Positions 1 to 38,353 of a DNA stretch of 38,353 nt are shown here, one piece after another. Each line of letters starts with the position of its first letter. The stretch's first letter is position 1. The notes beneath the pieces were generated by a model. The model worked only from the letters and a program-made list of their open reading frames with translations. It did no database searches and was not told the DNA's origin. The stretch is from a virus. The translations under genes and the position numbers were made by a program. The stretch spans positions 1 through 38,353 of the IMG/VR virus record IMGVR_UViG_3300021424_000103; one strand, written 5' to 3'.

Positions 1-144
1 AACCGCTAGTTCCTGAAGAACCGCTAGTACCTGAAGAACCGCTAGTACCTGAAGAACCGCTAGTACCTGAAGAACCGCTAGTACCTGAAGAACCGCTAGT
101 ACCTGAAGAACCGCTAGTACCTGAAGAACCGCTAGTACCACTAG
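1..144. repeat. 18-bp tandem minisatellite encoding GTSGSS repeats
   Basis: About eight head-to-tail copies of an 18-bp unit (plus strand AACCGCTAGTACCTGAAG) run from the left edge to about 144. The first copy has a single T/A difference and the last is degenerate. The unit is a multiple of three, and on the minus strand each copy encodes Gly-Thr-Ser-Gly-Ser-Ser in the frame of the giant gene. The array continues to the window edge, so its true copy number is unknown. There are no spacers, so it is not a CRISPR. Confidence 0.95.
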
Positions 145-3100
145 TTCCTGATTCTTCTTCATCCTCTTCGTTAGGTATGTTAATAACTTCTACTATATTT
201 CTATATGCTGTAAAGTCCTCATCGTTCCCATCATAAGTTTTTATTTTATAAACTTTAGTTAAGTCATTATTTATTGGATCATAATATTTTTTGTAGTCAA
301 AGTCTTTCCAACATTCATCTAATATATCGACACCTGTTGTATGATAGGTTTTATATCTATGCCAAAAAGCACCCATTTTTAATATAAATGAATAAGGTAC
401 TTGGTGTATTGCTGAGAATTTTCTTACTTGTCCATAAAAATTTCCTAAAGTCTCTTCTTTGTCAATATCATATAATGCTGGATTGGATATGTCCTCGACA
501 GGTAAAGAATAGAGAAAAAGAAATCCGGTAGGCACATATGGGTTTGACTCTTTATTTTTTTCTTTTTCAACCCCATTTAAAATTGAATTTATAAAATATG
601 GTGTGTTTAACAAACTAGTAGACTGAATCGTACTAACCAAACCTGAATATGTAGTTGGTTCATATCCTAAATATTGTTCGGTAACATTCCATTTAGTACT
701 TGGGTATTGAGTAATTACAGTATTCCCGATCACCTCTGTAGGTACGTCAACGTCATAATATTGTTGTAAACTAGTTAAGTCTATGATTTTATCAGTATTA
801 TCTCTTGTTAAAATTTTTAAATTTTGATTTGCGAATCTTTTATTATCATACCAACTAATCATTGATATGTTCTTAACCGTATCTGATTCGTTTAATCTAG
901 CAAGTGTTTTTTTATCGTCTAAAAATATTAAACTTTTTCCAATGTCGGTGTAGTCATTATTTAATGAAACAGGTTCTGTGTCTAAAAAATTATAGACATT
1001 GTGTTCAGTACTCTTTAAGTATTTATCAAATTCTTTAATTAATGGACTTGAATTTTCCAAAGATATTGACCTACCATCTATTTCTGAAAGAGCGTAAATT
1101 CCATAATCTTTTTTTATTGAGTTTTCAACATAATCAGTCACAAACAAATCCCTTTTACTAACCTCCCAAGTGTTTTTATCAGTATTTTCTAAAAATGATT
1201 CAAATTGTTGTAAATTAAATTTAAAATTTTTAAGTTTTTCTTTAAGTAATAAACTATCCTCTGAACCAAAAATAATATTTTTAGCCTCTAAATCTGATAA
1301 AAACTTATCAACCTGATTTGTTTTATAATTTCCTCTGTATAAGTTTGTATAATTAACTAAACTATAAAGTCTTTCATAAATTTCATAAAAAAAAGAAACT
1401 TCAGAAACATTTTCATATGGTAAAACCTCAAATGGAAAATCTAAAGTATTACAAGACCCAAATGGTGATGCATTTTTATTGTTATTATATTTTTTTCTTT
1501 TATTAGTTTGAGATCTTCTTGTTTGAGCATTTATATAATCTTCTAAAAATGCAACTTCCGGCCATGTCGTATAATCATACCCATTAGTTAGATCCACATA
1601 TTTAGGATCGGCAACATAATTTAGTATATATTTTTCTCTACCGCTCTTGTCTTTAGGGTCTCTTTCCTTAGTAAAGTATGTTGGCCACGGATAAACAACA
1701 TTTTTATCGTTTAACTGACCAGTACCATTAATTACGTTTTTAGAATCTATTCCAAAATTTTTATCAGCAGGTATTATCGATAGTAATCTTTTTGGGTTTG
1801 TTCTTTGATCCCAAGCTAATTTATGTGTTTTATCCATCAAACGATAAAATGTATCCACACCAGCCAATAATATTGCAAAAATATTTCTTATTGTCGGACT
1901 AAACCCTAAACCACCGTCTTCTGATGTTATTTTTTTAGCGAGTAAATCTGTAAATTGTTGCTCAATTTTTTCTTCTCTTGTTTTTATCTTATTTAAACCG
2001 TTGTTAATATCGTCTAAAAAACTATTGGCGAGATAAGTATTTGTACCAAAATCCACTTCACCAAACCTAAAAAACGTTGGTGTGTCATCTACTAAATCTC
2101 CAGTATTGTCGTCTATTTTTTTACTGAAAATTTCTATATCTTGTAATGTTTGAATCTTAAATTTGGAAACCTCGTCAGGTGTTGGTGTTCTACCTAATCT
2201 TTTTGTTAAAGTGTTTTCCAAATCAAGATCCGTAAATGAGCTTATAGCTATTTGTTCTATAACGTCTTTTGGGTCTAGTGTTACTACTATACCTTCTCTA
2301 TATGTGTTTCCAGCAACAACGTATTCCGCATTGTCGCCAAAGGATTTGTTGGCCTTTAAATTTTTATTGGCATCATTAATTTCTGTTTCGATACCTGAAA
2401 TTAATTCCTTTCTTTTCGTATAATCGACCGTGTTTTTGAAAGTATAATGTATCTGACCTTTGTAAAAAATGTAGTTATTTAAATCTAAAAATTTATTTTT
2501 AGATAATGTAAATACTTTGTTTTTTATATCAGTTAATACTCCTCTAAATTTTGATACGTCACTTAGGACAGCAAAATCACCTTGTTTAATACCATCTTGC
2601 ATTTTTGTCACAAACGTATCGGCACTATCGATAAACTCATCTATTGATATTTCTGGAAAATCTTTATCTATTAAACCTTTAGATTTATAAATTTTGTAAA
2701 CTTCATACATTGTTTGTTCACCAATAGAAGAATCTAATATTTCTAAATTACTAAATTGTTGTCCCGGCGCATTACTAACGGTTGATTGTTGTTGTAATGT
2801 TGTAGGTGTCATTTTTGGTGCCGTCTTAGCATAAGTCAAAAGAGTATCTGTTAACAGTCCAGTATTTCTACCAATCAACGTTAAAGATATATCATAATTA
2901 CCCGTTCTTTGATCAAAACTAGCATTAAATTTAGTAAGATTTAATGCGTATTTAATTGCCTTACCATAATAACCTTTAAGTGTTAAATAAAATAGTGGGT
3001 ACGGTAAATTAAAAAAAACAGAATATATCGATTTTTCTCCTTGTTCAAATAATGTCCTACCTTGAACATCCACTAGATTTATTTTAACCTGTGTTGAATT

Positions 3101-3574
3101 TATTCCTGATATGTCTATGGTTATGTCTTTAATCCCCAATGTTTGTGTGTCGTTATAATTTGAAACGTCTCTTACAAAAACACTTTTACCGTCTTTATTT
3201 TGTTTAGATTCTCTTATTTGATTGAAACCCTTACCTTCTCTGGCGCCACTTCCTGTTAATTGATCTGACCAAGACGTGTCAAAATATTTTTTTTTTCCTA
3301 TTGGTTGTAGAAAATTTATACTTGTTCCATCTGATTTGCCGACCAAACTCGCAATACTTGAGTTGATTACCGGACTGTCAAAGGACTCTCCGATAGCTAG
3401 TTTAGTTCTAGGAATTACTTTTGTTTCTAAATTTGCATAAAAAACTAATTCTTCATGATCAACCAACCTATCTTTAACTTTGTTGTCAACAACAATTTTA
3501 TTGGGGTCGATCAATATGATATTATCATAATCGGTTTCTACATATATAGATTTTTGGTTTAAACTATCTGCCAT
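1..3574 (-). CDS. Giant tail/baseplate virion protein (C-terminus outside window)
   Basis: The frame is open from an ATG at 3574 to the left edge, giving at least 1191 codons with no stop. The N-terminus reads MADSLNQKSIYVETDYDN. Around residues 160-230 a segment rich in aromatic and glycine residues (LPYPLFYLTLKGYYGKAI) resembles conserved patterns I associate with structural proteins of marine T4-like phages, but I cannot assign a numbered T4 gene. The visible C-terminal part is an acidic stretch followed by Gly-Thr-Ser-Gly-Ser-Ser repeats, probably a flexible linker to a further domain beyond the window. The gene overlaps the gp53-like gene by 11 bases and lies at the end of the tail operon, so a baseplate or tail-fibre-connecting role is inferred. 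The alternative is a large tail spike or connector. Confidence 0.75.
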   Translation of the reverse strand, partial: MADSLNQKSIYVETDYDNIILIDPNKIVVDNKVKDRLVDHEELVFYANLETKVIPRTKLAIGESFDSPVINSSIASLVGKSDGTSINFLQPIGKKKYFDTSWSDQLTGSGAREGKGFNQIRESKQNKDGKSVFVRDVSNYNDTQTLGIKDITIDISGINSTQVKINLVDVQGRTLFEQGEKSIYSVFFNLPYPLFYLTLKGYYGKAIKYALNLTKFNASFDQRTGNYDISLTLIGRNTGLLTDTLLTYAKTAPKMTPTTLQQQSTVSNAPGQQFSNLEILDSSIGEQTMYEVYKIYKSKGLIDKDFPEISIDEFIDSADTFVTKMQDGIKQGDFAVLSDVSKFRGVLTDIKNKVFTLSKNKFLDLNNYIFYKGQIHYTFKNTVDYTKRKELISGIETEINDANKNLKANKSFGDNAEYVVAGNTYREGIVVTLDPKDVIEQIAISSFTDLDLENTLTKRLGRTPTPDEVSKFKIQTLQDIEIFSKKIDDNTGDLVDDTPTFFRFGEVDFGTNTYLANSFLDDINNGLNKIKTREEKIEQQFTDLLAKKITSEDGGLGFSPTIRNIFAILLAGVDTFYRLMDKTHKLAWDQRTNPKRLLSIIPADKNFGIDSKNVINGTGQLNDKNVVYPWPTYFTKERDPKDKSGREKYILNYVADPKYVDLTNGYDYTTWPEVAFLEDYINAQTRRSQTNKRKKYNNNKNASPFGSCNTLDFPFEVLPYENVSEVSFFYEIYERLYSLVNYTNLYRGNYKTNQVDKFLSDLEAKNIIFGSEDSLLLKEKLKNFKFNLQQFESFLENTDKNTWEVSKRDLFVTDYVENSIKKDYGIYALSEIDGRSISLENSSPLIKEFDKYLKSTEHNVYNFLDTEPVSLNNDYTDIGKSLIFLDDKKTLARLNESDTVKNISMISWYDNKRFANQNLKILTRDNTDKIIDLTSLQQYYDVDVPTEVIGNTVITQYPSTKWNVTEQYLGYEPTTYSGLVSTIQSTSLLNTPYFINSILNGVEKEKNKESNPYVPTGFLFLYSLPVEDISNPALYDIDKEETLGNFYGQVRKFSAIHQVPYSFILKMGAFWHRYKTYHTTGVDILDECWKDFDYKKYYDPINNDLTKVYKIKTYDGNDEDFTAYRNIVEVINIPNEEDEEESGTSGTSGSSGTSGSSGTSGSSGTSGSSGTSGSSGTSGSSGTSGSSGTSG

Positions 3575-3881
3575 AATAAAAAATATGTGTATCTATTGCA
3601 TTTTTGTAGTCTTGTAACGCACCTATAAGTGGAAAAGGTATAATAATTATGGTTCCATCAGGTATATTAGATTCTAAACCACCGTAAATTGGGTTTGCTA
3701 ATTGTATTAACCAACCAAAATAGGGGCTACCGTATTTTTCATAACTAATTTTATCTAACCTACTTTGACCTGCTCTGTAGACATATTTTTGATCAGACGG
3801 CCTTGACCCAATATTAACATATGGTACTACAGTCTGTGTACCATTAATTAAAAATTTTTCATATCTTCTATAAAAATCCAT
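3564..3881 (-). CDS. 53: Baseplate wedge protein, T4 gp53-like
   Basis: A 105-aa protein of the T4 gp53 wedge type, which joins baseplate wedges. The core at about residues 36-85 (AGQSRLDKISYEKYGSPYFG, then WLIQLANPI and a PDGTIIIIPFP ending) matches the LysM-like pattern of this family: a start-up arginine and aspartate, Tyr-Gly followed by Trp, Asn-Pro, and a closing hydrophobic strand ending in Pro. It is shorter than T4 gp53 (about 196 aa) and seems to keep only the core. It lies 4 bases downstream of the 1942-aa baseplate gene and overlaps the next gene by 11 bases, so translation is probably coupled. Family recognition is from memory of the pattern. Confidence 0.75.
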   Translation of the reverse strand: MDFYRRYEKFLINGTQTVVPYVNIGSRPSDQKYVYRAGQSRLDKISYEKYGSPYFGWLIQLANPIYGGLESNIPDGTIIIIPFPLIGALQDYKNAIDTHIFYYGR

Positions 3882-3885
3882 AATA

Positions 3886-6800
3886 TCAATTCATTTTTTT
3901 CTTCAAATTATATTTATCGTCATTTGAATCAACGGTTGACCAAACATTTTTTAGATTTTTTACATCAGTATCATTAGATGTTAGTTGTTTAGAGTAATCT
4001 AAAACTCTTTCTTTTTTGTCGGTGAATGGTTTATATATGTCGTTAGGAAGTAAATCATTCAAGAAATCATTTTTAAAATCATCAAATTTATTTTTTAACC
4101 TATCTTTAGATCTCTTAAAATCTTTAACTAAACCTCCATTTGTTTTTTCCACATACGTGTCATTATTTTTTGTAAATCCTAAATTATTATATATAAAGTC
4201 TTTCCAAGCGGTATAGTGAAAATTTGAAACATTGTTATTAACCGCGGCCTTTGCTAATTCATTAACAAAAGTGTCTGGGTTTTCTATTATTTGTGTACCA
4301 AATAACATAAAAAATACGTTTGTCGCTGGTGGCACCTGTTCTTGTAAATCTTCTTTCAAATATAGTTGAGTTGTGAAATCGTCTTTATATGTAAAAGTTT
4401 CTCCTGTTGGAACGATCCCAAACTCATCTAATTTTTTCATAAAGTCATTTAAATCTGTACCAATTTTGATAAAATCTTTTTTCAGTTCTTCATATGTGTT
4501 CGGTGAATCACTAGATGCTTCAACCCCTTCAGTTTTACCAGACAAATCATAAATTATTACTGAACCCTTTTTTGTTACATAACCGTCTCTTTTATTGATT
4601 ACGTAATTTACTTGGTCTGAAATATTAATAAATTTTAATTCTTCTGTAATTATATTTGTTTGAGCACTTTCTAAAAAATCAATGTATGGTTGTTTTTTAT
4701 CATCAATCATGGACTTTAATTTTCTTTTTACTTTTCGTATTTGATCGTTCGTAAAATTCTTTTCTAAAACTTGAGCCAATGGTGGTGTTAATAGCTCGTT
4801 TACATCTTTTTTTGCTCTTCTTACTAAATCGTCAACCCTATCTTGATAGTTTTCCGGTTTTCCTAAAATATTAGTAATTAAACTATTTGACGTTCCACTT
4901 AAATAATCAAAATAACCTTCTTTATATTTTCTAGATTTAGTATATAGTAACAATCCACCTAAATTCAAATAGTCTTTTAATATGTTTAAATTGAAAAATA
5001 GTGAATTAAAATATGAGCCAGTCGTTTGAACGAACTCGTTCATTTTAGTTTTATATTCAATTGTTCCGGTAATTGCACTTGTCTGTATGTCTAGATTATT
5101 TGTTTTTACATTACCTATAGTATTACCCGCACCACTACCTTGTGGTTTATCGGTCGCATCAATCAAACCAACTTCATTTTTAATAATATCTAAAACTTCA
5201 GAATCAAATTCAGATAATACATCTTCAGTTATTGTTGCTCTATCATCATACATTTCGGTATTTGCGTAATAATTAAACGATAATGCGTTTTGTAATTCAG
5301 ATACCGGATTATTAATTCCTTGTCCACCGATAAAATCAAATGAAAGACTTACCGTTGCAATCATAGGCTGTAACCCAATACCTTCAGGGTTTATATCAAA
5401 CTTAGCATCTTCATATTTAAACGTTAACGACATTGGAATTATTTTTGTATGATAAAAGTCCCCAACTCTCAATACTAAAATCGGTGGTGTACCAAAAGCA
5501 CTATTAAATACATCGTTATATTGGAATTGTGTTTCTCCTCCTGTTTCTACCGCAGTTGGGATTGTATCTCCAGGTCTTACGCATTGATTTAAAAACGTTA
5601 ATCTAGCATTTAATCCTTCAGGAGTTATTGAGTGAAATGCCGGTTGGAAGTTTTTAATTTTACTTTTAATTCCATCATAAATCATCGGATTAGTTTCTTT
5701 TACCATTTCAAAGTAATTACACTCAGTTAAAAGTTTTCTCAGTAGTCTTTTTGTTAAATCTCCTCTTAATTTATTTGTCTTATCTTTTACAGTTGTTTGT
5801 GAAATTTCTTTTACTGTTGTTGCTTGTGCTTGTGTGTTATTAGTATTATTGTTTTCAGCAGCATTTGTTTGTGGTAATTGTCCTTCGTTGTTCTTTCTTT
5901 TTTCTTCTTCTGTTTGTGTTTTTGGTTTTTCTTCGTTAGGTTTTATTTTAATTTCACTAACACTAACTCTTCTACATAGCATCGCTTGCATAGAACCTTT
6001 ACCATCCGTACTTGAGCTTTTGAATCCTTTAGAACAATCAATAGATGAGTATTTATCAGTTTTTAATTTAGATTTTTTTCCCTCTGATTTTTTTTTGATT
6101 TTTAATTTATTATCAATAAAATCAGATAAAGTTTTTTCTCCATCACCAAATTGTAAAATTTCTTTATATACTGAATCAATTCTTCTTTCAGATAGTTTTT
6201 GATTATACTCTTCTCCACCATTCGCATTTGCGGAAGCAATAAGTGAAAAATTAACTTCAGCACCACTTTTTAATACTTTTAAAACTTTTTCTAAAAATTC
6301 TTTAAAGTCTTGATATTCTTGATTTAGTTCATCTAATATTGTTTGGGTTACTGATGGTTTAGCGATAATCCATTTATCTGCCAATTCTTTAATCGGTGGG
6401 TTATCCGGTAAAGTGGTTTTTTGATTTGTTTTTTTAGAATATTCGATATAATACCCATCAGAAACACCCCCATAGGTTACACTTTTAATATATTCGTCAC
6501 TTCTACCTATTAAATCATTAAAGTAAGTTTCATAAATACTATCACTTTCTGACGTGTCACCATCAGGTATTGCTTGTGGGAAAAGTAATATAAGTTCTTC
6601 AAACTTATTATCCTTTTCTTTACTGTTTAACTCGTCAATAATTTCTTTAGTTTCACTTCCTGTACTTTCTTCATTACTCTCTAATTGAGCGTTTTCTTTT
6701 GTATTATTTTCTCCATTTGTTTGTGTTGGTGATGTGTACTTAGTGAACTCTCTAACTTGTTCTACTGTTCTTAAAGTTTCAACAACTTCATATATGTCAG

Positions 6801-9714
6801 AATAACTGAACATGGGGTATTTTTTTAGTAGATCTACTAAATCATATTTTAAACATCCAGCAAATAAAGAGTCAATTACTTTTGTTGCCAAAGACTCTTC
6901 AGTTTTTTCTAATTCTTTATTAACTAAAACATTTAAAACGGACGGGTGATCCACTACAATTTTAAAACTAATATTACCTTTTCTTGATGTTTTTGTGTAG
7001 GTATAAACAGGCTCTGTTCTACCAAGAAACGCGGTATCTGTCCAATTCGCAGTAGACGAGTCATCAAACGTAAGATCATAAGGAGGAAACCACATTATCC
7101 TTCCACCATTAGGTCCTATTTCGCATGCAGGTAAATCCTCGACTCTATAACCAACTCTACTTGATGTTTTCCATGCTAAATTTTCTAAAGAAAACATATA
7201 TTTTTTTGCCCTCAATTTACCATCAATAAATTGTATGTTTGTTGAGTCAACTCCACCCATCGGGGCGATATTTAAATTATATGTATTATCTAAAACTGAA
7301 CTGTTATATTTTCTTATATTTCTGTCAGTTTTTTGTAATTCATTAAACGAATAGTAAGGTCTATCTTTAGTGAATAATCTACAATATTCATAACCAACTA
7401 CATCTTTAACTTGCTTTCCACTTTGTCCTAATGATGTAGGTGTTAAAAATCTTCTTGCTCTTGATCCTTTAGTAACTTCTTGATATCCATCAAAAAATAC
7501 TTTAGATACTTGATTAATTGCATTTCCAACATGTTCAAGTTTACTTGCTGAACCAACGCTACCCGCCTCAACCAATCTTTGTGTTACGTCTAAAATCGAT
7601 CCCGGTGTGAGTTTTGTATCTGAAGATTTTGTTTGATTATATGTTGCTTGAAATCCAGCACCAAAAACACTATCAATTGAAAAGTTTTGTAACTTACCTG
7701 TCTTTTCATTTTTAGGTCCAACTAATCTTCCTGGATCAATATAATTCTTTTTAGCTGTCCATGTAAAACCACCTTGTATCCCTACTTTGTCATAAAAAGC
7801 TCTCGCGTTTAATCCAAATAATTTTTGGTTTACTGAATTACCTTCATAGTCTTTTCCTATTCTACCATAACTATAAACAGGGCCAACAACAGGGTTACCT
7901 TTGTTATCTCTTGGTAAATCCGTTTTCGGACTCACTAAATCCCTCATGTAGTTTTTACCTTTACCAATATAAAAATTACCACCAGGTGCCGTTAAGTTTG
8001 GACTGAGAACGGAACTAAGTTTGTACTGTGGTCTATATTCATTATAATATAACATATCGAACAATAAACTTTTTGTTGCGTTTGATGTATTTGCCAATAA
8101 TGTTTCAGATCCTGTATCTATATTTGGTGTTAATATTTTCGTTGCTAAATTAGTTGCAAGTGACGCTAACCCTCCTATTGGGTTTGTTAACGCTTGAGAC
8201 AAAATATTTTTTTGTGGGTAATCAAAATATTCACCTGGTATCAAAGAATATGGGGAATAAAGTCCTGCTAATCTAGATGTGAAGCTAAGTGCTTCACCAA
8301 TAATACCACCAACAGATGTTATTTTAAAATCCCTTTGTATCAATGGTATATTATTAGTAATAACACCCAACGCATCAAATGGGTCAGGTTTCAATTCGGC
8401 CGATATTGCACCACTATTTTGATTTACAGTGGTAGTTGTCCCTAATGTTTTACCCAAAGTTTGTTGTAATAATTCAAAAGCAACTCTTGCCTTAAATTCT
8501 TTTTGTAATTGTTTTGCCCCTAATTTTGCCAAATCAGAATCTTGACTCAATGAACCTTCAGACCCTCTAACATTATTTAAATCATCTTGTGATAAAATAT
8601 TTATTGGGCTATAATCAGATGGAATAAAAATAAATGTTGTGTCACTATTATAGTAAGGGTCATTTAAATTTTCAAAAGAATAATCTTCAACAGTTAAAGC
8701 ATCAAATGTTCCTTCACCACTATTATATTTATTTTTTCCATAAAAAAATGTTTGTGACTGTAATGTTGTTAAATTTGGTGAAGATGACTCATAATCAAAT
8801 TCTCCTTGATTTGATCTTGTTTGGAAATTCAAATTTGGGTCAATAAAAACCCCATATCCGTTTGGTATATCCTCAGGTCCATAAACATTTGAAAGATACG
8901 CCATTTTTTGAGATCTTTCTGTTGTTCTATTTGGTTCTGAAGTTGGGTATAAGAAAGGTCCAGAGTTAGGTTTTGTTTGTTTGTTTACATTTGGCTCAAC
9001 TTCGAACCCAAAACCACCACTTGGTCCAAAGAAATTTGAAGTGTAAGCATTAGTTCTAGATTGTTCTGCCGAAATTTCAGGTCCATTCGATACGTATGTA
9101 TATTCACCTACTCTTGTGCCAATAGATTCTAAGTCAAATGTTACCGTATCTCCAAAACCATTAGCCATCTTAGTTGGTCCGTATTTGTTTAAAACCCTTA
9201 AAAACTTTTCAAGTTCATTTCCTTTTTTTTCTAAGTCGCTATTAACACTATCTTGATATCCGTAGTTACCTTCGTTAGCTTTTGTTTGTTTATTTAAATT
9301 TGGGTTTACTGTGTTTTGATTTTCACCGACATCTTTAGAATACTGATTTTTTACTAATTGTTCTTTTTCTGTTCTTTTACCAAAAATTTCTAATTGAGAC
9401 CCAAAACTCTGGGTAAATGTATAATTACCAAAATTAGTTTGTGTTCCTAAATTTTTATTTATATTAACTATATTACCAAAATCAGAATCTAATGGTGTAT
9501 ATTTATTTAACCCTATTAATTTTGGTTCTTGTATGTTAGCCTCAACCTCAATAGGTGGTGAATCAATTACTGAATAATCAATAATTGAAACTTCTGTGTT
9601 TTTTTTAGAGTCATTTCCTTGATAAGAACCCTCAACACCATATGGTCTAAGGTTTCTAAGAAGTAATTTCTTTCTAAAGTTTTCTGACGAATTGAATGAT
9701 AATGGGCTTTCCAT
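3886..9714 (-). CDS. 1942-aa multidomain baseplate protein with OmpA-like segment
   Basis: Very large virion protein. Residues about 1-330 contain imperfect repeats of about 50 aa built on the pattern YGP..NGYG...PN.N.QT..N.G.F. The middle (about residues 870-930) has GRIMWFPPYDLTF and later GRTEPVYTYTKTSRKGNISF, a pattern I know from marine T4-like structural proteins. Around residues 1150-1200 a stretch with LIASANANGGEEYNQKLSER matches the C-terminal OmpA/MotB peptidoglycan-binding pattern. A further block at about 1390-1530 (FHSITPEGLNARLTFLNQC; ALSFNYYANTEMYDDRA) looks like a conserved tail-tube or hub-like fold. Low-complexity Glu/Lys/Asn linkers separate the blocks. It sits between the tape measure and the gp53-like wedge, so a baseplate hub or central-spike role is inferred. 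No lysozyme domain is visible. Confidence 0.8.
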   Translation of the reverse strand: MESPLSFNSSENFRKKLLLRNLRPYGVEGSYQGNDSKKNTEVSIIDYSVIDSPPIEVEANIQEPKLIGLNKYTPLDSDFGNIVNINKNLGTQTNFGNYTFTQSFGSQLEIFGKRTEKEQLVKNQYSKDVGENQNTVNPNLNKQTKANEGNYGYQDSVNSDLEKKGNELEKFLRVLNKYGPTKMANGFGDTVTFDLESIGTRVGEYTYVSNGPEISAEQSRTNAYTSNFFGPSGGFGFEVEPNVNKQTKPNSGPFLYPTSEPNRTTERSQKMAYLSNVYGPEDIPNGYGVFIDPNLNFQTRSNQGEFDYESSSPNLTTLQSQTFFYGKNKYNSGEGTFDALTVEDYSFENLNDPYYNSDTTFIFIPSDYSPINILSQDDLNNVRGSEGSLSQDSDLAKLGAKQLQKEFKARVAFELLQQTLGKTLGTTTTVNQNSGAISAELKPDPFDALGVITNNIPLIQRDFKITSVGGIIGEALSFTSRLAGLYSPYSLIPGEYFDYPQKNILSQALTNPIGGLASLATNLATKILTPNIDTGSETLLANTSNATKSLLFDMLYYNEYRPQYKLSSVLSPNLTAPGGNFYIGKGKNYMRDLVSPKTDLPRDNKGNPVVGPVYSYGRIGKDYEGNSVNQKLFGLNARAFYDKVGIQGGFTWTAKKNYIDPGRLVGPKNEKTGKLQNFSIDSVFGAGFQATYNQTKSSDTKLTPGSILDVTQRLVEAGSVGSASKLEHVGNAINQVSKVFFDGYQEVTKGSRARRFLTPTSLGQSGKQVKDVVGYEYCRLFTKDRPYYSFNELQKTDRNIRKYNSSVLDNTYNLNIAPMGGVDSTNIQFIDGKLRAKKYMFSLENLAWKTSSRVGYRVEDLPACEIGPNGGRIMWFPPYDLTFDDSSTANWTDTAFLGRTEPVYTYTKTSRKGNISFKIVVDHPSVLNVLVNKELEKTEESLATKVIDSLFAGCLKYDLVDLLKKYPMFSYSDIYEVVETLRTVEQVREFTKYTSPTQTNGENNTKENAQLESNEESTGSETKEIIDELNSKEKDNKFEELILLFPQAIPDGDTSESDSIYETYFNDLIGRSDEYIKSVTYGGVSDGYYIEYSKKTNQKTTLPDNPPIKELADKWIIAKPSVTQTILDELNQEYQDFKEFLEKVLKVLKSGAEVNFSLIASANANGGEEYNQKLSERRIDSVYKEILQFGDGEKTLSDFIDNKLKIKKKSEGKKSKLKTDKYSSIDCSKGFKSSSTDGKGSMQAMLCRRVSVSEIKIKPNEEKPKTQTEEEKRKNNEGQLPQTNAAENNNTNNTQAQATTVKEISQTTVKDKTNKLRGDLTKRLLRKLLTECNYFEMVKETNPMIYDGIKSKIKNFQPAFHSITPEGLNARLTFLNQCVRPGDTIPTAVETGGETQFQYNDVFNSAFGTPPILVLRVGDFYHTKIIPMSLTFKYEDAKFDINPEGIGLQPMIATVSLSFDFIGGQGINNPVSELQNALSFNYYANTEMYDDRATITEDVLSEFDSEVLDIIKNEVGLIDATDKPQGSGAGNTIGNVKTNNLDIQTSAITGTIEYKTKMNEFVQTTGSYFNSLFFNLNILKDYLNLGGLLLYTKSRKYKEGYFDYLSGTSNSLITNILGKPENYQDRVDDLVRRAKKDVNELLTPPLAQVLEKNFTNDQIRKVKRKLKSMIDDKKQPYIDFLESAQTNIITEELKFINISDQVNYVINKRDGYVTKKGSVIIYDLSGKTEGVEASSDSPNTYEELKKDFIKIGTDLNDFMKKLDEFGIVPTGETFTYKDDFTTQLYLKEDLQEQVPPATNVFFMLFGTQIIENPDTFVNELAKAAVNNNVSNFHYTAWKDFIYNNLGFTKNNDTYVEKTNGGLVKDFKRSKDRLKNKFDDFKNDFLNDLLPNDIYKPFTDKKERVLDYSKQLTSNDTDVKNLKNVWSTVDSNDDKYNLKKKMN

Positions 9715-9727
9715 TTATTACTTTTAG

Positions 9728-9735
9728 TATAAATA
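9728..9735 (-). promoter_or_regulatory. TATTTATA box
   Basis: An exact TATTTATA on the minus strand, 13 bases upstream of the ATG of the 1942-aa baseplate gene. It is one of a set of such boxes at gene starts in this window and is a candidate promoter element. Confidence 0.45.
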
Positions 9736-9742
9736 GATTTTA

Positions 9743-11677
9743 TCATGGTTTTTTAACCATTAATAAGTCTTTGTTTTTTAATGTGTTTAATATTTCTGTT
9801 TCTAAATCGTCTTTAAATCTTCTATCTGAAATCAATGAACTAGCTAAATCGCCACTACTTGAAATATTAACATTGATATTAACAGATCCCGAACCTTCTA
9901 TTTTTTGGACAGTCTCTTTATTAGACATAGATTCAATCTGCGCAGTAGACAACCCAAGAGAATCCATAATTTTAGAAAAATCAAGAGTTTTTATTTCAGG
10001 TTGTTTGAAATTAACTTCAGGTTGTTGGAATTCTTGAGGAGTTAAAGTCACATCGGTTTCTAAATTTGGTCGTATCTTTGTTAATTTTAGATATGCTGAT
10101 TTAAGAACGCCTAGTTTTTCATCTAAATCGGGAGCAAATAATGCTTGATCTTCTTTAATAAAACTAAACATTTCACCTTTACCTGTACTTAATCTTTTAG
10201 TACCATCACCAAAAAATTTATCTTCTTCTGCGGGTGTTGGTGGATTTGATGTAAAAATATCTCTCCAAAAATTAGGGTCTAATACTGTTGATTTAACACC
10301 AGTAGCTGCTGTTTGTGTGACAGTTTTAAATTTGTCAGTTCCTTCTTGCGCAACACCACCAACAGTCTGTAAAACTGCAGTTCTTTCTGTTTCAGAAAGA
10401 GTTCTTAAAAGAGTTTGAGATATAACTGTTGTATCATTTTTAATGTTGTCTACAGTTGACAAACTTTTCATAGCAATATCTTTTTCTGACATTGCGGCCT
10501 CTTTTTGATATTTTTCTAAGGCTTCTTTTATTCTTTCAGGATTTCCTGATAGTGCTTCTTGTAGATTATCAACTTGATCAAATCCAGGTATTTTTAAACT
10601 TATCTTACCATCTTTTACCTCACTTAGAGATGCTATTAATCTTTTATCTTCTTCCGTGAACGTTTTACCCTCACCTTCAAATAACGTACCTAAACCACTT
10701 TTATTAATGTCTGCAATTATTTTTGCTTGTTTTGATGCCTCCCTACCTAAATTAATGTATTTTTCATACTCACCACCCCTTCCTAAAGATTCTAATTGTT
10801 GTTTCAATCTTTGTTGTGCAACAAAATTTGTTTCTACTTCACCCGTCGCATCATTTACTTTAAATGCGGATGCAGATAAATCTATTAAACTTTCTTGAAG
10901 TTTTTCAACATTGTTTGCTCCCATGTTCATTAATTGAAAGGGGTTCATAAGATTTGACATAGAACCACCTAACATGGACATACCTGCTGCCGCTTCAATT
11001 GCCTTTTCAGGATCCCAAAAAGTTTGACCTAATTGTGCAGCATTAATTTCCTCAACTGAGGTTCTTAGTTGTTGGGCCTGAATTTGCATTTTGGTTAAAC
11101 CTTCAATACCATTTTTGAAACCGTAAGCGTCTACTTTTGATAGATTTTTTTGGACTCCCTCTAATGTTGCTTTAACATTTACACCACTTCTTCTTGCTGA
11201 ATCTGTTATTTTATTAATTAGTTCTACACTCTTTTCTTGAGAAAATGTTAGTTTCATAAATTCACCAACCATTTGTCCCATTGCTTCAGAGGCTATTCCA
11301 ACATTTTTACCAAGTATTGCCATTTGTTGGACGACATCTTTTGAGGGATCTATGATACGACCGACACTTTTAGACATACCCCCCATTACATCGGTTACGT
11401 CTTTAAATTGTATTCCTAATTCTGTGGTTTCAAAGTATATTTGTTCGACTTTTTCTCTAAACGCCTCACCACCTAAAACAAGACCACTACCCATTGTTTT
11501 TTGTAAGTCTTTAACCTTATCTTCCATTTGACTTAAAACCCTAAACGTTTCGTTTGGTTTTATACCGTTTTCCATTGCGTTGATTAAGGACTTGAGAATA
11601 CCATTTTTTGGATCGGCTTGAATATCAATTCCTCCTGTTCCGAATTCATCAGTAGCGTCTTGAAAAAATAACCACAT
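9743..11677 (-). CDS. Tape measure protein (putative)
   Basis: A 644-aa, mostly helical, low-cysteine protein with long amphipathic helices and Met/Gly-rich hydrophobic segments (for example residues 225-260, GMSMLGGSMSNLMNPFQLMN). It ends in a segment rich in Asn, Val and Ser (VNINVNISSSGDLASSLISD) followed by a terminal charged helix, a C-terminus I have seen in phage tape measure proteins. The position is diagnostic: it follows directly after the chaperone gene with a frameshifted extension and precedes the baseplate genes. Its role would be to set tail length inside the tube. T4 gp29 is similar in length (590 aa), but I see no clear sequence match, so the call rests on composition and order. 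Confidence 0.65.
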   Translation of the reverse strand: MWLFFQDATDEFGTGGIDIQADPKNGILKSLINAMENGIKPNETFRVLSQMEDKVKDLQKTMGSGLVLGGEAFREKVEQIYFETTELGIQFKDVTDVMGGMSKSVGRIIDPSKDVVQQMAILGKNVGIASEAMGQMVGEFMKLTFSQEKSVELINKITDSARRSGVNVKATLEGVQKNLSKVDAYGFKNGIEGLTKMQIQAQQLRTSVEEINAAQLGQTFWDPEKAIEAAAGMSMLGGSMSNLMNPFQLMNMGANNVEKLQESLIDLSASAFKVNDATGEVETNFVAQQRLKQQLESLGRGGEYEKYINLGREASKQAKIIADINKSGLGTLFEGEGKTFTEEDKRLIASLSEVKDGKISLKIPGFDQVDNLQEALSGNPERIKEALEKYQKEAAMSEKDIAMKSLSTVDNIKNDTTVISQTLLRTLSETERTAVLQTVGGVAQEGTDKFKTVTQTAATGVKSTVLDPNFWRDIFTSNPPTPAEEDKFFGDGTKRLSTGKGEMFSFIKEDQALFAPDLDEKLGVLKSAYLKLTKIRPNLETDVTLTPQEFQQPEVNFKQPEIKTLDFSKIMDSLGLSTAQIESMSNKETVQKIEGSGSVNINVNISSSGDLASSLISDRRFKDDLETEILNTLKNKDLLMVKKP

Positions 11678-11691
11678 ATTTTCTTTTATTT

Positions 11692-11699
11692 AATAAATA
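11692..11699 (-). promoter_or_regulatory. TATTTATT box (one mismatch)
   Basis: TATTTATT on the minus strand, 14 bases upstream of the tape measure ATG. It differs from the common TATTTATA box in its last base. Candidate promoter element. Confidence 0.3.
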
Positions 11700-11710
11700 G
11701 GTTATTATTA

Positions 11711-12602
11711 TTATTTTTTTTCATATTCTGCTAATAACTTATCGACGTAGTATTTTCTTTCGTATGTTGGTACATTTAATAAGTCATTGTATGAAAAGTG
11801 AGCGTATTTTACCAAGTAATAGAACTCATCCATTAAATTTTTTTTATGATTAGAAGAAAGGCCGAAAAAATTCAACCCCAAAGTTCACCATTACAGTGAC
11901 TTCTTCTCCAGACGGGGCTATAATTTTTTTATTTAAATCAATTTTTGGTTCGCACAATAATAGAAAATTTTTAATTTCTTTTGAATCCATTATTGGCATT
12001 TGATTTACAAATGTGGCTATTACACCTTTATCTCTATTACCCTCAAGTTCAACTATTTGTTTTTCTAATCTTTTTGTAACAATAGGTGCAACCATACCTT
12101 TTGGGTATTTATCTGATAAACTTTCAATTTCCGTTTCTTCTCCTATATTTAAAAGTTTTAATCTAACTGTTTTTTGTGTTTTTGGTAATAATAAAGTATA
12201 AAGACCGTCTTCATCTGGTTTAACTTTAGATTCAATGTAATTCAACTCATCTATTAATACAGTGGTTTCAAATTCTATGGATGTTTTTGGGTCTTTTACA
12301 ATAAAATTATATTCAGGACCAAAAGCAGTGTTTCTTAAAAAGATAAGTATGGCTTGTATATCAACATTAATCATTTGGTTAATATCAAACCCTGGTTCAT
12401 AAATTTTATTTCTTAATAAAGTTTTAATCAAACCTTCTTTGTTATTATTTTGTGACATTAAAATGTTTTCGTCAGCGGCGGTTAAATAACCAACCTTTAA
12501 TGATTCTTTTTTAGGGGTATAAAAAATACCTTTTGATGGTAATTTCACCACATCATGAGGTAAATTAAATTGTTGTTGTCCGTATTCAATTGCGTTATCC
12601 AT
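11711..12602 (-). CDS. Tail assembly chaperone, predicted +1 frameshift product
   Basis: This is the predicted long form of the gp26-like gene. A second open frame, offset by +1, runs from a TGA at 11885-11887 down to a TAA at 11711 and covers the zero-frame stop. At TTT-TTT-CGG (11870-11862) a Phe tRNA could slip forward from TTT to TTC, with the arginine codon CGG, likely to be slowly decoded in this AT-rich genome, in the A site. The product would carry 246 zero-frame residues followed by GLSSNHKKNLMDEFYYLVKY and a 30-residue tail ending in LLAEYEKK, about 296 aa in total. A frameshifted chaperone pair just before the tape measure gene is the classic arrangement in long-tailed phages (lambda G/GT type). 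The extension could instead start on its own at the in-frame ATG at 11833 as a 38-aa protein. There is no direct evidence of frameshifting. Confidence 0.55.
11850..12602 (-). CDS. 26: gp26-like baseplate/tail assembly protein (zero-frame form)
   Basis: A 250-aa protein with the pattern of the T4 baseplate protein family that includes gp26. It has an early PSKGIFY turn (residues 22-28), then a segment VGYLTAADENILMSQ, then VDIQAILIFLRNTAFGPEYN, in which Asp and an Arg-containing helix precede an aromatic Gly-Pro-Glu-Tyr turn. T4 gp26 is needed for baseplate hub assembly and, with gp51, is now often discussed as a tail assembly chaperone. The position between tube and tape measure supports a chaperone role. 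It ends in EFFRPFF, just after the predicted shift site. The start at 12602 has no clear Shine-Dalgarno, which is typical here. Confidence 0.75.
   Translation of the reverse strand: MDNAIEYGQQQFNLPHDVVKLPSKGIFYTPKKESLKVGYLTAADENILMSQNNNKEGLIKTLLRNKIYEPGFDINQMINVDIQAILIFLRNTAFGPEYNFIVKDPKTSIEFETTVLIDELNYIESKVKPDEDGLYTLLLPKTQKTVRLKLLNIGEETEIESLSDKYPKGMVAPIVTKRLEKQIVELEGNRDKGVIATFVNQMPIMDSKEIKNFLLLCEPKIDLNKKIIAPSGEEVTVMVNFGVEFFRPFF
11862..11870 (-). other. Predicted +1 frameshift site TTT-TTT-CGG
   Basis: In the gene direction the codons are GAA TTT TTT CGG. A +1 slip moves the Phe anticodon from TTT to TTC, a perfect re-pairing, and the new frame then stays open for 50 codons. The window available for shifting is narrow (about 11850-11884), because the +1 frame is closed upstream by TGA and the zero frame ends in TAA. 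Confidence 0.5.
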
Positions 12603-12644
12603 AATTATTTTTATTTAAAAAATAACTTTACTTTATTTTTTGTA

Positions 12645-12674
12645 AACAAAAAACCCCACTTTGTTAGTGAGGTT
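12645..12674 (-). terminator. Rho-independent terminator after the tail tube gene
   Basis: On the minus strand an 8-bp stem (AACCTCAC with GTGGGGTT, one G-T pair, 7-base loop; 12652-12674) is followed by a run of seven T. It lies just after the tail tube stop codon and would end or reduce tube transcription before the chaperone gene. Confidence 0.8.
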
Positions 12675-12700
12675 CTTAAAATTTTTTATTTAGTTTTTAA

Positions 12701-13189
12701 TTAGTAAACTAATATACATCTGTCAGGTTGTAATGTCATATCAACTTTCATAATATCTGAGTTGGTGTAATTAACCTCATTAAATTTAGCGTCAGTTAAA
12801 CTACATCCTTGTAAAATCCATTTTTCAACAACAACTCCTGTTGGGTCTAACATTTCAAGGTCAACGTCTTTTTTATACCCAGCAGCGTAACCCATACGTC
12901 CCGTTACTGATTCTGCGTGTAAACGAACCCACTCCATAACTGCTTGTGCTGCCGAAGGTCCGATAGGGTCTCTTAATGAAACAGAAATTGATTCCCAATT
13001 AAAAAATCCAGCAACATAAGTTTGAGTGTTTAAGAATTTTATTTCCTTTGTATCAATTTTAATACTAGGTCTTGATGCTTTTTCAACATACCAAGAATTG
13101 ATCCCCAAAGATGAAGGGAAACTCAATATAAACCTATTTGACTTTTTAGGTTCATACTGAAAGGGCATTTTCATTAATAAATCAGCCAT
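12701..13189 (-). CDS. 19: Tail tube protein, T4 gp19-like
   Basis: A 162-aa protein matching the gp19 tail tube family: an N-terminal FQYEPKKSNRFILSFPSSLG, a central NWESISVSLRDPIGPSAAQA, and a C-terminal strand with GCSLTDAKFNEVNYTNSDI. T4 gp19 is 163 aa, so the length fits. Stacked hexamers form the rigid inner tube through which DNA is ejected. It has its own upstream box and a strong terminator just downstream, as expected for a protein needed in very high copy. This is one of the surest calls in the window. Confidence 0.92.
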   Translation of the reverse strand: MADLLMKMPFQYEPKKSNRFILSFPSSLGINSWYVEKASRPSIKIDTKEIKFLNTQTYVAGFFNWESISVSLRDPIGPSAAQAVMEWVRLHAESVTGRMGYAAGYKKDVDLEMLDPTGVVVEKWILQGCSLTDAKFNEVNYTNSDIMKVDMTLQPDRCILVY

Positions 13190-13220
13190 GTTATTTTGTT
13201 TTTTTTGTTTTTATTTTTAT

Positions 13221-13228
13221 TATAAATA
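13221..13228 (-). promoter_or_regulatory. TATTTATA box
   Basis: An exact TATTTATA on the minus strand, 31 bases upstream of the tail tube ATG. The spacing is the same as at the tail sheath gene. Candidate promoter for tube expression. Confidence 0.5.
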
Positions 13229-13294
13229 TCTTGTTATAATTTTTTTTTCTATTTACTTTCAGATATTTTTAAAATATATATTATATATAATAAC

Positions 13295-14194
13295 TTATAT
13301 CTCTTCTTTTTCTCCTCCTTTAGTTAAATACACTCTTACTGGTTTTTCTTCTGGATATTCTTTTTCTAAAAATCCTTTCATTGCTTCAATATTTTTTGCA
13401 TCATCATCTGAAAAACCAATAAAAGGAATCACCTCATCATTTGCAATATCATTTTTAAATATGGCCTTAGACGAGTCTCCTGTCATTCTTGAAACCTCCG
13501 AAGCCATTTCTCTACAATAAGATATAAATTCTCTCATCGCTTTAATTTTACCTTCTTCAGGGTTCGCAGCACTCCCTTCACCAAAAGATACGGGGTGGAA
13601 CTTACATAGATCTAAATATTCGTTTATTAAATCTTTATCTTGATATTCTAATTCTCTTACATTTTCATAAATGTCTTGAGTATTTAGATTTCTATATTTT
13701 TTTAAATTTTCAACCAAAGTTTTTGAATTAATACCATTATGATTTGATAATATATAATTTAAACAAGATTCTTTTAAAGTTTCAGGATTGTGTCCTCTAG
13801 CTGTAATAATAGCAAAAATTGACCCACCATTAATACATTCCACAAAATCATTCCATGAAGGACCGGGACTTGCCATCATTGAGTCAATAATAAAATTTTT
13901 ATCACCTTCTGTTCTAAAATTTCTAAATGGGTTTGGTGCATAACCAACAATTGTTGTCCCTTTAAAACTAAAAGGTTGTACCCCAATCTCATGTCTGTGT
14001 TCAGCAAACTCCTCTGTTGACATCGGAACTTCTTCTTCGTTTTCACTCATTAAAATAATTTTTGTTGGCATAAAAACAATATTATCATCCCAATCAAAAG
14101 CATAGTATTTTAAATCGGGTCTCCCTTCTTCAGTAATACCTTCGACTAATCTTTTTTTATTTACGTAATCGTATATGTATTTTGTATACTTCAT
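13295..14194 (-). CDS. HAD-superfamily phosphatase-like protein
   Basis: A 299-aa protein with the main HAD motifs. Motif I is FDWDDNIVFMPT (about residues 33-44, nucleophile Asp then Asp two residues later). Motif II is IFAIITARG (about 127-135), with a Thr. The acidic motif near the C-terminus is FIGFSDDDAKNIEAM (about 258-272). HAD enzymes use the first Asp to form a phospho-enzyme and hydrolyse phosphate esters. The substrate is unknown: a nucleic acid 3' phosphatase or a nucleotide phosphatase would be typical in T4-like phages. It lies between the sheath and tube genes and overlaps the preceding 46-aa gene by 4 bases, an odd place for an enzyme. Confidence 0.75.
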   Translation of the reverse strand: MKYTKYIYDYVNKKRLVEGITEEGRPDLKYYAFDWDDNIVFMPTKIILMSENEEEVPMSTEEFAEHRHEIGVQPFSFKGTTIVGYAPNPFRNFRTEGDKNFIIDSMMASPGPSWNDFVECINGGSIFAIITARGHNPETLKESCLNYILSNHNGINSKTLVENLKKYRNLNTQDIYENVRELEYQDKDLINEYLDLCKFHPVSFGEGSAANPEEGKIKAMREFISYCREMASEVSRMTGDSSKAIFKNDIANDEVIPFIGFSDDDAKNIEAMKGFLEKEYPEEKPVRVYLTKGGEKEEI

Positions 14195-14331
14195 TTTTTA
14201 TTGATTGCAAATAATAACTTTTCTAATTGGCTTTCAGTTAATACGATATTTTGTTTTTTACCTGAATATGTTTTAGGTTCAATTTTATTTGATCCTATAC
14301 TTTCTTTAATAAGTTTTTTTTCGATTTTCAT
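14191..14331 (-). CDS. 46-aa protein with LTESQL motif
   Basis: Short basic protein starting MKIEKKLIKESIG and ending NIVLTESQLEKLLFAINKK. The ATG at 14331 is preferred because it follows a TATTTATA box by 11 bases; a longer reading from 14379 would start inside a stem-loop. Its stop overlaps the HAD gene start, implying coupling. The C-terminal LTESQLEKLL helix is similar to LSESDLYRIV at the N-terminus of the acidic protein at 19536-19892. Function unknown. Confidence 0.6.
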   Translation of the reverse strand: MKIEKKLIKESIGSNKIEPKTYSGKKQNIVLTESQLEKLLFAINKK

Positions 14332-14342
14332 AACTTTTTTCT

Positions 14343-14350
14343 TATAAATA
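14343..14350 (-). promoter_or_regulatory. TATTTATA box
   Basis: An exact TATTTATA on the minus strand, 11 bases upstream of the ATG of the 46-aa gene and just after a stem-loop that follows the sheath gene. Candidate promoter for the small gene and the HAD gene. Confidence 0.45.
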
Positions 14351-14354
14351 TACA

Positions 14355-14380
14355 AATGGGGAATATTTCTACTCCCCATT
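14355..14380. terminator. Stem-loop after the tail sheath gene
   Basis: A perfect 8-bp inverted repeat (AATGGGGA ... TCCCCATT) with a 10-base loop lies 21 bases downstream of the sheath stop. The T-rich tail is on the plus-strand side; on the minus strand, where the sheath mRNA runs, only a weak U-rich stretch follows. It may act as a terminator, a partial terminator or an mRNA-stabilising hairpin. Confidence 0.5.
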
Positions 14381-14401
14381 GTTTTATTTTTTGTATTTTA
14401 A

Positions 14402-16801
14402 TTATACGTCATCAAAAGAAGCCCCTGTCGGAGTAATTACAAACTCAATGTCAATGAACTCTAACGCTCTTGTCGGTTTCAAGTAAATTTTACCTGTTAA
14501 GGTATTTGAATCCAAATCTTCAGGTGTGTTAGAAACTGTAACTCTAAAGTCAATTAAACCTCTATCTCTTCTAATTGAATCCAAGATTGGGTTAACTGAA
14601 TCTAAGAAGTCTTGTCTTACTTTATCATCATTTTGTTCGAATAGTAATCTTACTGCCACTGCTGAAATTAATTTTCTTGCTTGTAGAAGTAATCTTCTTA
14701 CGTTGATTCTATCAAGTGCCGATTCTTTAACTTGTAAAGTTTTATTACCCCATATTACAGTACCTACATCAGAAAAAGTAGCAATTGGGTTTACTCTACC
14801 TTTATATAAAGTATCTCTATCTTCTTGAGTTAATTTTTTACGTGCTCTAATTGCACTTACCAAACCTCTTGTATAACCTGCAGATGCGAACCAAGGAAAC
14901 GCAATATTGTCGGTTAACGCTAAGTTTTTAGTTACTTCCGCAGTTGGTGGTATATAGATTTGTGTATTGTTTACAGTATCTCTTGTTAATACCCATGGAT
15001 AGTAAGTGGCGGTGTAGTTTGAATCAATTCCTGTATCTTCTAGCCTATCGACAATTTCTTGTGGATATACCAAACCTTCTTCAATATCATTGTAAGACGG
15101 TAAAAGTAAATTAAAGTCAGGTGTTGTACAGATATAAATTGAATCCGCTCTATCTGTTTCAACCATATCAATAGCATCTTCAACTAAATTTGAGTTGTAG
15201 TAATAATCAATACCCGGTGTTGCAAATACATTAATATTAACTGACTCTGGATTAGCAAAACTTGATTGTCCCCATTTATAAGCGTAGTAATCAGTATTTG
15301 CCCAAGTCTCTTGGTTAGGTCCTGAAATTTGTTTGAACGCTCCCCATCCTGTAGACGTTGGATAAGTAACTGAAGGTGCCGCTCCTTTTTTAAATCCTGA
15401 TTGACCAAGAGCGAACGCGTCTCCGTTTGTTCTATATTCTCTGTAAATATCCCATCCGTCAAATCCACCATAAGCTAATACTGTGAATTTACGAGTATTT
15501 AATCTGTAATAAGGGTTATCAGTATCCTGAGGCTCACTTCTAAAATTACCTGTACCTACTTCAAACGCTTGTGTTGTTGCAGAATTTACAACCATAGTTA
15601 CAACCGTAGCACCACTATCCATATGGAAACCTTTAGTTCTGTAACCCCAAGATGGGCCTGTAGTGTCAGTACCTAAATTTACAGGTAATTGTTTTCCTTT
15701 ATATTCAAAAAAGTCATAATCAATACCAGCAATATTAGAAATACCTAAATAAGCCTTTCTTGGGTTTTCACCACTTGAGATTACTTGATTGTCTCCACCT
15801 GATGATGAACCAAAAGGAGGATTATAGATAACGTCACCTGGTTGTAAATATCTTGTTTTATATACAACAAATGGTGGTGTTGCGTTTGCGTATTCTCTTG
15901 AGATATATCCCTCAAATCCACATGGTAACGCATCTGTTGGTGCCTCGTCGCTCATTTCCAACATTACATATTTCGATTTAACTTGGTACTCACCATTAGA
16001 TGTACCAATTTTGTTAGCAACATAGTTGTTTTGATTAGGATCCATTGAACAGTTAGTGAAACTTTCAACTACTCTTACATTTTGGTCATTGTCATAAAAA
16101 TCTCTAATGAAGACATCAAATGTACCATTAGCAAATGAAATGTTACCAATTGACATTTTAACAAGTCTGTTGGCTGCATTACCATCAGAGATAAGTTTAA
16201 ATTTAAATAATTTATAAACTTTATTACCTCTTAATTCTGAAACCATATAAGGTGTTTCAGGTGTTTGATATTGTTCTAAATAAAATCCTAAAGAATCATA
16301 ATAAGCAAAATTAGTTTCATCAGTTACTCCTGGTAAACTTACTAAATCACAATAAAGTCCTCTAATTTTACCATCTCTATAACCTGTTTGTAATAAACTT
16401 GAATAAACTTCTTCAACAAATAAAGGCACTTCAGTTCTATCTTTACCAAAATTACTTCTACCAAATACTTTTGAAATGTATTGTGTGTCGGTGGTACCTA
16501 ATGAAGTTTCAAAACTAAATGTTTCGTTGTCTTTTGTTATACCAGAAATAACAAACGTTTCATAAGGGTTTTTAGTAACTCCTGAATAATTTCCTGAACA
16601 ATCAATTGTTACGTCAGATGTTCCTGAAACTTGAAATAAAGGACCGTGTTGTGTGCTCGAAAAATTGGTAATACCTCTTGATCTTAAAGTCGCAACAATT
16701 AAATCATCGTATTCAGTATATGGTGAACCTGAATAGTTTGTAACATAAACGGCCATAGAACCAGAATAAACTGAAGCAGAGATTGCTGAAATTGAGTCCA
16801 A
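14402..16801 (-). CDS. 18: Tail sheath protein, C-terminal part
   Basis: The major part of the contractile-tail sheath (T4 gp18 family). The C-terminal segment with RVTVSNTPEDLDSNTLTGKI and YLKPTRALEFIDIEFVITPT is the conserved sheath C-terminal domain that forms the inner layer around the tube. Earlier, NIAFPWFASAGYTRG is another sheath hallmark. This frame is a direct continuation of 16817-17620: the two are in the same frame, separated by a TAA and five codons. The listed start is a TTG (16801), which has no convincing ribosome binding site of the usual kind, so it is probably not a normal gene start. The two parts together are 1071 codons, longer than T4 gp18 (659 aa), mainly through extra outer domains. 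Confidence 0.85.
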   Translation of the reverse strand: MDSISAISASVYSGSMAVYVTNYSGSPYTEYDDLIVATLRSRGITNFSSTQHGPLFQVSGTSDVTIDCSGNYSGVTKNPYETFVISGITKDNETFSFETSLGTTDTQYISKVFGRSNFGKDRTEVPLFVEEVYSSLLQTGYRDGKIRGLYCDLVSLPGVTDETNFAYYDSLGFYLEQYQTPETPYMVSELRGNKVYKLFKFKLISDGNAANRLVKMSIGNISFANGTFDVFIRDFYDNDQNVRVVESFTNCSMDPNQNNYVANKIGTSNGEYQVKSKYVMLEMSDEAPTDALPCGFEGYISREYANATPPFVVYKTRYLQPGDVIYNPPFGSSSGGDNQVISSGENPRKAYLGISNIAGIDYDFFEYKGKQLPVNLGTDTTGPSWGYRTKGFHMDSGATVVTMVVNSATTQAFEVGTGNFRSEPQDTDNPYYRLNTRKFTVLAYGGFDGWDIYREYRTNGDAFALGQSGFKKGAAPSVTYPTSTGWGAFKQISGPNQETWANTDYYAYKWGQSSFANPESVNINVFATPGIDYYYNSNLVEDAIDMVETDRADSIYICTTPDFNLLLPSYNDIEEGLVYPQEIVDRLEDTGIDSNYTATYYPWVLTRDTVNNTQIYIPPTAEVTKNLALTDNIAFPWFASAGYTRGLVSAIRARKKLTQEDRDTLYKGRVNPIATFSDVGTVIWGNKTLQVKESALDRINVRRLLLQARKLISAVAVRLLFEQNDDKVRQDFLDSVNPILDSIRRDRGLIDFRVTVSNTPEDLDSNTLTGKIYLKPTRALEFIDIEFVITPTGASFDDV

Positions 16802-16813
16802 AGAAGAACCAAA

Positions 16814-16822
16814 ACCTTAACC
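16814..16822 (-). other. In-frame GGT-TAA-GGT interruption of the sheath gene
   Basis: In the gene direction the codons read TAT ATA GGT TAA GGT TTT GGT. The frame is open for 267 codons before and more than 800 codons after this stop. The same nine bases interrupt the glycosyltransferase gene at 35692-35700. A ribosome hop from the first GGT to the second would give GYIGFGSS. Readthrough, reinitiation at the TTG 15 bases after the stop, or a real mutation are the alternatives. Confidence 0.75.
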
Positions 16823-17620
16823 TATATAACCATTAATGTCATTAGTGCCTTGGTAATAATCGAAGGTTGCATAAAACCAAGGATCATTAATTGTTGATGA
16901 AAAATCAATATTAGCTTGATTAATTGAGCTTACCCCAAAAGTTTCAGTAGTTGCTGTGGTATTAAAAGGTGAACCTGTTACTGAATTAATTGTCGACGAA
17001 CTAACCGCTCCCCAAAAATAAGAAGTCTTACCTGATAATGCAGATGATGTAGAATAAAGACCTATTTGATCTGAAATATAATCTTTAAAGTCATCACTTA
17101 TACTTGATGTTCCTCCATTAAATGTTGTATAAGAATTGTAAAAATCATTTTGTAAATTTGAAGGTAATGAAGAAATAGATGTTATAGTAACATTAGTACT
17201 ATTACCAGTTGTACCTGTAAAAAATACGTAACTAGGTCCTGATGTACCTGTTACTGATACAGTAGAAGGGTCAACATTACCTGCAGTTACAATAGACCAA
17301 GATGGTCCTGCATCGTAACCCGATAAACCTAATACCCTTGTTACAAAAAGTTGATTTGATTGTTGTAAATATGAATTCGAAATATAAGCCAATTCATATT
17401 TTGGAATTTGTGTGTTTACAAATTTTTCAGGACTTGTTCCCCCAAAATAAACTTGAAACTCATCAAAATTTGTTATGAAAATAGGTTCGAAGGCTGGCCC
17501 TTGTAAAGTCTCACCAACTAAGCCTAAAGTAGTTACACCAACACTTTGTGCAACGAAAGTTAAGTCCCTTTCTGAGGTATAGACCCCTGCAGAAACGAAT
17601 ACTTTTGTAGAAGATGCCAT
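16817..17620 (-). CDS. 18: Tail sheath protein, N-terminal part (ends at in-frame TAA)
   Basis: 267 codons with the typical sheath N-terminus: VFVSAGVYTSERDLTFVAQS followed by TTLGLVGETLQGPAFEPIFI and FDEFQVYFGG. These match the start of the sheath family (Gly-Val-Tyr, Glu-x-Asp, then Gly-Pro and an aromatic Phe-Gly-Gly). Alone it would lack the sheath C-terminal domain and could not assemble. The next codons after the stop continue the same protein, so it is one gene broken by a stop or recoded at it. It has its own upstream box at 17652-17659. Confidence 0.85.
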   Translation of the reverse strand: MASSTKVFVSAGVYTSERDLTFVAQSVGVTTLGLVGETLQGPAFEPIFITNFDEFQVYFGGTSPEKFVNTQIPKYELAYISNSYLQQSNQLFVTRVLGLSGYDAGPSWSIVTAGNVDPSTVSVTGTSGPSYVFFTGTTGNSTNVTITSISSLPSNLQNDFYNSYTTFNGGTSSISDDFKDYISDQIGLYSTSSALSGKTSYFWGAVSSSTINSVTGSPFNTTATTETFGVSSINQANIDFSSTINDPWFYATFDYYQGTNDINGYIG

Positions 17621-17651
17621 TTTTATAGTTTAATTAAAGATTTATTTTATA

Positions 17652-17659
17652 TATAAATA
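17652..17659 (-). promoter_or_regulatory. TATTTATA box
   Basis: An exact TATTTATA on the minus strand, 31 bases upstream of the sheath ATG. Distance and sequence equal those at the tail tube gene, the other very abundant tail protein. Candidate promoter. Confidence 0.5.
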
Positions 17660-17750
17660 CAATCAAAAAAAGCAAAAAACATATAAAAAAGTCCATCATT
17701 TTTTAATAGTATGAAAAAATTCTACCTTTTTTCTACCTATTAAAATATTT

Positions 17751-17906
17751 ATGAATATGAAAAAAATAAAAAATATAAAGATTTCAGAAGAAACACATAC
17801 TTTACTAAAAAACTATTGTGAGGAAAATGGTTTGAAGCTTTATAAGTTTTTAGAAAAATTAATTATTAAGACTTGTAAAAAAGAAAAAGATATTTACGGA
17901 GAGTAG
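17751..17906 (+). CDS. Small ribbon-helix-helix-like protein (putative DNA-binding)
   Basis: A 51-aa open frame on the plus strand within the minus-strand tail module. The sequence MNMKKIKNIKISEETHTLLK, then NYCEENGLKLYKFLEKLIIK, fits the ribbon-helix-helix pattern: a short beta strand with alternating basic and hydrophobic residues, then two helices separated by a Gly turn. Such proteins bind DNA as dimers and often repress phage or plasmid genes. Its stop abuts the stop of the convergent gp15-like gene with no spare base, which suggests real coding use of this gap. A second ATG at 17757 would give 49 aa. The call rests on pattern alone. Confidence 0.6.
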   Translation: MNMKKIKNIKISEETHTLLKNYCEENGLKLYKFLEKLIIKTCKKEKDIYGE

Positions 17907-18953
17907 TTAAACTAAAACCGCATTTGTTTTTATCAAAGACGCTTTTGTATTATCAAATTTTATAACATTAACAACAAGAGTATCTCCGTCTGTTATTTGT
18001 ATTTTTGTTAAATCGTCACCAACATAATTTGAATTGATGTAAACAGAATAAGAACTGATGTTGGTCGTATTACTCACATTTAAATCTACCGTATATCTAA
18101 AAACTTCATTTAGTTGGGTATTTCCTGAAACAAAATTAAAATCTAAATCGAATGAGTTTGGTCTCGGTGGTTCTATTCTAACTCTCTTTGATTTTTTTGA
18201 TGTCTCAAACTCAAAAAGGGAAACTTGTCTCGAAATCGCAGGAGAAACTTGAAATTCTTTATCATCAATTAGAAACCCATTCAAGGTGAATTCATAACTC
18301 ATTATATAGTATTTTCTTTTTTCAATTTCTTTAGGTGAGTCGTCAGATGGGTCCGCTACCACAAGTGGCATATAATGACCATTAATTTGAATGTAAGCTT
18401 GTTTGGATGTGAAATTTTGTAAAATTAATTTGTTGAACTCATTGATCTCACGCATTCTATTACAAAATATCTTAACACTATATACAATATCAACAGGTAT
18501 TGGTTGTGGTACTTTATAAACATCCGCACCTTTTCTTTGACCGTCCCAATTGGGAACGGTAAAATAATTAAATCTAAGTCTTTCTGGAATATTTTGAAAA
18601 AGGTTGTTCCCGCCTAATTTACCATATTTAACTTCAGGTTTTCTAACTGTTATAATAAACGGTAAAGAAACGTTTTTATCTAAATCTTGAAACTCCCATG
18701 TTTCATTAAACTGAGCCCAACTTTGTGTTGTTATTATTTTATTAACTGTTGGTACTGTTTTACCGTCAACAACTAACTTTAGGTTATTTTTAACAAAATC
18801 TAAAACCCCTCCATCCATGTCGGCATGTAAAACACTTTTCGGTAAGTAAGTACCATTGTCGGTAATATCATCCAACATTTGTTGTCTTCTTTCATTACCA
18901 ACCTTAGTAGGTATTAATGGTAAATATTTTTTTACTTTTTTAGGTAATGCCAT
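17907..18953 (-). CDS. Tail completion/sheath-terminator-like protein (gp15-like?)
   Basis: A 348-aa protein of unknown exact family. The middle has PQPIPVDIVYSVKIFCNRMR, then NEFNKLILQNFTSKQAYIQI and IMSYEFTLNGFLIDDKEF. Conversion of a reference frame, a helix, then strands with a final SYEF pattern reminds me of proximal tail sheath stabilising proteins (T4 gp15) of marine myoviruses. Its place directly upstream of the sheath gene agrees, since T4 gp15 caps the head end of the tail. About the last 85 residues look like an added beta domain. The stop-to-start distance to the upstream neck-like gene is one base. The functional label is a context inference. Confidence 0.45.
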   Translation of the reverse strand: MALPKKVKKYLPLIPTKVGNERRQQMLDDITDNGTYLPKSVLHADMDGGVLDFVKNNLKLVVDGKTVPTVNKIITTQSWAQFNETWEFQDLDKNVSLPFIITVRKPEVKYGKLGGNNLFQNIPERLRFNYFTVPNWDGQRKGADVYKVPQPIPVDIVYSVKIFCNRMREINEFNKLILQNFTSKQAYIQINGHYMPLVVADPSDDSPKEIEKRKYYIMSYEFTLNGFLIDDKEFQVSPAISRQVSLFEFETSKKSKRVRIEPPRPNSFDLDFNFVSGNTQLNEVFRYTVDLNVSNTTNISSYSVYINSNYVGDDLTKIQITDGDTLVVNVIKFDNTKASLIKTNAVLV

Positions 18954-18954
18954 T

Positions 18955-19470
18955 TTATAATCCGTTAAATTCGTTGTTAGTTACAGGTGCTGCTATTATT
19001 GTTCTATAGTATTTTTTATAACCACCATAAGTATGTTTCATATCTGAATTAACTCGTCCGTCATTTACCACCGAATAATACCTTACCCTATCTTCTGTTT
19101 CGTAATAAGCCAAATAATCACCCAAAGATATTTCAATAGCCAATTGATCTAAATGTGATTGATAAACACTAAATGTCATATTACCAGGTTCAAGTTGAGA
19201 TAATTTGGAAGACCCATAATCAGAATTTGCAGGTGCCTCAATTTTAACTAAACCTTTTACTTCAATTGGAGCCAAAAATTGTATTCCGTCACTCATTGCT
19301 TCACCATACACGTCATCATTATTTGTTCTTTCTTTATCAACCCTATATAAAACGACCGTGAAATTCATATCACCCATTTGCCATTCCATACCCATTTCAA
19401 TTTCTAAATTGAAGTCTTCTTCAGAAAAAAACTTATTTAATCTTGTAATTGGAACTTTATTCTGTGACAT
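18955..19470 (-). CDS. Neck / head-completion-like protein
   Basis: A 171-aa protein with a beta-rich pattern. It begins MSQNKVPITRLNKFFSEEDF and has LGDYLAYYETEDRVRYYSVV followed by a Tyr/Lys-rich TYGGYKKYYRTIIAAPV. A Gly-Asp followed by hydrophobic strands is common in head-tail connector and stopper proteins, but no family match is certain. It is the first structural gene after a minus-strand terminator and is one base from the gp15-like gene. A head-tail joining role is inferred from position. Confidence 0.4.
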   Translation of the reverse strand: MSQNKVPITRLNKFFSEEDFNLEIEMGMEWQMGDMNFTVVLYRVDKERTNNDDVYGEAMSDGIQFLAPIEVKGLVKIEAPANSDYGSSKLSQLEPGNMTFSVYQSHLDQLAIEISLGDYLAYYETEDRVRYYSVVNDGRVNSDMKHTYGGYKKYYRTIIAAPVTNNEFNGL

Positions 19471-19475
19471 ATAAA

Positions 19476-19482
19476 ATAAATA
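19476..19482 (-). promoter_or_regulatory. TATTTAT box
   Basis: TATTTAT on the minus strand, 5 bases upstream of the neck-like gene ATG and just after the terminator. Candidate promoter for the neck-sheath transcript. Confidence 0.4.
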
Positions 19483-19491
19483 TCAATAAAC

Positions 19492-19514
19492 AAAAAAACC
19501 CACATATAGTGGGT
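19492..19514 (-). terminator. Rho-independent terminator, minus strand
   Basis: On the minus strand ACCCAC / GTGGGT forms a perfect 6-bp stem with a 5-base loop (19498-19514), followed by seven T. It lies 21 bases after the stop of the acidic protein gene and separates it from the neck-sheath transcript. Confidence 0.8.
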
Positions 19515-19535
19515 CTTTAATTTTTATTTGTTTAT

Positions 19536-19892
19536 TCAAATACCAAAAGGGTTTGATTCTATTCCGTCAACAAAATCATTTAATAATAAACAGGCCTCTT
19601 CTATTTCTCCAACTTTCATTGAAAGTAAGTCAAAAATGTCTTCATTATTTTCCATTGATTTTAAATCTTCGACTAATGATTCCAACATATCTATTAAATT
19701 ACTACATTCGTCTTGTTTATCTTCTATTTCATCCTCAGTATATTTTGACATGTTTTCATCATCAATATCTTCGTCATCATAATCAATATCTTCGTCATCC
19801 TCAATATCCTTTTCGTCCTTATCTTGTTCATATATGACACGGTTAACAATTCTATAAAGATCTGATTCTGAAAGTCCTATTTTTCTTTTCAT
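19536..19892 (-). CDS. Acidic small protein with LSESDL N-terminus
   Basis: A 118-aa, strongly acidic protein. The basic N-terminal helix MKRKIGLSESDLYRIVNRVI is followed by a long Asp/Glu stretch (residues about 22-58) and a helical C-terminal half. The N-terminal peptide resembles a LTESQL/LSESDL motif that recurs at protein ends in this phage group. The function is not known; an assembly factor, scaffold-like or targeting role is possible. Transcribed alone between a divergent promoter region and a terminator. Confidence 0.65.
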   Translation of the reverse strand: MKRKIGLSESDLYRIVNRVIYEQDKDEKDIEDDEDIDYDDEDIDDENMSKYTEDEIEDKQDECSNLIDMLESLVEDLKSMENNEDIFDLLSMKVGEIEEACLLLNDFVDGIESNPFGI

Positions 19893-19922
19893 TTTTTAAT
19901 TTTTACAAGTTTAATTCATTTG

Positions 19923-19929
19923 ATAAATA
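19923..19929 (-). promoter_or_regulatory. TATTTAT box, minus strand of divergent region
   Basis: TATTTAT on the minus strand, 30 bases upstream of the acidic protein ATG, inside the 96-base region between divergent genes. It mirrors the plus-strand box at 19976-19983. Confidence 0.4.
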
Positions 19930-19975
19930 TATCATTAAAAAAAAAAGTTGTTTTTTTTATATTATTTACTATTTT

Positions 19976-19983
19976 TATTTATA
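19976..19983 (+). promoter_or_regulatory. TATTTATA box, plus strand of divergent region
   Basis: An exact TATTTATA on the plus strand, 5 bases before the ATG chosen for the SNF2 helicase. At this spacing it may also act in translation rather than as a promoter. Confidence 0.4.
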
Positions 19984-19988
19984 ATATA

Positions 19989-22853
19989 ATGGAAGAATTA
20001 ATTTCAAAAACTCTCGAAACAAGAGCCCTTCAAATGTTAGATGATTATGTAGGATTAAATAACTATATCTTAGGATTAAAACACAAAAAACAAAATAGTA
20101 AATCATTTACACCAACAAGATCTCAAGCAGAATACATAATTAACTTTCACGGACGAACACCAAAGGTTGCAAAAAAATGGGTAAAACTCGATTCATACTT
20201 TGGAAAAAAAATGATGGAAGATAAAATGTATACGAAGGAACCGTCAGAAATATACGTTGAAAAGTTATTAGTTGAAAAAGATAAATCATATCACATTTGG
20301 GGTAAAATATTTAGTGGTGAAACTTTACATGATTTTTGGATTCCAAAAACAGCACTTATAAAAGATAATGAAGTTAAAAATGTTGTGATTGAATATTCAA
20401 AATACGATCACAGGGCACCGATGGTTCATCAAAAAGAGGCTATTGAAAAACTTGTTAGAAACAAAAAGTTTATTTTAGCTGACGATATGGGATTGGGGAA
20501 AGGTCTATTGAAGTCGACAATTATCTACACACCTTATGGGACTAAAAAAATTGGAAATACTTTAGTCGGTGATGAAATAATCGGTAGCGATGGTGCAACA
20601 TATAAAGTTACAGGTGTTTACCCCCAACCTGAACAGGACATTTATGAAATCACCTTTAATGATGGTGTTAAAATAAAAACAGACGGATATCATTTATGGT
20701 CTGTATCATCACCAAATTATGGTAAAAATAGAAAAAACGAAAGACGAAAAAAAACCATAGTATTATCAACCAAACAAATGTTTGAGGGTGGTAAAATTAA
20801 AGTTAAAGGTAATGACTACAATAAAGCTAGGGAATATGAAATTGAAACTTATTATAAATCATCGAACGGTAACAATAAATGGCAAATTCCAATCGTTGAT
20901 CCAATTCAATTTGAACGGGATGATATTCTTCCGATAGATTCTTATTTATTAGGTCTTGGATTAGGTGACGGTTCGTTCAGACAAAAAAACATTAGATTTT
21001 CGGTACATAAAGATGATTATGACGATATGTTTGAGTCATTTCCATTGAATGAACATAAAACAAGGATTAATCAAAGGGGTGGGGGTATTAATGTTGGTAC
21101 TTCATTGTATGATTTAGGTATTGAACATACGCGGTCTCAAACTAAATTTATTCCAGAAATATACAAATATTCATCAATTGAAAATAGGTTAGCAATTCTA
21201 CAAGGATTAATGGATACTGATGGACATTGTATGTTTAATGGAAGTGGGAAGTTTTTAGGGACTGAATTTTGTACTGTATCAAAACAACTATGTGATGATG
21301 TTGTTGAGATTGTTCAAACATTAGGTGGTATTGCTAGAGTCAAAACTCGTATCCCAACATATACACATAATGGTGAAAAAAAGAAAGGTAAGTTAGTATA
21401 TAGGGTTAATATTAAATTACCGAAGGGTATGAACCCATTTAGATTAAAACGAAAGGCCGAAAGGTATGTTGAACCAACAAAATACCCAACTGGTAGATAT
21501 ATTAAAAATATTGAAAAAGTTGGTTTTGAAGATAGTGTTTGTATTTCTGTTGATTCACCAGATAAATTATACGTCACAGAACATTGTATTGTAACCCATA
21601 ATACAACCTCAACAATTATATCTGCACTTGAAACCGGGGCTAAAAAGATTTTAATTATATGTCCGGCATCTTTAAAAATAAATTGGCAACGTGAAATTGA
21701 AAATTATTCAGATAGAACCGTATATATTGCAGAAGGTAAAAAATTTTCAAGTGAATCTGATTTTGTTATAATTAACTATGACATATTAAAAAACTTTCAC
21801 GACCCAAAAAAGAAAGAAGAATCCACAATTTTAAATTCAAATTTTGATTTGGTTATTATGGATGAAGCACATATGATATCGAATCCACAAGCACAAAGAA
21901 CAAAGATTGTAAATAATTTATGTGGTAAAGTTGAAAGAGTTTGGTTATTGACAGGGACTCCAATGACATCAAGACCAATGAATTATTATAATCTTTTAAG
22001 TTTAGTTGAAAGTCCTGTTGCTGCAAATTGGATGGCTTACGCAAGAAGATATTGTAATGGATTCCAATTTAGTGTTGGAAAAAGAAAAGTTTGGAATGTA
22101 ACGGGAGCATCAAATTTAGATGAATTAAGAGAAAGAACTCAAACACATATTTTAAGAAGATTAAAAGAAGATGTTTTAGATTTACCTGATAAAATTATAA
22201 CACCCGTTTATTTAAGATTAAAATCTAAAGACTATGAAGAACTTATGGGTGAATATTTTAATTGGTATGATAACAACTCAGAAGAGTCATCATCTTTAAC
22301 AATTCAGTTTGGAAAACTAATGAAAGTTAGAAAAGTGATTGCTGAAGAAAAAGTAAAAAACACTATTGAGTTAGCAGAAAACATTATAGAGCAAGGAAAA
22401 AAAGTAATCATATTTACAAACTTCACCGACACTTTAAAAACAATATATGAACATTTTGGAAAACAAGCGGTTTATTTAGATGGTTCATGTTCAAAACCTC
22501 ATCGTCAAAAGGCGGTGGACGATTTTCAAGAAAACGACAAGATTAAAGTTTTCGTTGGGAACTTAAAGGCTGCAGGTGTTGGTATTACTTTAACCTCAGC
22601 GGAGGCCGTTATTATGAATGACTTATCGTTTGTGCCTGCAGAACACGCACAAGCAGAAGACAGATCACATAGAATTGGTCAAAAAAATTCAACATCAGTT
22701 TACTACCCACTTTTTGAAAACACAATAGAAGGTGTTATATATGATATCCTTAATAGAAAGAAAAAAATAATATCTACTGTGATGGGTGATGGTCTTATGG
22801 AAGACGCATCTGCTATTGAAGAAGTGTTAAATATGATTTCTCATAAGAGGTGA
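19989..22853 (+). CDS. SNF2-family DNA helicase containing an intein
   Basis: A 954-codon frame from the ATG at 19989. An upstream ATG at 19920 would add a hydrophobic leader with poor composition and is less likely. The host protein is a SNF2-type ATPase: Walker A DDMGLGK-T (split by the intein), DEAH box IMDEAH (about residue 622), motif III LLTGTP, and motif VI in AEDRSHRIGQ (about residue 890). Such proteins act in replication fork repair or recombination. Without the intein it is 587 aa, a usual length for a phage SNF2 helicase. The intein occupies residues 172-538. Splicing would join GLGK to TTSTIIS and restore the P-loop, so ATPase activity should depend on splicing. Confidence 0.92.
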   Translation: MEELISKTLETRALQMLDDYVGLNNYILGLKHKKQNSKSFTPTRSQAEYIINFHGRTPKVAKKWVKLDSYFGKKMMEDKMYTKEPSEIYVEKLLVEKDKSYHIWGKIFSGETLHDFWIPKTALIKDNEVKNVVIEYSKYDHRAPMVHQKEAIEKLVRNKKFILADDMGLGKGLLKSTIIYTPYGTKKIGNTLVGDEIIGSDGATYKVTGVYPQPEQDIYEITFNDGVKIKTDGYHLWSVSSPNYGKNRKNERRKKTIVLSTKQMFEGGKIKVKGNDYNKAREYEIETYYKSSNGNNKWQIPIVDPIQFERDDILPIDSYLLGLGLGDGSFRQKNIRFSVHKDDYDDMFESFPLNEHKTRINQRGGGINVGTSLYDLGIEHTRSQTKFIPEIYKYSSIENRLAILQGLMDTDGHCMFNGSGKFLGTEFCTVSKQLCDDVVEIVQTLGGIARVKTRIPTYTHNGEKKKGKLVYRVNIKLPKGMNPFRLKRKAERYVEPTKYPTGRYIKNIEKVGFEDSVCISVDSPDKLYVTEHCIVTHNTTSTIISALETGAKKILIICPASLKINWQREIENYSDRTVYIAEGKKFSSESDFVIINYDILKNFHDPKKKEESTILNSNFDLVIMDEAHMISNPQAQRTKIVNNLCGKVERVWLLTGTPMTSRPMNYYNLLSLVESPVAANWMAYARRYCNGFQFSVGKRKVWNVTGASNLDELRERTQTHILRRLKEDVLDLPDKIITPVYLRLKSKDYEELMGEYFNWYDNNSEESSSLTIQFGKLMKVRKVIAEEKVKNTIELAENIIEQGKKVIIFTNFTDTLKTIYEHFGKQAVYLDGSCSKPHRQKAVDDFQENDKIKVFVGNLKAAGVGITLTSAEAVIMNDLSFVPAEHAQAEDRSHRIGQKNSTSVYYPLFENTIEGVIYDILNRKKKIISTVMGDGLMEDASAIEEVLNMISHKR
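20502..21602 (+). other. Class 3-like intein with LAGLIDADG homing endonuclease
   Basis: 367 residues inserted in the Walker A loop of the SNF2 helicase. It begins with Gly (GLLKSTIIYTPYGTKKIG) rather than Cys or Ser and ends VTHN, followed by extein Thr. The three residues that define class 3 inteins are visible: Trp66 in YHLW (block B), Cys347 in SVCISVDSP (block F) and Thr365 in VTHN (block G). In class 3 splicing the block F Cys is the first nucleophile, which explains the missing N-terminal Cys. Two LAGLIDADG motifs are present, LLGLGLGDGS and LQGLMDTDGH, so the endonuclease is probably active in homing. The boundaries follow from restoration of GxGKT. Confidence 0.88.
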
Positions 22854-22861
22854 TATTTATA
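22854..22861 (+). promoter_or_regulatory. TATTTATA box
   Basis: An exact TATTTATA on the plus strand, 4 bases before the ATG of the peptidase-SOD gene and directly after the helicase stop. Confidence 0.4.
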
Positions 22862-22865
22862 TATT

Positions 22866-23954
22866 ATGGACATAGAAATTATTTACCCTGATGGAATATC
22901 AAAAGAACAAAAAAAATTAGTAGAAAAATTTATTGATTTTTTAAAAAAGGAATATCCTCTTAAAGAAGATATTGTTATTGATTTTATGACCAAAAGAACT
23001 GGTAAAATGACTACCGGTAGTAGGACTGACAAACACAAGCTTAAAATTTTAATAAAAGATAGATTAAATAGAGACATACTTAGGACTTTAGCTCACGAGT
23101 GGTCACACGAATATCAAAGGACGGTACAAAAAAGAAAAAAAGGACCTAACATCGGAGGTAAAAATGAGGATGATGCAAACGCAATTGCTGGTGAAATTAT
23201 GAAAAAATTTGAAAAAAGTAATAAGTCTTTATTACCGAGAATATATAAAATGTTTACCGAACAAATTAATAATTTAGAATTATTACTACAAGTAGAATCT
23301 TTTAATAATACACAAATTATTTCTGAAATAAAAAAAATATCTATTGAAAAATTACCATACGAATTCGATGAATTAGAAGATTTTATCGATTCTGAAACAA
23401 TGAAGACCCACTACACAAAACACTACAAAGGGTATGTTGAAAAGTTAAATGGTGAGTTAGAAAAAATAAAAGGTAAAGATTTAGATTTAGAGGAGATAAT
23501 ATCAGGTATTTCTAAATTCAATAATAAAGTTAGAAATAACGGTGGTGGTGCTTTTAATCACGCACTTTTTTGGAAAATGTTGTCACCAAAAAAAACCAAA
23601 TTAGAAAACCCATTACTTTATAAATTAGAATCAATATTTGGGTCATTTGATAAATTTAAAGAAAAATTTGAGGAGGAAGCAAAATCAAAATTTGGTTCTG
23701 GTTGGGTTTGGTTAGTACTAACTAAAGCAAATAGATTAAAAATCGTAACGACCCCAAATCAAGACAACCCTCTAATGATGAGTGGTAAAAATAAATCTTA
23801 TCCTTTACTTGGGTTAGATTTATGGGAACATGCATATTATCTAAAATATAAAAACGAAAGGGACCGATATATTCACAATTTTTGGAAAGTCGTTAATTGG
23901 CATTTTGTTACAGATCTTTACACAACACAAATAGAAAGAAACAAAGCACAATGA
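22866..23954 (+). CDS. Fusion: metallopeptidase-like domain + Mn-type superoxide dismutase
   Basis: A 362-aa two-domain protein. Residues about 1-125 contain TLAHEWSHEYQ (His77-Glu78-x-x-His81), a zinc HExxH site, and NEDDANAIAGEI (100-111), a likely third-ligand helix as in ImmA/IrrE-like and phage peptidases. Residues about 160-350 are an Fe/Mn superoxide dismutase. The metal ligands are His182 (THYTKHYKGYV), His232 (AFNHALFW), Asp318 and His322 (GLDLWEHAYY), with second-sphere Tyr190. Gly228 stands where Fe-enzymes carry Gln69, and Gln299 (NQDNPLM) is where Mn-enzymes carry Gln146, so Mn use is predicted. SOD converts superoxide to peroxide and oxygen. There is no signal peptide, so it should be cytoplasmic. 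All key residues are intact. Confidence 0.88.
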   Translation: MDIEIIYPDGISKEQKKLVEKFIDFLKKEYPLKEDIVIDFMTKRTGKMTTGSRTDKHKLKILIKDRLNRDILRTLAHEWSHEYQRTVQKRKKGPNIGGKNEDDANAIAGEIMKKFEKSNKSLLPRIYKMFTEQINNLELLLQVESFNNTQIISEIKKISIEKLPYEFDELEDFIDSETMKTHYTKHYKGYVEKLNGELEKIKGKDLDLEEIISGISKFNNKVRNNGGGAFNHALFWKMLSPKKTKLENPLLYKLESIFGSFDKFKEKFEEEAKSKFGSGWVWLVLTKANRLKIVTTPNQDNPLMMSGKNKSYPLLGLDLWEHAYYLKYKNERDRYIHNFWKVVNWHFVTDLYTTQIERNKAQ

Positions 23955-23959
23955 TAAGA

Positions 23960-23967
23960 TATTTATA
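23960..23967 (+). promoter_or_regulatory. TATTTATA box
   Basis: An exact TATTTATA on the plus strand, 14 bases before the ATG of the connector-like gene. Confidence 0.45.
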
Positions 23968-23981
23968 TAAAAAATATTCTT

Positions 23982-25100
23982 ATGTCTACATCAATTATTT
24001 CAGAACCACATAGAAGTAAATTATATAAAAGAATTAGAAATCTTTTGGGTGCACCATTAAGAGGTGTTGAATTGGAAGATGAAATGATGGACTCACTTTT
24101 AGAGTTGTCAATTCAGGACTATTCACAACATGTTAATGATTGGTTAATTGAAACTCAGTGGTCATCTCTTTATGGTTTAAATCTTGACGAACAATCACTA
24201 ACAAAGGCGTTTATTACAAGAAGTTTGGATTGGGAAACTCAATATACGTATGCCTACTCAAAAATTGTTGGATTACAAGCCGGCGGTGATTACGTACTAC
24301 AAAAAGATTATATTGATTTAATACCAAACCAACAAATTTATGAAATACCTGCGGGTAGAGAAGTGAATGAACTTTTATGGTTTGCACGTTCAGAACTTGA
24401 CGCGGCCTACTTTGACCCGTTTATGGGTGGTTTTGGTGGATTCGGAGGTATTGGTCTTGGTGGTGGTGCCGGTTTTTCACAAATGGGGACAACAGGAAAT
24501 TATTTTATTACACCAGCGTTTGATATTCTTTTAAGAATGCAAGACATACAAATGAAAAGAAGAATTATAACTGGAGATTTAACATATAGAATAACAGCAC
24601 TTCCTGAAGGTAAAAAGGCAATACATTTATATAACGTACCTGGTGGTAAATTTGACTTTGGAAACATGAAAAGAAATGACTACAAAGTTTGGTATTGGTA
24701 TTACGATACTTTTGATAGAGAGGACTGTTTAGCGAAAAATCCTGATGTTGTTAGATTACCTTCCGATATTCCAATAGACGAAACAAGATGGGACGAATTA
24801 AATAGTCCCGCACAAACTTGGGTTAGAAGGTGGTTTACTGCATATTGTAAAGAAACATTAGCGAAAGTTAGAGGTAAATATGGCGGTAATTTGAAAACAC
24901 CTGATAGTGAATTGACTTTAGAATGGCAGAGTTTGAATACCGAAGCAAAAGATGAAAAAACAATTTTGTGGGAAGAATTGAAAACAAGACTCGAAAGATT
25001 AAGACCCGAAAAACAGTGGGAGATAAAAGGAGCAATGGCTGAAAATATGAATAAGGCACTTAAATTTAGACCATTTACAAGTCCGTATAATATTATATAA
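23982..25100 (+). CDS. Head-tail connector / neck-like structural protein
   Basis: A 372-aa protein: N-terminal helical part (RSKLYKRIRNLLGAPLRGVE, then DEMMDSLLELSIQDYSQHVN), a strand-rich centre (IDLIPNQQIYEIPAGREVNE), a Gly/Phe-rich loop (residues about 147-170), and a C-terminal helical part with Trp-rich AQTWVRRWFTAYCKETLAKV. The pattern resembles neck or adaptor proteins (gp13-like) of marine T4-like phages, but I cannot confirm the family. It is on the plus strand away from the tail module, with the next gene 6 bases downstream. Confidence 0.45.
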   Translation: MSTSIISEPHRSKLYKRIRNLLGAPLRGVELEDEMMDSLLELSIQDYSQHVNDWLIETQWSSLYGLNLDEQSLTKAFITRSLDWETQYTYAYSKIVGLQAGGDYVLQKDYIDLIPNQQIYEIPAGREVNELLWFARSELDAAYFDPFMGGFGGFGGIGLGGGAGFSQMGTTGNYFITPAFDILLRMQDIQMKRRIITGDLTYRITALPEGKKAIHLYNVPGGKFDFGNMKRNDYKVWYWYYDTFDREDCLAKNPDVVRLPSDIPIDETRWDELNSPAQTWVRRWFTAYCKETLAKVRGKYGGNLKTPDSELTLEWQSLNTEAKDEKTILWEELKTRLERLRPEKQWEIKGAMAENMNKALKFRPFTSPYNII

Positions 25101-25106
25101 TTTTTC

Positions 25107-25439
25107 ATGGCAGTTTTTAGAACCGTATCATCACAAAGAATAATAAATGGTAATTTAATTGAGACTTCAGATTCTGCAATAGTTTCAAATTCAACATATG
25201 AAGTAAATGGTGAATATGTTATAATAACAAAAGGAATATCAAATTGTGAAGTAATACTTAATGAAAACACAAGTGACCATGTAGTTATAAAATCTTTAAC
25301 TAATACAATCGTAAAGACCAACAGATTAATAGATGATGAATTTAGTGAAGTTGAGTTAGGTAAAGGTTCTTGTGTTGAGTTTAAATACGTAAATGGTGGT
25401 TGGTATATCTTATCTTCAGATGGTTTAAAAAATTCTTAG
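25107..25439 (+). CDS. Small beta-rich protein, probably virion-associated
   Basis: A 110-aa protein, almost all predicted beta strands with Val/Ile/Thr alternation (EYVIITKGISNCEVILNENT) and a C-terminal GGWYILSSDGLKNS. The YV-N-GGWYIL ending is common in phage fibre and capsid-decoration proteins. Six bases after the connector-like gene, so co-transcribed. Its stop overlaps by 4 bases the stop of the convergent DNA polymerase gene. No family assigned. Confidence 0.6.
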   Translation: MAVFRTVSSQRIINGNLIETSDSAIVSNSTYEVNGEYVIITKGISNCEVILNENTSDHVVIKSLTNTIVKTNRLIDDEFSEVELGKGSCVEFKYVNGGWYILSSDGLKNS

Positions 25440-28339
25440 TCAAATACTAAAGACATTAAATCCCCATCTTCATCAAATTCATATATTTCTTCATTATCTA
25501 TTTTAACTTTTTTAACTCTAGTCTTCATAAGAATATTATTTTTTTCTACATATTCGTTATCAACTAATTCTAAAGTATTTTCTAAATACATATAATAAGG
25601 GTCGATACCTGTTGATTGCCAAAATTCTAATTCCATATCCGATAAAGTTAAAACCTCATCTAATTTATCTTGGTCTTTTTCTTTTTTAGGTGTGCCTCTA
25701 TCTAATTCAGTTTGTGCTTTAGTAAATATTGGTCTATCTATTGGATCTTCAATTAATATCTCATCTCTAATTTCAGGTTTAAAAACAACAAGTAATGGTT
25801 CGATTCTCTTGTTAAAGGCGGCCATGTATCTTGCAATATTGTATTCACCAAGTAAGTCAGGAGTTTTTTCTATATCTTGCTCATTAATTAGATAACAGTT
25901 CAAAACTATATCATCTTCATACTCAATAGGTAAAGGTTTACCATTATTTGTTTCATAAAGAGAAACTTCTTCTTTCGTTGATTTAATTTTTCTTGTCTTT
26001 TTTTGAACGTCCCCATGTGATTTCTTTTCACCATTATTTACATAATAAACAGTATCACCTAAACCTGGACTAATACCGGCACGTATCAAAAGTTCCATAT
26101 GTGCTTGACGTGACATAGAGTTTCCTGCCTTTGTTTTTTTAGTAACATGTACCCTGTAATCTTCTACGGATTGTTTTACACGTGCCTTATTTGCAATTTT
26201 AGATAATGGTATTTGTCTATTAAAAAGTTTTTCTACATACTCATAGTAGAAATCTAAAAATTCTGACCCCTCACCATCAAGTAGCATTCTTAACCCTTTG
26301 TCCAAAAATTCTGCAACATACGTTTGTAATTTTTTAGATTTGATGGTATTTCCTGTAAGTTTAACCTTACCTTTATCTGTAAGAAGTGCGTAGTTTTTTC
26401 TTGCCACATTTATTGTTGAAGGCCAAAGACCATCAATATCAAGACCCATTTCGTTTCTTAAAAATAAATCATTGTATTCTGCAACATCAGCCTCAGAACC
26501 CCAATACCCTTTATCTTTTTCCACTAAATCATTAAGACCTTTACCTATATAGTGGTGAGTATCAACATCATCAGGTGTTTCAAAGTTTACACCATCCGTG
26601 TCCATTACAAGAGGAACATAACCTTTACTCATAAAGTACATAATCATCTGTCGTAGATATTGCCTACCGGTACACGTAATCTGTTCTCCCATGTCCATAT
26701 CACCCCAAGGGAAGACTTGAGGTGCTGATAATGATCCAAAGAAGGCGTTGATAAAGATTTTAATTGGTAACTGTTTCCTGTCGTATGAGACAGAAAGTTT
26801 CGGATCCGTTTTTTTAAATTCACCTGCTAAGTTTTTATATTTTATACGAGTGTCCCTAAAGTATTTTAACATACTTTTCATCGCACCTGTTACGTCACAT
26901 TTAGGAAACACATCATGAACCAACTGAATAGAAGGATAGAGTGATGAGTAGTCAAGTTTTAATACGTTCTTCGAATAACCGACTTGAAGTAGTCTTGAAA
27001 GACCTCCTGTAAATTTTCTTTTTGGGAGTTTTCTTGGGATCGCTAAATTATGTTTATATGACCAAGCACACATAATCATTTTCCATAAAGTTGCAGTACC
27101 CATAGTTGAAAGTCTTTCGTATGTTGTTGGTACAAGTTTAGACAACAAAAAGTTTGCTTGATTAAACTGTTCGTCAACAATCATCGTTTCATATAAGTCA
27201 TCATCAAGATAATTCTCAATTATTTTTGAACCATTTGTTTTAAAATATACATCATCCCTTCTTGAACAAATCTCATCTATTTTAGAATCAAACCCTACTT
27301 TTTTGTAGTTTCCATTTTCTTTGTTCATCCAATACTCATGGTTATCAAAATATATTTTACCAATCTTATCACCTTCAACATAAACACGATTTTCTTTTTC
27401 TGCTTCAATAAATTTTGTAATGTACTTCAAAGACCAACTCTTGATGTCTGAATTAATTGCCTGTGCTCTACGAACCGCATGTGCAATATCAATAATATTG
27501 TAACCCCACATTTGAGTTTGTGTGTAAGGTTCCATTTCATTTGCTAACTTTAATATTCCTTCTTTTTGTTTTAGTGAATAATCAGGATTTAAAGTTTTTG
27601 CAATCTTTTTAATGTTAAGTTTTAATATTTCTGCACGTCTTAAAATAAAAGGAAAGTCAAAGAATGCCGAGTTGTAACCACCAACAAGGGAAGGTTTTAA
27701 TTTATCAATTGTTTCAAAGAACTCAATGATCATTTGTCGTTCTTCATCTTCATTTTGTGCGGATAATAATTTAATAAAACCACGATTGTCTTTCATTCCA
27801 ATTAGAAATATTGAACACTTATTTGGATCTAAACCTGTGGTCTCGATATCGAATACAAACCTATGTATTTCATCATATTCATCAAACCCTTTAAATAGTC
27901 TTTTACTTTTTTGTATTAGGTATTGTTCTACTGGTGATAGTATTGTTATACAATCAGAGTTATCTCTACCCCATGGATCAAGTCCTCCACCCTTGAAAAA
28001 ATTTACAAGATTTGAATATGATTTTGTGGTCTTAACAAAAAAGGTAAGTCCTGTCTTTAATCTTTCATCTCCATGATCTTCTAATTTTTCTATAATGATG
28101 CCGTTTTCAGACATTGCCTTTTTTTGAAAGTCTTTATTACCTTTATAGAAATTCTTACTACGTAAGTCACCAACCCAAGCAAATGGAACAAATGTATCCA
28201 TTCTAAGAAGTTTACCTTTGATTGGATCTTGAATTACTTTAAATATTTTATCTGATTTGTAATCGTATTCTAACGCTACGATATATTTTTCGTCGTCTTC
28301 GCCATGTAGGAAGCGTTCAATTTCTTCTTGTGGAACCAT
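25436..28339 (-). CDS. 43: DNA polymerase, family B (T4 gp43-like)
   Basis: A 967-aa replicative polymerase with proofreading. 3'-5' exonuclease motifs: Exo I RFVFDIETTGLDP (about residue 163) and Exo II GGYNSAFFDFPFILRR. Polymerase motifs: A LKLDYSSLYPSI (about 461), B KIFINAFFGSLSAPQVF (about 530) and C VMDTDGVNF (about 580; DTDG in place of the usual DTDS). The length and order fit phage family-B enzymes (T4 gp43 is 898 aa). It is transcribed opposite to its neighbours and ends overlapping the plus-strand gene by 4 bases. A short hairpin lies in its leader. Gene symbol by analogy with T4. Confidence 0.95.
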   Translation of the reverse strand: MVPQEEIERFLHGEDDEKYIVALEYDYKSDKIFKVIQDPIKGKLLRMDTFVPFAWVGDLRSKNFYKGNKDFQKKAMSENGIIIEKLEDHGDERLKTGLTFFVKTTKSYSNLVNFFKGGGLDPWGRDNSDCITILSPVEQYLIQKSKRLFKGFDEYDEIHRFVFDIETTGLDPNKCSIFLIGMKDNRGFIKLLSAQNEDEERQMIIEFFETIDKLKPSLVGGYNSAFFDFPFILRRAEILKLNIKKIAKTLNPDYSLKQKEGILKLANEMEPYTQTQMWGYNIIDIAHAVRRAQAINSDIKSWSLKYITKFIEAEKENRVYVEGDKIGKIYFDNHEYWMNKENGNYKKVGFDSKIDEICSRRDDVYFKTNGSKIIENYLDDDLYETMIVDEQFNQANFLLSKLVPTTYERLSTMGTATLWKMIMCAWSYKHNLAIPRKLPKRKFTGGLSRLLQVGYSKNVLKLDYSSLYPSIQLVHDVFPKCDVTGAMKSMLKYFRDTRIKYKNLAGEFKKTDPKLSVSYDRKQLPIKIFINAFFGSLSAPQVFPWGDMDMGEQITCTGRQYLRQMIMYFMSKGYVPLVMDTDGVNFETPDDVDTHHYIGKGLNDLVEKDKGYWGSEADVAEYNDLFLRNEMGLDIDGLWPSTINVARKNYALLTDKGKVKLTGNTIKSKKLQTYVAEFLDKGLRMLLDGEGSEFLDFYYEYVEKLFNRQIPLSKIANKARVKQSVEDYRVHVTKKTKAGNSMSRQAHMELLIRAGISPGLGDTVYYVNNGEKKSHGDVQKKTRKIKSTKEEVSLYETNNGKPLPIEYEDDIVLNCYLINEQDIEKTPDLLGEYNIARYMAAFNKRIEPLLVVFKPEIRDEILIEDPIDRPIFTKAQTELDRGTPKKEKDQDKLDEVLTLSDMELEFWQSTGIDPYYMYLENTLELVDNEYVEKNNILMKTRVKKVKIDNEEIYEFDEDGDLMSLVFD

Positions 28340-28369
28340 ATTTGTATATTTTAAGTTTGGTATATTAGC

Positions 28370-28387
28370 TGTTACACATTGGTAACA
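28370..28387 (-). promoter_or_regulatory. Leader hairpin upstream of DNA polymerase
   Basis: A 6-bp inverted repeat TGTTAC/GTAACA with a 6-base loop, about 30 bases before the polymerase ATG. In T4, gp43 represses its own translation by binding an mRNA hairpin at its ribosome binding site. This hairpin is further upstream, so the analogy is weak. Confidence 0.25.
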
Positions 28388-28427
28388 TTTACCTTCGTTT
28401 TAAATATAAGAGTAAAATTTACCCATG

Positions 28428-28781
28428 TCAAATAATATTGATATATAAATTTTCTCTAATTGGTCCTATTAATTCTCCGTTTGATAATTCAATTAAAAAT
28501 TCTCCGATGTATCTTCCTTTTTTTTCTGTATCTTTTCCTCTCCACTTGTAGTAGATATAATATTCTCTTGGTGAGTCGGGATTTCTTCTTTCTTTTTCTG
28601 TTATATATGCTGGCCTCATGAATATTTTTTGAATTCCATCATTTTCACTTTTCATAGAAAACCTAATGGTTGCATTATCAAGTATAGAATAAAAGTCTTT
28701 CCAAGAGTCAGTTCTCCCGTCTCTTACGACATCCATTTTCAAAATGGGTAAATTACTATTTTGTTTTATAAAAAATTCCAT
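28428..28781 (-). CDS. Small structural protein, baseplate-upper-protein-like fold (putative)
   Basis: A 117-aa protein with the order seen in BppU-type N-terminal domains: LPILKMDVVRDGRTDSWKDF, an NATIRFSMKSE strand, then EYYIYYKWRGKDTEKKGRYI and a GEFLIELSNGELIGPI ending. In such proteins an Ig-like fold describes attachment of fibres to the baseplate. It follows a 38-aa gene by 8 bases and lies close to the fibre locus. Family recognition is from the pattern only. Confidence 0.55.
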   Translation of the reverse strand: MEFFIKQNSNLPILKMDVVRDGRTDSWKDFYSILDNATIRFSMKSENDGIQKIFMRPAYITEKERRNPDSPREYYIYYKWRGKDTEKKGRYIGEFLIELSNGELIGPIRENLYINII

Positions 28782-28789
28782 TTATTTTT

Positions 28790-28906
28790 TTAATAAATTA
28801 AAAAGTTCTTGTTTTCCCCTAAAGAAATTGTTTTTGTTTTATTAAAATCTTCTCCTGTTACGTAAATTGTGGTTTTACCATTATTTTGTTGAATTATTCT
28901 TCCCAT
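28790..28906 (-). CDS. 38-aa small protein
   Basis: Short open frame MGRIIQQNNGKTTIYVTGED, ending in a Lys/Asn-rich segment NKNFLIY. An exact TATTTATA box lies 9 bases upstream and the next structural gene starts 8 bases after its stop, which together support it as real. Two beta strands are likely. No function assigned. Confidence 0.5.
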   Translation of the reverse strand: MGRIIQQNNGKTTIYVTGEDFNKTKTISLGENKNFLIY

Positions 28907-28915
28907 TTTTTACTT

Positions 28916-28923
28916 TATAAATA
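28916..28923 (-). promoter_or_regulatory. TATTTATA box
   Basis: An exact TATTTATA on the minus strand, 9 bases upstream of the 38-aa gene. The same spacing is seen before the fibre gene at 30345-30770. Confidence 0.45.
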
Positions 28924-28970
28924 TTTGTAATATATAAAAAATTATATTTACATTTTTTATTTGATTTTAA

Positions 28971-29827
28971 TTAAGGTAAGCTAAATTTTCTTACAGCACG
29001 CACATTGGCCGTGTAGCTCTTAGAGGCGTTGCTGGCAAACCCATTGACGAAGTTGAAGTACCACGCAGTGCTGTTGGAGTCCTCCGCACTACTCCAATAG
29101 GCATTATAATCAATTTGAGTGGCTGCCTCAATTGCCCCATAACTACTACTACCAAATAAAGTTCTATTTACATTAAATCTGTTTTGCCATAATAAACTTA
29201 ACTCATCAATAGCCGGTAAATACCAGTCTGTTTTGCTATTATTAGTTGAATCTAAACACAATTTAGCTGCTCCACTTGTAAATCCACCTTGTCCTACTAT
29301 TGCATTACTATTTGAATTTCCATCCCATGTGCTTTGAGCAGTTGAACCAATAAACGTAGTAGTTACATTGCTCCAAACAGATGATGTGTTCAAATCAGCG
29401 GTATCAACAACTAGATAGTTTTCATTTACACCATCTAAGTATCTATGAAATATTACTCCTCCTTGTGATGGGACATACTCACCAATTTCATAGGTGTAAC
29501 CTCCACCACTAACTCCCGTTAAATTAGAACCATCACCATAGAGTGTTGTTGCACTTATTGTTGTCGCACTGATTGTTGTTGCTGTCAATCCTTGTAAAGA
29601 TGTATTTCCTGTTACAGTTAAATTTCCATTTACAGTAAGTCCTGTTACGGTATTAATTGTTGCTATTAAATTTGGTTGACCTTGATTTCTTGATATTGTA
29701 AATACGTTATTTGAATATGTGAATGCTGATGTGAACGTATCTGCAGTTACGGGTAAATTCTGATATGTTGTTGCCGATATTATTGAAGATTCTATATTTG
29801 TTTGACCTGTTAATATGCCATTTTCAT
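28971..29827 (-). CDS. Tail fibre with C-lectin/DUF1566-like tip; 5' end defective
   Basis: The open frame runs from about 29843 to 28971. The first 95 or so residues are fibre-like (TGLTVNGNLTVTGNTSLQGL, then ISATT repeats) and nearly identical to the fibre gene at 30345-30770. From about residue 110 it becomes a DUF1566/Lcl-type C-terminal domain: DWYLPAIDELSLLWQNRF, then YNAYWSSAEDSNSTAWYFNF and VRAVRKF. Such tips have a C-type-lectin fold and are common targets of diversity-generating retroelements. There is no in-frame ATG. An ATG at 29827 would be in frame if one A were added to the following A run (giving MKNGILTG). A TTG at 29588 is an unconvincing alternative start. It may be a silent cassette, a frameshifted gene or a sequence error. 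Confidence 0.65.
28992..29099 (-). other. Candidate diversity-generating variable region
   Basis: The last 36 codons before the conserved end of the fibre tip are about half G+C by eye, against roughly 30% around them. Most codons end in C (GAC, TCC, AAC, AGC, TAC, TTC, GTC, GCC), as expected when AAC codons of a template are changed at their adenines. The position near the 3' end, and the WSS...AWYFNF...VRAVR frame, match known variable regions. No template copy or reverse transcriptase is in this window. Confidence 0.5.
29572..29648 (-). repeat. 77-bp direct repeat, copy 1 (fibre tip cassette)
   Basis: 77 bases identical to 30514-30590 and in the same orientation, encoding the fibre stretch around VTGLTVNGNLTVTGNTSLQG. 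The copies are 942 bp apart and enclose the plus-strand gene at 29870-30367. Confidence 0.9.
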
Positions 29828-29869
29828 AAAATATTTTGTGATATTAATAAATATACTTAAATTTGTATT

Positions 29870-30367
29870 ATGCAAACATTTCTTCCGTATTCCGATTTTA
29901 TAAAATCATTAGAGTCATTAGACAACAAACGTTTAGGTAAGCAGCGTGTTGAGGCTTATCAAATTATTTCAGCAATTACAGGTAGATTGCGTAAAGATGG
30001 TAAACCATATAAAGGTTGGGTGTCTCACCCTTGTTCTATCATGTGGAAAGACTATGTAAATGCACTTAGACAATACTACAACGATTGTATTGATGTTTGG
30101 AAAGAACGTGGATTTAAAAATAACATGGAATACGAGACAATTGAAGGTGAATTTGTTTTGCCACATTGGTTGGGTAACGAAGAGTTTCATTCGTCTCACA
30201 GAGCAAATCTTTTACGTAAAGATTTTGAATATTACACAAAACATGGTTGGACTGAAAATCCTGAAGATCCTTATGTTTGGTTAGATGATAAAGGTATGTG
30301 GTATAAACAAATAGTTGGTTCTAAAGAACGTGTTTTTTTTAAACCTACCACGATGTTAGTCCCGTAA
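29870..30367 (+). CDS. Pyrimidine-dimer-glycosylase-like protein (MSMEG_6728-type)
   Basis: A 165-aa protein beginning MQTFLPYSDFIKSLESLDNK and continuing RLGKQRVEAYQIISAI. It has HPCSIMWKDYVNAL in the middle and a C-terminal EEFHSSHRANLLRKDFEYYT followed by GWTENPEDPYVW. This is the pattern of a widespread family related to pyrimidine dimer DNA glycosylases (T4 endonuclease V type); in that family the N-terminal part and Arg residues contact DNA. The enzymatic role is inferred. It lies on the opposite strand between two related fibre genes, and its 3' end overlaps the stop of the second by 23 bases, which suggests insertion into the fibre locus. Confidence 0.7.
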   Translation: MQTFLPYSDFIKSLESLDNKRLGKQRVEAYQIISAITGRLRKDGKPYKGWVSHPCSIMWKDYVNALRQYYNDCIDVWKERGFKNNMEYETIEGEFVLPHWLGNEEFHSSHRANLLRKDFEYYTKHGWTENPEDPYVWLDDKGMWYKQIVGSKERVFFKPTTMLVP

Positions 30368-30770
30368 ATTTTACCCAAGAGGTATTTGTTTTAACATAAA
30401 AAGAATTGCCGCTCCAACTCATCGAACCAATAGACCCTGTTGGGTCTGTGGATCCTGTTGGAACGTATGTTGTTTTAAAAATGAAATCATCCGTGGTTGT
30501 TGTAGTTGCAGATATTGTTGTTGCTGTCAATCCTTGTAAAGATGTATTTCCTGTTACAGTTAAATTTCCATTTACAGTAAGTCCTGTTACAGAATTTATT
30601 GTAACAGATTTTGTACCCCCTGTTGGGTTTGTTATTGTTAACGTATTTGCAGAAAAAGTAAGCCCGCTAACCCCCAGACTTTGTAGATAATATAAATTAT
30701 TATCCATTTCTTGGAATGTCAGTTTGGCGTTTTTTGCGTCAGGAGGTAATATTCTTGTAACTAATGGCAT
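30345..30770 (-). CDS. Short tail fibre / fibre base protein
   Basis: A 141-aa protein starting MPLVTRILPPDAKNAKLTFQ, EMDNNLYYLQSLG, then a beta-rich repeat part (LTVNGNLTVTGNTSLQGLTA) identical to the other fibre. It closes with a short domain SIGSMSWSGNSFYVKTNTSW. The N-terminus looks like an attachment domain found at the start of many phage fibre genes. It has a TATTTATA box 9 bases upstream. Compared with the gene at 28971-29827, it has an intact start but a small tip, so the two look like an expressed base and an alternative tip cassette. Confidence 0.7.
   Translation of the reverse strand: MPLVTRILPPDAKNAKLTFQEMDNNLYYLQSLGVSGLTFSANTLTITNPTGGTKSVTINSVTGLTVNGNLTVTGNTSLQGLTATTISATTTTTDDFIFKTTYVPTGSTDPTGSIGSMSWSGNSFYVKTNTSWVKFTGLTSW
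30514..30590 (-). repeat. 77-bp direct repeat, copy 2 (short fibre gene)
   Basis: Identical to 29572-29648 over 77 bases, same orientation. Recombination between the copies would delete the glycosylase-like gene and place the short fibre N-terminus in frame with the lectin-type tip. Confidence 0.9.
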
Positions 30771-30779
30771 TTTTTATTT

Positions 30780-30787
30780 TATAAATA
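30780..30787 (-). promoter_or_regulatory. TATTTATA box
   Basis: An exact TATTTATA on the minus strand, 9 bases upstream of the short fibre gene ATG. Confidence 0.45.
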
Positions 30788-30793
30788 TAATGT

Positions 30794-32722
30794 TTATTCA
30801 AAATAGAACTCATCAACGTAACCTTCAGGTAAATATCCATTCGTGACAAGACAATCAGGACACCAAAAATCTAAAAGATTAAATTTATTTTTTAACACTC
30901 TAAAATTATGTTGTACTTGTGGAGACCCTAATGGTTCAACATACATTCTAAATTGAGATATACCACCCATAAATGTTCCACCAAAATTTTGTTCTAAAAG
31001 TATATTTGTTGGAAGTCCTGATAAAGTAGTTGCCGATAAAATATTATTTGGAAAAAGTTCAGGATCTTGTGTGTAAGGACCATTTGGTAATGAACAACCT
31101 GAAAAAATTAAATGATCGTGTAACCCTTGCGTACCTCCACCAAATGATAGGTTGAAGGGAACACCTACTTGTTTTTCTTTTTCTGTGTTTAATTCTCTTG
31201 GAATAATTTCTTCGAAATCTTCAATTACTAAAAACAAATATCCATTAACATAAAGTTTTAACGTTCCTAATCTATAGTCCAAATCATCGAACCATTTTTT
31301 ATCAAAACGTATTTCATGTATTTTTCTTTCGGGTGTAGAACCAAAATGTGTCTCAGGTGGTGAAATTAAATTGACTGACTGACCATCTATTGATGATTGC
31401 GTTGTAACAACTCTTAAATCATTTAATCCCCCTAAATTTAATAAATCACATTCCTCTATTATTTTATACCTTTCGAATACCGCACTTATCATTACCCACC
31501 TTTCTTTATCGGTATCACCACACTGTAAACCACAAATATCATATATTGGATCTGATAAAACTTCTGTTATTGTGTATCCTGTTTGAAATGTCACACCTGT
31601 TGTTTCACAAGTTCCTGTTGTAACACAATCACCTGTAATTTTTATGTACTTAATACCAATACGAGGATTCAAAGCACAACCGTCAAATCTTAATGATATT
31701 GCATTTGATAAAACATCAAACTTTGGATCGGTTTCAGGTAAAGGAACGTTTTCTGTACTTGCACAACCACAATTACATCCGGTGTTATGTATTGTTGTAA
31801 ATCCACTACTTGGGTAAACTTTTATACAATCTGAATTTGTAATGCCCGTATTTGAACATCCACAAGTCTCAATACAAGTTAAATCTTTTGTATTTCTTGT
31901 ATAACCTGTATTACTTGCAGGTGACCCACTTGCATTATGATAAAATTTATTTTCTGCTCTTGTACCAAAATAAAAAAATGTTCCAGCATTAGAAGGATAT
32001 TTGTCATTTAAGTATTCTTGTGTTGTACTATTAATAAAATACTCATCAGTTATTCTTGGTTTTAAAACCATTTCGGCAGACCAACCCTTATTCACTCTTT
32101 CTGGGAATACTTCGTAGTCGTAACCATTTAATTTATAAAAACCTTGATAAAATCCTCCATATAATTCTTGGTAATATCCAACCGTTGACGCACTTTTTGA
32201 TACAATATTATAAACAGTTTCTTTCGGTCTTCCTGAAAAACTTATGTTTGGTGAATTAACCAAACTTCTCACAGGGTGCATTTTGAATCTACTATCCCTA
32301 TAATGTGGATTAAATTTATATGTATTATTAATCCCTTTGATATAATATAAAGTTTGACCAGTAAGCCCTGTAAATAAACCGTTGTCAGTACCAACCAAAC
32401 CTACATCACAAATTCCTGTATACGCAGTATAACAACTATAATCTAAATTTTTTGGATTATAAAAATTGGAAGAAATTAAAGTATTGTTTGAAACATAATT
32501 ACCAAAAGTAATATTTGATTGTAAAGTGTTTCCAGAATTGTCTAATTCTATAGTTATAGGTAATCTGTTGCCATCATTTTTTCCAATCACTTCAGTTGAG
32601 AATACAACTTCTTTGTCATAGTCTTTTTCATCTGAGGCCAAAGTAAGGTCAAAATATTGACCATAATTTAATTTTGTGGAGTATTTTGGATAATAATAAG
32701 AATTAATATTTTGACTTGGCAT
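30794..32722 (-). CDS. Cysteine-rich virion protein with concanavalin-like lectin domain
   Basis: A 642-aa structural protein. Residues about 420-600 fit a LamG/concanavalin-type sandwich: KERWVMISAVFERYKIIEEC, LGTLKLYVNGYLFLVIEDFE, VPFNLSFGGGTQGLHD and GGTFMGGISQFRMYVEPLG. The middle carries many Cys in close groups (ETCGCSNTG, GCNCGCAS, CGLQCGD, and a C-terminal FWCPDC), unusual for a phage virion protein, and could bind metal or form disulfides. Gene order next to the fibre genes suggests a fibre or fibre-support protein that binds host sugars. No family name assigned with certainty. Confidence 0.65.
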   Translation of the reverse strand: MPSQNINSYYYPKYSTKLNYGQYFDLTLASDEKDYDKEVVFSTEVIGKNDGNRLPITIELDNSGNTLQSNITFGNYVSNNTLISSNFYNPKNLDYSCYTAYTGICDVGLVGTDNGLFTGLTGQTLYYIKGINNTYKFNPHYRDSRFKMHPVRSLVNSPNISFSGRPKETVYNIVSKSASTVGYYQELYGGFYQGFYKLNGYDYEVFPERVNKGWSAEMVLKPRITDEYFINSTTQEYLNDKYPSNAGTFFYFGTRAENKFYHNASGSPASNTGYTRNTKDLTCIETCGCSNTGITNSDCIKVYPSSGFTTIHNTGCNCGCASTENVPLPETDPKFDVLSNAISLRFDGCALNPRIGIKYIKITGDCVTTGTCETTGVTFQTGYTITEVLSDPIYDICGLQCGDTDKERWVMISAVFERYKIIEECDLLNLGGLNDLRVVTTQSSIDGQSVNLISPPETHFGSTPERKIHEIRFDKKWFDDLDYRLGTLKLYVNGYLFLVIEDFEEIIPRELNTEKEKQVGVPFNLSFGGGTQGLHDHLIFSGCSLPNGPYTQDPELFPNNILSATTLSGLPTNILLEQNFGGTFMGGISQFRMYVEPLGSPQVQHNFRVLKNKFNLLDFWCPDCLVTNGYLPEGYVDEFYFE

Positions 32723-32733
32723 TCTTTTTTATG

Positions 32734-32740
32734 ATAAATA
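32734..32740 (-). promoter_or_regulatory. TATTTAT box, minus strand of divergent region
   Basis: TATTTAT on the minus strand, 11 bases upstream of the Cys-rich virion protein ATG. It is one of two back-to-back boxes in the 51-base divergent region. Confidence 0.45.
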
Positions 32741-32752
32741 GTTTAATCGCGG

Positions 32753-32760
32753 TATTTATA
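32753..32760 (+). promoter_or_regulatory. TATTTATA box, plus strand of divergent region
   Basis: An exact TATTTATA on the plus strand, 13 bases before the ATG at 32774. It is the partner of the minus-strand box at 32734-32740. Confidence 0.5.
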
Positions 32761-32773
32761 GGTAAAAGACTGA

Positions 32774-33526
32774 ATGAAAACATATAAATATTCAACAAAG
32801 GAAAGAGCAGAAAGGGTTGCAAAATCTTTAGGGTGTTCGGGATCTCATTATCACAACGAAGATGGAAAAAGAAAATACATGCCGTGTAAAGATATGAAAA
32901 CCTTTAAAGAAAAAACAAAAAAAGAAACTAAAGGTAAAGAAGAAGAGGTAACAGAATTGATTGATGATGACGGTACTTGGTTAAGTTCATCAATTCCTAT
33001 TTTAGATCCGGCATCAAGTTTGCAAGGTTCGACATTTACCGATAAAACAGTTCAACAATCGAGAAATCCAAGAGACCCACTATTAAGAGGTTGGTACGGA
33101 TATTATGGAGAAGGAAAGGTGGATGAAAGCGACATGGAAAGGGCGTTCGGTTATCATGATACTTTGTTTATGGACTATGATGAAACTGTTGAGTATTTTA
33201 AAAAAAAGTTAGGTTTGGACAAAGACTCAGCAATTGAAAGGACGGTACAACAAGGAAAAAAACCTAAATTACACAAAAGAACACCAAAAGCAATTAAAAA
33301 TAAAAAAGGATTTATTGATAGGTTAATTTTGAAAGAAAAAGATATAGATGAAACTGATGAAATAATTGAAGATATAATATTGAACCGTGATAAAAAAACC
33401 GACAACGATTCACAAGTAAAAATTATTAAGAGAAATATCATGTCATTGAAAAAAATGGCAGGTAATGCCGGCATTTCAACTAAACAATTAATTAATATGT
33501 TGTCAAGTGAACAAGAATCTATATGA
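32774..33526 (+). CDS. Protein with CxxxHxH...MPC motif, unknown function
   Basis: A 250-aa basic protein. Residues 10-40 read AKSLGCSGSHYHNEDGKRK followed by YMPC, a pattern I recall from short segments in several phage structural proteins and one that could bind a metal (Cys, two His, Cys). The rest is low complexity, with Lys/Glu-rich helices. It begins a run of five tightly packed plus-strand genes (32774-35269) of virion-protein style. Possibly a structural or scaffold-type protein; function unknown. Confidence 0.55.
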   Translation: MKTYKYSTKERAERVAKSLGCSGSHYHNEDGKRKYMPCKDMKTFKEKTKKETKGKEEEVTELIDDDGTWLSSSIPILDPASSLQGSTFTDKTVQQSRNPRDPLLRGWYGYYGEGKVDESDMERAFGYHDTLFMDYDETVEYFKKKLGLDKDSAIERTVQQGKKPKLHKRTPKAIKNKKGFIDRLILKEKDIDETDEIIEDIILNRDKKTDNDSQVKIIKRNIMSLKKMAGNAGISTKQLINMLSSEQESI

Positions 33527-33956
33527 TAGAAAGGCGAAACTACCTGATGATTTATTAAAACATTTGAAACAATGTTTTAGTTCTGTTGATGCCGATAGTA
33601 ATACTGAGGGATATAACAGAAATAAAGAAATAAATGATAGTGGTTATGTGACATACCAACAAATCAAAAGAATTAAAAATTGGTTTGATGGTTATGGGGG
33701 TAAAAAAGAAGACGCTCCTTTCATATTAAATGGTGGTGATAGAATGAAAAATTGGTGTGATGAGGTATTAAGGGTTTGGAGAGATAATGATGACTCAAGT
33801 AAAAAACATAAATCAGACGCTGGAATGCAAAACCAATATTTAGATTCACATGAAAAAAATAGTTTTAATTTGGCGGACACCCATTCAACCACAGCAGATC
33901 AATTATCAGTAAAAGAAGAAATAAAAAGAATAAATAAACTAATAAAAATATTATAA
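33507..33956 (+). CDS. Conserved-looking phage protein, unknown function
   Basis: A 149-aa protein with a GTG start overlapping the previous gene by 20 bases. Recognisable run: LPDDLLKHLKQCFSSVDADS, then VTYQQIKRIKNWFDGYGGKK and APFILNGGDRMKNWCDEVLR. This looks like a compact helical domain with a C-terminal helix. I recall similar proteins in marine phages without known function. Translation is probably coupled to the upstream gene. Confidence 0.6.
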   Translation: MNKNLYDRKAKLPDDLLKHLKQCFSSVDADSNTEGYNRNKEINDSGYVTYQQIKRIKNWFDGYGGKKEDAPFILNGGDRMKNWCDEVLRVWRDNDDSSKKHKSDAGMQNQYLDSHEKNSFNLADTHSTTADQLSVKEEIKRINKLIKIL

Positions 33957-34249
33957 TGCCAGTACAATCAGACAAATTAGATTTTTCGCAACCGGATAAT
34001 AATTTATCAAAAATTGCAGAAGAACAAAGAAAAAGATTATTTCCAAGAAATGACTATAAACCAACCGACCAATATTCATCAGTACATCCAAACGCAATCG
34101 CTGATGGTGATGCAAATGGAAAGGGTACGGGAGTATTTTTAGACGTATATAATCAAAATGCAGGATCAAGTGTTGATAGAGCAGAAAGAAAAGACGATCT
34201 AAAAGGTAATAAATATTCACCAAACAACCCATACTATACCGTTAAATGA
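33956..34249 (+). CDS. Small hydrophilic protein, unknown function
   Basis: A 97-aa protein rich in Asn/Asp/Gly (ADGDANGKGTGVFLDVYNQN), probably largely disordered. Its ATG overlaps the previous stop (TAATG) and its end overlaps the next gene by 4 bases (ATGA), so the whole run is translationally coupled. No family recognised. Confidence 0.55.
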   Translation: MPVQSDKLDFSQPDNNLSKIAEEQRKRLFPRNDYKPTDQYSSVHPNAIADGDANGKGTGVFLDVYNQNAGSSVDRAERKDDLKGNKYSPNNPYYTVK

Positions 34250-34647
34250 GACTACTAGATAGTTTAAAAAAATTAGTTACTGAAGCGGCATCTTTGGGTG
34301 ATGTTCAAGACTCTATTAAGAAAAAAAAGATAATTGTTATTTACTACGATGGAAATGATAATGGTGGTAAGGGTTATAGAACAATTGAACCTTTGTGTTT
34401 AGGTTACAGTAAAAAAGGAAATTTAGTTCTTAGGGCTTGGGAATCCGAGGGATCTTCTTGGAGTGCAAAAAATAAAGGAAACTTTTTACCAGGTTGGAGG
34501 CTATTTAGATTAGATAAAATATTTACATACCAACCAACAATGGATAATTTTATTGACATGAGGCCTAATTATAACCCTAATGGTGATAGGTCCATGGAGA
34601 GAGTTTTAATAAATGCGAAATTCGATAACGTTGATAATTTAACATAA
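34246..34647 (+). CDS. WYL-domain-like protein
   Basis: A 133-aa protein with a short N-terminal helix and then a WYL-type beta domain: KKIIVIYYDG, a YRTIEPLCLGYSKKGNLVLR strand pair, AWESEGSSWS and GWRLFRLDKI. WYL domains bind nucleic acids or nucleotide ligands and usually sit in bacterial transcription regulators with a DNA-binding N-terminus, some of which control phage defence. Here no helix-turn-helix is present, so it is a stand-alone WYL-like unit. It could titrate or imitate a host regulator or act as a virion component. Confidence 0.6.
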   Translation: MRLLDSLKKLVTEAASLGDVQDSIKKKKIIVIYYDGNDNGGKGYRTIEPLCLGYSKKGNLVLRAWESEGSSWSAKNKGNFLPGWRLFRLDKIFTYQPTMDNFIDMRPNYNPNGDRSMERVLINAKFDNVDNLT

Positions 34648-34648
34648 T

Positions 34649-35269
34649 ATGACAAATGAACAAGATTTGATGCAAAGATTGGCAGTATCAAAAAAAATAA
34701 TGGAAAAACATGGTGAAATTAGAAGGGGTGACTCAAGACCGATGACATCATCAATTGAGGAGTTTCAACCGTTCAATGCGACTTATAATTTACCTGAAGA
34801 ATTTTTAACAGAAAATTCATCACCCAAAACTTACCACGATCCTTCACAACCCTTAGAACGGGAAAGAATAATGAATTCAAAATTACCTGATGAGATAAAA
34901 AGATTAATGATTGAGCAACCAATAGTACAACCAAGTTCAATGGGTGGCGGCACTGTTCTATCAAATGAGGTTATCGAGGGGGCAACAAGATTAATGAAAA
35001 AAGAAAAAACATCAGAAATACCTAATAAACAAATACCAAAACAGAAAATTACAGAAACACAAACATCATCTAATATAAACATGTCTGAAATTAAAAATAT
35101 AATTAGAGATGTTGTTAGAGACACTGTGAGAGATGTTGTTAGAGAAGAGTTTAAAGATGCTGGAATGATTGTTGAATCAACACAAAACACAAATGAAACA
35201 ATACAATTCAAAGTCGGTCAGCATTTGTTTATCGGAAAAGTAACAAAAATAAAAAAATTAGAAAAATAA
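34649..35269 (+). CDS. Helical protein with coiled-coil segment, probably virion-associated
   Basis: A 206-aa protein. The first half is low complexity (Pro/Ser/Glu). Residues about 140-170 form a repeated amphipathic helix (SEIKNIIRDVVRDTVRDVVR), then a short beta end FKVGQHLFIGKVTKIKKLEK. The helix suggests oligomerisation. It starts one base after the stop of the WYL-like gene and its stop is followed directly by the broken endonuclease. Role unknown; scaffold or virion protein are possible. Confidence 0.55.
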   Translation: MTNEQDLMQRLAVSKKIMEKHGEIRRGDSRPMTSSIEEFQPFNATYNLPEEFLTENSSPKTYHDPSQPLERERIMNSKLPDEIKRLMIEQPIVQPSSMGGGTVLSNEVIEGATRLMKKEKTSEIPNKQIPKQKITETQTSSNINMSEIKNIIRDVVRDTVRDVVREEFKDAGMIVESTQNTNETIQFKVGQHLFIGKVTKIKKLEK

Positions 35270-35277
35270 AATCTGTT

Positions 35278-35627
35278 GTAAGATCAAAAAAAGAAAAAGA
35301 TATAGTTTTAGAAATAAAAAAAATAGGTTATGATGTAAAACACTCATTAAAAATAGATACTAAAATATGTGACATATACATACCTAAATTAAATTTAATA
35401 ATTGAATATAATGGAGATTACTGGCATTGTAATCCAAAAAATATAAATCAGATTATTTTCATCAGGTAAAACAAAAAACAGCACAAGAATTATGGGATAA
35501 TGATAAGGACAAGATTGACTTAATTATAAAAAATGGTTATAATTTGGAAGTAGTTTGGGAACCACATCTAAAAGAAAATCCAAAACTTATAAAACAAATT
35601 ATAAAAAAATATGACACAAGAGAGTAA
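35278..35627 (+). pseudogene. Vsr/homing-type endonuclease, frameshifted remnant
   Basis: Two overlapping frames together make one protein. Frame 1 (from about 35278 to the stop at 35469) gives RSKKEKDIVLEIKKIGYDVK, KHSLKIDTKICDIYI and LIIEYNGDYWHCNPK. Frame 2 then continues YKSDYFHQVKQKTAQELWD, KDKIDLIIKNGYNLEVVWE to a stop at 35627. Adding one A to the run of six at 35436-35441 joins them. The EYNGDYWHCNP...K.TAQELW...GY...VWE pattern is that of phage Vsr-type/homing endonucleases. There is no ATG, and no credible start at the 5' end. It ends 17 bases inside the glycosyltransferase frame. Confidence 0.75.
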
Positions 35628-35697
35628 ATATACTCCGGACGTTCGCAGAAAAATTAGGGTGTTAGTAGTCCCTAGCGATCGTACCGGAGTTGGTTAA
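35611..35697 (+). CDS. Glycosyltransferase, N-terminal fragment before TAA
   Basis: An ATG at 35611 opens 28 codons, MTQESKYTPDVRRKIRVLVV then PSDRTGVG, before an in-frame TAA. The segment LVVPSDRTGVG is the typical N-terminus of phage glycosyltransferases that start Val-Pro-Ser-Asp, and the following frame continues KFRSVDPH. It is not a separate gene but the 5' end of the next one. Full length without the interruption would be 414 aa. Confidence 0.75.
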   Translation: MTQESKYTPDVRRKIRVLVVPSDRTGVG

Positions 35698-35700
35698 GGT
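35692..35700 (+). other. In-frame GGT-TAA-GGT interruption of glycosyltransferase
   Basis: Codons read GGA GTT GGT TAA GGT AAA TTT AGA. Related glycosyltransferases read Gly-Val-Gly followed directly by a Lys or Tyr and Phe-Arg, so the stop plus one Gly look like an extra pair of codons. The same nine bases are found in the tail sheath gene at 16814-16822. Confidence 0.75.
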
Positions 35701-35712
35701 AAATTTAGAAGT

Positions 35713-36861
35713 GTGGACCCCCACGTTATGTTACAAAATAATCATGGAGAAGATTTCCATGTAGACATTGACTACGACACGAAAATTAATGATATGAATT
35801 ATTGGAAGCAATACGATATTGTTCATTTTCATAGAACTATAGGTCAAGACTATAATCAAGCACCAATTCTTATTCAACGTCTCAACGATATGGGAATTAT
35901 AACTATAATGGATTTAGATGATTATTGGTTACCAACAAAAGAACATCCTGTACATCAATTAGTTGTGCAAAACAAATTACATCAAAAAATAATGGCAAAC
36001 CTTAAAGTTGCAAAACATGTAACGACAACAACATCAATATTTGCAACAGAGATTTCAAAACTTAATAAAAATGTTTATGTGTTACCAAACGCCATTAACC
36101 CAAATGAACCTCAGTTTCAACAAGAAACTTTAAAATCAGATAAATTACGTTTTGGATGGTTAGGTGGGTCATCACACTTACATGATTTAAAATTATTAGA
36201 TGGAACAATAAATAAACTTAAACCATATAAAGATCAATTTAGTATGTATCTTTGTGGGTTTGATATTAGAGGTACCGTTACTGAAATTAATAAAGAAACA
36301 GGGGAACAAAAACAAAGACCAATTAAACCTGAAGAAACGGTTTGGGCTCGTTATGAAGAAATTTTCACAGACAATTATAGAATGGTTGATGATAAACACA
36401 AAGAGTTTTTAATGAAATTTAAAGAAGAAGATTATAATTCGGATGTTTTACCTTTTTACAATCGTGTTTGGACAAAACCTGTAACAAGTTATGCAGGTAA
36501 TTACAAATGGTTTGATGTGTCATTAGCGCCAATTAAAAACCATATCTTTAACAGAGTTAAATCACAATTGAAAGTAATTGAGGCAGGTTTCTATAAAAAG
36601 ACAATTATTGCATCAAATGTTGGTCCGTATACTATCGACTTGAAACATTCATTACAAAATGGTAATTTTGTTGATGGTAATGCTCTTTTAGTTGATGAGG
36701 TAAGAAATGGGGATTGGTCTAAGTATATGAAAAAATTAATTGATAACCCTAATTGGGCTTATGATTTAGGACAAAGATTATATGAAACAGTTAAAGACAC
36801 ATACGACTTAAATAAAGTCACGGCTGACCGTGCACAATTATATAAATCCTTAATAAAATGA
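35713..36861 (+). CDS. Glycosyltransferase (GT1/GT4-type), main part
   Basis: The rest of the protein, 382 codons from a GTG five codons after the TAA. It has the VDPHVMLQNNHG opening and an N-terminal domain with QYDIVHFHRTIG and IMDLDDYWLPTK. The C-terminal donor-sugar domain has KSDKLRFGWLGGSSHLHDLK and KSQLKVIEAGFYKKTIIASN followed by VGPYTI, typical of GT-B enzymes. Likely role: modification of phage DNA, capsid or host surface sugars. The true start is probably 35611, via recoding. If translation started at the GTG, the N-terminal strand and nucleotide-binding turn (PSDRTGVG) would be lost. Confidence 0.8.
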   Translation: MDPHVMLQNNHGEDFHVDIDYDTKINDMNYWKQYDIVHFHRTIGQDYNQAPILIQRLNDMGIITIMDLDDYWLPTKEHPVHQLVVQNKLHQKIMANLKVAKHVTTTTSIFATEISKLNKNVYVLPNAINPNEPQFQQETLKSDKLRFGWLGGSSHLHDLKLLDGTINKLKPYKDQFSMYLCGFDIRGTVTEINKETGEQKQRPIKPEETVWARYEEIFTDNYRMVDDKHKEFLMKFKEEDYNSDVLPFYNRVWTKPVTSYAGNYKWFDVSLAPIKNHIFNRVKSQLKVIEAGFYKKTIIASNVGPYTIDLKHSLQNGNFVDGNALLVDEVRNGDWSKYMKKLIDNPNWAYDLGQRLYETVKDTYDLNKVTADRAQLYKSLIK

Positions 36862-37586
36862 TAAACATACCTATTACAAAAATTTTATTCTTGGACATAG
36901 AGACGGTTGGTCTTTGTAAAGATTGGTCATCATGTCAAGAGAGTAACCCAAAAATAGCAGAACAATTTGTTAAATACTTTGATTGGTTCTTAAAAAGATT
37001 TCCTGAAGATAACTACGAAACAGATAGTTTGGAAGATGATCTACAAAAAATGAATGATGTTTATTTTAAACGTTCGGCACTTGTTCCTGAGTTTGCAAAA
37101 ATTGTCTGTGTGTCGATGGCTTTTGTTATGGAAAATGGTGAAATAAAAAAACAAACATTTTCAGGTGATGACGAAAAAGAATTATTAATACAAGTTAGAA
37201 ACCTTCTTGATAGATGTCATAACTTAGATTTTTATCTTTGTGGTCACAATCTTAAAAACTTTGACATACCTATGATGGCAAAAAGAATGATAATTAACGG
37301 TATTAAACCATCTAAAATTCTTCCTTCATATGATACTAAACCTTGGGAAGTAAAAGCAATTGACACAAAAGAAATTTGGCAGTACGGAGCTTATTCTGTA
37401 ATTGGATCATTAGATTTAGTTTGTGCAACCTTAGATATACCAACACCTAAAGACGGAGAAATAAATGGTGGTATGGTACACGAAGCGTATTGGAATGATA
37501 ATAGGTTACAAGAAATTTCGGAGTATTGTGAAAAAGATGTAAATGTTTTGATAGAATTTATAAAAAAATTAAAAGAATTAAAATAA
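36858..37586 (+). CDS. DnaQ-like 3'-5' exonuclease (PolB-exonuclease-related)
   Basis: A 242-aa DEDDy-type exonuclease: Exo I ILFLDIETVGLCKDW (Asp and Glu metal ligands), Exo II CGHNLKNFDIPMMAKR (Asp), and Exo III EISEYCEKDVNVLIEF (Tyr and Asp four residues apart). The length fits stand-alone exonucleases related to the polymerase B proofreading domain, often present in phages and Bacteroidetes. It overlaps the glycosyltransferase stop by 4 bases (ATGA) and is followed at once by the dUTPase gene. Confidence 0.85.
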   Translation: MINIPITKILFLDIETVGLCKDWSSCQESNPKIAEQFVKYFDWFLKRFPEDNYETDSLEDDLQKMNDVYFKRSALVPEFAKIVCVSMAFVMENGEIKKQTFSGDDEKELLIQVRNLLDRCHNLDFYLCGHNLKNFDIPMMAKRMIINGIKPSKILPSYDTKPWEVKAIDTKEIWQYGAYSVIGSLDLVCATLDIPTPKDGEINGGMVHEAYWNDNRLQEISEYCEKDVNVLIEFIKKLKELK

Positions 37587-38197
37587 TGCACGAAGAATAT
37601 AAAAAGTTAAACCAAGAATTAAAAATGTTAAAAGATTTACAAGGAAAAGTTTCCGAAGTAAATATGTCAGACCCACAATCATTCTTAGATTCGCTAGGAA
37701 TTGATATGGATGAAATTGAAAAACACTTCAATGAAAGTTTGACACAAAATGTTATTAACAAAATATCTGTTGAATATGTGAACGATACGGATAATAAAGA
37801 GCCCGAATACGCATATGAGTCTGACTCTGGTTTTGATTTAAGATCGACAGAAGAATTATGGGTTCAGGCAAATAGTAGGTTATTAGTACCAACAGGATTA
37901 AGATTTGACATACCTGAAAATTATGAAATACAGGTTAGAAGTAAAAGTGGATTGGTACTAAATCAAGGACTTATGGTTTTAAACTCACCAGGTACTGTTG
38001 ATAGCGGATATCAGGGAGAAATTAAAGTTATCATATTTAATACTACTAATGAAAGAATTAAAATAGAAAAGGGTCAAAAAATAGCACAAGCAGTTCTTTG
38101 TCCTGTAGTAAATGGAAAGTGGGTTAATTTAGTTAAGGTTGAAGAAATAAAAGAAAAAGATAGAAACGATAAAGGATTTGGTAGTACAGGTTTATGA
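37586..38197 (+). CDS. dut: dUTPase with N-terminal extension
   Basis: A 203-aa protein. Residues about 60-203 are a trimeric dUTPase: motif 1 SDSGFDLRS, motif 2 VRSKSGLVL, motif 3 GTVDSGYQGEIKV (catalytic Asp, active-site Tyr), motif 4 KGQKIAQAVL and motif 5 RNDKGFGSTGL. It removes dUTP to keep uracil out of phage DNA. An extra helical N-terminus of about 58 residues (EEYKKLNQELKMLKDLQGKV) is not part of the usual enzyme. All five motifs are intact. Start TAATG overlaps the previous stop. Confidence 0.93.
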   Translation: MHEEYKKLNQELKMLKDLQGKVSEVNMSDPQSFLDSLGIDMDEIEKHFNESLTQNVINKISVEYVNDTDNKEPEYAYESDSGFDLRSTEELWVQANSRLLVPTGLRFDIPENYEIQVRSKSGLVLNQGLMVLNSPGTVDSGYQGEIKVIIFNTTNERIKIEKGQKIAQAVLCPVVNGKWVNLVKVEEIKEKDRNDKGFGSTGL

Positions 38198-38353
38198 TAA
38201 CAATAGGGTTCTCAACAAAAAAAATAGATCCAACATTTATTGAAATGTTGAAAAAAACTTCAGGAGTTTCAAAACCTGAAGTTATCCCTTTTGAAAATAA
38301 CGGCGAATACTCTTTAACTGAGGTATATAATAAAATATTAGACCAATCATTTT
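38194..38353 (+). CDS. Glycosyltransferase-like protein, 5' part (cut by window edge)
   Basis: An ATG overlapping the dUTPase stop (ATGA) opens 53 codons to the window end: MITIGFSTKKIDPTFIEM, then PEVIPFENNGEYSLTEVYNK. The Asn-Gly-Glu-Tyr-Ser-Leu-x-x-x-Tyr-Asn pattern is that of a family 2-like glycosyltransferase N-terminus in phage and bacterial surface-glycan clusters. It would be the second glycosyltransferase of this operon. Confidence 0.55.
   Translation, partial: MITIGFSTKKIDPTFIEMLKKTSGVSKPEVIPFENNGEYSLTEVYNKILDQSF

Follow-up and report, generated by a model that had tools for sequence, protein, structure and literature searches.

Features of the locus

We analysed a stretch of 38,353 nucleotides, from an IMG/VR virus record (hereafter the window), in which a putative glycosyltransferase (GT) gene is split by a stop codon close behind its start (Table 1). 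The endonuclease remnant upstream of this gene retains only the C-terminal part, corresponding to residues 188-305 of the 305-aa homologue at locus L088, and it lies in two frames owing to the loss of one base from an A-run around 35440. The 5' ORF begins with an extension that is absent from uninterrupted GT genes: among 71 uninterrupted rows, 67 start 17-19 aa before the body, and the other four have a further upstream in-frame ATG. Named-phage relatives of the GT, and likewise of the tail sheath protein encoded elsewhere in the window, all fall below 60% identity.

Table 1 Positions of the features discussed in the text.
Feature	Position	Strand	Basis or remark
NUMOD3 homing endonuclease remnant	35272..35624	+	tblastn with L088 endonuclease
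5' ORF of split GT, 28 codons MTQESKYTPDVRRKIRVLVVPSDRTGVG then TAA	35611..35697	+	
Predicted mRNA hairpin, ending just 5' of the take-off codon; 5' arm in the extension	35632..35690	+	folds
Take-off codon GGT (Gly)	35692..35694	+	
TAA stop that would occupy the A site at take-off; 3-nt coding gap	35695..35697	+	
Landing codon GGT (Gly), the native Gly of uninterrupted relatives; right-hand edge of the putative cassette	35698..35700	+	
GT body, 386 codons, begins KFRSVDPH	35701..36861	+	GT-B fold predicted from uninterrupted relative
Tail sheath gene, interrupted by a single nonsense change (TAA, 16819-16817)	14402..17620	-	outside the element

A preliminary description of this DNA had drawn attention to a nine-base string shared by the sheath and GT genes, and proposed that it was a compact recoding element acting either by a hop over two codons or by a stop followed by a restart. 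Scanning the whole window, we found two copies of GGTTAAGGT, at 16814-16822 (-) and 35692-35700 (+), and no third. In each copy, as described there, the reading frame gives GGT TAA GGT, then five further codons and NTG GAC. Dinucleotide shuffles of the window (n=100) contained the string 0.41 times on average, with two or more copies in 4 of the 100, so the sharing of nine letters is, by itself, a weak coincidence.

The sheath stop proved to be of a different nature. Contig L161, which is 99.953% identical to the window over 4,294 bases (2 mismatches), has TAC (Tyr) in place of TAA, the difference lying at position 16817. Among the best 80 of 436 sheath relatives, the 79 that cover the codon carry Tyr (48), Gln (17), Phe (13) or Met (1) and never a stop. 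The 84 nt 5' of the sheath stop showed no unusual fold (z -0.68). These three observations rule out the sheath as a second hop site, and judged from the sequences its stop is either an error or a nonsense allele and forms no part of an element; the two copies of the string are different things without a common cause.

So far as can be judged from a single near-identical contig, sequencing or assembly error is the likely origin of the sheath stop. As an account of the GT stop its probability is negligible, and it is already refuted by recurrence, as 60 other viral contigs contain the GT junction, complete with matched codons and with hairpins whose arms covary. Sought in relatives, the string gave a divided answer: the sheath relatives lack the stop, whereas the stop and extra bases of the GT gene recur, for example in L123/L166, where the GT body matches that of the window at 100%.

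A family of split GT genes

Taking the combination of 5' ORF, gap and landing codon as one element and counting contigs by name, we collected 39 distinct versions of the split GT on 60 viral contigs, in addition to the window. All share a layout in which an ORF of 26-29 codons ending in Gly or Ser is followed by a stop, a landing codon and the conserved GT body. Landing lies 2-10 nt after take-off, with gap lengths of 2, 3, 4, 5, 6, 8, 9 and 10 nt; modulo 3 these give 0, 1 and 2 in 25, 4 and 10 of the 39 elements. Since all three frames occur, a single mechanism must ignore frame. The first two bases of the take-off and landing codons are identical in 38/39 elements and all three in 18/39, and none of the searches demanded the landing codon. 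When take-off is joined to landing, the predicted product is the protein of uninterrupted relatives, with one Gly or Ser at the junction and no extra residue.

The matching extends to a change of amino acid. Within the Y/F-F/Y-RS type, a GT subfamily, some members have Ser at take-off and landing, while others have Gly at the two positions. All six Ser-Ser elements use AGY at both codons; for two of them the search pattern demanded AGY at take-off, not at landing. Among five distinct uninterrupted genes, the Ser codon at the same place is TCN in four. Two elements match imperfectly, L232 pairing AGT with GGC and L329 AGC with AGA, and five Gly elements land on GGA, whose third base would mismatch a tRNA that reads GGY. 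No tRNA genes that might explain GGA landing were found in the 20 bypass loci, which are parts of contigs. As the landing codon seemingly belonged to the recipient already, part of the codon match could also be inheritance.

A stop follows take-off in 39/39 elements, but the search patterns and script made it a prerequisite, so its constancy there is not evidence; in the endonuclease-locus listing, where no stop was required, it is present in 13/13 split loci. A pattern scan over genome contigs gave a sole match, L322, whose context is not a GT junction and which was taken as chance.

This variety bears on the decoding event. Stop read-through, or +1/-1 frameshifting, is a highly improbable explanation: gaps of 3, 6 and 9 nt keep the frame and could be read through with the addition of two to four residues, but those of 2, 4, 5, 8 and 10 nt shift it, some one way and some the other, so that the fixed upstream-downstream frame relation expected of either process is not found. 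Read-through also leaves the matching of the landing codon unexplained. The family likewise does away with the nine-base string as the element, since the gap, the stop codon and even the hop amino acid vary among relatives. Common to the split GT genes are the stop, the landing codon that matches take-off, and the hairpin upstream.

A hairpin ends at the take-off codon

We examined hairpin folds against shuffles for the window, four other elements and two uninterrupted controls, and every 5' ORF tested folded into a hairpin ending at the take-off codon. Under synonymous recoding, 24/24 5' ORFs folded better than their recodings (mean z -5.0; window z -4.4). With recodings that followed the codon usage of uninterrupted genes, the mean was -5.05 for 33 sequences, versus +0.14 for the first 51 nt of 49 uninterrupted genes.

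The two arms also appear to evolve together. When arms were swapped between elements, own arms paired better than swapped ones, and 0 of 10,000 permutations scored as low, with the own 3' arm being the very best partner for only 8/32 5' arms. Hairpin position -7 is occupied by six pair types. A fixed-column pair scan covering 22 Gly-type elements out of 36 (the window's type and others, whose arms are shifted, were left out) gave clear two-sided changes at -62/-7 and -60/-10, many other positions being uninformative. RNAalifold on a MAFFT alignment did not find the hairpin and returned only weak helices, which we attribute to single-base shifts of the arms from one subtype to another. At the level of sequence, both the hairpin and the covariation of its arms are evident, and the predicted structure has the form and place of a stimulatory stem-loop.

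Removal of the gap and one codon from the RNA, by a tiny excision or by polymerase skipping, would also serve all three frames and yield the same protein. We nevertheless regard it as very unlikely. The junction has no long homopolymer on which a polymerase could slip, and a hairpin placed at take-off is explained less well. To our knowledge, no bacterial process removes 5-13 nt at such sites. The window has no Rfam match at the gathering threshold and therefore no recognised group I intron; such introns measure some 200 nt or more, and with only 2-10 nt between take-off and landing we rejected this candidate.

Both sides of the gap are under selection

In a model of an uninterrupted relative, the junction falls in the loop that connects strand 1 to helix 1 in a GT-B fold, so a protein made without the 5' ORF would lack strand 1. 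A fold search with this model retrieved GT-B enzymes such as PglA, MshA and BshA, and a PDB sequence search with the GT profile gave no match at E 0.1.

The pN/pS of the 5' core is 0.25 in split genes (28 sequences) versus 0.22 in uninterrupted ones. For the nine codons after the gap we obtained 0.32, and 0.125 for 14 K-type sequences, from elements that were located via the endonuclease, a route that does not select for these codons; an initial value of 0.13 was biased, as the search pattern fixes most residues there. These values point to purifying selection on both sides of the gap. The extension of the 5' ORF is weakly conserved as protein (pN/pS 0.71), and similarity of the 5' ORF is scarcely above that of the body (0.742 versus 0.725 in 416 same-type pairs).

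The same data weigh on the possibility that the gene is dead or split, its 5' ORF giving a useless peptide of 26-29 aa and the GT being either unmade or restarted at a downstream NTG. The window does have a GTG five codons after the gap, and the pN/pS of the body is slightly higher in split than in uninterrupted genes (0.447 versus 0.367; 27 and 40 sequences). However, we consider this reading unlikely, given that the 5' core is conserved, as are the codons between gap and restart, and that bodies reaching their stop within the locus keep 377-388 codons. In the 38 sequences, the first in-frame ATG, GTG or TTG after the gap varies in position between codons 5 and 214, so that strand 1, a portion of helix 1 and often much more would be missing from most restart products. 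The suggested restart at an NTG 12 bases on thus follows no shared rule, and no AGG precedes the landing codon in Ser-Ser elements.

The split is associated with an endonuclease cassette

A NUMOD3 endonuclease, or what remains of one, immediately precedes 35/38 split elements versus 3/71 uninterrupted genes. Full-length homologues are encoded at L088, L146, L109 and other loci; that of L088 matches Pfam NUMOD3 and a PHROG annotated as homing endonuclease, and the C-terminus of this type may be a PD-(D/E)xK domain (Pfam MTES_1575, below cut-off). In named phages, 11 records gave weak matches to the C-terminal part only.

Comparison of occupied and empty sites outlines the inserted segment. L109 and L118 are collinear at 92.6% until 1,032 nt in the one replace 146 nt in the other, after which they agree at 96% from the landing codon onwards, and three more of the six pairs compared have the same right-hand edge. 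With an endonuclease or remnant at most split sites and few uninterrupted ones, and with collinear flanks, the arrangement is that of a homing cassette, as judged by comparison. Of 52 endonuclease loci with a GT downstream, 20 have an uninterrupted one, so the endonuclease can do without the bypass. To explain where bypass occurs on the GT tree, 24 changes of this label are required, with starred branches giving a minimum of 15. The compared genomes themselves show the split genes and their matched codons, boundaries of the cassette in several pairs, and this patchy distribution.

Proposed mechanism

We conclude that the split GT gene is probably read by programmed ribosome bypassing over very short gaps ('stop-hops'), within a mobile endonuclease cassette. 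The ribosome would translate the 5' ORF up to the Gly codon (Ser in some relatives), whereupon the stop enters the A site. The peptidyl-tRNA would then release, the ribosome would slide over 2-10 nt, and the same tRNA would re-pair with the landing codon, giving in the window a product with KFRSVDPH... directly after GVG. Hopping in the split GT is what we infer from the comparisons above, and refolding of the hairpin behind the ribosome probably drives it. Of the earlier proposals, the hop over two codons is thereby well supported for the GT gene on comparative grounds, with no second case in the sheath, and so is the idea that it may be mobile.

The 5' ORF, hairpin and stop would form the right-hand end of the cassette and replace the recipient's first codons, while the landing codon would be the recipient's own. 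Such an insertion could protect the site from re-cutting by an endonuclease that presumably cuts at the GT site, and bypassing would keep the GT alive; in the window the endonuclease seems to have decayed and the bypass to have remained. It is also fairly likely that these genes represent a large natural phage family of short hairpin-driven stop-hops, carried by endonucleases and invading the conserved first loop of GT-B enzymes. As the cassette would bring a recoded gene start, hairpin and stop, and a recipient codon would become the landing site, any Gly or Ser recipient could be entered in any frame.

The 39 natural variants in gaps, stops, codons and hairpins come with uninterrupted sister alleles, so the rules of bypassing should be directly testable. 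The split GT also illustrates how an endonuclease could sit in conserved coding sequence without an intron or intein, and gene callers that end at the first stop would probably split or truncate such genes.

Comparison with known systems

Among the matches listed in the open-access literature, with subscription papers mostly outside it, we found no natural family of short bypasses in phages. The closest system is gene 60 of phage T4, described as undergoing programmed bypassing of a 50-nt gap with a defective mobA homing endonuclease upstream (PMC3014915, PMC5009743). As far as those accounts describe it, both systems have matched Gly codons, a stem-loop 5' of take-off, an upstream endonuclease (decayed in the window) and an insert in a conserved phage gene with uninterrupted relatives; a stop adjoins take-off in T4 and in the window, and in the other elements to the extent given above. 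They differ in the gap, which at 2-10 nt leaves no room for an internal stem-loop, and in the 5' ORF, which at 26-29 codons is too short for a KKYK-like signal some 30 residues ahead of the P site. Unlike T4 gene 60, the split gene is a glycosyltransferase, also uses Ser/Ser codons, is accompanied by a NUMOD3 endonuclease (possibly with a PD-(D/E)xK C-terminus) instead of the HNH enzyme MobA, and exists in 39 natural versions with uninterrupted sister alleles.

In the tape-measure gene of mycobacteriophage Corndog, an HNH gene lies upstream and a bypass is one of two possibilities offered (PMC4351075). Both cases would involve an endonuclease insertion at a gene start and a possible ribosome bypass; the Corndog account in that source describes no family and no matched codons, unlike the split GT. 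Bypassing in Magnusiomyces capitatus mitochondria rescues inserted nucleotides, seemingly independently of mRNA context (PMC5009743), whereas the split GTs are phage genes with a hairpin tied to take-off. The synthetic stop-hops of Weiss et al. 1987, as described in PMC5009743, placed matched codons around a stop so that nine nucleotides gave one amino acid, which is exactly the GGT TAA GGT of the window. Those were laboratory constructs, whereas the split GTs are natural and have a conserved hairpin and an apparently mobile cassette.

Nine-base string and sheath stop

In the window, a 38,353-base virus record, both copies of the nine-base string noted in the preliminary description were confirmed in place, in frame, on opposite strands and with equal downstream spacing. 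Since two or more copies also occurred in 4 of 100 shuffles of the window, their number is only weakly surprising. The idea that one element is common to the tail sheath and glycosyltransferase (GT) genes was not borne out. We compared the best 80 of 436 candidate sheath relatives, of which 79 cover the codon in question (L013 begins past it), and none of these 79 carries a stop where the window has TAA; the codon is Tyr in 48, Gln in 17, Phe in 13 and Met in 1. The contig L161, whose identity to the window is 99.953% across 4,294 bases (two mismatches in total), has TAC at this codon. In addition, the 84 bases preceding the stop did not fold better than recoded versions (z -0.68). The stop in the sheath gene comes from an error at one base or from a nonsense allele, whereas the GT junction is real.

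Identification and anatomy of the GT elements

The GT body had 186 candidate relatives; among the best 80 of them, the SDxxGVG-KFRS motif or a variant is unbroken in 71, and a stop directly follows GVG in 9, with three different gap lengths. A first DNA pattern combined GTTGGN and a TAA or TGA stop with a KFRxx(V/I/L..)DPH body no more than 30 nt away. It did not demand a landing codon and matched 37 viral contigs, and a Gly codon stood immediately 5' of the body in 38 of 38 stretches, these 37 and the window. Further scans with the upstream endonuclease (best 80 of 106), a divergent GT (all 43) and a second landing-free pattern (15 stretches) contributed the Ser-type and more Gly-type members, giving a total of 39 distinct elements on 60 contigs in addition to the window. 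The earlier suggestion to look for further cases in relatives was fruitful for the GT and not for the sheath. The search patterns and the element-listing script demanded a stop, and the second pattern demanded AGY or GGY at take-off, which biases the set accordingly; the landing codon was never demanded.

Features of the window and anatomy of the GT elements
Feature	Window position (strand)	Size	Description
GGT TAA GGT, GT copy	35692-35700 (+)
GGT TAA GGT, sheath copy	16814-16822 (-)
Sheath stop	16817 (-)		TAA; TAC at L161:3803
Other mismatch to L161	20425
A-run in endonuclease remnant	35430-35450		one base lost
Hairpin	35632-35690		3' end just ahead of take-off codon
5' ORF		26-29 codons	final ~15 codons are the normal GT start (KIRVLVLPSDRTGVG)
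Extension		~10 codons	at 5' end of 5' ORF; absent from uninterrupted genes
Take-off codon			GGT/GGC/AGC/AGT
Stop			TGA 21, TAA 17, TAG 1 (39 distinct elements)
Gap		2-10 nt	from take-off to landing codon, counting stop
Landing codon, then GT body			3' of gap
Gly take-off/landing pairs			GGT/GGT 14, GGC/GGT 10, GGT/GGA 3, GGC/GGA 2, GGT/GGC 2
Ser take-off/landing pairs			AGC/AGC 4, AGT/AGC 1, AGC/AGT 1
Odd take-off/landing pairs			AGC/AGA 1 (L329), AGT/GGC 1 (L232)

Joining at the matched codon yields the protein that uninterrupted relatives encode, in every frame. In the loci L304-306 and L233-234 only two bases separate the take-off and landing codons, so that the last base of the stop is the first base of the landing codon. 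The landing codon seems to be native to the recipient (Gly or Ser), so inheritance would explain part of the codon match in Gly elements; more weight falls on the retention, in 38 of 39 elements, of a landing codon without a coding role and on the use of AGY at both sites in Ser elements. The GGA and AGA landing codons hint that a match at two of the three positions may be enough. The two odd pairs are the only ones with differing amino acids at take-off and landing, and they represent natural tests of tRNA re-pairing.

Hairpin ahead of the take-off codon

The 5' arm of the long hairpin in the window is formed from the extra codons. At the protein level the extension shows little conservation (pN/pS 0.71) beside a conserved GT start (0.25), which fits an RNA role. 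Dinucleotide shuffling gave z values of -1.9 to -3.3 for five elements, versus +0.3 and +1.4 for two uninterrupted genes. Distinct 5' ORFs were more stable than their synonymous recodings in 24 of 24 cases (mean z -5.0, weakest -3.1). Under the harder test, recoding with the elements' own codon usage, z was negative in 36 of 36 (mean -3.6, weakest -2.1), and recoding with uninterrupted-gene usage gave a mean of -5.05 (n = 33, weakest -3.0). The control, starts of 49 uninterrupted genes, gave +0.14, at a length (51 nt) shorter than the 5' ORFs, and all 15 second-pattern loci (9 distinct elements) reached -5.1 or lower.

Of the split sequences, 24 of 24 had a long-range helix with its end close to the junction, versus 11 of 52 uninterrupted ones. 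Six types of pair were seen at position -7 and three at position -4, with pairing in 24 of 24, although the pairing itself is by construction because the pairs come from single-sequence folds. An arm-swap test, independent of this count, gave a mean pairing energy of -25.1 kcal/mol with own partners versus -18.8 kcal/mol with those of other elements, and 0 of 10,000 permutations were as low; the own partner was the very best in only 8 of 32 arms, arms being common to related elements.

Selection and the GT protein

The pN/pS of the 5' core was 0.25 (28 sequences), compared with 0.22 in uninterrupted genes. For the nine codons 3' of the gap it was 0.13 in the pattern set, a biased value since the pattern itself fixes most of these codons, 0.32 in 19 distinct endonuclease-found stretches and 0.125 in the 14 K-type stretches among these 19. 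Over the first 150 body codons, split genes had 0.447 and uninterrupted genes 0.367. Therefore, purifying selection persists on both halves, perhaps slightly relaxed.

The PHROG assignment of the protein is glycosyltransferase, and a fold search matched the GT-B enzymes PglA, MshA and BshA. In the model of the uninterrupted GT of L082 (mean pLDDT 90), strand 1 spans residues 4-9 and residue 17 is the first of helix 1, which places the junction within the predicted first loop. In several Ser-type relatives (L323, L324, L328, L330, L333, L335 and others) the post-hop ORF has 533-772 codons, and the GT therefore seems fused to an additional domain.

Homing endonuclease and probable mobility

The endonuclease (305 aa) carries a NUMOD3 motif (Pfam E 2e-6), has a PHROG match to homing endonuclease and ends at, or just beyond, the 5' ORF ATG. 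It or its remnant accompanies 35 of 38 pattern-set elements versus 3 of 71 uninterrupted genes (L106, L107, L149), and the possible mobility raised earlier is supported for the GT; neither was found in pattern-set elements L169, L172 and L191. Only residues 188-305 are left in the window, in two frames owing to the base lost from the A-run, a loss shared by L123.

Downstream of 80 endonuclease loci, several of them near-copies, lay a split GT in 32, an uninterrupted GT in 20 and no GT in 28; the latter two groups indicate that the endonuclease can persist without bypass. A related endonuclease adjoins, on the 5' side, an uninterrupted, extension-free GT in L213-215, L222-228, L235, L236, L238, L242, L244, L246-249 and L252. 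The uninterrupted GTs of L090 and L104 (body start 5001) read GVF-KFRSGDPH at the junction, not GVG-KFRSVDPH; these could be cleavage-resistant alleles.

Contig L109 matches the empty site L118 at 92.6% identity as far as the point 1,036 bases 5' of the body (150 bases in L118); the next stretch is unrelated, and identity is 96% from the landing codon onward over 4.1 kb. The same right-hand edge was found for the window versus L082, L143 versus L136 and L115 versus L118, but not for L279 versus L280 (edge +9) or L088 versus L083 (none clear). L178 and L280 have 5' cores 64% alike and bodies mostly 93-97% alike, and L172 and L191 have identical 5' ORFs and bodies 72% identical. Over 416 same-type pairs the likeness of the 5' ORF (0.742) barely exceeds that of the body (0.725), so clear exchanges are exceptional by pairwise likeness. 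A tree of 120 GT bodies, built by a quick method and with some long branches, showed 24 label changes versus 30 with shuffled labels, and at least 15 by starred branches; the bypass distribution is scattered yet non-random.

Proposed mechanism and comparison with gene 60

Bypassing would account for the whole element set by a single rule. Of the two models put forward earlier, the hop is favoured for the GT on sequence grounds, and a stop followed by restart at an NTG codon is rejected as a rule common to the elements. The stop would stall the ribosome while its P site holds the Gly- or Ser-tRNA. The hairpin, opened up inside the ribosome, could then re-form in its wake and drive it onward, and the tRNA would re-pair at the next matching codon. 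Such refolding as a forward push was proposed for the 5' stem-loop of T4 gene 60 (PMC5009743). No report of a GT stop-hop family was found among the literature matches listed. Gene 60 has a nascent-peptide signal, whereas the GT elements have no space for one, and the hairpin may therefore be the principal driver of the hop. Judged by their sequences, the GT elements would represent a new, short and widespread version of bypassing, a process itself known and rare.
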